Assembly: GCA_031213475.1 (NCBI GenBank)
Contig: JARUPZ010000034.1
Span: forward strand, 3,309,114-3,373,113
Source of the DNA: Nereocystis luetkeana
Taxonomy: Eukaryota; Sar; Phaeophyceae; Laminariales; Laminariaceae
Direction: 5' to 3'
DNA: 64,000 nucleotides
Below are positions 1-64,000 of the stretch, in pieces. Under the pieces are notes generated by a model. The model did no database searches, was not told the DNA's origin, and saw only the letters and a program-made list of their open reading frames with translations. Every line of letters starts with the position of its first letter. The first letter of the stretch is position 1. The position numbers were made by a program, and so were the translations under genes.

Positions 1-104
1 CAGTAGTACCCTACCTGGGGTATGTACGTACGTACGACATCCGCGACGCGAAGCGTATATGTGGCATCCAAGCTAACGTCGGAGCCGTTTTTTCCTGAAG
101 CATG

Positions 105-275
105 GCGGCAGGACTCTTGGCATTATCAAGTCGCCGGTTTGCAATTACGATCCTTGAAAAAACTAAACTCAAGCGTGGACCTCTGTTCGCTTCGCATAAT
201 TTGATGTACTTTTTTCCTTCCTGAGCGAGCGTAGCGGGCGGCGTAGGCCGCCCGCGGAGCGAAGCGCCTTGTATC
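105..275 (+). repeat. CTCTTGGCATT / GAGCGAGCGNAGCGGGCGGC repeat, copy 1
   Basis: Shares with 2325-2475 and 4310-4465 a start CTCTTGGCATTNT..AAGTCGC and an end GAGCGAGCG.AGCGGGCGGC followed by its near complement, so the end can fold into a GC-rich hairpin. Family unknown. Confidence 0.7.
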
Positions 276-1385
276 ATCTACAAATAGATCATCTCAATAT
301 ACATCACGATCTACAGCTAGTAGATTATCTAGTTTTTCACTTGCCATTGTGAGAGGCTGTGCGGGGTCTGCATATTACCGTGTACCCAATTGACTTTTTC
401 TGCCGGAGTACTTTGACTTTCATCCTTCGGTCGCGGGTCTTTTCTCGCACTCTCGGCCTCGGGACTCACAGACGGCTCGCGTGTACACCTTGTTGGTCCC
501 GGCCGGGCTCCGTGGCGCGTGCTCTGGGTCTTGCAAAGTCGTGAAATACGGCAAATCACCGCGGGGAGCTGTTCCGACCAGCTAGAGCCAAGCAGGCTCA
601 TGGGGAGCCCCCGAGCTGTCATTGTTCCGCTTTTCCACCACTGCTGCTTGCTGTTTTTTCTCAAGTACTGCAGCAGGCAGCCCTCAAAGACGAGGCAGCC
701 ACGGTGTAACAGCAGCGCTTCAAGATTTTCCCTTTGTGACAGGCCACTAACGGTGTTGCTGCTGCGGCGTGTGTATGAGCGTGCGCGTGCGTGTTTGTAT
801 CCTACAGCAGTAGGAACCGGGAGGGTTGGTGCAATTTCAGCTTCTTTTTTTTTTTTTTTTTTTTTTTTTTCGCCATCATGCCGCATTACTGCTGTGTCAG
901 GCTCTGCTGTGTGCTACCTGTGCAGGCATCACACTGCTGCTGCAAGTTGTGGGGGTTTGGCGTCGTAGCGCCCATGGTACAGGCAGCAGTCGCCGTACTG
1001 CCGAGTTTTCTTTTCGTGACGCAGCAGTCACGAGCGGTGCCATAATACTGTGTTTGTGCGTGTGTGCGTTGGTGGGTGTGCGGTTTCCACCCCGCAGTTC
1101 CTCCGAAATTGGAAAGAACCCGCGGAAAACGAGTATAGCAGCGGTATAACGTCAGAAGCAACATCGATCGGTACAACATCAGCGAATCTCACGCAGACTT
1201 GCTTACATAATTACAGTTATCTTCGTCTTTCTTCCACTTGATTGCAAGGGCCTGTTTGAGAGTCTACGACAAATAATTGTGGCCTCTACGGGTCTTTGCT
1301 TTCTTCGCGTTCTTTTTTTTTCCCCCCTTTGTGTGCTTGCTTGTCGTGCCACACTATTTTGTCTCGGAAAAAGAAAAGATCGATT

Positions 1386-1949
1386 CCCCCCCCCCCCCCT
1401 CTATTTTATATAGGATGGTTTGGCGTCGGTTGGCAACGACACTGTAAAACATGCCGCTCACTACGTGAGCTAGACAACCAGGGTACCGTTTTTTTTTTTT
1501 TTTTTTTTTTACGGTCACCCACAGCCGGTTGTCGAGTTAGATCATTTGTGCGAGGTAAACAACATTTCCTTCGCACAATTGGGAATGATCGTATCACGTA
1601 GTGTTCAAGGTAAGGCACCCAAGAGGCAGTTACATAGTACTCCCATTGCTTTCTCTGGAAATGCCTACACCGGACACTACATCAACTCATTGAAGCTGTC
1701 GTCCATATGCAAGTCCGCCTCACAAGCGGTTCTTAGTAGGATGCAGCTCACCCTTCATGCGACTCGCCAGACACCTCACGGCGCTTCACGCTTGGTGCAA
1801 GCAATGTCTGCCTGGTCGCTGAAAACCCGACATGCTCCGTCCCGGCATTGTAGGGATGCGAGGGTCTATGGTCATACGACTACGGCCATGCATGAGATCG
1901 AGTACATGTCTCCTATCGAGTACACCCCCCCCCCCCCCCCCCCCCCCGC
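1386..1949 (-). repeat. ~540 bp dispersed repeat with G-run ends, full copy
   Basis: On the minus strand it starts with a G-run and TACTCGATAGGAGA and ends near a second G-run. The same sequence occurs at 21811-22353 and 42088-42643 on the plus strand. No coding potential and no clear Pol III boxes; possibly a SINE or other non-autonomous element. Confidence 0.8.
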
Positions 1950-2324
1950 GGTTTTGGCAGGCTCTCTTTCACTTTTTTTCACCGGTTCACTGAAGTTAGT
2001 GTGGCTCGTAACCCGCACAACCCACAGCACGCCAAAGCTCGGAGCAATGAGCGGTAGCATGTCCTCGATACACGGGTCGTTTCCAGGAAAGCCATCGAAG
2101 TTACGACGAGTGTGGTGTTTGGTTTCTCTTCTTCATGCTTCGGAAGAGGGCAGAAGGGGTCTCGCCCTTTTTGAGGGATGCGACCAAAACAACAACAAGA
2201 ATATGGTGCCATTAACAATCTACGAGAATTTTGCCTCGCTTTCCGTTCTCAACACTAAAAACATTCCATCCAACAACATCACGTATAAAACATGGGTATC
2301 TGCGGATAGAGTGCGGGACCTTTT

Positions 2325-2475
2325 CTCTGCACCATGGAGCTCTTGGCATTGTGAAGTCGCGCATTGCGCCTAATCGTCTACTGCCTACGTCACCCGTTTC
2401 ACACGTTTATGTTTTTCCTTCGGCGAGCGCAGCGGGCGGCAACCTGCCGCCCTCGGAGCGGAGCTCTTGCAAGCT
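2325..2475 (+). repeat. CTCTTGGCATT / GCGAGCGCAGCGGGCGGC repeat, copy 2
   Basis: Same layout as 105-275: GAGCTCTTGGCATTGTGAAGTCGC, then the GC-rich hairpin end. Confidence 0.7.
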
Positions 2476-2823
2476 CATACACATATCATTGGAACGCGTC
2501 TGTCCCCCTTGTCAACTAGCGACACCCGCGGGACAGAGAGGGTGTGCCCTTCGATTATTTCCGAACAAAAAAACTCGGATTGTGGGAGTTCCAGTGATGA
2601 CGTACAAATCCGATCTAAAAAAACGGGGTCTAAATATACATGAAACAGCACTAGTTACGCCGCCAAACGCCCATTTTCCCCCCTATATATGTTTGTCGGA
2701 CTGTACTGTACCACTTTGTCCCTAAATGTAAGGATGGTTCTAACTCTAATACTAGGTAAACAGGGTCACTGTATTGAGGGACAGAGTGGCATGCCGTAAG
2801 GATGGGAGTCATCGGACCCTCCT

Positions 2824-2932
2824 GTTACGGGGGACCATAGTTAATAGGACCAACTATTGTTAGTATAAATGGTTAAATATTTCAAGTTTTTATGTGTACC
2901 ATAGGTCCTATTAACTATGGTCCCCCGTAATA
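2824..2932. mobile_element. Fold-back MITE, GGGGGACCATAGTTAATAGG ends, copy 1
   Basis: Perfect or near-perfect inverted ends (TTACGGGGGACCATAGTTAA) about 27 bp long around an AT-rich centre. Three copies (also 6492-6602, 8005-8114) share the ends and differ in the middle. Likely non-autonomous DNA transposon. Confidence 0.8.
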
Positions 2933-4309
2933 CTTTAAAAACATCGATCGCGCCACTAAGGGGAGGGAAGCCACTGCAGCAGAGGGTGGTTTCGGGAAGA
3001 TCGTCCCACTCGCACCTCCCCCCCCAAGACCGATTTGAAATCTCGATTGCACCACCCTCTTCTGCAGCGGCATACCCTTCCGGATGTGGAGCGTCCAATG
3101 GAGCTTTCAGAATTGGTCTACGTAAGGAGGGGGTGCGGTGACTCGCATCCTTACGCTGATCAACCGTCAACCGTCTACGAGCAGTTGTGGGCGTAGGCAG
3201 CAGCGGTGGTACCAGTAGAAACGTGCTGCGCCCCATGTCTTGGGACTGTTGACGCGTGCTTCGATAGGGTAGGGGTAACGGTAGAGCTGTTGAATCGGGA
3301 CGACTTGAGTCATCAACTACTGCTGCTGTAGTTTTGTTTGTCGGACGTTGTACATAGTCAGTCGTTTCCCGGAGGTGCCGACTTTCTGACTTATTATGGG
3401 GTGTCCATAGTTGTATTGAAGCGATACTGCAAGTAGCTCAGCAGTCCATCTAGCTCAGTCCAGCTCAGCTCAGCTCAGCACGCAGTGTATTGCATCGCTC
3501 CTAGCTCAACAGCGCAGCGCAGTGCAGCGCTACTATGATGGCATCAGGAGACAGCACTTTCGCCCCTCTTGGCCTCTTGACATAACTCATCAAGGCAAAC
3601 AACTCCTTGACGGACAGTGTTGCGCCCCCTCATCCTGCAAAAATATCGGAATATCGATATTTCGACGTATATCGGTATCGTATCGATATCAACTCCCGTT
3701 CGATATCCTCCGCTACTCACTGCATGCACGACATACCTTCACCCTGACGGCGGGCTCGGCGTCACGGAAGGAGTTCCAACAGCTTTTCCAAGTTCTACTT
3801 TCTACGTACGTAAGGCTTTTTATACATTCGCCTCAACCTGACCACACTTGATTGTGAAGGCCTTGCTGCGCTCTCAGAGCTCACACCCGGAGCACGCCTG
3901 CCTAACTCCATCTCTCGGAGAACCTTCCGTGCGTTCTTCTTCCATTGCTTGTGGAACACTCCTGCCTTTCAAGATAAAAAAAAGGCCCGATTTTTTTTTT
4001 TTTTTCTTGAAGAACGAACAAAAAAACGAAAAAAAAAAACATGAAATCGGAACTCCGAAGCTCGACCGAAACGCTGTCAAAAACAAGCAGCTGGTGATGA
4101 TGCACTACTACGAACGCGCATGTTTTTCCGTTCTCATAACAATCTTCTCCTTTCCTACATGTCATATCATGCATTTTTTTTATGGACCCATTAATAACAC
4201 GTGTGCATCATGATGCGTGTGGAGTCCGACATGCTTTGTCCTGCGCCACTAAACTCTTGCCAATTGGCAAGTCGCCCATTTTTTTAACCACGTCACAAAC
4301 CAGGCGTGG

Positions 4310-4465
4310 TTTTCCCTGCGCAACTGAGCTCTTGGCATTTTGCAAGTCGCCCGTTGCGCCACGTCATGAGCATCCGGCCTGCTTTACACTTGGTTTTATT
4401 TTACTTTCTTGAGCGAGCGCAGCGGGCGGCGAATAGCCGCTCGCGAAGCGGAGCGCCTTGGATGT
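4310..4465 (+). repeat. CTCTTGGCATT / GAGCGAGCGCAGCGGGCGGC repeat, copy 3
   Basis: Third copy in the first 4.5 kb, with the hairpin end at 4410-4460. A shorter echo of its start lies at 4250. Confidence 0.7.
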
Positions 4466-4607
4466 TTTACACATTTGCATTTTCTATTACCACGCGGTGC
4501 ATTCGAAGCCTGTCGGATGGCAGCAGCTGGCCGCCGCGACCGCGAGCTCGGCCTTGCAGAAGGAGTTCGAAAAGCAAACACTTTTTTTTTCTTTTCTTTT
4601 CTTCTTT

Positions 4608-4770
4608 GATCATCACTTTCACTTTCCAGCTTAACTCGTGGGAGGTTTTACCCTCACGGTCTTCTTCTGGACAAGCCGTGGTCACAGGTGTCTTTCCTTC
4701 CCCCCGGTATATGCGTGCCTTTATTTTTGGTCGTGTCGCGTATAGGGTTCAGCATCCCCACTGCTCGTCG
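4608..4770 (+). repeat. Dispersed repeat shared with 30755-30915
   Basis: TCACTTT.ACTTTCCAG..AACTCGT.GGAGGTTTTACCCTC and CTTCTGGACAAGCCGTGG are shared by both. The open frame through it is not a recognised protein. Confidence 0.75.
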
Positions 4771-5064
4771 ATTTTCATCGCAGTAGCTAACTCACGCTTC
4801 CGCGCTTTCCGTTATTCAGTTTTCATGCAAGAAGAAGTTCTTCCTGGACTTGAACGCACGAAATTGATCATGGTAGGCAAGCGGACCACCTTCGAAAAGC
4901 CACCGGGGACGCCGGCTTTCTAGTTTCTAATTTCCTATCGTAAGTCCGCATTAATGCCTGGTACAGTACGCACACATGTTCTGCTTGCCACCCGTTATAC
5001 TATCCAATTTCTAATTCCTACATATATTGTTCACATTTTTTATTCCCACGCGGTGATTTTGCAG

Positions 5065-5196
5065 CCTGCTGGATACCAGCAGCTGGCCGCCGCGAACGCG
5101 AGCGCAGCCTTGCAGAAGGAGTTCGAGAATCTGTACGAGGCGTATATGGCCAAGAACCCCCTGAATTCCGAGCCCAATCACAACTGCAGGATGACG
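5065..5196 (+). CDS. NUP54: Nup54 exon a (44 codons)
   Basis: Follows a TTTTGCAG acceptor and ends ATGACG before GTACTG. It encodes PAGYQQLAAANASAALQKEF and then a helix ending NHNCRMT, which corresponds to the start of the conserved Nup54 region after the FG repeats. A decayed copy of its first half lies at 4480-4576. Confidence 0.75.
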
Positions 5197-8100
5197 GTAC
5201 TGTATTATGATGCAGTATGTCTGTCGTGTATGAAGTGTATGTACAGCAGTGGTGGATATCGAAGGGGTGTTGAGTTCAATTCGGTACGACATTTTGTTGA
5301 CACAGGTCGATATTTGTGCCAGATGGAGGGTACCAGGTATGTCGTGTGTTTATATGCAGTGAATAGTGGTGGATGTTTCCTTTGAGTTCGATACGATACC
5401 GATTCATATCGGAAGGTCGATATTCCGATATCTATACATCGAAAGGTCGATGTTCTGATACCGATATATATCGAAAGGTCGATATTCCGATATCTATACA
5501 TCGAAAGGTCGATGTTCTGATACCGATATATATCGAAAGGTCGATATTCCGATATCTATACATCGAAAGGTCGATGTTCTGATACCGATATATATCGGAA
5601 TATCGATTTTCCGTTATCAATGCAGCATGTACTGCAGGGTGAAGGTATGTCGTGTACCTGGTAGTGAAGAGTGGAAATCGAAGGTTAATTGAGTTGGAAA
5701 CGATACCGAGACCGAAATAGGAAGTATATCGGAAGGTCGATACTTCGATTGTGCTGCAGGATTAGCCCTTGCAATACGGCAGTCCCGTTTGGGGACAAAC
5801 TACTCAGAATTTGAGTGCGCTGCCCACCAAAACGGGAGTGCAATCCTAAAAGGGTTATACTTTAGGTATCTCCTGGTGGTGTCGTGATGGTTATCGAACG
5901 ATATCGGAGTTCGATATGATAGCGATGTATGAGCGACAAACAAAAATCATGCCATTTCGATAGTGTCGCTATTGTAGTGACTTGCGAGCCCAAATCACTA
6001 CTGCGGGGTGAAGGTCTGTCGTGCACCGGGTTTACAGCGAGTAGTGGTGGATGTCGAGAACGATTGTGGATGTCGATACGATACCTGTATGCGGAGTACC
6101 AGGTACCTGGTATAAACCGGGGTTATTCACGGGTCGGGTCAAACCTCGCGGGCCTTGCCCGACCCGACCCGCAATATTTTCAAGTATTCCTGACCCGGCC
6201 CGCGGGTTGGGCCGGCTTGTGAACCGTGAGGAGCCCTGGTGCAAACGACAAAACAAATACCTGGTACCTTGTTATACTTAGTACACGATTTAGATAGTCG
6301 GTACAGTATTGCATTACAGTAAAAGCTCTGGGGCTCTCTGAGGTAGCGACCAAACCAACCAATCATAATAGCTTTAGCCGCCGCTTTATCAACCGTTTAC
6401 GAGCAGCGTGAGGGTCTAGAAAAAGCAGGGGTGGGATCACGTAAACCTCCGCCCGTGCCGCGCACGACTCCTTGCATTCAACCATTGTAACTATTACGGG
6501 GGACTATAGTTAATAGGACCTATGGTATACGAAAAAAACTATATATTTAACCATTTTTACTAAAAACAAATTTGGTCCTATTGACTATGGTCCCCCGTAA
6601 TATAGAACTTGACGTTGTATCATCCCCCAATCACGCGGTGGGGCCTTCGCTGTAGTTCTCCTCGCCTTGCTTATAGCCGATGCTTCCCCTCCGAAGTCAT
6701 GAGAGGGTTGAACGTCGTTTTTTTTTTCGTCCACTGTCAGCCTAGTAGCGAGCATTTCGTACGTGGACGAGAGGGGGTGGAGGGCACGTATACCGCGCTC
6801 GATATGTACTGGTGCGTTTTTTCGAAAAGTTCGATATTTGCGAAATTTTCACTAGGAACTTTCGATACGATGGCGAACGGTGGTATTTTCTTGTGATGTG
6901 ATTGATGTGTGTAAGTATGTAAACGGCGATATCTATCCCATGATCCGTATCTTCGCCGACGCTCTTCTTCCCTCCCCCCCCCCTCGCCGTGTTCCCTGGG
7001 CCGTTCACGCTCCAATCACCCACGTACACATCGCAGCACGTGGTGTACAACCAGGTGGATCCTAGCCTGAGGCACTCCTACACCCGTCCAGCCCACATGG
7101 AGGACAAGACGTGGACGAAGGTGAGATTTTTTGCGCACACGGGACAGACCAGATCAGATCAGATCAGATCAGATCAGATCAGATCAGAATAGATCAGATC
7201 AGACCACCGTTTCATGATCTAGAAATTTCGGGCCAGATAAAATCCCTGATTTGTACCATGATCTGCAAGACTTTGGACCATGTTTATTTAGCCGGGTGGG
7301 GTCGGGGGAAGATATTTCCGCCCAAAGTGCGTTGCGTTTCGCAGGGTCCGTTTTCGTTTGCGCTCGCTTGTCCCGATGACGGCGAGGGTGCTACGTAAAG
7401 CCGAACATTTTATATTTTCTGAAGGCTTTCTCTCTCTCCCCCTCTCTCGACCATATATTTTCCGAAAACACCACGGTTGCTGATCGGTGTTGGCAGCCTT
7501 AACCTTCCCGTCCTGGGGAAAAAAGCGATCGCGACCCCTCTGCGGACTCAAACGTCCTTCACGGTGTGTGCCTGGTTTCAGTGGTTGGCACGATCTAGTC
7601 ATTGGTAGATGGTAACTGCCGGGTGGGATCTGTATGACACAGCTCTTGTGCACGTGTTTCGCCGGGTGGGATCTGTATGATACGGGTCTTGGGCGGCATG
7701 TCATAGCGGCAAAGACAGGATGTATAAACTATCTGTAAATGATCTAGATCGTGATTTATCTGTCCGATGGTTGGTTGGTTGGTTGGTTGGTTGGTTGGTT
7801 GGTTGGTTGGTTGAGAGGGGAGGGGAAATGGTACTCGGAGTGCATACATTTCACAGAGGCCTTGTTTTATTCGATCCGTTTTTTCCCTTATTTTTCACCT
7901 CTGAAGAAATGATCCTACTCTCGATTCAAGAAGCCCAGCTGCGCTCCTGGAGTGCAAAAGCTGGAAGGTAGAGAGAGGCGTGGTCCGACGGTACGGATGG
8001 GAAGTATTGCGGGGGACCATAGTTAATAGGGACCTATGGTATACATAAAAACCTATATTTTTAATCATTTTTACTAAGAATATTTGGTCCTATTAACTAT

Positions 8101-11100
8101 GGTCCCCCGTAATAGCACATATTTGCATCGTGTTTCTGAGGTGCCTGCCAGCCTGCCTCACTCGAGGACCTCTCTCTCTCTATAGAGGTAAAGCTTACCC
8201 ACAAACTGAATCGATGAACAATTCCCAAACCCTGGCTGGTATCACCGAAATAAGTAGGACTACTATTCACGGGTCGGATTAAACCTCGTGGGTCGGGTGG
8301 TGTAACGATGACCAGACCCGACCCGTGAGAATTTGAAAACTCCCGACCCGACCCGACCCGACCCTTCCGGTGAAGTTCCGAAAACTTCCTGAACCGGTCC
8401 GTGGGTAGGGTAAAGTCATTTCCGGGGCAGAGCCCTGAACAAAAGGATGGTGCTAACTGTAGGAATTTGTACCAGTAACGAACGATGATGTCTATGCAAC
8501 GGGATCTCAATGACGTTGTGTTCCTTCCTTACGCCAGTCGCCCCCCCCTCCCCCTCACGTTGGTCAACCGTCAGTCCTAACTATAGGTTTAGACCAAAAA
8601 GTGCTACCAGGTATACGAGTACACCGATATCGTTTTGGCCAAAAAAGCGCTATATATATACCGACATTGTTTTGGGAAAAAAAAACGCGATATAGCCCTT
8701 TCGTTTTGGTCAAGAAGCGCGATATATCCCCATCGTTTTGGCCGAAGAGTGCTATATACCGATATCGTTTTGGCTGAAAAAAGTGCGGTATATATACCCC
8801 TATCGTTTTGGTCGAAAAGCGCGATATACCCCTATCGTTTTGGCCAAAAAGTGCTATATACTGATATCATTTTGGCCGAAAAACGCTATAAACCCCTATC
8901 GTTTCGGCGAACAAAGTGATACACCCCGATCGGTTTGGCCAAAAAGTGCTATATACCGATATCGTTTCTGCCAAGAAAGTGCTACCTGCTATATTGTAGT
9001 CTACTGTATATCCCCATCATATATATAGCACGCGCCGTAATTAGTTGGTTGGTTGACAGTAAATATGCTACGCAGGAGGCGGCGGTTTGAACGCATAGAC
9101 TGATCGCCTTGACTTACCCCATTGACTGATCGCTTCGACTGACCGCCTTGACTGACCGCCTTAAGCTTTGCGGTATGGCTAACCCCGTCGGCCGGATAAA
9201 TTTAACTTGAAAAATAACATACTGCTGTACATACGAGCAGCTGTCGCTAGGAGGAACTCGCGGTGGTGGGTAGGTGTAACTGCCGTCAACTACTGGTAGG
9301 TGTTGCGTTGGTGGGAGTGGGAGGTGCAAATACATCTACCGTTACCGTTCTTCGGCTTGTTCTTTTTGGGAGATTCCAGCCGTCACATGGTACAGACGGA
9401 GATTTTTAGGTGCGCGAGGCTGGTAAGGAGGCCCGTTTTTTTTGGCGCCGTCCGTCATAGATTGGAAGCTCGCTTTATTGTAATGATGCCGTTGCTCTCT
9501 CCCTCTATATAGTAAGTTGCGCTGTTGGATACCTGGTAGTTTGTTGAGTGCGTGCCGTGTACTACTGTGTGCGTCGGTATGTACAGCTCTAGGCCTGTAT
9601 CTTTGTAGACGTACTTCGTCGTGCGGCCGTCTTGCCGGTGTAAACATCCGGACCCGACATCGAGTAAAACATCCCACCGAAAGTAACGATGTTGTACTTG
9701 TACATACAAAAATTGAATTTATTTGTGTACGGGGAGAAGGGTCTTCATGTGTCTTCGTCTCCCCCCCCCCCCCCCCCCGCCCGCTTGTGTTCCCTTCTCT
9801 CGTCTCTCGTCCCCTTGCTTGCACAGGCGGAGGAAGATAACCCTGACCCGAGCAAGCTGGCCCCGGCTGCCGTCATAGGGTGGGAGAGTCTGAAAGAGCG
9901 CTTGGTCGAACAGCAGAAAGAGATGCAAAAAATGGCTGCGTTTGTGTCGGTGAGAGGTGGTATATACGTCGTCACACGCCTGTTGTTTCTTTTTTTCTTT
10001 TCTTTTTTAACTTGAGCTTCTGAGATCGGAAAACAAAGGTACATCGAAACTCGTATTTTCCAAGCTGTGGTGTGACTCTTCGATCGCGCGTCCTACTGGT
10101 GGTATGTAGATTTTTTTCGAGTGTCGCCGCGGTGGTGGGCACGTCTAGTTACCTTTCATGTTAGCAGCAGAAACACTGCAATCATAATACGTGGTATTTA
10201 TTAAATATTAAAACATTAGCTGTGAGATCGAGGATTTCGTCGAACCTCGTCTTTGCAAGCCGTGGGTAGTGCTTCCATCGCGCTTACTGCGGGGTTTATA
10301 AGGCCTCATGCAGGAATTACAGTCCGTATATGAATTAGAAAGACGTGAGACACTCTCGCGGACGAATTTCCTCTCTGATTTCCTCGCCGACGGGCAGGCA
10401 GGGAGGGAGGGAGGGAGGGAGGGAGGGAGGGAGGGAGGGAGGGAGGGAGGGTGCAAGCACCGAACGATGCATGTGTGTGTGAAAAAGTATCTCGACGACA
10501 CCTTCTCAACGCCTCTGCCATCTTCGTCTTGGGTCTCCGTCCCCCCCCCCCCCCACCCCTCCCCCCCCCTCCCAGGTTTAGGATAAACTCGTCTCGCAAA
10601 TCCGTTTCAGGGGGGGGTGTTATCTTATCACACGTGTGATAGTGTCATCTGCATACGGTAATGCCGGACTACTCAAAGCTGGTCGCAAACACGCAGTACC
10701 GACGCAGAACACAGTAAGCACAACTTGCGGTACCAGCACCAATTCAGTCAATTGTTCCGGCGTCTATGGCGAAACAGCAGCGTGCGGCGGGCATAAAACG
10801 CAAAAAATAAATAAATGGCTGCGTGTTCGTTTTGTCTAGGGTTTAGGATTGGCAGTCTTCGTAACGCCTTCTACGGTAGCAAACCTGGTCACAGCGGTAC
10901 CAGTATACGGTGCCGGTGCAGTTTAATTTTCCGGCGTGGCGTACAGCAGCAGTAATTGTAAACAACCGCTGCGTTTGCTTTGTTGACCGGTGGCAACGAC
11001 GCCTCATCGAGTAGGAAAACTCGTCGCAAGACATGATGAAGTCACGTAGAGCACGAGTTCCATAACAGCCAGTTGTGCCAGCATGGTGGCCATCAGAAAG

Positions 11101-12622
11101 CAGTGCCAAAAATGGCTGCGTTTGCGTCTTTGAGCAGTGGCATGTCCCTGCAACGCCTTATACGGTAGCAAACCTCGTGACTTGTATATTTCTTCCTTAT
11201 TTGCTCTCCCTGTGCTTACCCCAGTCTCGGCTCTCCCGTTCACTGCTACCTCTCTGCCCTCTTTCTGCATCAGGGGGTGTCTTTCTCCGTTCATCTCTCT
11301 GCTTCATCTTTCTCTCGCTATCTCTTATCTGTTTCGCTCTCTCTGCTTTCTCTCTGTCCATGTGCACACCTACTGTACTGCCTCCCTTGCTTGACTTGCT
11401 GTGGCTCTCTGGGCCTCTGCCATGTCTCTCGCGCTCTCTTCCCCCCCGCCGCCCCGTTCTCGCTTTGTCGATGTGTGCATCTCCTTCCTACGTACCTTCT
11501 TTTTCTCCCTGGTGGCTCCCTCCGTTCCTTACTCGCTCTATTTGCCGGCAGGTAATGCAAAGCACCACAAGCAACGGCCTCCGCTCCGTAGCGTTGGTGA
11601 GGACTCGGATGGAGGCCTCCCGGCGCAGGCATCTCGCACAAGCGCACCGCTTCCTCAAGGTACATAGCACCAGAGTGACACCTAGTTAATACCTGTAAGT
11701 AGATCTTTCCGGGCAGACAGATCCCTGATCTGTGGGATCTACTCGAAGCAGCTCGTGATGCCGGGTGGGAGGGAGCCGTATGACCCGCATGAGCTGCATG
11801 ATCTACAGTAGCACGTGTTCCTGGGTTGGATCTGTACTGTACAGATCCTCCACAAATTCCCTTTTATTTGTAGAACTGCAGTCTCGTTTTGGGGACACAC
11901 TACTCGAATTTCAAGTAGTTTGTCCCTATGGCGGGACTGCGGTCTTGAAAGGGTTAAAACCCTTTTAGGACTGCAGCCCCGTCTGGGGAAAATTACTTGG
12001 ATTTTGACTGGTTAGGAACACAATCATCTTTACCTACATGTAGTACCGCTTTGCCCCTCGATTTAAGGGAGCGGGAGTACATTCATATCTAGTACAAACG
12101 CACCATGTACATAGATAGGGACAGAGTGGGAATATATTGTCCCGGCCTGTCCGGCGTGTGGAACCGTGCAATTGCGGTAAGGCGTTCCCTTGAAGTCAAG
12201 ACTTGACGTTGTGAAACCGCAACGGCTTTCTTCCAATGGGTAGTGTTGGATATATCCATCGTATCCTTTTTTCTTTTTTTTTTTGTGATCGAAATATATA
12301 GCGAACTTCCGATTAGTTGTAACTAATGTGGTTTTGTTTGCCCTCCATCCCCTATCTCATTCGCTTATTTTTGTTGTTGCTGTTGTTGTTGTTGCAGATA
12401 TTGAACTTTTAAGAGACATTCAGTGTACCCCCCCCCCCCCCGGCTTCTCCCAATGTACCGTCAACGTTTGATATTAACATCAGAGTCTAAACGGTGTTTT
12501 TTTTACTGGCCATTGTATACTATACTGGTAGTCAGCAGGTGCATATAAATGTGTTAACATTTGTTTCGTTTTTTTTTTTCTCTTCTTCCGACCGGCTCAC
12601 TAAGCGTGTCCAATTCTGCTGC

Positions 12623-12690
<68 letters not shown>

Positions 12691-15600
12691 CTGCTGGTAT
12701 TGCTGTTGCTGCTCCGTTGCTCGCACTGTTGTTTCTGTTTGCTCCTGCTCCTCCTGCTGCTGCTGCTGCTCCTTTGCTCGTACTGCTGTTTTTGCTCCTG
12801 CTGCTGCTGTTGTTGCTACTGCTCTGTTGCTTCTGCTGCTTGGTGCTGTTATCGCTACTACTATCACTATTTCGGACTACCGCCGCATCTGCAAACAAGA
12901 TTCAGCGAAAGCTGGATGCGGTCCGATGCATGCACAAGCCCCTGCACGACGCGGAGCGACAACTAATGATGAGGCTGGAAGGCGTGCATCGGTCTCTCGG
13001 CCCCCCGCAGCAGATGCTCAAGGACCTCAACTCCTCCCTGCTGCAAGTGAGGCGCCGACTTTACAGTTTATGCTAATATTAATAATACACTACGGTATCA
13101 TTTTTTCACCCCTCGAACATATCATTGGCAGATCATCTACAGATCATCCCCACTTCAAATCTAGATATTTCTGGGCAGATATCTCTATTCCTGATCTGTA
13201 TGATCTGTGTGATCTTGTATGATCTAGCTCATGTTGCCGGATGGGAGCCGTTTGTAACCTGCATGACCTGGCACACGTTTCCTGGGTAGGATATGTACCG
13301 TGCACAGATCCTGCACGACACCTCATGTTAGCAGGTTATGATGTAGATGACCTATCGGATCTATCTGTAGATGATAGATCTGATGTATCTGTAGATGATC
13401 TATGTGATGTATCTGTAGATGACCTCTCTGATATATCGGACGTGTTATTTTTTTGTTTTTCGGGCTTGCGTTGCAGAGTTTTGCCTATATAGGTATACGC
13501 ACAGTTTTCTCGATCTCAAGAGCTACGCAAGGTGTTTTTTTTCCTCTTTTTTTTTCACTTTCAAGTATACGATACGCAAAGCCGGACGACGATTTACTGC
13601 AAGGAGCTGCGTAAGTAAGTGTGAACAGCTCTTACAGCTTATATACCCTCTTTTGAAGACTTGAGAGGACAGTGGCGGTAACGATAGCGACAGTGACCAT
13701 AACGAAGGGCTCGTGTGGTGATACAAATTTGTGCTCGAGCGACAATGGTTGAATGCAAGGGGTTGCCCGGCATGGGCGCGTCATGATCCTACATACCCGT
13801 ACCTCTCGGTTCTCACGTTCCCCCTATATAGGCACTGGTTGATGTTTAATATCAACATTACCAACCACTGTTTTTGGTCGCAATCTCGTGCTCCTAAGAG
13901 GGTTCTATTAATGTCTCATGCCCCCTCCCCCCCCCCCCATTTTGGGGCTTCAAAGGGAAAACTTGTCGATAAGAAATGGCGATTACCGCTCGAGCTGCAG
14001 AGACAGGGGGTTAGTGTCCGAGCCGGCCGCACTGCGAGGAGCTAGCCCTATGCCACACGCGCACCCAAGCCTGGCGGCACGTCTATGTATTGCCGCGGCG
14101 ACATTTTTATTGCCGCGGCGACACTTTCATTGCCGCGGTGACACTTTTAGTGCCGCCCGTTCTTCCTACTGTTAGTCGCTCGATAGTGACACTTTTATTG
14201 CCGCGGTGACACTTATATTGCCGCGGTGACACTTTTATTGCCGCGGCGACACTTTTATTGCCGGCGATGGCACTTTTATTGCCGCGGCGACACTTTCAGT
14301 GCCGCACGTTGTTCCTACTGTCAAGGCACGTGGCGCGTTTTTTTTTGTTTGTTTGTCGTTGTACGTGAGTCCCTGAACTTCTTTTTTTTTCCCCCGTAAA
14401 GAGCGTTGACTTGGTACTACACGGGGTGCGATGGTTGCCCAGCGCTCGTTTTCCTCGAAACCTTGAATAGCAAAAGGGGTGCCATATGTCGAATCTTCTA
14501 TAGTCGGAAGGCCCTTCTCTCTCTACCGGATGTTTCTGAAAACACCATGGTTGTTGTTCGGTATTGTGGCATCCTTATCCTGCCCGTTCTGGAAAAATCG
14601 ACCGCGTAAAAACGACGCGAACCCCTGGCTCATCATTACGGTAAGATGCAAGGAATGACGTTTTTTCTGTAACGGTGTTATCACCATCAGCGGCGTGAAG
14701 CAGCCAGGGTTGCCGGGGTGGCGGATGTTGTGTCAGTCCCGACAGGAGCTGTACGACACGCACGCAGGCTTTTCCTGCTGTAGACGCTCTTGATGAGATT
14801 GCACACCTCCGACAGATCAGATAGATAATCTACAGATCATCTACAGATCATGATCTAGATCGTTCAAGGCAGATAGATCCCAGGTACCGGTATGTATGAT
14901 CTGTATGATCTAGCTCGTGTTGCCGAGTGGGAGCCGTACTATCTGCGTGATCTAGCACATGTTTTCCTAGGTAGGATCTGTACTATGCACAGATCCTACA
15001 CAACCTCTCACAACGGTAGGCGAGAGGAACTATTAATAGATCATGTACAGATAGATCATGATATGTCGATACAGCACGGTACACAGCTCTCAGACCCTAA
15101 ATAATGACCGTGCTAGTTAGATCTCTGAGGCCGACTCCCATGCTTTTATTAGAGTTTACGAGAAGCGCCCTCGTGCGGGGAGGGTCGGGTCGCGCAGAAA
15201 GTGAATCGATGCAAGGCGATAGTTGCAAGCAGCCAGTAGTAAACAGTCAACGACGCACCGGACACGATAACGGGCACGACGGGCGAGGCAGGGCCCAAGG
15301 GCCCGGGGGTTGATGGGACGGGTATCGCAGACCGCTTGGCTTCGAAGTTCCTTCGTTCGCTTCGTAGCGTTTAGTAAACAAGCACTGGGTGTTCCCGGAA
15401 CCTCGTCACTGGCTCGGTACCCGAGACCGAAGGCGTTCCCGCACCGGGGATACTCCCTGCCCCTATACGATGCGACCGAAGGGTCTGTTCAAAGTTTACC
15501 CTCTGCCTATGCATGCAGACCCGACGCGTGACACTGATCCGAACGGTTGTCTCGCGCCGTAACATCCTCCTCATAGCGCTGGTGACGACAGTCGCAACGC

Positions 15601-17329
15601 TTTAAACCACACCGTTCATCCACCCTGACGCCCTTCGCTGTAACACAGCAGCAGGTAAGGAAGTAGATGATCGAGACCATGATCTATCTGTAATTTGTGT
15701 GGAAAATTGTACTCGTCGTCTTTATGGTGTATTATCTCTGTACTTGTTTACAATGAAGATACACCCCCCCAAGAGGGTTGACAGTTTTAATTAGGATGGA
15801 GTTGCAGAAGCTGCTGCTGCAATTTCCTTGTTTTTTTTTTAATTTTGCGAATACGTCACAGCTGTGAGTTCGACGGATTGAGTGTAATTTGTGTTTGCTG
15901 CAGGAGGCGTTTTTTTACTGCACTCCCGTCTTGGAGGCTAACCACTCTTAATTCTAAGTGTAGTTTGTCCCCAAAACGGGACTGACTGCAGTCCTAAAAG
16001 GGTCCAAGTGCAGCAGTTCGGAGCTACGTCGCAGTGAAAAATCAGATCCGTCTGGGTGCTCAAGAAGAGCTGTTAATCGTTCTGTTTATGATCGCCATTC
16101 AAGGTAATTCTAAGCCTGGTACGAGCAAATATTAACGGTAACCGATATCGCCCCCCGGGGACTGACGTTGTGCAAACCCGGCCCTTATTCGCCTCTTCTC
16201 CGCCTTGTTTATCATGTTCCTCTTCGTCTCACGGCGGCGGCGGCGGTTCGACCAATAGGGGGAGAGGCAAGCGGAGGATGTGGAGGAGATCAGGGACCCA
16301 GAGAAATTGCGAAGAATTTTCGAGGTGTGTGTGCTTGTTTTTTCCCTTTGCCTTTCGTAACTCCATTATTAATAGTTTATTCTACATGTTTGGCTTAATC
16401 TTATATCATGCTGTAGTGCAGGTTTCATTTGATATCATGGCATTTGATGTCGCACTACTGTATTATACCAGGTACCAGTACATATTACCGGTACCATTTA
16501 TCGTATAGTAACATAATATCATATCATACCATAGCTGGTATCATACATAGCATATCGTATCATACCAGGTATAATATCGTATCGCATCGTATTGTATCAT
16601 ATCATATGATATCATATCACATGACATCGTACCATGCCATGCCACACCATACCATACCATATCGTATCATCTCATACAATATAATACAATATCATATCAC
16701 AGGACCTTGTACCATGCCATGCCATACCATACGATACATACCATATCGTATCATATCATTTCATTCCATATCCTCCTACCAAACCGACCCGATTCCAGCG
16801 CCTTATCAGGTACGCTTTTGCTGCGACCGGTGACGTCATAATGTAAAAACTCCAACCCAAGTCACGCCGTGTTGTTCGTCCGTGGTTCATTCACGCGACT
16901 TTTTTTTTCCCCTTGTCGACGGTGGCGTGACTTGCACAACCAATGATTTTTTCTTGGCGGGACGGGACGGTCCAAGTCAACGGTACTGTAGGCGAACTTG
17001 TCGATGGGGCAGGACGGCACCATGGTCCGTTTTGACAACGGTTTTACCGTCCCATCCCGCCGCTACGGGACGGGACGGGACGACACCACACGGTTCCATT
17101 TTGACAACGGCTTTACCGTCCCATCCCCCTGCTGCCGTCAATATCGTCCCGTCCAAATAACATGGTACGAAAGCCTCACGTTTGTTTCCCCTTGGTATAA
17201 AACGCTCGCTGGCGCCGCGTGGACCGGCCTTGCCTCGTCTGTGACATTTGCTGGCAGGCTCTGCAGGGGCAACGGGACGGGCTGGAGCATTTGATGCGCA
17301 TCGTCAAGAGGGACAAGCAAGACTTGGAG
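5065..17329 (+). CDS. NUP54: Nup54-like nucleoporin, partial gene, seven exons found
   Basis: Nup54 belongs to the Nup62-Nup58-Nup54 complex lining the central channel of the nuclear pore. Exons seen are 5065-5196, 7037-7120, 9827-9949, 11552-11659, 12900 or 12906 to 13046, 16259-16324 and 17258-17329. Joined, they keep one frame and follow the animal protein in order: an exon ending NHNCRMT, then YNQVDPS, then EEDNPDPSKLAP followed by IGWESLKERL (animal form DNPDSEKLIP...VGFKELLRRL), then a basic RRRHL helix, QRKLDAV, and finally GLEHLMRIVKRD (animal GLSHLISIIKDD). Family match rests on remembered sequences. Every exon is a multiple of three and every intron is phase 0. Introns run from 0.9 to 3.2 kb with GT-AG ends. 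No FG-repeat exon upstream and no terminal exon after 17329 could be recognised, so both ends are open. Confidence 0.85.
5395..5605 (+). repeat. Minisatellite, ~64 bp unit
   Basis: Three-plus units of TCGAAAGGTCGATATTCCGA plus TATCTATACATCGAAAGG and TCGATGTTCTGATACC in a Nup54 intron. Confidence 0.9.
5765..5856. mobile_element. ~90 bp palindromic element (GCAGTCCCGTTTTGGGGACAA), copy
   Basis: One arm CCCTTTTAGGACTGCAGTCC then CGTTTTGGGGACAAA; the other arm is its complement; a short loop ACTC.AATTTCAAGTAG sits between. This copy is diverged. Whole element can form one long hairpin. Confidence 0.75.
6118..6225. repeat. CCCGACCCG-rich hairpin repeat
   Basis: CGGGTCGGGTCAAACC and its complement face each other. 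Related stretches are at 8270-8410, 41620-41670 and 48155-48335. Confidence 0.7.
6492..6602. mobile_element. Fold-back MITE, GGGGGACCATAGTTAATAGG ends, copy 2
   Basis: TATTACGGGGGACTATAGTT at one end, ACTATGGTCCCCCGTAATA at the other; inside a Nup54 intron. Flanking TA suggests a TA target. Confidence 0.8.
7037..7120 (+). CDS. NUP54: Nup54 exon b (28 codons)
   Basis: Starts after TCGCAG and ends GACGAAG before GTGAGA. It reads HVVYNQVDPSLRHSYTRP and ends KTWTK, matching the YNxVDPS...YxxP...W signature of the Nup54/Nup57 family. Confidence 0.85.
7150..7203 (+). repeat. (AGATC)n microsatellite
   Basis: About ten units, 30 bp downstream of the donor of Nup54 exon b. Confidence 0.9.
7769..7813 (+). 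repeat. (GGTT)n microsatellite
   Basis: About eleven uninterrupted units. Confidence 0.9.
8005..8114. mobile_element. Fold-back MITE, GGGGGACCATAGTTAATAGG ends, copy 3
   Basis: Same ends and length as the other two copies, inside the next Nup54 intron. Confidence 0.8.
8625..8965 (+). repeat. Minisatellite, ~30 bp unit CGTTTTGGCC.AAAA
   Basis: About eleven units of TATCGTTTTGGCCAAAAAG followed by .GCTATATACC, imperfect. Confidence 0.85.
9827..9949 (+). CDS. NUP54: Nup54 exon c (41 codons)
   Basis: Starts after GCACAG and ends GTGTCG before GTGAGA. It encodes AEEDNPDPSKLAPAAVIGWE and the first coiled-coil stretch (LKERLVEQQKEMQKM). This is the best match to animal Nup54 in the window. Fragments of its 3' end recur in the following intron. 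Confidence 0.88.
10400..10452 (+). repeat. (GGGA)n microsatellite
   Basis: About thirteen units in the intron after Nup54 exon c. Confidence 0.9.
11552..11659 (+). CDS. NUP54: Nup54 exon d (36 codons)
   Basis: Starts after GCCGGCAG and ends CTCAAG before GTACAT. It encodes a basic amphipathic stretch (VRTRMEASRRRHLAQAHRFL) matching the YKRKLMDLSHRTLQV segment of animal Nup54. The upstream sequence is C/T-rich for about 350 bp, like a long polypyrimidine tract. Confidence 0.8.
11859..12008. mobile_element. ~90 bp palindromic element plus an adjoining half copy
   Basis: Full copy 11859-11956 followed at once by one arm of a second copy (11957-12008). Confidence 0.7.
12616..12697 (+). repeat. 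(CTG)n tract in Nup54 intron
   Basis: More than twenty CTG units with two CTT interruptions, followed by 150 bp of degenerate CTG/CTC. It gives long Leu, Ala, Cys or Gln frames, but it is intronic, about 200 bp before a 3' splice site. Confidence 0.9.
12900..13046 (+). CDS. NUP54: Nup54 exon e (47 or 49 codons)
   Basis: Two in-frame acceptors are possible: AACAAG before 12900, giving IQRKLDAV, or ATTCAG before 12906, giving RKLDAV. The IQRK reading resembles the animal protein. The exon ends CTGCAA before GTGAGG and encodes ERQLMMRLEGVHRSL and LKDLNSSLLQ. A (CTG)n tract lies about 200 bp upstream in the intron. Confidence 0.82.
13130..13440 (+). repeat. GATCTATCTGTAGATGA-type repeat
   Basis: AT-rich GATC/ATCTACAGAT units, related to 14815-15080, 29738-29800, 57665-57700 and 62800-63120. 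Confidence 0.65.
14085..14310 (+). repeat. Minisatellite, ~23 bp unit GCCGCGGCGACACTTTTATT
   Basis: About nine units, with an inserted CCCGTTCTTCCTACTGTTAG segment that recurs at 14305. Confidence 0.85.
15917..16002. mobile_element. ~90 bp palindromic element, copy
   Basis: Diverged left arm, good right arm ending GCAGTCCTAAAAGGG. Confidence 0.7.
16259..16324 (+). CDS. NUP54: Nup54 exon f (22 codons)
   Basis: Starts after ACCAATAG and ends TTCGAG before GTGTGT, encoding GERQAEDVEEIRDPEKLRRI followed by FE. The frame is closed just upstream of the AG, so the acceptor must be here or further downstream. It corresponds to the EERYYMDADLLREIKQHL segment of animal Nup54. Confidence 0.7.
16500..16765 (+). 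repeat. ATCAT/CATAC simple-sequence stretch
   Basis: Degenerate ATATCAT and CATACCAT units; a similar stretch flanks Nup54 exon g at 17340-17600. Confidence 0.8.
17258..17329 (+). CDS. NUP54: Nup54 exon g (24 codons)
   Basis: Starts after GCTGGCAG and ends TTGGAG before GTATGT. It encodes ALQGQRDGLEHLMRIVKRDK then QDLE, the most C-terminal conserved coiled coil of Nup54. The family normally has 10 to 25 more residues; no convincing last exon was found. A 20-odd-base copy of its middle reappears near 17494. Confidence 0.85.
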
Positions 17330-17689
17330 GTATGTACTTTCTGATATGATATGATATGATATGGTGCAGCTGTTTGGTTTTCCAGTTCTTGGTTTTACGC
17401 ATCATATCATATCACATCACATCACATAATATCATATCATACCATATCAAATCATTACATACATACTACGTGTATGAACTCCATGAATGGCATCGTCAAG
17501 AGGGACAAGCATTAATCACATAACATCGTCTGACATAATATCGTCTGATATCATGTCACATTGTACCATATCATACCGTAACATACTCAAACCATGTCAC
17601 ACGTGTATCAACTCCTTCGAGACTCCAGAGTTGGAAAATCGTCGATTGAAAAGTGACGGGGATTACAGCAACGACCGATATCATGCGTG

Positions 17690-17994
17690 ATGAAAAATTG
17701 ACGATTAACCCTTTTAGGACCGCAGTCCCGTTTTGGGGGCAAAATACTAACAACTTGCGTGGTTTGTCCCCAAAACGGGACTGCAGATGAAAAATTGACG
17801 ATTAACCCTTTTAGGACCGCAGTCCCGTTTTGGGGGCAAAATACTAACAACTTGCGTGGTTTGTCCCCAAAACGGGACTGCAGATGAAAAGTTGACGATT
17901 AACCCTTTTAGGACCGCAGTCCCGTTTTGGGGGCAAAATACTAACAACTTGCGTGGTTTGTCCCCAAAACGGGACTGCAGTCCTAAAACGGTTG
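17690..17994. repeat. Tandem trimer of the palindromic element, 97 bp period
   Basis: Units begin at 17707, 17804 and 17901 (AACCCTTTTAGGACCGC), each with the spacer GATGAAAA.TTGACGATT. Units are nearly identical, so the amplification is recent. Confidence 0.9.
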
Positions 17995-18327
17995 AAAGTG
18001 ACGGGATTTCAGCGACGGCCGCTACGTGATTGTGGGATGGGTGATTTTTGTTTTTTGCTATTGTGTCCGAGCTACAAATCAAGGAGCTGTACCGCCCAGG
18101 CTCATCATGATCCTATATACCCGTGCACACTGGTAAAAGCGCTGACGCTGCTCCTACGCAGATAATTGAGAGCACCAGAGTTGCCAACCATTGTGTTCGG
18201 TCGCTATATCGAGGGCGTCGTCCGAAAGGGGTTCAAGTTGCGACGCAAAGCTCCTGACAGCGGCTTCCCCCCCCCCCCCCATTCGCCTTTGGGGTTGACG
18301 CGTTCTGCAATAAGAAGTACAGCAGCA

Positions 18328-18492
18328 GTGCCGGCCCCTCTATAATGCCGGTATCATATGCACCAGGCAACCATACCCGCACTAAATTGCAGCGGGGCAT
18401 TCGGCACTATTTACTCCAAATACTACCCGCGCTGGTTGATCCCATCTGTGCCAAGCGGTCCCACCGGCACTATAGCCGGCGACCGGCACTTA
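18328..18492 (+). repeat. ~165 bp CCGGCACTATA repeat, copy 1
   Basis: Starts GTGCCGGCCCCTCTATAATG and ends in a CCGGCAC run; middle block CCCATCTGTGCCAAGCG. Also at 20383-20530, 35210-35370 and 57745-57910. Confidence 0.75.
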
Positions 18493-18752
18493 TAGATGGA
18501 CCACTTTGACCGACCGTGTTGCACATTTCAACTCGCCAACAGAGTAGAGCTCGTACCCAAAACTTCGGACGAGTGCTACAGCAGTACGATTGAGGCAGCA
18601 CCTCTTGGCCATTTTTTTTTTTTCGGACTAGCGGGGATTCTTAACCGAGGATTTGCCCAGTTTCGTTTTTCAAGCTTGTTTTTCGTAATGTGCCTATTAA
18701 GGCCGCATGGCTCGTCGTCGGGTTGACCTTAATTTTCCCAGAAAAATCCCGG

Positions 18753-18847
18753 TTGACCCTTTTAGGACTGCAGTGCCATATGTGGGGACAAACCAGTCAA
18801 ATTCCGAGTGTTTTGCCCCCAAAACGGGACTGCAGTCCTAAAAAGGC
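18753..18847. mobile_element. ~90 bp palindromic element, copy
   Basis: GACCCTTTTAGGACTGCAGT to ACTGCAGTCCTAAAAAGG, arms complementary. Confidence 0.8.
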
Positions 18848-19616
18848 TGATAACGCCTACCGTGGCACGCATTTTTTTCCCCCCTCTGCAGACCTACTGA
18901 AGGTCGTCGTTAATTTCGTGCGATTTTTTTTTCATCGGATTAATTGCAGTAAGTGTGCGTGTGTGTTTTCTCCCTCTTGTTATTGTAAGCAGCCCGTTTT
19001 TTTGGGGGTGGAGGTAATTAGGCTCCAAAGTGAGCATCCTCAGATAAATTACAGGTGCTCGCACGCGCCCCTGTGCATACTGTGTGCTGTACGTATTGCA
19101 CCCTATATGCATGTATTGCATGTACAGTATTGCATCTATTGCATATACTGCGTGCGTCGGTCGGTGTTGAAAGGGTGACGTGGATGGGTAACGACTGCTG
19201 CACGGCATCTACCACACGGAGGAGTCGAAGCCACGTGTAGGAGTGCAATCGACCGTTTTGTCGAAGCCAAGCTGACCGTAAACACGGCTCCCCATACCTA
19301 CCAGCGAGAAGCAGGCAGGCAGGGCGCGGAAAGAGTGGGGTGACTTTCGTTTTCAGCGTCAGCTGCCACACGGTAGGGTGGAGTAGGGTAGGGTAGGGTA
19401 GGGTAGGGTAGGGTGTTCGTATAGGGACACCCCACGACGCTACCGCCGCGGGCGAGGCTGCTGGAAATCGGGAAAGTCCCTACCGCGGAAACGGCCTACG
19501 TGCGCATGCTGGAGGCATAGGGGACAGCTGGGAATTCTCGATGAAGATATCCCGTCGCGGCTGGAGCGGGGCCACGGGTAGGGCAGGGAAGGGTAGGGCT
19601 GGGCAGAGTAGAGAAG

Positions 19617-19745
19617 GGGGGGGGGGGTGTACTCGATAGAAGAGATGTACTCGATCTCATGCATGGCCGAAGTCGTATGACCATAGACCCTCGCATCAAT
19701 ACAATGCCGGGATGGAGCATGTCGGGTTTTCGCCGACCAGTAGAG
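19617..19745 (+). repeat. Truncated copy of the ~540 bp repeat
   Basis: G-run head, then the ATGGCCGAAGTCGTATGACC block, ending in CGCCGACCAG. Confidence 0.7.
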
Positions 19746-20382
19746 TAGGGGGTAGTTAGGGTAGGCAAGGTATACTTGCTTATGGCACCAAACTATGTCT
19801 TGTTCTTGAGCACCATCGCCTAAAACGTTATGTACCCCCCCCCCCCCCCCCCCCCGCCGCCCTCGCCCGCGCGTGCCTTTTGCCCTCCCCCTTTTATCCT
19901 TGCCGATGTTTGCCGTCGACATGTGCTGCTGCTGCTGCTGCTGCTGTCGTTTGTGCCTGTCCATAAAATGCACAGATCATGATGAAGCCGAGGATGCTCC
20001 TCACACAGCAGTAGTAGTACTACAGTAGTAGTAGTAGTGGCATCGTATCAAAATGTTTCGGTTGCGCAGTCTGATGGTGTTTTTCTTCGTTTCTGTCACT
20101 TTCTTGCGACTTTTTACATTTTTCCCACGAGGTTGACACATGGGAGGGATTTTCGTGTATTTTCTCTTTTTGGGCGATTGATGCTGTACGTAGGTGCGGT
20201 GTTGTTGTATAATATATAGCTTCAACTGTTCTGCACTGTTCTGTACCAAGTATGTATAGCTTTTTTGCCTTTTTTGTTTTTGTTTTTGTGGGTCTTTTGC
20301 AAGCAGCGCGATAGAACGGAAGGCAAGTGCCGGGGGGGGGGAAACTGGTGAAAAGGGATGACACTCGTGATCACGGCTGCTG

Positions 20383-20530
20383 CTAATGCCGGTAGCTAAT
20401 GCCGGTATGTGCCAGGCCGATACACCGGCGCTATAGCAGGCACCGACATTATTCCGCACCCTGGCACACTGGTTACTGCAATCCCATCTGTGCCAAGCGA
20501 TTTCATCAGCATTGTAGAGGGCGCTGAGGG
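20383..20530 (+). repeat. ~165 bp CCGGCACTATA repeat, copy 2
   Basis: Shares ATGCCGGTATGTGCCAGGC and CCCATCTGTGCCAAGCGATT with the other copies. Confidence 0.7.
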
Positions 20531-20744
20531 TAAGGACCTCCCACAAGTTGATGATCTTGGAAAGCAAAATTAACGCCCCAAAACAGTACGAAACAAAGGA
20601 TTGGGAGTGTTGTGGTCGTGGCGTTCGCTGTGACTCAACTCTGGCACTTACAGGCGGGGGTGGGGGTGGCGGAGGTTTTGGTCCATGAAACGTTCTATGA
20701 AACCTTCCGTAGAACGTTCCACGGAATCGTCGAGCAGGAGATGT

Positions 20745-21060
20745 ATACTCTGGGGTATCCGGGTAGCAAACCCAGTTCTTTTGGTCATACTCGGGTACCT
20801 ACCCGGGTATGACCAGAGTGTATTTATACCTTACGCTCTGGGGTATCCGGGTACCAAACCTCGTTGTTTTTGTCATACTCGGGTATGTACCCAGATATCC
20901 CCCAGAGTATACATATACCCTATACCGTGGGGTACTCGGGTACCAAACCTGGTTGCTTTGGCCATTCTCGGGTATCCATCCGGGTATCCCCGTACACCAA
21001 ACCTGTTTGTTTTGGTCGTACTCGGGTAGGTATCCGGGTATTCCCAGAGTAGATACCCCC
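20745..21060 (+). repeat. Minisatellite, ~80 bp unit
   Basis: Four units of CTCTGGGGTATCCGGGTACC, AAACC.G.TT.TTTTGGTC and ATACTCGGGTA. Confidence 0.85.
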
Positions 21061-21511
21061 TACTATACACGTCCTTGGAAACATGCTTCCGTTTAGCGAG
21101 TGGGGGTTTCCGTAACCGATCATGCTTTGCGCTGGGAGACGCCCTCGAGAACATCCGTATGTGCAGGAAGTCCGTGGGGTTTCCATCGACCGATGACGCT
21201 TTAATTTGCGCCGACAGAGCAATACTTGTTTTGACCATGCGACGACCGATTAACTTTGGCGACAGGTACAGGAGTCACCTGTTTGTTCGGAAATCTGTCG
21301 GCATTAACGTGTATGTGGACGTGCCAACCATCCTGCTAACCCTGACACTACCCTTCATAATGAGGTCATGTACATCCCATAGCGCGCGCGATCGAAACAC
21401 GGCAGTATCAATTCGGCCCGAGTCGACGAGGGGCAAAGGGGGCTGGAATCTTCTCGCGTTCTATAATGCAAGGCGTGAACCGTGGTGGGGAGGGGGGGGG
21501 ACGGGGGGGAA

Positions 21512-21762
21512 TACGGCTCATTCTTATCGGAGAGCGTTTTTTTGTCCATAATTTCCAAAGTTTGAAAATAATTGGAGATATGTATCGATATACGGAGGCG
21601 TTCTGTCACTATTCGTGAAATTCTCCAGAAGCAAAAATATCAAGTTCGTTAACATTCCAATATTGGAAAAAAAAACCCAGGAAAATATGGAAGATTGAAA
21701 AATTGCGCGAAAAAAATGTCGAAAATTTGGGAAAAAAGCTCTCCGATAAGAATGACCCTAAG
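21512..21762. mobile_element. Fold-back MITE with ATCGGAGAGC ends, copy 1
   Basis: CATTCTTATCGGAGAGCGTT at one end and GCTCTCCGATAAGAATG at the other; AT-rich centre. A second copy lies at 23550-23697. Confidence 0.75.
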
Positions 21763-21810
21763 AGCCTGCTTGTGACCCCGGATCTGAGTTACGGTTACTA
21801 TTAATACCAG

Positions 21811-22353
21811 GAGGGGGGGGAGGCGTACTAGATAGGAGAGATGTACTCGATCTCATGCATGGCCGTAGTCGTACGACCATAGACCCTCGCATCCCTACAA
21901 TGCCGGGACGGAGCATGTCGGGTTTTCACCGACGAGGCAGACATTGCTTGCACCAAGCGCGAAGCGCCGTGAGGTGTCCGGCGAGTCGCATGAAGGGTGA
22001 GCTGCATTCTACTAAAGAACCGCTTTTGAGGCGGACTTGCATATGGACGACAGCTTCAATGAGTTGATTTAATTTCCGGTGTAGGCATTTCCAGAGACAG
22101 CAATGGGAGTACTATGTAACTGCCTCTTGGGTGCCTTACCTTGAACACTACGTGACTCGATCATTCCCAATTGTGCGAAGTAAAGGTTCTTTACCCCGCA
22201 CAAATGATCTAACTCGACAACCAGCTGTGGGCGACCGCCAAAAAAAAAGGAGTGAAAAAAAAACGGTACTCTAGTTGTCTAGCTCACGTAGTGAGCGGCA
22301 TGTTTCACAGTGTCGTTGCCAACCGACGCCAACCCAACCTATAATAGTAGGAG
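21811..22353 (+). repeat. ~540 bp dispersed repeat with G-run head, full copy
   Basis: Matches 42088-42643 along its length, for example CCCTCGCATCCCTACAATGC and GTTTCACAGTGTCGTTGCC. Preceded by GAGGGGGGGGAGG. Confidence 0.8.
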
Positions 22354-22735
22354 GGAGAGAGATAGATAAAGGAGGGTGAAGATGAAAAAATAAATGGGAT
22401 GGAAAAAAGCAAACCTAAAGCACGCACCTACGTGGACACTCATAATTTGCTAATATCAGTCTTGGACCTGATACCAACCAACTCCATCTCTCGGCTTTAG
22501 TGAGGTATTCTTTCGTGGGTGTATTTTTTAGTTTTATACCCAAAACGTGTGCGAACACGGCAGGCCGTCAGACTGGGACTGGGACTGGGACATTAGTTCA
22601 TGTAGCAGGAGCGTAGTCCGCCCGTCCTGAGCCGAGCCTGCCGCACGTGTGCACACCATCTCCCATTTGTCCTCGTCTATGGTAATAGCCTGCCTGCTCT
22701 GCAGTTGCAACGGGAGCTATGGGTTGAATTAGCAC

Positions 22736-22876
22736 ACGACCGCGATTTTTGAACGTGGCAGTGTGGCGACCTAGAGTTTTGGGCGCGTGTGAAGGTGTTA
22801 CCTACTGAGCTATGGGGGTAAAAAATCGATCGATTACCCAGCTCAGGGTAATTCTTACTAGAACACTCTCCCCCCC
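22736..22876 (-). mobile_element. tRNA-derived SINE-like unit, copy 1
   Basis: Minus strand carries ATAGCTCAGTAGGTAACACC, a textbook Pol III A box. The leader GAGCTGGGTAAT.GATCGAT before it is shared with 23020-23146. The B box is not clear in this copy. Confidence 0.55.
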
Positions 22877-23019
22877 TCTGAACTGCGGGAGCTATGGGGC
22901 GTCGGTACCGTGTACCTGGTATGGCCGTACGCTAACCTACCCCCTTCGTTTTAGTACCTGACGAACCAGGGAGATATGTTTTTAGGGACGCACGCGCGAG
23001 CGTTTGTATAAGAGAAACG

Positions 23020-23146
23020 TTCGGAGTGAGATTCGAACCCGTGTCCTCGACGTCTAATGTCAGGGTGTCACCTACTGCGTTAAGGGGGTAAAAATATCGA
23101 TTGATCACCCAGCTCGGGGTAATCCTTACAATACGCGTCGAGAAAC
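23020..23146 (-). mobile_element. tRNA-derived SINE-like unit, copy 2
   Basis: Minus strand has an A-box-like ACGCAGTAGGTGACACC and, about 35 bp on, a perfect B box GGGTTCGAATC. The acceptor stem does not pair, so it is a tRNA relic or SINE head, not a working tRNA. Confidence 0.55.
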
Positions 23147-23549
23147 CTCTTGATGAGCAAACATGTCAGGAGACATCACAGGTCACGGGGACCCCCGCCC
23201 CCACCCCCTTGCATTTTGTGGGCGTAAAAAGAAACACTGTGGAGACATTCAACAATGTAGCACACCATTCTTATTAATAGGCGGATATGTACCGGATTGA
23301 GAGGTTGTCGACCCCTTTTGTTTGCTACATTGTTCAGATCAGAGTCTCCACAAGGATGCATTGACGCCCACAGCGTGCAAGGCGGGGAGGGATTTGTTCG
23401 ATGTTTCCACGAGGGTGTTTTGACGCCCACATTGCGTGTGTAAGGAGGGACCGTCTGTGAAGTCAGCAAGGGAAAACGCGTGACTTGCCAGAGAAGGGAG
23501 CTCGTGGGCTGTCAAGGGTGCAGGGCCGAGTGTTCCACCACCAAGAGCT

Positions 23550-23697
23550 GTTGTTGTCATCGGAGAGCAAATTTATCCATATTCGTGATTTTTTCACTTT
23601 TTTCCTGATATTTTGCTCGGTGTGAAAAAATCACGTACAGCTTTGCTATTATTATTACAGAATAGGAAATTCTGGAAGAAAAAGCTCTCCGATAACA
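23550..23697. mobile_element. Fold-back MITE with ATCGGAGAGC ends, copy 2
   Basis: GTTGTTGTCATCGGAGAGC to GCTCTCCGATAACAAC; the flanking bases are also inverted, as in copy 1, and the inner part differs in length. Confidence 0.75.
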
Positions 23698-26665
23698 ACG
23701 GCCTTAACAAAAGTATTCGTTTTTGGTGCTAGTTAGAGCAAATCAAGGGAGATTCAGTGTCTTGTCCAGGTCTGTCGAGGGGTGAAAGTGTTGTCTCATG
23801 GAACGTGTTTGCTCTTGGTAGGCGTTGGCGTGCTTCTCCTAATCGCCCGGTAGGTAGGGGTCACACTTTTTGACCAAGTTTTTTTTTACCAGTTGAGTTC
23901 TAAAAGGGTTACCGTATCACACTGGGTGATAAAATAACACACCCCGTGGGGCGAACTTCAGACCCGGTTTTTCCCAACACATTGGGGGGGGGGGGGGGGG
24001 GGGCACACAACGAAAATGGTGTCTCTGGAATTATTTCGTCGAGAAGGTTGCACAGACGCATCGTCGTTCGGCGTATTCGGTACACCCTCCCCGTTGTCGA
24101 GAAACCCAGCTTTGAAAATCGTCTGAGGAGGGGGTGTGTTATTTTATCACCCTAGTGTGATAGTGTTACAAGGTAGGTGAGCAACTACCGGTTAGTATTG
24201 TATAGTTACTAGTTTCACTGTACCAAGAGTCCATTAGCTTCAGTAGTAGCGCATAAACGGGTTGCCCAAACAAACGTTCTTCGGAATTATGTTTCGGGTG
24301 AGATACTGGGCAAGCTCATGTTATTCATAGCTTATAGAAAGGCAGCACCCCTCCAACGTGGCATTGCTCTATACTGCAGGCTGGAGTATAGTGGCTCTGA
24401 CGAGAGAGAGGGAGCGAATCGTAGGGCAACGATGATAGTCTCCCTATCGTTACGTAGAGAAGACATTCTCACCAGAATAATAAGTATGCAGAATTCTGAG
24501 GGTAAGCACGCCCACGCCTACCGTTGCAGCTCCACTACTACAGCAGCGGTAGGCGTACAATCATCGACGCATTGGGGAGGTGGAGCCCATTTCTTCCAGG
24601 AGAGGCCCTGACGAGTACACGACTCTCAGCTGCCACGCCTTTGGGATACATATCACGTACACCACACTGTTGTCACATGCGGACACTCCGCTCACACAGT
24701 AGTTAGTGTCCAGATCAGCTCGCAACAGAACACCCCAACGGGGTGAGACCACGCACATGATCCCTGGAAGACACCCATGATCAGGGGTACCAGGAGCGTC
24801 TTGCAACGAAATGACATGATGCATTTACCAGGTGCCTGATATGTGACTGGTGTACATGTTTTGGGCACTAGAAATCGCAGCAGCAATGTGTCGCAAAAAC
24901 AGAGGGAGCGATATCTACTCAACCTCAGCTCTCGCCAAAACACGATCAGAGCTATCCCAGGATAGGCCTAGACAGGATTCATGCAGTTGGCCGGGGACGA
25001 GTTGCGAAGGCAAGACTCCGGAACGTACTCACACAGACCCGGTATAGCAACAGCGATGGTCCTGAACGAGTAGAGAGCAGAGTCAACGACACGACAGGAA
25101 CCACGATGAAAACAAAAATTTCGGCCATGAGACAAGCCAAGACTGCGCCGCGCGCGTGGAAGCGCATCGGGTGGAGGTGGGCGATGAAAAAAATATGTGA
25201 GAGAGAGTCCAGCACTGCTCCTCTTGTCTTTTAACTGCTGCTTCTTCGGTCTGCCACTCAGAAATCGGAGGCACCGCCAACCAGGGAGTAACACCATCTT
25301 ACCGACGGAGACGGTCTCGAAACAACCACCCTACCGACGGAAACAGTCACGAAATAACCATCTTACCGACGGAAATAATCGCATAAGATATGATGAAACC
25401 GAATCGAAACAACCCAAGACAAAACTCGCGGCATTAGCCCCCCCCCCCCCCCTCCCAAGTGTCGTGACGTGACAGTAGGCGACAAGCGGATGTCCTTCCA
25501 GCTTAAAACCCCTCCTTCCTCTCCAACAAGCTTCACCAGCAGTAGCTACAGCCGAATCGGCATCATCGCGCCACGGCTGGTGTTTCGCAGAAGAATTAGC
25601 TACACCTAACAGAGCACCCATCAAGCAAGCAAAAAGTTGCACGAGGGAAAAACCAAGTGCAAAGAAAGCAGGCAAGCACTCCGACAGAGCTGAAGGTGCG
25701 AACGGAGGAACCCAGCAACCGGAAGAAACACCCCTCATGTCACTTAGGCCTGCACAGCGAAGCATCGCGAGGTGGCCAAAAGCAGCGGGAGGACGGAAAG
25801 AGAGACGAGTATCGTAGCGTTATATAGTGCACGTACAAAACGTTTTAGATACGTAAAATACCCCATTTTGTACCCATTTCCCACACCCACACAGGGGGGG
25901 GCATACCAAAATCAGGTAAACTAAACAAAGAACGTTTTCCCGTAAATTCGTTCATAAATTCCACCTTGATGTTTTTTTCATGAACCTCTAGGTGCGGTGA
26001 TGTTTGGACTTGTTGTGTCCGTCTCGGATCAGCTTTTGATTGAGCCTGAACGAACGACGGAACTGTCCGGGAACAAACCAAAACCGAATCGAGGCCACGC
26101 AAGCAAAGGAACGCCGGCAGTTTAATAGCGACAAGCAACAATATTCTCCTCGTTGGCCCCTAGATTATTTCCCGGGGAGTTGCTTGCTACATCGGATGCG
26201 AAGCCGTCTTTTTCGCGGGCGAACGGGTGAAAACTAATAAAGAGGCGTTATTCGTTGGCGCGCCAATCCCATGAGCCTGCCTCAGCCGTATACTGCAGCC
26301 GTCCAAGCCTGAAACAATCTAGAGCAAGCGGCCGCGCATATCCAACTCAGCAATAACGAACAAGCAGAGGCTGCTGTATATACTACTGTACCAGGTACAT
26401 GACTAAATGAGCACGACCAACAAAAAATAAGTTCAGCTAGCTCACTCAGGGAAGGTGTTTCCTGTTGACAGGCTCGTTCTTTCCTGAGCACAGCGCAGCC
26501 GTACGTAAACCACGGCAATCGAGTCCCCGGAACCCCGACGAAAAAAATCGCCACGCCCGATCCAGCACGAACGAACCAACAAGCCATCACTATCCCCCAG
26601 CAGTTCATGCATAACCCCATCACCGAACGAACAATTTAGTATATGCATGCGCTGTATGCGCGCAC

Positions 26666-26744
26666 CTTGGCCGGTCCGTTCTTGGGGGCCGAAGAGCCCT
26701 CCTGGAAGCCGTTCTTGAAGCGGCGGGGGAGGGTCTTCATGTGG
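26666..26744 (-). CDS. RPL37: eL37 exon 4
   Basis: 79 bp after GAACAG, encoding [20 protein letters not shown] and KNGPAK, equal to human [20 protein letters not shown]. It may continue as VRAYSACIY to a stop at 26636-26638, or splice at GTGCGC. Confidence 0.9.
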
Positions 26745-29700
26745 CTGTTCAACGTTAAGGTAAGCAGCAGCAGCAATGAGGAAGAAAACGAGGAGGAGCG
26801 CGTCACAACGAGGCACGGGGGCGGGCGGACGGGAAGCTCAGTGCAGGCATGAGGTTCAGACTCTTGCATCGGCATGTACATTGTACGAGGAAGCAGGGGG
26901 GGGGGGGGGGGGGGGGGAGAGCACAGGCTGGACATACGTCAAGACGCCATTATCGCAAATACTGGTGTAGGCTTCACAAACGCACCCGATACAACCGGCA
27001 ACACATCCTAGTACAACTCACGGCTCACAACTTCGTCGGCAATCGAGACCCCTCCCACACACCCCTTGTTCAGTACCTGGTATAAGCGCAAGCGCGACGG
27101 GGCAGCGTCTCCTCTCTCGCTGCATATAGAGACAGAACACCTACAGTGGGCTAGCATACACGTATGTACCCCAAGACCGCGAATCTCGCGTGCAGTCACA
27201 CCCCGCTTTTTAGTTTGGCGTAAGCTCAACAAGGACGCGCGCGCGACGGGACAACCGTCTCTCCTTTCTCTTCACAAGACACAGATTGAACACCGAGCAC
27301 CATGTACGAAGACCTAAACCGACGCTACGTGCGGCGGGACAAAAAATACCACAACAAAACCGCCGCGCTCTTTCTTTGACAGCCACCACTAACACCAACG
27401 ACAGCACCAGCCGACAGGTCATCCATTGGTGGTGTCACAAACTCTATTACTACCGTAAAAAATGGCCCACACTAATTTCAAGTAGATTGCCTCCCCCCCC
27501 CCCCCCCCCCCCAAAGCGGGTACTCCCTTTCTCAAAAGGTTGAACCCCCTCTTCCTTCCTCCGGCAAGTTATCCTCTTTCACAGGTCCGTTTTGTACGCA
27601 TCGACTTGGCCGAGCTTGCACAAATTAGATTCAAATGAGCTTTACAACCCGAAACAAACCCTTTATCCTAGCGTAAGCGTAAACCCGACCGCCTATTCAC
27701 GCTGTCGGGACGAAGCTGTTGCGGAAAAAATGTTTCAAGAAACGTGACTCCGAATAAACCTTTTCTTCAATCAACCCTGTAAGGACTGCAGTCCCGATTT
27801 GGGAATAATCTCCACAAATTTCAAGTAGTTTATCCCCACAACAGGATTGCGGTCCTAAAACAAACCCGGCCGCCTTGCCACGATCTCGGAATGAAGCTGC
27901 AATAATACCAAAACTTTGTTGTGAGCGTTATTCACCGTTTCGTCAGAGCTGGGCCAAGTCGTACAACAGCATACGAAGTACCTGGTATCACTTGAACACA
28001 GTGTGAATACGTCAACAAAAAGCACCTACAAAACCTGGGCAAGCATTATAATATTAACATTATTGAAGCTATCCCTAAAATAACAACCTCGAGCTTTGGA
28101 CGATTTTATACCAGCAAGACTTTAGTCACGCTCGCCGCTGAAGACATTTTTCTCGATCGATTTTTCGTAGCGTGCCCAAGAAAGCGAGCCTGGTGTTCTT
28201 AATATTATGAGGCCTTCTTATTGGTGGTCCCATACTGTACACCACTTCTTACCCATCTTCAGACTTCTTGTCGTGCTTTTTGGTGACCACGGCAAGGAAC
28301 CACCGTCAGATCAACATACTACTGCTACGAGTGCTACTACTATTTTACCACTAATGCTACCACTGCCACGACTACTGCTCCTACTATCGCTACTTGAAAG
28401 TGCAACCACCGCTTCATCGATATCATACTGACAAAATCCGCGACCTCGGGGCGCGTCCGTTACAAAACTAGCTCGTACCGCATGCGTCCGGTGCCCTGCG
28501 TGCGGCGGCGCTTCGCCTTGTCGCTCCAGTTGACTGAACAACAACGAAAAGGCAGTGGGAACAATGGAAGGGGGACAAGAGACACGTGATGAGGACGGGT
28601 GACGCTTGGATGGTCAAGCGTTCCGACTTACCGGAGTGCTCTCTGCGACAAAAGGAAGACCGACGGAAACGACTCAGAACGACACATCGTATACCACCCC
28701 TGAGTCACATTTCAACATGGAGATTAACGGAAACGAACGACGGAAAAAACTCCGAGCAGCGCACCTTATCCTCCCGTAAGTTACATAAAACACAGCAAGG
28801 AGGTCGATGAAAACATGCCAACGCGGCGCATCCTGTCCCACCCTCAAAAAGGACTACAATTCGACCCACAGCACCGAGCTGCGAAACAATGTCGAGACCG
28901 AGCAGGAACTACACCCACCCGTGCGCTACATGGCATTGTGGAGACCGACGGAAAAACTCATGGCAGAGCCTTTGAACCAACCCTGAGTTACAAAACAGTA
29001 TGGAGACCGACGGAAACAACCCTAAGCAGTGCACCAAGTCCGACCCCTGAGCATCAAAGACACCATGGAGACCGACGGCAACTACTCGAACTCAGACCGG
29101 CGCATAGCATCCACCCCGGAATGGAACGCTATGATACAGCATGGATACCGACGGAAACCCAGAGCGGCGCAACTCATCCTGTCGTGGAGCGACGTACAAA
29201 ACAACACCAAGGCCGGCGCAACCTACTCAGACTGACGGAAACAACTCACAGCGACGCATCTTGGCGGCCGGGTAGCCGCAGGACGCGCAGACCTTCTTCT
29301 GCTTGTGGAAGGAGGTGCGGCCGCAACGCCGGCAGGCCGTGTGGGTCTTGGTATGCCTCTTACCGAACGAAGCCGTTCCCTTCGTCTGCTCGCCACAAAA
29401 CAACACAACAAATAAGAGAAAACGCCGAAACAGACCGAGGAGAGGACAAACACCCAACAAGCCAACAGACAAGTACCACGGACACACGGACGAGAACGCA
29501 AGACCGACGAGAGGACAAACAAAACAGGACAGACGGACGGACAAACCAACGAAAAAAAAATGCGGAGGCAGTGAGTATTGTGTGCGCGGGAGCGGTAGAG
29601 GAGACAAAACAAGTACCTGATTTTGCTGAAGTTTTTGCGGTCAAGCCTCTATACTACCGGTGCTCGTCCATAACAGCGATTCGCCCAGCATGGCATACCG

Positions 29701-32202
29701 TGGCTTGTTTCAGCCTGCCATGTGTTCACACCTAGGACAGATAATCTACAGATACATCGACAGACATCATCTACATCCTAACCTGCCGTTATGAGATGTT
29801 GTGCATCACCTGTGCAGTACAGATTCAACCCCGAAAACGTGTTTCAGATCATGCACAGCATACAACAGCGACCACCCGGCAATGTAAGACAGCTCATTTT
29901 GAAGAGGAATCTATCTATCTATCTACGCTGGCAGACCTGGAGGATGATACATGTGATCTATTTGTTCGAGGTGTCCGGTCTTTTTTAGACGTTGCAAAAC
30001 CATTCTGATGAACGAGTACATACGCAAAAGAGGGCGAGGTGGCAAGGAGGGGATCGAGAAAGGCTTCGTGCGCCCGGGTTCCTACAGTTGTACTCTGCTT
30101 GCTGTACAGCAGCAGTAGTGCCTTCGTGCTTACGTGCGTCGAGCAGGGTCGCAAATCTTTTCGATAATCGTAGCTCCAACTAGTTTGTCCCCAAAAACGG
30201 GGATACAGTTAACTCTACAGGGACTGTAACGCTAAACGGGTCGTCGATTCATCAGGAACGCCGCTCGAACGAAAACTTAAGGGTGGGCATATAATGTACA
30301 CCAAACTTCAGTCGCAGCCACCGGTGATGCTTACAGAAAGCGTTTGCAGGTTGGTTAGCGGGCAAGACTGGAAGAATCCGGCCGATACCCCAACCCGTCC
30401 TTACATTTTGCTACACCACAAAGTGGGTTCATCACTGACGTCGGGGGTCCACGCATGATATAGTACGAAGTACCAGGTATCGCGTACCAAGGTATTAGAC
30501 TACCGTACCGCCATCGATAGCGTCCGTCACGTGAGACCAGACACTCGCCAACAATCCTTGTCAGCATACCGGTACGATACATTGTCCCCAGCGGGTACTA
30601 GGGGGGAACACAGCAGTGATCAGGACAAAACATGCTTACAAGTAAAAATAATGGAATATACCCGGTATAGTTTTTTTTGTTTACGTCAAGGGTCTTGAAT
30701 TGAATACTATGCCCACCCGTTATACCAGGTACCAGGTATACCGGTACAAGGTATGCGGTCATCACTTTTACTTTCCAGTCCAACTCGTAGGAGGTTTTAC
30801 CCTCGGCGTTCTTCTGGACAAGCCGTGGTGGTCACAGGTGTCGTCCCTTCTCCCCCCCGGTGCGTGCCCTTATTTTTTTTGTCGCGCATAGGGTTCAGCA
30901 TTCCCATTCCTCCTCGACTTTCATCGAATATAGCCAACTCACGCTCTCGCTCTTTCCGCTTATTATCATTTTTTTAGAAAGAAAAAGTCCCTTCGTACGA
31001 GCATGCACTCAGGGAGACTTGAACCCACGAAATTGATCTTGATAGGCACGCGGACCACCTGCTGTACCAAGCCACCGGGGACGCCGGCCTTGGTATGTAC
31101 CATGTATACATGCAGCGGCCATAGAGTCTAATACCAGGCACCAAGTTATCCCCCTTTTTAGTATACCAGGTGTACGTATCGGTACCAGGTAGCAGCTACC
31201 AGGTATGTGGTGCGAGGTACCAAGTATGTACCAATATACAGCGGCCATAGAGTTAATCAGGCAACAAGTTATCCTATTAATAGACCAGCACCACCGCCGT
31301 GTCCACGGCGGTACGATATAATACGCGCTATCGACAACGCTAGCGTTCGTAGTGACAGAGACCAAAGCAGTCGACAAAAACATGTCAAAACACCATGTTG
31401 CCGCTATGCACTTTGAGTATACCCCAAGATGATCATTGAGTACGTTCGAACAACGTACAATATGATACCAGGTACGAGGCGGCACAGGGGCGGCCAGGCC
31501 ACCTCGCAGGCCACGCAGAAAGCTGCCAAAAACAAAAAAAGCTTGCAGATCGTGCTCCACACGAGCATCGAAAAGTAGGCGCAAATTGAAAGAACCACTG
31601 CGGAAACAACTGCTATTAATAGCACGTTTTCAGGGACAAAGTACTTGGGATTAGTGTACGAGGAGGTTTTTAGAAGTGGTACAACACAAAACACGTAAAT
31701 GCAACAAAGTACACCGTTGCATGGCCCCGCCGAACCGAAGCTTTCTGCGCCAGCAAAGCCCAACGCAACCCAGGGTCTTAGCTGATCAGCAGTTCGGCTA
31801 TCGCTTCGTCCCCCGCCCATCCACTATCGCGGTGGTGCCCACTGCCCTTCCAGGCCACTCCTTGCGAGGCTCTTGTCACACAGGCCCGCACACCCTAGTA
31901 CGCAACTCCGTGCCGCGATTGGCACAGCGCTAGGGAGGTGCATCCCGCTTTAGTCGCATGCACATCACACATCTTGCACTTCTAGAGACACCTTCCCAAG
32001 CAAGCACCGGCTGGAGTAACACAGAGGCTTTGTTCACCCACGTGTTTCCGTCTGTACCTCTCCTTGCCTGGGCCGCAAAGCAGCAGGATTGCCTCACAGA
32101 GAGAGAACATATGGATGGTCTCATCCGACTCACGACGCACCAAACCCACCAAACCAGGGAAGCATCTTTGGCACCAATAAATTGTCACAAGCCACTCACC
32201 AT
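26666..32202 (-). CDS. RPL37: 60S ribosomal protein eL37 (RPL37)
   Basis: eL37 is a small zinc-binding protein of the large ribosomal subunit. Coding pieces on the minus strand are 32202-32200 (ATG, inferred), 29385-29250, 28533-28479 and 26744-26666. Phases fit exactly (ATG|ACG, then T|TC, then CG|C). Together they give M + [20 protein letters not shown], the zinc ribbon C-RR-C...VCASC, then [17 protein letters not shown] and [17 protein letters not shown]. The human protein has the same blocks in the same order and nearly the same spacing. The last exon either reads through a possible donor (AAG/GTGCGC) for ten more residues to a stop at 26636, or splices to an unseen tail. The basic C-terminal tail varies in the family, so the end is unsettled. 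Confidence 0.93.
27773..27860. mobile_element. ~90 bp palindromic element, copy
   Basis: Diverged copy in an eL37 intron. Confidence 0.7.
28479..28533 (-). CDS. RPL37: eL37 exon 3
   Basis: 55 bp, encoding (F)[17 protein letters not shown](R). The human counterpart is YNWSAKAKRRNTTGTGRMR. Acceptor GTTCAG and donor GTACGA are in the phases demanded by the flanking exons. Confidence 0.93.
28650..29262. repeat. Minisatellite around the eL37 exon 2 donor
   Basis: At least six degenerate units of GACCGACGGAAACAACTCA followed by AGCGGCGCATC, at about 28658, 28730, 28950, 29010, 29084, 29146 and 29233. The last unit contains the real exon 2/intron junction. Related ACCGACGGAAAC units are at 25296-25375. 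Confidence 0.8.
29250..29385 (-). CDS. RPL37: eL37 exon 2: zinc ribbon
   Basis: 45 codons plus one base, encoding [30 protein letters not shown] and [15 protein letters not shown]. The four cysteines (CxxC and CxxC) bind zinc in the family. It ends CGTCGCT before GTGAGT; this junction lies inside a unit of the minisatellite that fills the next intron. Confidence 0.95.
30755..30990 (+). repeat. Dispersed repeat shared with 4608-4770
   Basis: Second copy, inside the inferred eL37 intron 1; same order of blocks, including the CACGCTCTCGCTCTTTCCG region and, further on, CGCGGACCACCT. Confidence 0.75.
32200..32202 (-). CDS. RPL37: eL37 start-codon exon (inferred)
   Basis: The second exon begins at ACGAAGGGAACGGC, lacking only the ATG, and is preceded by an acceptor (GAGCAG). 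On the minus strand GCAGCACCATG is followed at once by GTGAGT, an ideal donor directly after a start codon in good context. Splicing the two restores MTKGT. An intron right after ATG is common in ribosomal protein genes. The link across 2.8 kb is inference. Confidence 0.5.
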
Positions 32203-33611
32203 GGTGCTGCTGGGGAGTGTTAGGCAAGAAGATCTCTCCTCTCAAAGCCTTGCCTGTCACGACTGCTGTAGCTCACGCGCGCCGACGACGAGGTCGAGGT
32301 CGTCCACTCAATATTCGTCCCCTATCAAAACACGCCTCCATATTTCATACCATATTTTGCTCGTGGCCTTCCCGACTCCACACAATACCGACTGAGGCTA
32401 TTACCAAGGTGTGTGCACGGCGGAGCGCCCACGAGCGTACCGGTCGAGTGGTTCAGAGTGTGCGAATGACCGGTTGAGACAGTACCGAGAAGTGTTTCCT
32501 GAACGTGACTAGTAGGGAGAATGATTGCCAAGCTTGATTGCGGTGTTGTCGACGATGTATATTTAGTCTGTCCTTCGAAATCACTGGTCTCTCTGTTCTC
32601 AACGCGTTAGCTTTGTTTGCTTGCTTCTATGGCACCCGGCCGTGCCCTCAGCTCCGTTTGCTTGCGACTTGCAACGACTCTCTGCGAATGCCTATGCCTG
32701 CAACTCTAGTTTGATGCTAATAAGCACCGTCAATGAAGGTTCTGGGTCCGTACCGAGCAAATCAAGAAGTGGACAATACACGGATGCTCTGCTTGCTGCT
32801 GCGCATGGTGGCCTTGTAGCCAAAGATGCCTCTTGTCTTGTTGGATGCGTCAAGGCCTCGTTTGACGTTATTATACCAGTTTTTATATTGTAAAGGGACC
32901 GGTCAGCGGTCAGTCAAGGGGTCAAAGCGCGGTCTTGTAGCATATTTGCTTCTACAATAACGGCGACGCTTTCACAACTCTGTACGTCGCGTGTTTGGAG
33001 TTCTCAGGGGCTGAACCCGATCCTACTCTACACCAAGCAAAGCCTAGCCGCTGTAGTACGCGTAGTACGTGTGCCCGGCATCCAAAACCGACTGTATCTT
33101 CCTGACACAGACCCCTTGTCCAGTACGTGCTGTTATTTAGTGTCGCCTGAACAGCGCAAATACCATCGTACCCAAAAACCTGATTTTGCTCGAACTCGCT
33201 TCGTACACTAAAACTGCTATATTAGTCGATGTCTCGCTGGCCGTCCGTGCCAGGCCTGATCTGCCGTCTCCTGACATGCCACTCCGTCCTGTCCGTAAAT
33301 ATAAAGAGCGTTTTCCCTGAACAGACACGCATAAACGATCGTGATATTTCCGGACATTTTGTTATGACCAGTGCTGTCATGTTCATCTCCACGGAATTGC
33401 CACCGACGACCGAGCAACTCTGGCTATTGCCACGGTCACTATCAATACCTACCACCCCTCTCCTAAATAGCAGTTGTATACCGACCGATTTTTTGCCTGA
33501 TTGCGGTCTTTTCTCTGGCATAATAACGCTCACAAACAGACCCCACCAAGGTATCAAATGTTGAAACACAGCAGTTGATCAACGCGGCATGTCTCCGTCC
33601 ATTTTTGTTGT

Positions 33612-33862
33612 TGTTGTTGATACCCTCGGTGCTCGTGATACTTGATACCCGTTACTCGCACTCATGAAGCAGTACTCAATACCCTCGGTGCTCGTGATAC
33701 TCGATGCCTGATATCCGTTACTTGCACTCATGGAGCAGTACTCAATACCATCGGTGCTCGTGATACTCGATACCGGTTACTCGCACTCATGAAGCAGTAC
33801 TCAATACCCTCGGTGCTCGTGATACTCGATACCCGTTACTCGCACTCATGAAGCAGTACTCA
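33612..33862 (+). repeat. Minisatellite, ~58 bp unit
   Basis: Four units of CCCTCGGTGCTCGTGATACT, CGATACCCGTTACTCGCACT and CATGAAGCAGTACTCAATA, directly before the (TACA)n tract. Confidence 0.9.
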
Positions 33863-33863
33863 G

Positions 33864-34023
33864 TACATACATACATACATACATACATACATACATACAT
33901 ACATACATACATACATACATACATACATACATACATACATACATACATACATACATACATACATACATACATACATACATACATACATACATACATACAT
34001 ACATACATACATACATACATACA
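33864..34023 (+). repeat. (TACA)40 microsatellite upstream of eS12
   Basis: 160 bp with no interruption, 165 bp before the eS12 ATG. Confidence 0.97.
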
Positions 34024-34187
34024 AACACAGCACCAGTTATATTATATTATACCAGGTATACTTTATACTCGATATACATACCCTTCTACTCTACGAACTC
34101 GTACGACCCTCGCGTGTTCAACAGGTCGCGTTCTTACTCGATGCTCGTAAAAAACTACTCGCTACTTGCGCATTGTACAGGTTAATC

Positions 34188-34351
34188 ATGACCGTGGGTA
34201 CCGAGGACGTCGAAATGAAGGAGGAGGTGGCTGCCGAGGAGGTAACCGCCCCGGAAGTAACCGAGGTGAAGGAGATCTCCGTGCTTGACGCCCTTAAGGA
34301 GGTGCTCAAGAAGGCCCTCATCTTCGACGGCCTCCGCCGCGGACTCCACGA
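34188..34351 (+). CDS. RPS12: eS12 exon 1
   Basis: 54 codons plus two bases: an acidic leader ([18 protein letters not shown]...) followed by the first conserved helix. Ends CTCCACGA before GTGAGT; the split codon GA|G restores E before CAKALD. Confidence 0.9.
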
Positions 34352-37300
34352 GTGAGTAAAAATTCTATTCATATCAACTCTTTATACCAACTCTTTATAC
34401 ATAAGTCTGCAGTCCCATTTTGGCCACAAACCAGTCATTAAGTATTTTGTCCCCCAAACGAGACTGCAGTCCTACAAGGGTGAATTCACCCTCTTGCGAC
34501 TTGGAACCTTTTATATAGCACTGGTGCAGTCCCGTCTTGGGGACAAACTGCGTAGAAATTGGCTGCCGACTTCAAAAAGTCAACCCTTTTAGGACTGCAG
34601 TCCCATTTTGCAGACAAATTACTTGGAATTTGAGTGGTTCGTCGCCGTAGCGGGACCGCGGTCCTAAAAGGAAAAATTATGTGCGGTGATGAAACGATTT
34701 CAGCTTCAAACAGCCACTGCGTGATTTGGGGAATGATATTCTACGACATTGTGTCCGAGTTTCAATGGTTGATGCAAGGAGTCGCACGGCACGGGGGCAG
34801 GCAGCAGCATTATCATCCCATGTACATACGTAGCTGTACCGCTGAGTGCTCACGCCGGTCGTGGACGGTTGATAGCACCAAAAAATATCGCTGTTTCGGT
34901 TGCTATCTGACCACACCGAAAGGGAATGCTGGTTTATGGCTGATACCTGCGACAGCCGTCCGGCACATCGAGTACCTGCCCGTTTTTACGGAACCCCGAC
35001 TCATTATCCTTCCTTGCATAGTGTCGCTAGAGATTATATTCAAATGGGCAGCAAACACACCGACGGATACGAATCGGTACGCGGTAACGGTACTATATAG
35101 TGCTGTGTGCTTAGGAAGCCGCCGCTTGCTCCATGAGTAAACTGCTAGCTCCAACAGTACAGCACTCCCTCGGGGCACCTATAAATTCGAATGTACTTTG
35201 AAGTAGTAGTGCCAGTCCCTCTATAGTGCCGGCATCATGTGCGCCAGCCAGCAACACCGGCACTAAAATACAGTGACAACCGGCAGGCACTACTACCCCG
35301 CGCACACTGGTCAACCCCATCCGTGTCACGCGGTTTCGCATGCACTATATCTAAAGCGGGCAACCGGCACTACGAGTATGAGTATAGAGAGACCACTACT
35401 TCACTGAGTAAACGGGTACCAAGAGATCCGAGCGGATGCTCACAGGAAAGGAAGCAATCCAGGCGTTATCTTGAAGGTTTGGTCGAACACGTCCCCTGAT
35501 GTACGTACTACTTGAAAGGAAGTTATTTCCAAGAACTCCAGGCTCGGTCAGCACCGCTGTTTCCCGCTATGTAAAAAGTATACCTGGTACACATTATTTA
35601 CACACGTGCAGTTCAACCCTTTTAGGACTGCAGTCCCGTTTTGGGGACAAAGCAATACCAGGTATAATTTCAAGTAGTTTGTCCCTAGAACGGGATTGCA
35701 GCCCTAGAAGGATTAAGCATCCGCTCTTTGGCATCTCGTTTTCGATGTTTCAAATTTTCCGTATGATACGCATCAGGTACCAGGAACGTTTTTTGTTGTT
35801 GCTAGTTTATCGTCGATTTTGATTGGTAGCGCGCAGGCAGCTAGCTGGTTGGATTGCCTTAGCCACCATCACGCGGTTTGATCTGATGCGGTATGGTCAA
35901 AGTTTGACAGCTGTTACACTCCAAGCGGTGCTTGCATTTCTGGACATAGTGGTATACAAGTGTGTGGGAGAGGGGGGTGTTCTGACTCCTGCCAGGTTTT
36001 CCTCGTATCAGTCGACTGCTGCCTGGCTGCTATTAATATGTCCATATCCAGGCTGATGGACTTCCTACTGTAGCATACAGGCAGCGGTCGTCGAGAATAC
36101 GAGGAAGAACCACGCAGGAGTGAAAATACCTCCCTCTCCCATGGACACTTGTATATTCCGCTCTGTTCAGAAATGGAAGCACCGACTTGGAGTGCAACAT
36201 CAGTCAAACTGAGACCAGCCATAACATCGCCTAATATTAGCTAGCAGGAGCATCGTACGCACAAACTAAAAGCACAAAAGCACAGCAGTAGCAAAACGGC
36301 AAGAGGCGAGCGGCTTCTTCTCATTTATTCCGAGTATAGAAAAAGTTGCTGCTGATAATGGTGCGCTCTGTACGGAGTAGTACAGCAGCAGTACGACCGG
36401 TATACGGCACACAGCCCGCCGGCGCCATCGCGCCCGAGCGTTGCGCTTCAAGCACACCCGGGACCCAAGTTGGATGCTTGGCAAATAGGCCGCTGAGACC
36501 TCGCACCGCCGTGCTGCTGCTGCTGTCTCGTTGGGTGTGCGAGAAGATCGTGACATTGTCTGAAGGATAACTGTGCTGCTGCGGTGGAGAGAGCTGGTAG
36601 ATGAGAAAATAGAGACGTTAACAGAAGGGGGTGGTGATGGTCGCTTCCCCACTTCATATCTGGCACGGGACTGTCTGGTTTGACCCCGTAACGTGCCTCA
36701 AAACCGTCGGATTTCTCTCCTGAGTTCTCGCTCCGTGATTTGAGCACGCTCATTGGTTGAAAACAGAGAAAAAGCTGGCAGGTTCTACGACTGAAGCTTG
36801 CAAGCTGTAGCCCCGGTCGATAATTGTATTCTCCCAAGAGTGTGTGTATACATTATTTTTATCCGCCGACGGATTGGTAAAAATACAGCTTAACGCTTTT
36901 AGAACCGCAGTCCCGTTTCGGGGACAAACCACTCAAACTTCAAGTAGTTTGCCCCCAAAACGGGACTGCGGTTCTAAAGGGGTTAAGCTCACCACATTTC
37001 CACGTTCTAGTTTCGTGTCGTGTGAGTGTTTATGTGTATGTTTACGTTGCTTTGTACAACTCAACGATAACGAGTACGTGGGTAGCATTTTTGTAAACTT
37101 TTCAACTTTACATTTTGCTGGAAAACAAACTCCCGATTTTCAACTTGTTTATGTACTACGGAGGGGGAAGAAAAGCGGGAAGTTTTCCATCAAATTCTTG
37201 CCGATTCGGGGATGCAGTCCGATCAAAACAAGGAAATGATTGAATTTTGCAACCTCTGTATTCCGTACTGGAAATAGAATCGGTTTTTTATTTTTTCGCG

Positions 37301-39355
37301 TTCGGGCACACCATATCAACTACGAGTGTACGTAAAGTTCCCTCACAACGTGGATACAGTCACTGCCTTAGTTATGGATGGGATGTCAATTCCCCATGTG
37401 CCAAAATATGATGAGATTGTTTTATGATCTGGTGGTGGTGGTTCCCTATCCTTCTGCAGGTGCGCCAAGGCCCTCGACCGTGGATCCGCCCGCCTCTGCT
37501 GCCTGGCCAAGGACTGCGACAACCCGGAGTACGCTCAGCTCGTCCGCGCCCTGTGCGACGAAGGCGGCGTGCACCTCATCATGGTGAGCAAAACGCCTTC
37601 CGTCTCTATATTTCTCTCACTGGGGTTGAAACCCCGTTGTAAGCCCCCTATCATGGTAGGAAAACCTTTCATCTCCCTCTCGAGAATTGAAAACCCGTCA
37701 TGATATTCATCATGGTGAGAAGGCCTGCCGTGCCGCTTGAATTGAAACCCTTTTATGATGGCTCCCGCTGTGTGCTTGAGCGGCCTGTACAATGCTTTGT
37801 GCAAAGGGCGTGTTTGTCGTCAATTCCAACCTCGCACGTCGGCCCAGACCAACCCGACCCCAGTCCTCACCCGAACCCCGGCCCCATCCCTGTGAGGGGC
37901 TCGAGATCGGCAGGGCCAGTCACGCGGCTCCGCTGCGTGTTCTGGAGGCGTTTTTCCTGGAAAGTGCCGTGCGGCCGGAAGACCCGCTTTGACAAATTAG
38001 ACCCTCATCCTGGACAAAGTTTGTGCAGGCCGCTCCCGCCGAGTCCTTTATGTTTATCATGGTGAGAATAGTAATGCCTTCCTGTTTAACCGATCGAAGT
38101 GCCTACGCGCGAAGATTGGAGCCAACATTTTTTTTCACGTGTCTACTTATTCCTGCGGTGTTTTTTCGCGGTGCGTTGAATCAATGCAGGTGGACACCCG
38201 CCTGGAACTCGGACAGTGGGCTGGTCTCTGCAAGATCGGCCCCGAGGGAGAGGCTAACAAAATCGTCAAGTGCTCTTGCGCGGTGGTGAGAGTAAATGTC
38301 GTGTTGGTGTTCGAATTTGTTATTTTTGTTGAATCTCTATAGTTGTGCAAATTTTTTGTTCCGAACGATTTTGTAATTTTTCCCGTGTCAAGGGCGACAT
38401 CATTCATTGCCTTGCCTTGCGCTCCAGGAAGTAGGTAGCACATTGCCACTTTTCAGTCTATGGTCACAAGGACGGCCTTCAATAGCTGCGGAGTGGAAGA
38501 ATACCTCCATAAAAATATAATGTTCCTTTGTGTTCCGTATGCGTTCCAAGTGAGGCCAATCGCACACCTGGGCAAGAAATATCTAAGTGAAATCAACGTA
38601 CGTACTGGGACAGCGGCAAGGGTGGCGGCTACCTTTTGTGTTCGCTTTACTCGTACATGTGAGCGTTAGCCGAAGCGGCGTTTTGACAAACTTGCTCCAG
38701 GGTTCATCGGGTTCATCTGAGTATATTGTCTGTTTTTTAGTCGGCGTCGATTGTTGATGGACTGAAAAATCCCCCTTCGAGACGTATCCTCCCACATTGC
38801 GTCGTGGAATGGCGTAAAATTCCGTCACGTTGATGACCATGGAGACTCAACTGCATGCGCCCATATTAGCGTATTCCTTGCTTACAAAAACATGTAAAAA
38901 ATTGTGACCCCAGTCTAGAACCTACGCGCTTCGTAAAACACGCAATCAAAGTACCACTTCAAGTAGTATCACACCAAGCTAGCAAATATTATTTCGAGGA
39001 AGAAATAGACCTCAATGCGTAGCTTTGTTTTCACCTACTTTTTTCGTAGTATCTCCGCCTCCACCGCTTCTGGATTCTCCCACTCCAGTCCCACGCAGTT
39101 CTCCCGAAAAAGCGCAGTTCCAGTTCTAGATGCAGTTGCTAGAGGGCAAATCATCGTGGGGGTCCCAATCCTCAATTCGCGCGTTTCCTTTTGCGTACTT
39201 ATCCGTTCCATTTACCCGCTGTCCCACTTCTCAACGCCCCCCCCCCCTTCCTATACCTGTTTTATGTGTGTGTTTGCGTAAAGGTGACCGACTACGGAGA
39301 GCAGACCCAGGCCCTCAACGTCCTCCTCGAGCACCTCAAGAAGGGCGGCGACTAA
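34188..39355 (+). CDS. RPS12: 40S ribosomal protein eS12 (RPS12), four exons
   Basis: eS12 sits near the beak of the small ribosomal subunit. Exons 34188-34351, 37460-37583, 38190-38285 and 39284-39355 join into 151 codons plus stop. Phases are 2, 0 and 0, with GT-AG introns of 3108, 606 and 998 bp. Recognisable blocks are [49 protein letters not shown] and KCSCAVVTDYG, all collinear with human RPS12 (132 aa). The extra length is an acidic N-terminus rich in E and V. The ATG at 34188 is chosen because it is the first Met after an AG (GTACAG) that may end a 5'UTR intron; an in-frame Met at 34173 lies on the other side of that site. Stop is TAA at 39353. Confidence 0.94.
34402..34482. mobile_element. 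~90 bp palindromic element, copy
   Basis: Only 51 bp downstream of the eS12 exon 1 donor. Confidence 0.7.
34581..34671. mobile_element. ~90 bp palindromic element, copy
   Basis: CAACCCTTTTAGGACTGCAG to CCGCGGTCCTAAAAGG in eS12 intron 1; a half copy precedes it at about 34520. Confidence 0.75.
35210..35370 (+). repeat. ~165 bp CCGGCACTATA repeat, copy 3
   Basis: In eS12 intron 1; CCAGTCCCTCTATAGTGCCG start, CCGTGTCACGCGGTTTC middle. Confidence 0.7.
35613..35714. mobile_element. ~90 bp palindromic element, copy with extra ACCAGGTAT
   Basis: Good arms; the loop carries an additional ATACCAGGTAT, a short motif very frequent in this window. Confidence 0.75.
36890..36984. mobile_element. ~90 bp palindromic element, copy
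   Basis: One of the best-preserved copies: loop ACTCAAACTTCAAGTAGTTT. Confidence 0.8.
37460..37583 (+). CDS. RPS12: eS12 exon 2
   Basis: Starts after CTTCTGCAG. Encodes [40 protein letters not shown] and M, ending CATG before GTGAGC. The core L7Ae-like fold of eS12. The CATGGTGAG junction is repeated three more times in the following intron. Confidence 0.95.
38029..38061 (+). other. Exon-like 33-bp segment in eS12 intron 2
   Basis: Bounded by GTTTGTGCAG upstream and GTGAGA downstream. It is 33 bp and open in frame with exons 2 and 3, so its inclusion would add [11 protein letters not shown]. Its last bases, TTTATCATG|GTGAGA, resemble the end of exon 2, CTCATCATG|GTGAGC. It may be an alternative micro-exon or a relic of a partial exon duplication. 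Nothing like it occurs in known eS12 proteins. Confidence 0.3.
38190..38285 (+). CDS. RPS12: eS12 exon 3
   Basis: 32 codons after [27 protein letters not shown] followed by [12 protein letters not shown]. Ends GCGGTG before GTGAGA. Matches human [27 protein letters not shown]. Confidence 0.95.
39284..39355 (+). CDS. RPS12: eS12 exon 4 and stop
   Basis: 24 codons after [28 protein letters not shown] then GGD and TAA. Matches the DYGKES...DVIEEYFK tail of the family. Confidence 0.93.
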   Translation: MTDYGEQTQALNVLLEHLKKGGD

Positions 39356-41275
39356 AAGCCTCGGCTGCGTGCTTGCTCGTTGCCTCCGATAACAGTTGTG
39401 GCGGTCGGAACGTTCTTCCGGGATTGGCTCTACTGCTGTAGTTGTGGTAGCTGGTACGCTGAAGCTGGTCGTGGTCTGTACAGGCAGGGAATGGCGGCTC
39501 TTGAGGAGTGGATGGCGGCTGCTGCGTACAGGCTCGCTTGCTGAAAGGGTCGGTGTTGTCGAGTGATCTCTCTGAGCTAACTAATTGGTTTTCTTCCACG
39601 TTTTTGTTTGTTTGCGCGGGTCCCTCATGGAGGGCTCCCGGGATTTTTCCATGTCTTCCCCTGGAGTTGCTAACTCCTGCAAGGCGTTCTGTGTCGTTGT
39701 TGTTGCCGGTTGGCGGCATGACAAGACACGAGACCACGATATTACCACCGCATTGCCACATGCCAAGACCCGATACACTAGAAGTATTGGTTCGCATTGC
39801 GTCCTAGACCTGGTGTGGACTACTATTTATAGCACACACAGGTTGGTACTGACGATATGGAGTATAATATACCAGGGTATAGACGGTTGTCGCAGCTGCG
39901 AAATGGTGGTGCGATATTAACACTATATTGTCGCCGTCGTCGTGACTAGTTTTTTGGCTTCGCGCGGGACTCGCGGTATACTTATCTACTGCCTGGAACA
40001 GACAGGTGTTGTCGGTTGTGTTGCGTCCTTTCCCGTCGTTCCCGCCGTCGATGTTGACGAACGACTCTGCTTGACGCCACTACCTCAAAACTCAAAACAG
40101 CCAGCTCCCCAGTTTACTGAGGTCTTCTGTCTCGAGAAGTGCCAACGTGTCCGCAAAATACCTCGCGGACACAAAAAATGAAACGGTACATCGGTGGATT
40201 TACGCCAGTTGACGGTACAGGGAATGAAGTCAGCTCTTTATAACCCAACACGACAAAGCGAAGAGATGCCGTTCTCTGGCCCGATATGCCGTTTGCTGTC
40301 GAACCACTGAAGTCGCGGAAAAGAATGCATGCCTTTGGATGTGAACTAACTGCATTTCAACTCAAGTTATAGCATGCATGGTGTCAACTGGAAGAAAAAA
40401 AATCAGTAAAAAAGCGGAACGAGCAAATAGACGGAGATGCAGCATCAGTAAACCACCACCGGGATCACTTGAGTCCCAGGGCAAACGCGTCGCCGACGTT
40501 AGCGGGTAGAGGACGGGGGTGGATGCTTTCGTGTCTTCACCGCGCGATTTCATCGAAGGTAAAGCGTCGGAGAAAAGGTCAACACGGCACGTATAAAATA
40601 CCAGCTGAAGTCAGCTCTACCTCACATACTCGTGAACCGGAATGAAGATAGTCGCCATTGAACTTTCGTCGTGTTCGGAAAACCGATTGACCATTTTTTC
40701 CCTAAATCAACCAGCCTGCTCGAATTCCGATTGAAATCGAACGAGCGCACGAGCCCCACTCGCCCCTTTCCCACCAGGTGACAGGGACAATATAGCCGGT
40801 AAGATACGTCGTGCATACTACATACAGTAAGTACATCCTTGAAAAAGTCTCAAGCCGTTTCAGGATTGGCTCCGGTGTTGATTGAATCGTCCAATCTATC
40901 ATAGATATACGTAGCCACCCGGGCAAAAAGACGTTGCGCGTGAAATCGTAAAACGATGGATTATTGCAGATTGTCAATGACGTCGATTGAATCGAATGCA
41001 TCGGCTGCGAATCATAGCCAGCCCTACATACCGCGCGCTGTTGTCGTTTGTCGGCGTCTGGCCACCACTCTGAATACCGCCGGGAGGAGGAGCAGCAACA
41101 GCAGCAATAACCATCCAACTCTATTCCAAGGTTGTTCATCCAACTCTATTCCATGGTCGTTCGGTCCTGAGAACATTAAAATGCAGTTGTTACACATTCC
41201 CCTTCAAATCGGACAGAAAATATTACGTCAGGAGGTTTATTTCAAACTCTCACAAGTCGGGCCGGGTCGCCGTTA

Positions 41276-41620
41276 TGTTATGAGGCTTATATTGGGTAGG
41301 CGATTGGTTAACCTTTCACATTTAGCCCAACGGACTATGACCCTATGACCCTCACAAATGGCGTCGACGGCAGGACATGGGTCGTTGGTCGTGAGTTCGA
41401 ATCTCACATCCACCATGAAATCGCTTTCAAAGAAAAGTGAGTTTCCTCACGTCAAGAATCTGAAAACGCTTCCGGACCCCCCGAAATTGGAACCGCGTGT
41501 GGTGGCGCGTCGACCCGTAAAATCCGGCCCGTTCCAGGGGGGGAGAGTGTTATGAGGCTTAGATTGGGTAGGCGATTGGCTAACCTTTTACCTCTAGCCT
41601 AACGGACTAAGACCCTCACA
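41276..41620 (+). mobile_element. TRIM-like element (small non-coding LTR relative)
   Basis: Two direct terminal repeats (41276-41356 and 41548-41620), each beginning TGTTATGAGGCTTA and ending GACCCTCACA, with TG...CA ends. A GTTA target-site duplication flanks the element (41272-41275 and 41621-41624). A purine run (CCAGGGGGGGAGAG) precedes the right repeat. A TGGCGTCGACGG stretch follows the left repeat as a possible primer-binding site. It is 345 bp and codes for nothing. The inner GTCGTGAGTTCGAATCTCAC resembles a tRNA T-arm. It looks structurally whole; the divergence between its ends suggests moderate age. Confidence 0.6.
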
Positions 41621-41699
41621 GTTACCCGGCCCGACCTGACCCGCGAGGTTTGACCCGACCCGTGAAAAAATTATGCTCGAAACATCGCCGGTGCAGTTG

Positions 41700-41803
41700 T
41701 TCACCCTTTTTTTGGGACTGCAGCCCCGTTTTGGGGATAAAACAGTCAAATTCTAAGTACTGCAGCTTGTCCCCAAAACGGGGCTGCAGTCCTAGAAAGG
41801 TTA
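41700..41803. mobile_element. ~90 bp palindromic element, copy
   Basis: GACTGCAGCCCCGTTTTGGG to CCCCAAAACGGGGCTGCAGT. Confidence 0.75.
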
Positions 41804-41819
41804 GTAATATTGTACTCGT

Positions 41820-42062
41820 GGGGGGGGGTACTCATTTGTTGCTTGCCATAGTCATTTGACCATTGACCACGCAACCCTTTCGAGACGGAGCCCCTTTCCT
41901 ACTCCTGATAGAGACATCTCCAACAATTGGGCGCTCACTACGTTGTTTCTATAAATATATTACATAGAAACTTTTCCCTAATCTTATCCCCTTCCTGTTT
42001 GGCCGCCTATGGCCACCATCTATCTCCCAGGATAGTGATTGTTCTCTTTGCTATTTAGTGTA
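41820..42062 (+). repeat. G-run-headed repeat, second type
   Basis: G-run, TACTCATTTGTTGCTTGCC, then ATAGTCATTTGACCATTGACC and GACGGAGC. Its head is related to the ~540 bp repeat but the body differs. Similar copies lie at 56070-56375, 56566-56660, 43605-43690 and, inverted, 59905-60095. Confidence 0.65.
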
Positions 42063-42087
42063 TGAAACTCATACATGTCACAATCGA

Positions 42088-42643
42088 GGGGGGGGGGGGG
42101 GGTTACTCGATAGGAGAGATGCGCTCGATCTCATGCATGGCCGTAGTCGTATGACCATAGACCCTCGCATCCCTACAATGCCGGGACGGAGCATGTCGGG
42201 TTTTCATCGACCAGGCAGACATTGCTTGCTTGCACCGAGCGCGAAGCACCGTGAGGTGTCCGGCCAGTCGCATGAAGGGTGAGCTGCATCCTACCAAGAA
42301 CCGCTTGTGAGGCGGACTTGCGTATGGATGACAGCTTCAATGAGTTAATTTAATTTCCGGTGTAGACATTTCCAGAGACAGCAATGGGAGTACTATGTAA
42401 CTGCCTCTTGGGTGCCTTACCTTGAGCACTATGTGATACGATCAGTTCCCTTGTGCGGAGTAAAGGTTGTTTACCTCGCACCAATGATCTAACTCGACAA
42501 CCAGCTGTGGGCGACCGCCGAAAAAGAATTAGAAAAAGCGGTACCCTGTTTGTCTAGCTCACGTAGTGAGCGGTATGTTTTACAGTGTCGTTGCCAACCG
42601 ATGCCAACCCAACCTATATAAAATAGGCGGGGGTGGGGGGGGG
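42088..42643 (+). repeat. ~540 bp dispersed repeat with G-run head, full copy
   Basis: Begins with an 18-base G-run and ends with another G-run, directly followed by a truncated copy (42635-42780) of the same head. Confidence 0.8.
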
Positions 42644-42780
42644 TACTCCTTATTATGCATGGTCGTAGTCATGTGACCATAGACCCTCGCATCCCTACAG
42701 TGCCGGGACCACTCGGAGCACGTCGGGTGTTCACCGACCAGGCAGACATTGCTTGCACCAACCGAACGTACTCGGGGGGG
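42635..42780 (+). repeat. Truncated copy of the ~540 bp repeat
   Basis: G-run, TACTC and the GTCGTAGTCATGTGACC head, ending after CATTGCTTGCACCAACCG. Confidence 0.7.
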
Positions 42781-42844
42781 GAGGGGGGGGGGTTGCTCGG
42801 TGTTGGAGTTGAACGAGTTTTAGCATTGAGAAAAAAACGTGTTT

Positions 42845-43330
42845 AAAACCCCGATACTACTCGATACCTTTGCCCCCTCGTTGATATGGGGCCACACCTT
42901 TAACTTGGAATTAGAGTTGAACGACCTTAGCCGTGGTGACAGAATCGAGGAGGATTAACAACGCGCAGAAAAACGAGGGTTCCGCTAAGGGAGGAAGGCG
43001 CAAGTAGGAGCCCTCACCACTTTTAGGACCGCAGTCACGTTTTGGGGGACAACTTACGTAGAATTTGAGTGGTGATGAGTTAATGTGAGAACTATTAATG
43101 TAAGATATTCGATTCCGTGTACGATACATTGTCGGAGGGCGAAAAAAAAAAATAACCTGTATGACCAACGGGTGTCATCTTACACTTGACCCAACAGAAA
43201 CGTGCTTGAAACCACCACTACTACTCGTACCATTGCCCCCAAGTTTGTGGGGCCACACTATACCTAGTATAGTTAGAGTTAGATCTTAATTACTTTTGCA
43301 GTGCAGTGACGAAAAAGTCAAAGAGGATTC
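42845..43330 (+). repeat. Paired repeats with TTGCCCCC..GGGGCCACAC core
   Basis: Two diverged copies (about 42845-42960 and 43205-43330) share CGTG.TT.AAACC, ACTACTCG and GGGGCCACAC, then a TTAGAGTTGAAC block. Confidence 0.55.
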
Positions 43331-43390
43331 AAATCGAGCAAAAAATATATATTTCAATAAGCCAACGGCTCTCGTGGGAGCCAACGGCTA

Positions 43391-43582
43391 TCATCTTCCG
43401 CCCGACCCAACGCCACGGCGGACAGAACTACATGTGGACTCTCCCGCATCCATGGCGACATTAGCGAGGGTGTCTGCTCGGCCATTCAACGCTCGCGCGA
43501 TATGCTCCAAATTAAGCTCGTCGAAGGCTTCCGCCAACAATTTGGCTTTCTTGTACAGGGGGCGCATCTTCGGGCTCGACAC
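43391..43582 (-). CDS. RNase H exon D and stop
   Basis: After GTGGCAG: VSSPKMRPLYKKAKLLAEAF, DELNLEHIARALNGRADTLA, NVAMD and a short tail to TGA. Holds the loop His and the last catalytic Asp. Confidence 0.92.
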   Translation of the reverse strand: MSSPKMRPLYKKAKLLAEAFDELNLEHIARALNGRADTLANVAMDAGESTCSSVRRGVGSGGR

Positions 43583-46356
43583 CTGCCACGATGCCGGGGA
43601 GTGGGGGGGGGGGGGAGGGGAGGGGCGTGCTCATTGGTTGCTCGCCTTAGTAGTTTGACCATTGATCACGAATCTGTTTCGAGAGGAAGGGTGGGGGAGG
43701 AGAGGGGGTGGGTGGGTGGAAGGAGGTGGGGAGGGGGCCGGGGGATAACAAGTCATCAGCAAATCGTGTCATACGGTGGCGAGAACCGCGTCGAAAAAAA
43801 ACGGCGGAGGAAACGCCTTCCATGTACCACGGTAACATGTTTCCTGTTGTACCTGCGGCGTTATTCGCTCGTCTTGGAAGAGTAATCCACGTAGCGAATA
43901 TATAGCAGGCGGTGCTCTGTAACAAAAGCCGACACACAAAAACGTTTTTGGCCCAACACGCAACATGCGACAGCTGGTAAAAGCAACTCGGCGAAAAAAT
44001 TACAGCCATGGCGGCGAAGCGGGACTGCAGTAATAAAGAGGTTAAGCTCACCGCGCAATTTAGGTTGGTCTCATCTACATTTCAGTCTTATTTTGGCTGC
44101 GGGAAGAAAAATCGCATACTAATTCCAAGTAGTTGTTGTTTCGTGCCAACGCCGGTTTTCCTGGTACCCGAAAGTCACAAACCGGAGGGTCTTGAAAGCG
44201 GTAACCACCACTACTGTATAACAAATATCACTCTGCCCAGGGATATAGTCCTGTAACGCTCCGACAAGGAATAAAGTCCCCGCTTGATCTTCACGTCAGA
44301 GCCTAAACGGTGATTATATTCTCGGCCGAAGTGGTGCTACTTGTGGTGTATCACGGGGGGTGGTGTCACAAGCGGTCATTCGAGGCGCCAAACCGCGGTC
44401 TCCTTGCATATTTGACGGTTATATACTAGTTTTAGTGTAGGCCGCGGTCAGTCGACGGGTCAAACCGCGGTCTCCGAGCACAGCTGACCGTGAGTAGGCA
44501 AATACCGGGATCCATTCTGCTGGCATAAAAAAAATACTGGTAGGTAGTACTGTCCGATCGAAGAAGGTAAGGCAGCAAAGTCACCATGCGGTGTATCATT
44601 AGGGGGTGCCTCCTTGCTTATTTCTTCGCTCGAAGGAGAAGCAAGGGTTGCTGAGTGATCGCATCGAGGCTTCACCCTCGTCGGTGATCAGGCGATGCTC
44701 GACACCGGGCATCGGGGATTGTTTCGGGACTTTTTTCAGTCAAGGCGTCAAACCGCGATGTGTCAACATATTTGACGTTAATATACTAGTTTTAAATGTG
44801 GGGGAGGTCAGTCAAGGGGTCAAACCGCGGTTTGCTGTCATAGCGCAGTTTACGGTAATCGCGCCTCACGGTGGGCCCGTAGGCTAGTTTGTACTACTGT
44901 GTATGCTAGCGCAGCATTCAGCATGATTTTTTTTCTTTTTTTCTTTGAAGTAGCATAGTGAAGTTTTACTAGGCAATACAGTAGCATAATTGTTTTTTTT
45001 GGGATCATAACAAGCGTAGCCATGGGTGATAACTAAGGAAGCATAAAAGAAGAAAAAAAAGAGAATACACGGATTGTGGGGAAAACACACAGATATCATA
45101 ACATTTTTTTTGAGTGGCTCACCTCCACGAAATAAAGAGTATGGTGAGTTCTGCTACCCCCTCCCTTACCCTCTACCCCTCACTTCCTCGCCTCCTTACC
45201 TTGTAGTTCCCCATCATTTGTTGGATGACGAGTTTCGAGTCTCCCTGCACGGATAGTTTCTGGCGTCGTCGGCACGGTGGCATCAGGGAGGGGGGGGGGC
45301 ACCAGCGGTAAGAGGCGCCATATTAGTAGCAGCAACAGCAGCAGCAACATCAGCAGCAATATCAGCAGCAACATTAAATAACACCAGCAGCATTATCAGC
45401 TGCAAACAACAATAAACCGCGGCAACAACAACAACAACAAAGACAGCAAAACGAAGAAGCAGTAGCTGCAACAACAACAATAACAAAAACAACAAAACAA
45501 CAAAAAGCAGTAGCCGCAACAACAGCAGTACTAACACCACCTGTAGTAGCAACGACAACAAACAGTAGCAACGGTAACAGCAGCAACAGTAGCAGAAACG
45601 GTAGCAGCAGTAGCAACAGCGACGGCAAAAAATACAGGGCATGATACAAGACACAGCAGTACGCTTCGAAACGAGCACTTGTCCCTTCACTTCCGCTATC
45701 ATGGCTGGTTGCCAGGTGTACCTTTACTCCCAACCCTTTCGCCCCACGAAGGCCCTCGATTAGGCCCGAGTACTCCGCCTCGTTGTTGGTGGACGCATGC
45801 CCTACCCAAACGCTGCTACTCCAGACCTCGTCGCGCCTCCCGCCCTCCCCTAACCTGTTCCACCGCAAACATACACGAGGCGTGGGTACGACAAAGCAAC
45901 AACGCGACACGGATAGTGGCCACGGCAAGTCGTAGGGAGGGAGGGAGGGAGGGAGGGAAGGAGGGAGGGAGGGAAGGAGGGACGGACGGAGGGAGGGGCG
46001 GACGGAGGGACGGACGGACGGAGGGGGGAAGGGGGGGGGGGGGAGGGAGGGAGGAAGGGGGAGAGGGAAGGAGGGAGGGATAAGAGGAGGGAGGGAAATA
46101 GGGATAAGGGGGGAGAGGGGTGAGAGGGGGTTGGTAGGGAAGCAGTCACGCCAGTGATGCCGACTACTCGTTTGGGAAAAACGAAACAAAAAGCTACAGT
46201 AGTAGAGCTCTAGACTACCGCGCGAGGAGATCATGAAAATATGAGACGAACTCCCGAATGGCTTGACTCGTGCCCGGACACTCTCTGCACTCGCGACCAC
46301 CACCGCCACCACCACTACCGCCGCGCCACCGCACCGACGAAACACAGACGCAAGAA

Positions 46357-46388
<32 letters not shown>

Positions 46389-47081
46389 TCAACCAACAAT
46401 AACAACAAAAAACAACGACACCAACAACACCACCGACACCACCACCAGCAGCAACAACACCAACACAACACCACCGCCTCCAACACCACCACCACCACCA
46501 ACACCAACAACAACGATAACCCCACGCCTTGCTGCCGCACCTGTACAACACGGCTCCGGCACCGCTCGGCCCGGGGTTCCCCCTCGAGCCTCCATCGAAC
46601 TGCATCATGTGCGAGGGCAGTTTGGCAAGGGGTGGTGGCTTGGTCGTCCGTCCATCCTTCTTCGCCGAACCGGACATCGCCCTCACCGATGCCCCTCTCG
46701 ATAACGCCGGCATCACCCCCGCCGCTACCGCCGCCGCCGCCGCCGATGCCGCAGTTACCCCTGATGCGGACGTGCCCCTCTTCCTTCTCCCCAGCGATAT
46801 CCCGCTACCCCCCCCTCCGCCTGCCGAGACCACGTGGAAAGAAGCAGGGCGGGCTGCCGCGGGTCGGACTCCTCCGGCGTTGTGTTTGCTGGCCTCGCCG
46901 CTAACGCTGCCGCTAGCGCTGTCGCTGCCGCCGCCGCAGCTGCCGCCGCCACCACCACTGGTGCCGCTGTCACTACTACTAATGCTGCTGCTGTCACTGC
47001 TAGTGATTGGGGTGGTGTTGGTTATTGTGGCACTCGCGGTTCGTCGAGACCGTCGGGGCGGGCTTTGCTCGCGCTCGAGCT
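43391..47081 (-). CDS. RNase H type 1 domain protein, four exons
   Basis: Ribonuclease H cuts the RNA strand of RNA/DNA hybrids. Minus-strand exons are 47081-46521, 45849-45722, 45244-45200 and 43582-43391; phases fit (1, 0, 0) and introns are GT-AG. The joined domain reads MMQFDGGSRGNPGPSGAGAV, EAEYSGLIEGLRGAKGLGVK, GDSKLVIQQMMGNYK, and HIARALNGRADTLANVAMD, ending AGESTCSS... at a stop. All four catalytic acids are present (D in FDGGS, E in NEAEY, D in GDSKL, D in RADTLAN) and the loop His (EHIAR). It resembles the short bacterial/plant RNase HI group. The N-terminal part of the first exon is low complexity (S, G, A-rich). The first-exon start is not certain: an acceptor before 47081 would link it to the SAP exon upstream. 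Confidence 0.9.
44340..44850 (+). repeat. GGTCAGTCAAGGGGTCAAACCGCGG repeats, three copies
   Basis: Blocks at about 44380, 44445 and 44735-44840 share GTCAAACCGCGGT and GCATATTTGACGTTATATACTAGTTTTA. Another copy lies at 32870-32960. All are in the RNase H intron between exons C and D except the last. Confidence 0.65.
45200..45244 (-). CDS. RNase H exon C (45 bp)
   Basis: After CGTGCAG: GDSKLVIQQMMGNYK, then GTAAGG. Contains the third catalytic Asp. Easily missed because it is only 15 codons long. Confidence 0.92.
45722..45849 (-). CDS. RNase H exon B
   Basis: Two bases plus 42 codons after GGTTAG: EGGRRDEVWSSSVWVGHAST then NNEAEYSGLIEGLRGAKGLG and VK, before GTACAC. Contains the catalytic Glu (NEAEY). 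Confidence 0.9.
45935..46095 (+). repeat. (GGGA)n-type purine tract in RNase H intron
   Basis: GGGAGGGAGGGA with interruptions and G-runs between RNase H exons A and B; the reverse strand is C/T-rich before the exon B acceptor region. Confidence 0.85.
46521..47081 (-). CDS. RNase H exon A: low-complexity linker plus first strand
   Basis: Begins after a CTGCAG acceptor if spliced from the SAP exon; otherwise the gene could start at an internal Met (for example MSGSAKKDGR). Encodes a Ser/Gly/Ala-rich linker and then MMQFDGGSRGNPGPSGAGAV, the first catalytic Asp. Ends GCGTGGG before GTTATC. Confidence 0.8.
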
Positions 47082-48154
47082 CTGCAGCTGCTTTCGTGGG
47101 AATGACAATCAGAAAAGAAGGCAACAAGGGGACACAAAACGCGCGGAAGAGGGTCAAAATCAGGACAATACAAAGGCTACGGGGGAGGGCGTGCCACAAG
47201 AAGAAGAAAAAAAAACGCATATGACGCCGTCAGCTCAAGTACCGCCCGTCTGTCCCTCGCGCGGTCGCCTGTCCACTCTACGTAAGAGACGGATTGCAGT
47301 GGCGTTGTCGCCGACAACCGCTCCCTTCAAAAACCCCGCTCGTGGCCTCCAAGTTTTTACCTTCAAGGGTGTTGCTCGAGACGGACCGCTACAGTAGGTG
47401 TACATGTCTGTCAACCGTGAACCTATTTCAGAGTAACTTCGCGAGTTCCAAGGCTCTACCAGAACGGTTTTGCTAGAGATGAACGGCCAAGGCTCGAGCG
47501 TAAACCTACGCCGTAACGTATAATACAATAAGTAGCTTGCACCACGGAAACGGGCGCCAGGACTCACCACTAACGATGGATTATTTCTGCCATCGAAAAG
47601 GCGGTCCATGCGGCGACAATTCCGCGACAAACTATCCTCGAAATAGACTGTGACATTCACTTTGACGTTTTCTGCGAGCTAAGCAAACTTTTGCATAACT
47701 TACACCAAGGTGCCCCATTTTTTCTGCTGATCCACCCTAAGCTCGCAAAGGTACACCCTAACCTTGCGAAGGTACTGCAGAAAATATACAAAATTATACA
47801 AGGTATGCGAGAAAACAGCAAACCAGTCACTCTTAAGAGCACGCAGTTGCGGGCTGACGGGGTCAGAGCCTACCTCTCAACCCTAACGCCCCCTGTGGTA
47901 CACCTGGCACTCTGTACTTTCCCGTCTTCAAACCGCAGCCCACGAAACGGCTATAAAACCCCCGCCCCACAGCTATCCACGCCACGCCACGCTCCTTCCC
48001 CCCCTCCCTCGACCTGTTTTGCCCACGGCAGCAACATCGTCTTCTGGTGCACCCGAGTTAAAACTGACCCACGACACAGATATGGAAGGGTGGCTTTCGA
48101 GACTCATAAAAAATCGACCAAACAAACGAAGGAGGACGATACTTTTTCGGCTGT

Positions 48155-48335
48155 TCACGGGTCATGACCCGACCCGCGGGCCGGGTCAACAGGTCTTCAA
48201 CATCTAACGGGTCGGGTCGGGCTGGATCGGGTCAGGAGGCCTCTAAAGCCTCACGCGTCGGGTCGGGGTCGAGTAAAGTGAACCGACCGGACCCGACCCG
48301 ACCCGCAAGGTATGACCCGACCCGTGGACAGCCCT
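48155..48335. repeat. CCCGACCCG-rich hairpin repeat
   Basis: Runs of GGGTCGGG and CCCGACCC in both orientations, ending GACCCGACCCGTGGACAGCC. Confidence 0.7.
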
Positions 48336-48597
48336 GTTTTTGACAATGTTTTTTTCAAGCGTCTAGGAAGAAAGTGCAGCAGCGGCAGCAGTACAAGTAT
48401 CACCATGGTTGCGCGCTCCTTAGATCCGTTCGGACACATGCCTTGTCCCAGCATACACATGCTTTATTTACCCTAAGCCACCATACCCCAGCAAGCAGCC
48501 CGGGCTGCCGCTTCGTATGGACGATGATTCTGTAAATCGTCACCGTTGTCTGTTAACCACATTTGTTTTCCCTTTCAAGCCCCCAAAAGGGAATATA

Positions 48598-48693
48598 ACC
48601 CATTCAGTACTGCAGTGCCCAGAAACCTGAATATGACTGTAATTCCAAGTGCTTTGCCCCCATAGCGGGAGTGCATGCAGTCCTAAACTGGTG
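48598..48693. mobile_element. ~90 bp palindromic element, old copy
   Basis: Arms recognisable (ACTGCAGTGCC, TGCAGTCCTAAAC) but diverged. Another old copy lies at about 49771-49860. Confidence 0.6.
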
Positions 48694-48781
48694 AACTATA
48701 ATAATGGTACATTCTTACACGCCTGACGGAGGATGAAAACAAAGAAAATAAGTGATGAGTTCCCTCTCTCCTCGTACGTAC

Positions 48782-48928
48782 GCGAGGCCGCGACTTGCCT
48801 TCTCCCAAGCGAGCTTGCAACACCGGCCGTATGCCGGTGACCTCGAGGCCTCGGCTCTCCAGCTCCAGCCGAAGGTCCTTCACGCGCATGGTAGATATCG
48901 CGGTTTTACTCAGTGCTGGCGACGCCAT
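48782..48928 (-). CDS. SAP-domain exon, possible N-terminus of the RNase H gene
   Basis: ATG at 48928 opens 49 codons: MASPALSKTAISTMRVKDLR, LELESRGLEVTGIRPVLQAR and LGEGKSRPR, ending at GTACGT. MRVKDLRLELESRGL...GIRPVLQARL is a good SAP motif, a DNA/RNA-binding helix pair. A further in-frame Met lies at 48985. The RNase H exons are next on the same strand, 1.7 kb away. Using the alternative donor four bases later (phase 1), the frame continues into RNase H exon A. A SAP-RNase H fusion is therefore plausible; a separate gene is the alternative. Confidence 0.55.
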
Positions 48929-50573
48929 GCTTAAGGCTGCGCTTCGGCCCGGCGGCGGCGACCGCACTCTTCGGAGGGGAGACACGGTCGGTCGGAGGGG
49001 GGGACGAATGGTTCGTCAGTGGGATTTCCATAAAAGAAGGCATACCGGCCGGAGTAGAAAGTCAACCAACTGAAAGATCCCCTTTTAGGCCGTACTAAGG
49101 GAGACGAATCGAGAAAACAAACCAGGTTTTTCCTTCATCGTGCAGAAACTCGCGGGCAGTGCCGTCGATAGCGATGGGTCATTTTCTGGGCGGTGCCCAC
49201 ACAAAACGAAACGTGTTTTCCGCACATTACACCCACCGCCGCCGTGAGTCCTCGCCTCACAGAAAACGGATCACGCTAAAGCTTCCAAGCACGTGTGGTC
49301 TTTTGATCTGAGCGTCCTTGCTGTCAAGTTTTGGGGTTGTAGGTTGCCTGTGTCTGTGGAAGTCTCACTTGAGACGTGGGAGCGCGACTCATTTCTGGAT
49401 CAAGTTTTTTCTGATCGGAATCGACCTTCTCTTCTGTCAAGCAAAAACTTGAGCCATAAAAAAGAGACCAGACCTCACGCCCCACGCCCCAAGCGAGAAC
49501 CCCAGACAGAGATCACCTACGGCCCTCACCCTTGCCACCGGCGACTCCCTGCTCAGTGGGCCATACACCCTCTAATTGATGTAGCGACCCGTGCTCTGCA
49601 AGGCGAGCACGCGGTGGCGGCGGTTCGTATTATGTCTAAATACAGGTTTTCTTTGCGGCCTGGGGCAAGTTGTGGAACAGAAAAAAGGAAGTCAGATCCT
49701 TCTTAGGGTTTCACCACGACAAAGGGGAAAGCCTGTTCTGGATTCTGAATTCGTCTCCCGTAATCGTCGGCCCTAAGAACTGCACTGCACAGAAAACGAA
49801 CAAAACACTCTAATTTCAAGTCGATTGTACCCGAAACGGGAGTGAAGTGCTAAAGAGGTTCCCAAGTTTTTTGTTGCGCCGGAAATATGTACGAGTTGTT
49901 TTCTGTTACGTACCTGGTATTGAGTAGCTGTCTGTGTGCGAAGTGAAAACGTGCCAGGTGTCCTGGGAGACGGCAGGTTCGGACGGTGTGAGTCACGCCG
50001 CCACACATTAGGAACTCCCAGGCTGAAACTACTTTAGTGCCTGGTGTATAATAAGTCTACCAGGTACATGATTAGACGGCCGTCCGTCTTCGTCGCGGGC
50101 CTGAACTGCTTGTCGTCTCCTGATGTTATCTCAGGTGCGTGTCACGCTGTGTGTTGTGAGTTGTGAGTGTGTGTGTTCTTCACATGAAACCTTCCTTTCT
50201 ACCCGTCGACATCCAGCACACCCATTGGCCGTGTCGATTCTTCATCCCACGAGAGTTACAGAGTAGATTTAGCAATCTGGGAGAAGGGATCTTTAGGGAT
50301 GTTTTTGACTTAAAAAATGCGTAGCGTGGTCTGCACTTCGGAATCATCGTCCGCAATTGAGAATTTTCCTGGTTCGATGCAAACGCGGCGCAAGCAAAGC
50401 CGCGTTTATGGCGAGTTTTGGCCCGTTTTGGCTGCGGTTTGAGGTCAGGGTTAGGGTTAGGGTTATGGTTAGAGTTAGAGTCCGGGGTTGGGTTGGGTCT
50501 TCCCCCGTACCTTGATCCCAACAGGAACCAAAACACTTGAACAGCCTACCAACCTAAAGATCCCTTCTTCCAG
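48929..50573. other. Stretch upstream of the unidentified exons
   Basis: No recognised gene. A plus-strand open stretch near 49593-49776 (GFLCGLGQVVEQKKGSQILL...) looks mildly protein-like but has no family match. A short (TTAGGG)-type run lies at 50448-50466. Confidence 0.4.
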
Positions 50574-51072
50574 ATTGTAATGGGGCCTCCAGTTACAAGC
50601 TTCGTGGTCCCAAACTACGAGACAGAGATGATGCCCATGTTGAACCGTTTCGTTTACGTGCACGATTTCCCGAGAGGCTCCAAGTATGATACCTGGTACG
50701 TACGATGACTGTGTTCTTGGTCCTGGGTACGTAAATGGACAAATCCTTAATCCTTAGCCGAGGTCACGAACTGTTAATAGGAGACACAAAGACAGAGATC
50801 GCACGCTGGAGGTTCTGCTTACACTCTACCTGGTACCTGGTACGTAATGCTGAACAGCAGAACTCAAGAAAGGATGGTCCGGGCACATGAGATGCAATAG
50901 GTACTTGTTCAGAGAGCAGCTTTACTCTGTACCAAGAACCGAGATGCAAGATGCGACGTACGTACCACTGCTGACTGCTGCACAGGTTTATTGCAGAATT
51001 GACATATTTGGTCGAAGCACAGCTTGGCTCAGTGACTGCGGGTCCGGACTACTGCTGTACTACTCTGCGAAG
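50574..51072 (+). CDS. Unidentified gene, two candidate exons
   Basis: Exon 50574-50670 follows TTCTTCCAG and reads IVMGPPVTSFVVPNYETEMM then PMLNRFVYVHDFPRGS plus AA, before GTATGA. Exon 50986-51072 follows GCTGCACAG and reads (K)FIAELTYLVEAQLGSVTAG then PDYCCTTLR plus AG, before GTACGT. The split codon AA|G joins them in frame. Both look like real protein (mixed hydrophobic and charged residues, good splice sites). I do not recognise the family. Possible later pieces on the same strand are 53358-53398 (YIENKLHDLIDKQ before GTGAGG) and 53521-53542 (VCFIHAL before GTATGT), whose phases agree with each other but were not linked to the first two. Confidence 0.35.
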
Positions 51073-52924
51073 GTACGTGGCGGCAGTCTTGAAGCTGCGT
51101 AGGTGCACCACAATTGTCATCAGCAGCAGCAGCAGCAGATACAACAGTGGAGCTTTGTGGTGCTGCTGCATACAAGCACACAAGCACACAAGCCAGACCA
51201 GCCATCTCCACTCACCTTTCACGACTGTCCCAAGGGCTGACCGCATGCTTATCCGCCGAGAATATGGGGTGCACTAACGCACGAAAACAGGGAGCTTCGA
51301 AAGCCGGACGGGCAAAGAAAAGCCCCACCGCTTGCCTCAAGGGATATGCCATTATTACGAGCAAAACAAAACCGGCAGTCACGCGCACCGGCGCCTGCCA
51401 CAGAAGCCAACACTGCATCGCATATTTTGTGTCGGATGTCGAATGAATCAACTAGAAGAGGGTTTCATTGATTCGTTTTGGCATTTTTTGACAGGGATCC
51501 GGGGCAAAAGAAGAAAACGTCTTGGAGTTTGTTTTGTTTGTTTGTTTCCTGTCCCTTTTTTTTTCGGACGGGGTCAAAGTCTCGGGGATACGCACAATGT
51601 AGTACCTCGTACTACTGATAGATTTTAATTGGAGCTGGATGCCTGTGATCAAACTACGAATATATATATGTATATATACTCCCTCATTCCATCCAATCAA
51701 TATATATATATATATACATAAACCGAACATCCTTCCGAAAATCAGCAGTAGTATTCCTTATAAATACTTGTGGTACGCTTCTCTGCCAGCCGTTTCCCAA
51801 TTTTCCATTCCCCACGTCTTTTCATTTCCTTTTTAGCTATGTATTAATATACTCGTATATCCCACATCCTACACACCATCCTACTACGCACACCGGCCAC
51901 GGGCCAACCCCGCCCAAGACGAAGACTAGGCCGACACCTCCAACACACTCTCTCGTGTCGTCGAAAATAATTGTTGGTCGCCGATCAAGCGCCAAGTACA
52001 AAGTGGTGGAAGAGAGTGGACCCACATAGAATAGATTACGTACATACAGATAGATAAATGTCGTCATACACATGATCAGCGGGAATATTTGATACTTAAC
52101 TGCTGTGTGACCCCGGATCTGAGTTACGACTGACTGAATATTATCAATAAAAAATGGCGGAGATATTAATTGGGAAGACGAAAAAAGGTATACCCGGTAT
52201 ATTATGTCGTGGAGCCAGTTCTAGACCTCTCCTACTCGTACCTGCGGTGAGGACGCAGGTCATCGGTAGAGCCAGGCAGTCAGGCACGGGGCTTTCAGTT
52301 ATTAATAGTTCTTGACCGATAATTGCTGCTAATTTTGCACTGTGACGATCAATGCAATACGTACCCGCTGTAGAAGGAGCTTGTACGAGGAATACCACGA
52401 CGATGCTGCAGTTAGTTCAAAAACCGAACAGCAAAAACAAAACGATGAGAAAATAATACGAATAGCAGTGATAGCCAAGTATTTTAGCCGCGACACAGCA
52501 ATCGACAAAAAAAACGAGCAAGATATCGGCAATACCCTCCACAACCCCATCACAACAACGTGTGTTCTTAATAGTTCAAGTTTGTAAACGCCCGATCTTC
52601 GTATCATTTCACTGATTTATGAATGAACCAAAAAACGAACGCACGTATTCAGCGAATGCATCCAATCCACCATTCGAACCACGAAAATATATTCAAAAGT
52701 GTCGAGGAGTTCAACGAGAGAGTGATTCCTGGTGCGTTCTCGTCGAAGTGGTCCATTGCTGTCGAACCGGCGTGAGTTCGTCTGACTACTCTGATTCGCT
52801 GCAGAAGCAGTAGTAGTATTAATACGAAGACGTAGCATTATAGTAGTACCTGGGGCACTCCACAAAACATGGTGCGCTAAATTACTCAAAATCGAGAAGG
52901 AAAAACGTAGGCCTATCGACAACA

Positions 52925-53280
52925 GATTAACTACGAGTATGAACGACGGGAGGCACGTCATGCACGCGGCCGTTTCCTACGCCCGCTGTGGGAAAACGCC
53001 TGGCCACGTTCTTTTTCAAGGGTTCATCCACCCGACTCTTGCAAGTCCCTACATATGAACTACGAGTACGAACGACGGGTGGCGCGTCATTCATGCGCTG
53101 CACGCGGCCGTTCCCTACCCCCGCTCTGGAAAAACGCCTGGCCACGTTTCTTTTCAAGGATTCATCCACCCAACCTCTGCAGGTCCTTATCACGCAGTGT
53201 ACCATCTCAAGGGCGGTGCCTTCTACTCCCTCCCTAGAAAAACGCCAGACCACGTTCCCTTGAACTCCACAAGGGTCCAC
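52925..53280 (+). repeat. Minisatellite, ~125 bp unit
   Basis: Units start ACTACGAGTA.GAACGACGGG and contain AAAACGCCTGGCCACGTT.C and TTCATCCACCC. Two clear units and a diverged third. Confidence 0.85.
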
Positions 53281-53877
53281 CCACCTTGCCCTACCTCGCC
53301 GTGTACCACCCCGCGAGCGTGGTCGAAAGAATGCTTGCGAAACCGATCGACAAGCAGGCTACATAGAAAACAAACTGCATGATCTGATCGACAAGCAGGT
53401 GAGGTTACAAGGGAAACAAAATTCCATGATCTTCGGGAGAAAAAAAAATCACCACGCGGCAAGCGGTGCTGCATCCCGCGTACTGGCGAGAACTGCACTG
53501 CCCACCGGACGAGAGCAGGTGTGCTTCATCCATGCCCTCGGTATGTTCTCTTATTCCTCTTCCCTAACCCCCACCGACGCATCCTTCGGCGTGTGGGAGA
53601 ACCACGGAGAACAGAAACAGCGCCACTCGCGCGGCGGCACAGCACTGCCCAAACTCCCACCACCACCATAAAAAAAGGAAGATTCGCGGATACCTCACTC
53701 ACGAGGCCGAGAAAATCACGAAGCTCAAACCAAAATAAACACGCCGAGCAAGAAGCGATCCGCGAAACTCATGGCCACTATACAACAGACCATCGCTCCC
53801 ACACCCAACAGAGATACACGACGGTGGCAAAGATGGGTACAGCTTTTCGCCATTCAGCAATGCCGCGAACAGCAGAG

Positions 53878-53990
53878 CCCCCCCCCCCCCCCCTTCCCCC
53901 GGCTTCGCGCTTGGTGCAAGCAATGCCTGCCTAGTCGGTGAAACCCGACGTGCCATTGTGGGGATGCGAGGGTCCATGGTCATCCTATAA
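53878..53990 (-). repeat. Truncated copy of the ~540 bp repeat
   Basis: Minus-strand fragment beside a 17-base C-run; shares GCTTGGTGCAAGCAATG and GGGATGCGAGGGTC. Confidence 0.6.
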
Positions 53991-54109
53991 TAGTCCAGAT
54001 CATGACAGGACTGCCCGCCCGCCCCCCCACCCCTCCCTTCCTCCCCCCCCTCTGCTGTACTCCCCCCGCTATCCCACTCTTCTTCAGCTTGGCGTCAGAC
54101 GGAATAAAA

Positions 54110-54223
54110 TCACGCTCCGTTCCCGCTTGCTGCCGCCACTGCTGCCTGCGCCATCTCGTCGTTTCCTTCGTCGGTGAAGATCCGCTGGCTGAACTTTTCC
54201 TCGTCCCAGTACGTCACTTCCAC
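54110..54223 (-). CDS. U2AF2: U2AF last exon and stop
   Basis: After GAACCCAG: VEVTYWDEEKFSQRIFTDEG, NDEMAQAAVAAASGNGA and TGA. Matches human VVVTKYCDPDSYHRRDF, with an extra Ala-rich tail. Confidence 0.9.
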   Translation of the reverse strand: MEVTYWDEEKFSQRIFTDEGNDEMAQAAVAAASGNGA

Positions 54224-57200
54224 CTGGGTTCGTTTTGGACAGTTCAGGAACCCAATCGATGCCCAGCCCCAACGCCGGAGCGACCGCAAAAACGACACAT
54301 ACAAGACAACAGCAGCAGCAGCAGAGCAAAAAACGACGGAGAGTTAGTCAGCTTTTGAAACATGAAATGTTATGCCAGCGCAGATTCGCGAGCAAACAAA
54401 AAATACTGGGAGGGCAAGACGAAAGCCCCAGCGACTCTTGAGCCACACACATCATCCGAATCTTGAACAAACACCAACCGGCACACAAATGAACGCACTC
54501 GTCGTAGTGTTCGTTGGATATCATATCCGAAACTTTCGATATATCGAGATATCGAACTATCGAAATTTCGACAACGTACCAAGCGTGTTTTTGCCCTCCA
54601 CCCCCCCCGGCATCCCCGTCTTCTTCCATGCAGATATTGAACGAAATTTTCAATCATTGGAGAATCGAGATCGAACCGATTTGTTCTTTAGTATATCGGT
54701 ATCATATCCAACTCGACTGCAAGTCCGATATCCAACTCGGCATCGTACCCATTATCGTTCCATATACATTATCGTCCGATATTAAACTCGGTATCGTATC
54801 GAACTCGGCTTTCATCTGAGGCCCAACTCGTTATCGTATCGCACTCGACTCTCATCTGATATCCAACTCGGTATCGTATCGAACTTGATTAGCATCCGAT
54901 ATCCAACTCGGTATCGTATCGAACTTGATTATCATCCGATATCCAACACGGTATCGTATCGATTATCGTTCGATGTCCAATTCGGATTGTCGTATCGTAT
55001 CAAACTCGATCATCCGATATCCAATTGAGTATCGTATCGAGCTCGACTATCATTCGATATCCAACTCGGTATCGTATCGACTGTCCTCCGATGTCTCACT
55101 CCGTATCGTATCGAATTCGATTATCGTCCGATATCATAAGCACGCACCTTCCGGCCGTCGAACGTCCTCGCCCTAAGGCTGGCGGCGGCTCCGGCAGACG
55201 AGTCCACCCCGTCGAACGCCACGAACACGAAGCCCACACCGGGCTTCTCCTGCTCGTTAATCGTGCTTGGCCGAGGGATGTGCACAGATTTAACGCTCCC
55301 GAACTTCTCGCACTCCTCCTGCGGTGACGTAAAAATGGTCCAATGCGTCAAACATTGATACCAGGCGCCGGTACATCATCACATCATACGAGGAAAATCA
55401 AGGATGTAAAAATGTATCAAAACAATATCAAAAGCTATAAATATACCGCACCGGTACAAATATACCAGGTATATATACTAGAACGATCGAAGTGCGTGTA
55501 CAAAATATATAAAAAAGTATACTTGCACAAACAAAAAAATCAATGACATCGACAATAGATCAAAATGACGTCAAAGCCAAACAAAAAAACGCTGAAACTT
55601 ACGGTAAGGGTACGGGCATCTATTCGAAATTATCAAAGTATACGTTTACGAAAGAGAGAGCAAAAATACCCTCGTACTCCGGTCAATTATTAAACTCCAT
55701 TACAACAACACAGGCAGTGATAAATATGAACCCCCAACGGCCTCTACTACAGTACCTAACCCGCCACCGCGACCCCGCCAACGTGGACAACAAACGCAGA
55801 ACGACAAAAAAAACACACGCACACACACAAACCTTGGTCTCTTCCTCAATGTCCCCTAGACCACTCTCATCCTCCAGGTCTCCAGCCGTCAGCATATTGT
55901 TCAGTCTGAGCGTTGTGGTCGGTCGGGCAGTAGACACCACCCCGAGGGCAGCCACAGCCGCCTGAGCCGCGGCCTGGGCCGACTCTATCCCGCCGAACGT
56001 AGTAGCCGGGGCTGGCAACGCCGCGTTGGGGTTTCCAGACGTGAACCTAACCGTCGTTAACGAGGAGGGAGGGGGGGGCGTACATATGTGCTGCTTGCCA
56101 TAGACATTTAGTCCAACATTGACCACGCATCCCTTTCGAGACAGAGCACCGTTCCTACTCCTAACAAGAGAGACCTCCAACATTTGGGGGTTCAGTTCCT
56201 ACTCCTAACAAGAGAGACCTCCAACATTTGGGGGTTCATTACATATGTTTCCATATATTACATAGAAACGTGTAGCCAACCTTATCGCCTTCTTGTTTGG
56301 CCGCCTGTGGCCACCATCAATCTCCTAGAACAGCGATCGTTTCATCGCTACTATCTAGTGCGCCGAACTCCTCCATGTCACATTCATCTACTTTCCTCAT
56401 CTCTCAACACATCCCGTTCCTCCTTGTACATTTTCACATTCTCTCACTATGTGCGTTATCTTCTCTATTCAAGGGCTTGGGGGGTTAGGTGCGGGGGGGG
56501 GGAGAGACTATTGCTGTAGTGTGTGGCTTGCCTAGTCACCATTAATAGACCATTGCTGGTGGTGGTGTGTGGGGGGGGGGGGGTGCGCACTAATTTGTTG
56601 CTTGCTTTCGTCATTTGACCATTGACCACGCATGCCTTTCGAAACGGAGCACCGTGGTTCGGGGGGGGGGGTTGAGGAGGGGCGTTGCCTTGGCCATTAG
56701 GCCATTAGGCGGGGGTTGGGGGGGGTGGCGGTACGTGAGAGTTGGAGTTGGAGTGAGCGGGGGGGGGGGGTGGGGGTAGGGAAGGAGTAAAGGCGAAGTT
56801 GGGGTTGGCGGAGTGCTGGTGGACGTGGACATGCATATTGGGTTGGGGGGGAGTGGGAGGGGGTGGTTGGGTAGGGGGGTGGGATTTTTGGGGAGGGATG
56901 GAGGTTGGAGGGGAGTGGAGGTGCCGTGAGCGTGGGTGTGGACGTGAGTGTTGGTGGGAGCAAGGGGAGAGGGGCGAGGGGATGAACGTGGGGGCAGGAG
57001 CACCAGGCGTGAGGGGGGTAGACCAAGCTGTGCGAGATGCATGGGATATAAACTGCAGAACTGTGAAGCAAGGCTTGATAAACGTCTACGCCTTCGCCTG
57101 CCCGAGAAGATTGAAGCCATGTGTCCTTTTAGACAAAAAATCATGACAGCAGCCGCAACACCTTTTGCCGTAACGCGAAAATAGAGACCGGGGGAGTAGG

Positions 57201-60200
57201 GTCCGGCGGCCTGCGCAACCTCCAGCGAGAGCGGTAGCCCCCTAAGGAAGTTTTTCAGAAACGCTTTTCAACCATTTATACATAGACGAAAAACAAAACT
57301 TGGGTAAAAATCAAGTTTGAAAAATAGAAACCTTACTGGATGCGGAAGAAAAACAGACAGCGACAGACAGCAGCTAACCTTGCGAGCACATCCGGCCAGT
57401 TGAGGTGAGGCGTTTCCGGTCCGGGGTACTTGGACGGGCGGTTGATCTTCAGCTCCTGAAAGCGCGAAAAAAAAATGTATATATATAAACGACAACAGCC
57501 AACCAGAATACTTCGATATAGACGGCGGGCAGCGTGCCAGCAACTGCCATCGCCACACCAGTGGAGGCGAAGTGCGTGCAGCATGATACCACCTACCCCC
57601 CTATTGAGGCCCGTTACTCGTACCGCGTGTGGTGCGTTCACACCAAACGGTTCACACGTCGTACGCATAGATCATCTACAGATAGATCATCTAGACCCTA
57701 ACCTTTCGTTTTGACTTGATTGTTGTGACGGAACTGTACACGGTAATGGCCCCTCTATAGAGCCGGTATGCGCCAGGCAAGAACAATACCGGCAATATAT
57801 ATATATAGCGGAGACCGGCATTATTCCGCACGCGGCCACACTGGCTACTCCCATCTGTGTCAAGCGATTCCACGGGAACTAGAGCATGCGGCCGGCACTG
57901 TTACTACTGAACCGGCCCTACAGAGGGAACACTGACTGCTGTAGTACATATCCAACCTTGGCAATATGTCCTAGGTCATGCAGCTTATATATTATATCGT
58001 TCCCAGCAGGCAACGTGACCTACGCATGTACATCATACAAGAAAAAGTCGTACGGGGAAAAAATTGAGAAGACAAGAAAAAAAAAAAAACGCACAGACAG
58101 AGAGAGAGCTAACTGTAAGGGAAATGCCGTACATACCTGTCCCAGGAAGGGGATGTTGTTAAGGTTGAGCAGGGCAGTTGTCTCTTCGATGGAGCGGCAC
58201 TCCACGAACGCAAAGTTCCCCGAAACCCTGGCGTGGATGATGGGGCTCCCCTCTTTCTGGCAGAACCCCACCTGGGAAGGCGGGTGCGGCATGGTGACGG
58301 GAGGCAGAGAGTGGCGGCGACGACGATGACGGCAACGCCAACAAAAAAAAAACAAAGCCACAGGCACCATACATCGACTCACAACAACATTACTTCACCG
58401 AATCATAGTCCGCCACGAGCTAGCGACCGGCCAGTAAAGGGAATGACTAGAAGAATTTCAGACATGCTCATGTATGTTCTGACGACCAGTCCACGAAGAG
58501 CTAGCGTGCTGCAAGTATCGCTAACGACCAGTGATGGTAGAATTACAGTTACGTTTTATAACTTGTAGCGACCAGCGAGCGAACAGCTGCCAACAGGTAA
58601 GAAACGCTAACGACCATCTATTGCAGATTACTACCACGTTTAATTTGTACACTTGCACTGCACGCCTTTTAAGGAACAACCCGCGTCGACATAGCGACTT
58701 GCAAGCAACGCTGACGACCAGTGATTTCAGACATCCAGCTTTTAATAGAAACGTGTATACACCTCATGGCGACCAGCTCGCGAGAAAGCTACGTACTGAC
58801 TGGTAAGCAACCCTAACGACCAGCGACTACATAGTCATAGTTGTGCTCATAGTCTATATCTATACCAGGTATATCTTGCGCATTGTGTCGCTGAGGAAGT
58901 ATTTGGGGACCATGCCCGTCTTGGTCTAGTCGCGTGTAGATACCTCCTAACGGCCAGCCCACGAAGAGCTACACAGCGACCGGTAAGCAAGACTAACGAC
59001 CACCCATTAAATGTTCACAGTTGCGTTCACACCTTGTGCATCGTGTTGCTGAGGAAGTCTTTAAGAACCATGTCCGTCATGTCCGGACTCGTGTTCCCGA
59101 TGTAAAGCTCGCTGCGCGCGAACCACGATGAACCAATCACCAGACGAAAAAAAAAGAAGAGCACGAAACGGCGTGGTTAGCTAGTTACATACGGAGTAGA
59201 AGCGATGCATTGGAGAGAGGCAAAGAGACAACAGCGGCCGGCGAGCTCGAGCACTTTCTTACGGTAAAAATTGTCGCCAAGAAGTAAAGAATTTTGTAAA
59301 AAACGATACGCAAACTGCGTCCGAAAAAAAAAACGACGAGCGTAAAACCGTATGATCTTCCCGATGACACTGAGCAACACTACCGGCCTGTATCTTTTAC
59401 GAGGAACTACGGTAGAAATTGCGCACACTGGCGGATCAGGGAGGGGTGTGAAGGACTTGCTGAATACCAAAAAAGCCTCAAGACCTCTCGGTGAAGGATG
59501 AAGGATATCGACTACCATAAAGAGCGTTCACCCCCCGCTGGAGTGCGATCGTGTTTTCAGCGTTGCTGCGAGGTTTCTCGACATCGGTAAGGGTGTTCGG
59601 AGAGTCAAACATTATATTTTCGGGTCTCGACCAGATATTTCCGAAAATAGCTTGTTCGGTATTTTTGGCAACCTTCGCGTTCTCGAAAAATCGAGCCCCT
59701 GAAAAACGATCGTACCCCTATTTCAAACCAGGTATGCGAACTCAATGCTCGTTACGGTGCTAGGAGTAGGACCCAAATCTCCTTCACAAACAAAAAGCAA
59801 AACAGACCAAAAACAACAAACAAAAAATAATGCCGCCTCCCCCCGTCTCCTAGTCCCACCGCCACAAACTACCGTAAAGAGCGCCTAACTGTTGGAGGTG
59901 TCTCTTGAGAGTAGAACCGGTGCTTCGTCTCAAAAGGGATGCGTGGTCAATGGTCAAATGACTATGGCAAGTAACAAAAGCGTACGCCCCCCCCCTCCCC
60001 CCCCCCCCCCCCCCCCGGCGGTCTGTCTCGGAAGGGATGCGTGATCAATCGCCAAAATGACCGAGGCAAGCGAAAAAAGAGTACGACCCCCCCACCTCCC
60101 CGAGTAACGTCTGACTGATGGGTGAACACCCGACCTGCTCCGTCCCGGCATTGCAGGGATGCGAGGGTCTACGGTCATACGACTACGGTCATGCATGACA

Positions 60201-61181
60201 TGAGCACATCCTCCCGGCCCTCGCCTTCTCCATCTCACCGGTAAACCTTCGTGGCAGGGTCGACAACATTGTCGGCCGCTTCTTGGCCCGTGAGGCGCTG
60301 CCATGTTGACGCCGGGGTGATGGGACCCTGGTACTTCGAAGGGCGTCCAATCTTGAGCATCTGGGCAACGTGAGCATCACAAAGTACGTACGTACGTACG
60401 CGACAGCACATGAGAATTCGGGAGTTACGAAAAATTGGCAATCTTTCGGAGTAAGTTCAATTATACCACAAAACAACCCCGAAGCACAAAAACACAAACA
60501 CACAAAAACGCAACAAACAAAACCGAAAAAAACTGACGACACCGAACAAAAAAAACTGATGACACCGAACAAAAAAAACTGATGACACCGAACAAAAAAA
60601 ACTGGACGCAAAAACACCGAACAAGATATCGACGCAAAAATACAAACACAACATGTCGACGCAAAACACACACAACGAAGAATCTCAACATGCGATACAC
60701 GCAACAAGAATAGCGCACCAACAAGTAATGACAACACACACCTGGCCCATGAAGGGGATCCCGTTAAGGTTGAGAGCCTTGGTGCACTCCTCAGAAGACC
60801 GGAGTTCCACGAAGGCGTACTTGTTGTTCACGCGGCAGGTCACCACCGGGTTGCCTGGGGACGTGTTCAGGTTCACCTATGTAACCGTCGACCGCGCCAA
60901 TCAAATTCCGACAAAAAATAACAAGTGACGAAAACAACGCGTACGAACATGGTAGCGGACGAGGACGGTGGGGGGGGCGGGTGAGGGGGGGAGGGGAGGA
61001 GAGGGGGGGGGGGGGCGGGGAGGGGGTACAGCGGGCGAGGGGGGGGGGGGGATCATTATATGTCAGATCGAACGAAGCGTAGAGACGCAATCAATCAACC
61101 CATAAATCAATCAATCCGTTCACTCGTCATCCCCTGCCCCTCGTCTCCTTTTCTAAGCGCCATCTCCTCGAAAGGCCCCGA

Positions 61182-61216
<35 letters not shown>

Positions 61217-61409
61217 GAGAGCGAATGCTGGTAGATATAAAATGGGGCTCGAAACAACATTAACTTTCATACTTCGAGGCAATATACACTGGTATATACT
61301 TTGTACGTACGTAGGGCACAGGGAGGGGGCACATCAAAATCTTCCCAAGCCTGACGACGCCTTCTGTTAACGCGCTGCCGGCGACGGAGCCAACCACCAG
61401 GCCCAAGAC
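54110..61409 (-). CDS. U2AF2: U2AF large subunit (U2AF65)-like splicing factor
   Basis: U2AF65 recognises the polypyrimidine tract at the 3' splice site and recruits U2 snRNP. Minus-strand exons are 61409-61311 (N-terminal, less sure), 60876-60742, 60360-60239, 59111-59033, 58271-58137, 57455-57379, 56046-55833, 55318-55148 and 54223-54110, with matching phases from 60876 onward. Parts in order: Arg-rich segment with WEDFDVPPP, a partial RRM (RRM-A), a full RRM (RRM-B, RNP2 ELYIGNT, RNP1 NFAFVEC), an Ala-rich linker with LRLNNMLTAGDLED, and a UHM reading EECEKFGSVKSVHIPRP...GFVFVAF...RTF, ending VEVTYWDEEKF. The linker-UHM block tracks human LCLMNMVLPEELLDDEEY and DECSKYGLVKSIEIPRP closely, and the UHM keeps an R-x-F motif. 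The N-terminus beyond 61409 was not resolved. Confidence 0.9.
54690..55135 (+). repeat. Minisatellite, ~36 bp unit in last U2AF intron
   Basis: About ten units of TCCGATATCCAACTCGGTAT followed by CGTATCGAACT, ending beside the UHM exon donor. Confidence 0.9.
55148..55318 (-). CDS. U2AF2: U2AF UHM exon
   Basis: 57 codons after CACCGCAG: EECEKFGSVKSVHIPRPSTI, NEQEKPGVGFVFVAFDGVDS and SAGAAASLRARTFDGRK, before GTGCGT. UHM domains bind Trp-containing ligand motifs such as the one in SF1. Confidence 0.92.
55833..56046 (-). CDS. U2AF2: U2AF exon: linker to UHM
   Basis: One base plus 71 codons after CGGTTAG: FTSGNPNAALPAPATTFGGI, an Ala-rich helix, then LRLNNMLTAGDLEDESGLGD and IEEETK. LxLNNMxTxxDLxD is the hallmark entry into the U2AF65 third RRM. 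Confidence 0.9.
56070..56375 (+). repeat. G-run-headed repeat, second type
   Basis: Same head and body as 41820-42062, including TTTGGCCGCC and CACCATC. A 40-base stretch (CTACTCCTAACAAGAGAGAC...) is duplicated in tandem at 56153 and 56201. Confidence 0.65.
57379..57455 (-). CDS. U2AF2: U2AF exon: end of RRM-B
   Basis: After GCTTTCAG: ELKINRPSKYPGPETPHLNW and PDVLA plus AG, before GTTAGC. Paralogous to the 60239-60360 exon (LKIGRPSKYQGP). Confidence 0.9.
57745..57910 (+). repeat. ~165 bp CCGGCACTATA repeat, copy 4
   Basis: In a U2AF intron; CCCCTCTATAGAGCCGGTAT start, CATCTGTGTCAAGCGATTCC middle. Confidence 0.7.
58137..58271 (-). CDS. U2AF2: U2AF RRM-B second exon (RNP1, 45 codons)
   Basis: VGFCQKEGSPIIHARVSGNF, AFVECRSIEETTALLNLNNI and PFLGQ, before GTATGT. 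Closest to human RRM1, although it sits where RRM2 is expected. Confidence 0.92.
58395..59032. repeat. Tandem repeats with CTAACGACCAG.GA core in U2AF intron
   Basis: Five or six diverged units of about 110-130 bp, each with GACCAG..C.CGA.GAGCTA and later CGCTAACGACCA. The unit nearest the exon also carries the decayed exon copy at 58866-58935. Confidence 0.7.
59033..59111 (-). CDS. U2AF2: U2AF RRM-B first exon (RNP2)
   Basis: One base plus 26 codons after GCGCGCAG: (R)ELYIGNTSPDMTDMVLKDF and LSNTMHK, before GTGTGA. ELYIGN is the RNP2 strand. A decayed copy lies in the next intron at about 58866-58935. Confidence 0.88.
59905..60095 (-). repeat. Two inverted G-run-headed repeat fragments
   Basis: Two minus-strand copies of the GCATCCCTT..CGAGAC block, each ending in a C-run (59988-60016, 60087-60093), inside a U2AF intron. 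Confidence 0.6.
60083..60196 (-). repeat. Truncated copy of the ~540 bp repeat
   Basis: Shares CTCCGTCCCGGCATTGCAGG and CATACGACTACGG with the full copies; lies inside a U2AF intron. Confidence 0.65.
60239..60360 (-). CDS. U2AF2: U2AF exon: end of RRM-A and inter-RRM linker
   Basis: After TGCCCAG: MLKIGRPSKYQGPITPASTW, QRLTGQEAADNVVDPATKVY plus CG, before GTGAGA. LKIGRPSKYQGP equals human LKIRRPHDYQPLPG, the last strand of RRM1. Confidence 0.9.
60742..60876 (-). CDS. U2AF2: U2AF RRM-A exon (45 codons)
   Basis: VNLNTSPGNPVVTCRVNNKY, AFVELRSSEECTKALNLNGI and PFMGQ, between an ATAG acceptor and GTGTGT. Corresponds to the second half of human RRM1 ([21 protein letters not shown]). Same length and same first (GTG) and last (CAG) codon as the RRM-B exon. 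Confidence 0.92.
61311..61409 (-). CDS. U2AF2: U2AF N-terminal exon, Arg-rich with VPPP motif
   Basis: After CCACGCAG, one frame reads LGPGGWLRRRQRVNRRRRQ then AWEDFDVPPPCAL before GTACGT. Human U2AF65 has a basic stretch followed by KYWDVPPPGFE just before RRM1. A second frame is also open here, so the assignment rests on that motif and position. Confidence 0.45.
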
Positions 61410-62799
61410 CTGCGTGGGTGAGGCTTTTGAAGACTGCTGTGACGCCCTCGAGGTCACGCGGCTTTTAGAAAATGAGGAAAACCCATTTCACGTGCCTATC
61501 CTAACTCACCTCTGATTCGGCGGGAAAAACGCCTCACTGACCCCATTTTTTGCCTCTCTCCCACCCCCTCATCCCAGAACCTCACGGGATCGAACGCACC
61601 CCCATTTTTATGAGAGCACCCCCTCCCCCCCTCTCTCTCCCGTTCGTTTTTTTCCCCTGTCCCCCCCCTCCCCCGCCTCCTCCCCTCTCTTCGGGGTTTC
61701 GATGAGAGGTTCGGGGCGACGACCGACAGAAGTTGCGGGCGAGGCACACACAACGACAACAACAACGACGACGACACAAAAGCCTGCAACAGCCAAAAAA
61801 AACGCCGAGAGAGAAGTGGCGCGAACGACGCCAAGCAAGGTAGAAACAAACACGAGCGGAAGCGAGGTTGCCACAGCCACAGCCACAGACAGACAGCTCC
61901 AGCCTCCAGTCGGACGAGAGAGAAAAGAGGACGGAGGAAAAGAAGAGAAAAAAATACAGGCAACAAGAACGGCAAGCAGATACCAGGTACACCTCTGGAC
62001 GGAAACGTAAGGATCGTTCAGGCTTCAAATCGGATGTGTCTGAAACGCTTCGTAAATTTCCGTCTAGAGTGGTTGGAAATTACAAAAAAAACATACACAC
62101 ACATATGCTGTGAAAATCGGAACCAGCAGTATTTCTTTGTTTTACACAAGTGGCTAATTGTTTTTGTTTGTATAAAAAGTGCCAGTACCCAGAGAGTTAT
62201 TGTTCATGGACATCTCAGGGCAGAACAAGCCGCTGTCCTTCTACTACGGGCAGAAGAACCCTTAACCCTTGGAAGGCAGAATAAGCCGCTGTCAATTTTA
62301 AGGGAAACAAAGCCGCTGCCCTTTCAAGGCCCCCCCAAAATACCCGAATTTTGTTTGGGCCGAGACATCTGGAGGGGAGGGAAGGGAGGGGTCACGAAGT
62401 CGAAGTCCGGAGTTTGGGGGCCGGAAAGGCGAAGCATATTACAACCACTTCGTCGAAAGTTAAGCCAACGCACGTACAAGCCTATTGAGGGGATTGCACC
62501 ATAGAAGCACCTGCACACTCAACGGACTCAGGTTTGGTGCGACTCTTAACCAACGCGCTCAAACGTTACGCGGTTGCTTCGGGCTCGCGTTTTTCGCCGG
62601 CAGCTTACGTACGTCACTCTATTTATATGCATGGCTCCAACGGCCAAGCTCGTACGTCACTCTATTTCTATCAGCTGCTGGCAACAGGGGCGTCAGGACG
62701 CGCAGAGGACGCGAAAAAAACTCAGGGCGCGACGATAAGTGGACCGACTTGCCGGCAGCACCACTGCCCTCGTTGTAAGCAGAGGTAGAGGACTTTTGC

Positions 62800-63120
62800 A
62801 CACCTCGGACATATCAGATTGATAATCTACAAATATATCATTTACAGATAGATCATCGACAGATAGATAATCTACCTATGGATCATCTACAGATAATCTA
62901 CAGATAGGATAGTCTATATGGATCATCTACAGATAATCTACAGATAGATAATCTACAGATGGATCCTTTACAGATGAATCATCTAGTTCCTCGCCTCCTG
63001 TTATGAATGTTGTGCGGAATCTGCACAGCAGTACAGATCCGACCATACAAATATTCACTAGTAATAGACGTAGATAGATCGTGGAGAAGATGCGGCTCCC
63101 ATCCGCCAACATGAGCTAGA
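62800..63120 (+). repeat. ATCATCTACAGATAGAT-type repeat
   Basis: About ten AGATAATCTACAGAT units, then a region matching 13200-13330 in inverted order (CATGAGCTAGATCATACAAG). Confidence 0.7.
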
Positions 63121-63205
63121 TCATACAAGATCGGTAACACATCTTGCCTTCAAAAAACTAGACCAATACGTGCAAATGGATTATCTATCGAGGGTGTGGA
63201 CTCGT

Positions 63206-63450
63206 GGCGCCATCTCCAGCGCGGGCTGGAGAACACCCGGGCCGGCCCACACGAGAGGGGCCGGCCGCGCGACGCGAGCGGGTTGAGGAGGACGGGCAGG
63301 ACGGTCGACATCCGGGTCACACGGGAGGCCAAGCGTTGTTAGGCGATCAAGGGGGATCTGCGTGGGCGGACGAGTCCCCCTCGACAAGCTCGCAAACGCG
63401 AAGTCTCTCGCGCGGCCCTGATGTTCCCCAGCCCGCGCTAGAGACCAAAA
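63206..63450. repeat. Inverted repeat around a GC-rich centre
   Basis: TCTCCAGCGCGGGCTGGAGAAC on the left and the near complement of GCGCGGGCTGGGGAACATC on the right, about 200 bp apart. No gene recognised inside. Confidence 0.6.
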
Positions 63451-64000
63451 AAAAAGTCCCGTTGTGAATAACGCATCAATCTCCACTGCAACCCCCCTTG
63501 TGATTTCTCTTATTCTCGGTTTCACACAGCAGAAAGATGGGTCGGAGAGGACACCACGGCCTTTCTTGATTTTTCAACGGCACTATAAACAGAGCCGTTG
63601 ATAAAGCCAGCGTCTGACTTGCGGGGGGGGGCTGCGGTGACAGGGTGAGCAGGAGACTATGGCATCCAGCGTTTGCCGGAGTGTCAACAAACCAAACAAA
63701 ACCAGCACCAAGATCAACAGCAACATTTCCTGCTTCGGTTTGTTGTTGCTGATCATCTCACATTGCCAACCTTTTTTTTACGCCATCGCCATAATCTACA
63801 ACAGCCCGTGATCACGAAAGCAAAACAAAAAGTTAAGTTGCAAAGGGATACACAAAAAGAAAAAAATGAATCAAGAGGAGCAGAGTTTTACGAACAAGGC
63901 GCGGACAACGACACGACATGTAGAAGAAAAAAACATAAAAAGTCGGCATCCCAACGAACAAAATACAAATACAAGTAAAAAAATCGATGGGAAGGAATAG

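Follow-up and report, generated by a model that had tools for sequence, protein, structure and literature searches.

Pieces of exons recur in neighbouring introns in the window analysed here, a 64-kb stretch of Nereocystis luetkeana DNA. Does some process act on exons in particular, or are exons occasionally caught up in the duplication of the intron DNA around them? Exon fragments inside introns attract attention since exons are easily recognised and do not change, but the proper yardstick is intron segments of equal length. Measured in this way, the fragments are, in our judgement, likely to have arisen as a side effect of duplication that acts locally on intron DNA in general.

Exon models and scope of the searches

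Five genes with 28 exons were placed by hand from the sequence, each of the five assembled proteins having a Pfam match behind it (for Nup54, the assembled exons match Pfam Nup54 at 7.7e-29). The Nup54 model lacks both ends, and the exon boundaries of the SAP/RNase H gene are approximate. Self-search of the whole window gave 295 matches, of which 66, lying at most 1.5 kb apart, were taken up. We scored exon copies in windows around each exon and not in its own introns alone, since an own-intron comparison overlooked the copy of exon g and picked up little of the signal for exon a, both copies being outside annotated introns. Masking covered dispersed and tandem repeats, the tandem-repeat mask being chosen by hand. 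Neither an Rfam scan at the gathering threshold nor a tRNA scan gave a hit in the 64-kb window. A repeat-derived pattern had 0 matches in viral_contigs and 0 in genome_contigs, and the eS12, eL37 and U2AF-like proteins had no relative in viral_contigs; the eL37 protein matched 11 archaeal loci in genome_contigs, which were left out of all comparisons.

Partial exon copies in Nup54 and a U2AF-like gene

Clear copies were found for 4 of the 28 exons, in two of the five genes: Nup54 exons a, c and g, and one exon of the U2AF-like gene. The features of Nup54 exon a are as follows.

5065..5197, + strand: Nup54 exon a (source); open frame after AG, Pfam Nup54 match of the assembled exons
4478..4573, + strand: exon a copy with the acceptor region and 65 nt from the exon start; 85.4% over 96 bp

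The copy (4478-4573 against 5034-5129 in the whole-window self-search, E 1.3e-24) is real and slightly shifted from the half copy originally placed at 4480-4576. It lies 556 bp from its source and runs from 31 nt before the exon, with the AG of the upstream intron kept, to nucleotide 65 of the 133-nt exon. It stops within the exon, with no donor at its end, and is followed by a T-rich stretch and then a SINE-like element at 4610-4919. We rejected the idea that this insertion split a once-complete copy, as the sequence beyond it scores only 8.5 against the rest of the exon. A donor-junction match after exon a was likewise rejected as an exon copy: its unit resembles sequence elsewhere, including a 20-mer in inverted orientation at 3727. 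Some of what follows exon a looks like a repeat that is also present, inverted, at that position.

The copies of exons c and g are shorter.

9911..9963, + strand: end of Nup54 exon c and its donor (source); self-search, alignment
11091..11143, + strand: exon c copy covering the exon end and the donor, where GT has become TT; 53 bp at 79%, E 4.5e-5
10675..10892, + strand: more decayed intron unit akin to 11016-11181, in which exon c matches weakly near 10810; alignment
17298..17319, + strand: piece within Nup54 exon g (source); exact match
17490..17511, + strand: copy of that piece; 22/22 nt, E 0.002, flanks unlike those of the source

The end of exon c had been reported to recur at about 10810 and 11105. 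The second recurrence holds, with AAAATGGCTGCGTTTG identical at 9929 and 11109 (53 bp, 79%) and 1180 bp between copy and source; near 10810 there is a weak, broken match, and the self-search also pairs 10813-10892 with 11110-11181. The piece of exon g noted near 17494 is genuine, at 17490-17511 and 192 bp from its source, with a 20-mer exact at 17299 and 17491; gapped alignment extends the match to 25 matching positions and one 1-nt gap, with an extra ATG on the left. An insert identical to nearby DNA between non-homologous flanks is what a templated insertion looks like. The copy also falls inside a weak intron tandem repeat (17400-17508/17534-17638), and its history may be more complex.

In the U2AF-like gene, the exon copy at 58866-58935 proved to be part of a larger tandem duplication.

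58933..59081, - strand: 3' part of the U2AF-like exon, donor and intron start (source unit); self-search, alignment
58752..58923, - strand: decayed tandem copy adjoining the source unit; E 2.5e-8, 66%

The duplication is 150-170 bp in size, and its units stand head to tail, as adjoining direct copies that both cross the exon/intron boundary. In the copy, ATATACC comes straight after the exon part, and a GT follows 9 nt further on in the gapped alignment.

Donor-junction arrays in eL37 and eS12

The ribosomal protein genes repeat a narrower segment.

28534..29279, - strand: end of eL37 exon 2 and intron 2, a decayed array; spacings 62-84 nt, one of 208 nt
37578..38063, + strand: end of eS12 exon 2 and intron 2; ATCATG/GT repeats (slash at the exon end), unit alignment

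The first eL37 unit reaches about 11 nt into exon 2, and the junction match covers 32 nt (27/32, some 11 nt being exon); none of the six listed intron units has a GT where the donor would be. In eS12, ATCATG/GT stands at the real junction (37578) and again in intron 2 at 37650, 37709 and 38056, three intron occurrences against 0.008 expected for a word that was picked after it had been seen. Like the U2AF-like units, these arrays span the exon/intron boundary as neighbouring direct copies. The junction copies first noted in these two genes are present as recurrences of the donor junction, with some 6-11 nt of exon; scored as exon alone they reach 16-24, the noise level. Copies in four of the five genes, as originally claimed, are obtained if these junctions are counted, as against two of five for exon sequence proper; the fifth gene showed no exon copies in comparison with its surroundings.

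Donor and acceptor junctions

Repeats across donor junctions in eL37, eS12, the U2AF-like gene and Nup54 exon c raise the possibility that introns grow mainly from their 5' end, exon end and donor being duplicated repeatedly into the intron. A donor bias would follow because the original donor stays beside the exon, whereas selection would remove acceptor copies that lie ahead of the real acceptor. At scores of at least 28, 7 of 23 donor junctions (unmasked) or 6 of 23 (masked), counts that retain the rejected match after Nup54 exon a, are copied in their own intron, against 0 of 23 acceptors with or without masking. Donors score above acceptors at p 0.0061 unmasked and 0.0395 masked; all these p values are uncorrected, with seven thresholds and two scorings tried. 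Against random intron windows the donors do not clearly stand out overall (p 0.062 unmasked, 0.174 masked); masked donors give p 0.044 at scores of at least 28 and 0.034 at 44 or more, and at 30 or more there are 4 donors, again with the match after exon a kept in the count, versus 3.68 (unmasked) or 1.55 (masked) random windows. Moreover, the exon a copy spans an acceptor, and the donor match after exon a may be a dispersed repeat. We thus regard growth from the 5' end as unlikely, and hold equally doubtful the wider proposal that introns of this lineage lengthen preferentially by serial duplication of exon end and donor into decaying donor arrays, with the asymmetry due to selection against duplicate acceptors. 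Were the donor bias to hold genome-wide, it would offer a straightforward way for introns to grow, one open to dating, and a source of decoy donor sites; the arrays would be dated records of that growth, as selection keeps the exon arm unchanged. A word-limited literature search on tandem repeats or partial exon duplication at donors in intron expansion found none.

Exons against the intron background

The yardstick was the local direct copy rate of random intron segments matched to the exons in length. At scores of at least 30, 4 of 28 exons have copies, against an intron mean of 7.27 of 28 without masking (142 of 150 sets reach 4) and 3.90 of 28 with it (111 of 200). Unmasked, exons show an excess at none of six thresholds. 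With masking, a high-score excess appears: at 40 or more, 4 exons compare with an intron mean of 1.48 (12 of 200 sets reach 4), or 1.59 within 3 kb (10 of 100), and at 80 or more the single copy, that of exon a, is matched by none of the masked sets (0 of 200 and 0 of 100). Numbers are small, and this excess could come from selection fixing the exon arm. Inverted exon copies at 30 or more are absent (0 of 28), which lends weak support, as only 1.12 (masked) to 2.78 (unmasked) are expected.

Local duplication itself is plainly active: 14 exact direct pairs of at least 15 nt lie within 2 kb in the masked window, against a mean of 0.15 in 20 shuffles, and 10 of the 14 make no contact with an exon. 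Merged by hand into 13 loci (two exon a pairs counting as one), 8 fall within gene spans and 3 of these touch an exon (p 0.18). Of the shared local process first proposed, active local duplication is thus supported; a special involvement of exons, or a single origin for all the copies listed, is not. A process favouring exons, be it exon shuffling or repair or template switching drawn to them, can point to the four strong cases and the masked high-score excess, but the counts at 30 or more show no excess, and all four strong copies are partial, none (0 of 4) having both acceptor and donor. We consider such a process improbable; exon shuffling, for which whole exons would be expected, finds no support in these copies.

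Differences between copy and exon at codon positions 1/2/3 are 1/3/4 for exon a, 2/4/3 for the U2AF-like exon and 1/3/3 for exon c, with no third-position excess. Pooled by hand over these three, as a description, differing sites number 24/162 in exon parts and 39/170 in intron parts, the direction expected of a constrained exon arm; exon g (0/25 differing, no intron part) was left out.

Slightly less probable again is that certain copies serve as alternative exons or donors. GT is retained in the three eS12 intron copies, the first of which, 72 nt downstream, would add 24 stop-free codons, and the exon a copy retains its AG. However, 24 open codons are by our own estimate not rare by chance, the remaining eS12 donor copies (+131 and +478) would break the reading frame, the exon a copy has no donor, and GT is lost in the exon c copy and the six listed eL37 units. 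That chance matches or transposon families were mistaken for exon copies is very improbable: noise-level eL37 and eS12 exon-only scores and the repeat-like stretch after exon a, inverted at 3727, would fit, but the four strong cases have E values of 1e-24 to 0.002, and the dispersed-repeat mask covers 0 exon bases.

Proposed origin and known systems

General local duplication, the reading we prefer, would have produced the fragments in more than one way. The copies are direct and partial, have definable edges and are about as frequent as copies of intron sequence. In the U2AF-like gene and the eL37 and eS12 arrays, tandem duplications had an edge that landed in the exon. The copies of exons a and c are probably of the same tandem kind, moved apart later. 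The 22-nt exon g piece may instead be a short patch templated from nearby DNA during break repair. As conserved protein families are encoded by the exon ends, we infer that copying went from exon to intron; the source exon would be kept intact while the additional intronic copy decays, presumably neutrally. Higher scores at donors than at acceptors are not predicted by uniform duplication alone.

Among new Daphnia introns, 55 of 90 neointrons contain internal direct repeats, ascribed to staggered double-strand breaks (PMC4202315). Local direct repeats within introns are found here too, but some extend into the exon, and newness is established for the Daphnia introns only. Tandem genomic duplication over an exon/intron boundary is described as turning exon sequence into part of an intron (PMC4974935, PMC3443670, PMC2891723). 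Splice boundaries are crossed here as well, but the copies decay inside an existing intron; those of exons a and c cross the boundary yet lie 556 and 1180 bp off rather than adjoining. As in polymerase-theta templated insertions (PMC5068794), the exon g piece looks like a short insert copied from flanking DNA, but neither an ancestral allele nor a deletion can be seen at its site. Brown-algal ROCO genes underwent exon shuffling with whole 72-bp, phase-2 exons (PMC11378527); they share with this window exon-level duplication inside genes, whereas the pieces found here are truncated and decaying.

Fragments of exons recur near their sources in two of five genes

The window is intron-rich eukaryotic DNA in which we placed five genes by hand, via open frames and splice sites. 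All five assembled proteins (5/5) have a Pfam match; the fifth gene listed is presumably U2AF-like.

Genes and their Pfam matches
Nup54 gene: Nup54, 7.7e-29
eL37 ribosomal-protein gene: Ribosomal_L37e, 2e-27
eS12 ribosomal-protein gene: L7Ae/S12e family, 7.7e-22
43425-48892, minus strand, SAP/RNase H gene: RVT_3 (RNase H-type), 4.5e-20; SAP, 5.6e-7
U2AF-like gene, minus strand: RRM_1, 1.7e-9; RRM_9

The original prediction was that pieces of exons recur inside neighbouring introns in four of the five. Searching the window against itself gave 295 pairs, of which 66 lie no more than 1.5 kb apart, and recovered copies in the Nup54 and U2AF-like genes.

Exon copies
4478-4573: copy of Nup54 exon a (5065-5197), 96 bp, 85.4%
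11091-11143: copy of the end of Nup54 exon c (9911-9963), 53 bp, 79%; the predicted word is exact at 9929 and 11109
17490-17511: copy of a piece of Nup54 exon g (17298-17319), 22 bp, 100%; the predicted word is exact at 17299 and 17491
58752-58923: decayed copy of the U2AF-like unit 58933-59081, 66% across 172 columns, covering exon, donor and intron

For eL37 and eS12 the claim holds in part: there are repeats at the donor junction, but the exon-only comparison scores 16-24, which is noise level. The same comparison found no SAP/RNase H exon scoring at least 30.

Copies are ordinary in frequency and strong after masking

For 28 exons and for random intron segments of equal lengths, we scored the top direct match no more than 1.5 kb away, with target exons masked. 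Masking covered either simple repeats alone (150 segment sets) or, in addition, dispersed families together with tandem arrays selected by hand (full masking, 200 sets).

Exons and mean of random segments, by score
At least 30, simple: exons 4/28; segments 7.27 (142/150 sets reach 4 or more)
At least 40, simple: exons 4; segments 4.52 (100/150)
At least 80, simple: exons 1; segments 1.13 (101/150)
At least 28, full: segments 4.89 (143/200)
At least 30, full: exons 4; segments 3.90 (111/200)
At least 35, full: segments 2.81 (63/200)
At least 40, full: exons 4; segments 1.48 (12/200)
At least 50, full: exons 2; segments 0.49 (23/200)
At least 80, full: exons 1; segments 0.00 (0/200)

The pattern held with 3-kb windows under full masking (segments 4.15 at 30 or more, 61/100 sets; 1.59 at 40 or more, 10/100 sets). 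Exon copies are therefore ordinary in frequency and, with masking, above background in strength. The shared local process originally proposed, which was to show as an excess over repeat background, thus has no such excess in the window by frequency, but does by strength after masking. No exon (0/28) had an inverted copy scoring at least 30, against 2.78 segments with simple and 1.12 with full masking.

Short exact repeats were also counted. After masking, 14 direct pairs of at least 15 nt lay no more than 2 kb apart (20 shuffles averaged 0.15), and 6 inverted pairs were listed (shuffles averaged 1.0); the U2AF-like copy has diverged too far to be among them. Exons were touched by 4/14 direct pairs and, with loci merged and gene spans only, in 3/8 cases, with 19% expected from coverage (p 0.18).

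Copy strength could reflect selection, which would hold the exon arm fixed and slow divergence. In the exon a, exon c and U2AF-like copies, differing sites number 24/162 in exon parts and 39/170 in intron parts (raw counts, excluding exon g, 0/25 differing), a sequence pattern that fits this account, short of proof. The differences show no preference for third codon positions, so the copies do not look kept as coding sequence.

Junction copies hint at a donor-side bias

We compared the windows around 23 donors and 23 acceptors with their own introns. At 28 or more, donors matched in 7/23 cases with repeats unmasked and 6/23 masked (one counted match, at Nup54 exon a, could belong to a dispersed repeat), acceptors in 0/23 both times; random windows expect 4.33 and 2.68. 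Donors exceed acceptors (p 0.0061 unmasked, 0.0395 masked) but do not clearly exceed random intron (p 0.062 and 0.174), all uncorrected across thresholds. An earlier scoring at 30 or more gave 4/23 donors and 0/23 acceptors, with 3.68 expected unmasked and 1.55 masked. These counts hint at a donor-side bias. Under selection, duplicating a donor would keep the original in place, whereas duplicating an acceptor would set a decoy upstream.

eL37 intron 2 is a decayed array throughout, its first unit overlapping the exon end. The donor GT is lost in all six intron units listed, and an extra unit-like stretch within a 208-nt spacing reads TT at the aligned place. In eS12, ATCATG/GT (slash, junction) occurs at the genuine exon-intron junction and has three further copies within the 606-nt intron, against 0.008 expected for a word picked after the fact. 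eS12 intron 2 also offers another possible donor, 72 nt beyond the first (37584-37655); splicing there would add 24 stop-free codons.

Probable origin of the copies

Internal direct repeats are reported as frequent in Daphnia neointrons (55/90; PMC4202315), and reports also describe tandem duplication over splice boundaries (PMC4974935, PMC3443670, PMC2891723) and templated insertions (PMC5068794). The exon-fragment copies here belong to these same kinds.

The U2AF-like units lie head-to-tail, the duplication running from inside the exon into the intron. The intron of that gene (58440-59032) carries nine matches to a word like CTAACGACCA; the duplication that includes the exon may therefore lie at one end of an older array in this intron. 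The exon a and exon c copies both span a splice boundary and would probably be older duplications, later separated; an interspersed element sits between exon a and its copy. The exon g patch, exact, short and sharply bounded, is best read as a templated insertion, although it falls in a weak intron tandem repeat.

The interspersed element near exon a has two copies (4610-4919, just past where the half copy of exon a stops, and 30759-31091), both presumably SINE-like from seeming tRNA-type boxes on the minus strand. At 17689-17980 a palindromic, MITE-like element stands three times in tandem as near-identical 97-bp copies, with related direct and inverted matches at 18742-18850. Finally, 3727-3746 and 5635-5654 form a 20-nt inverted match; by eye, both lie within GATATCG-rich repeat-like sequence, similar to the array at 54770-55135 as well.
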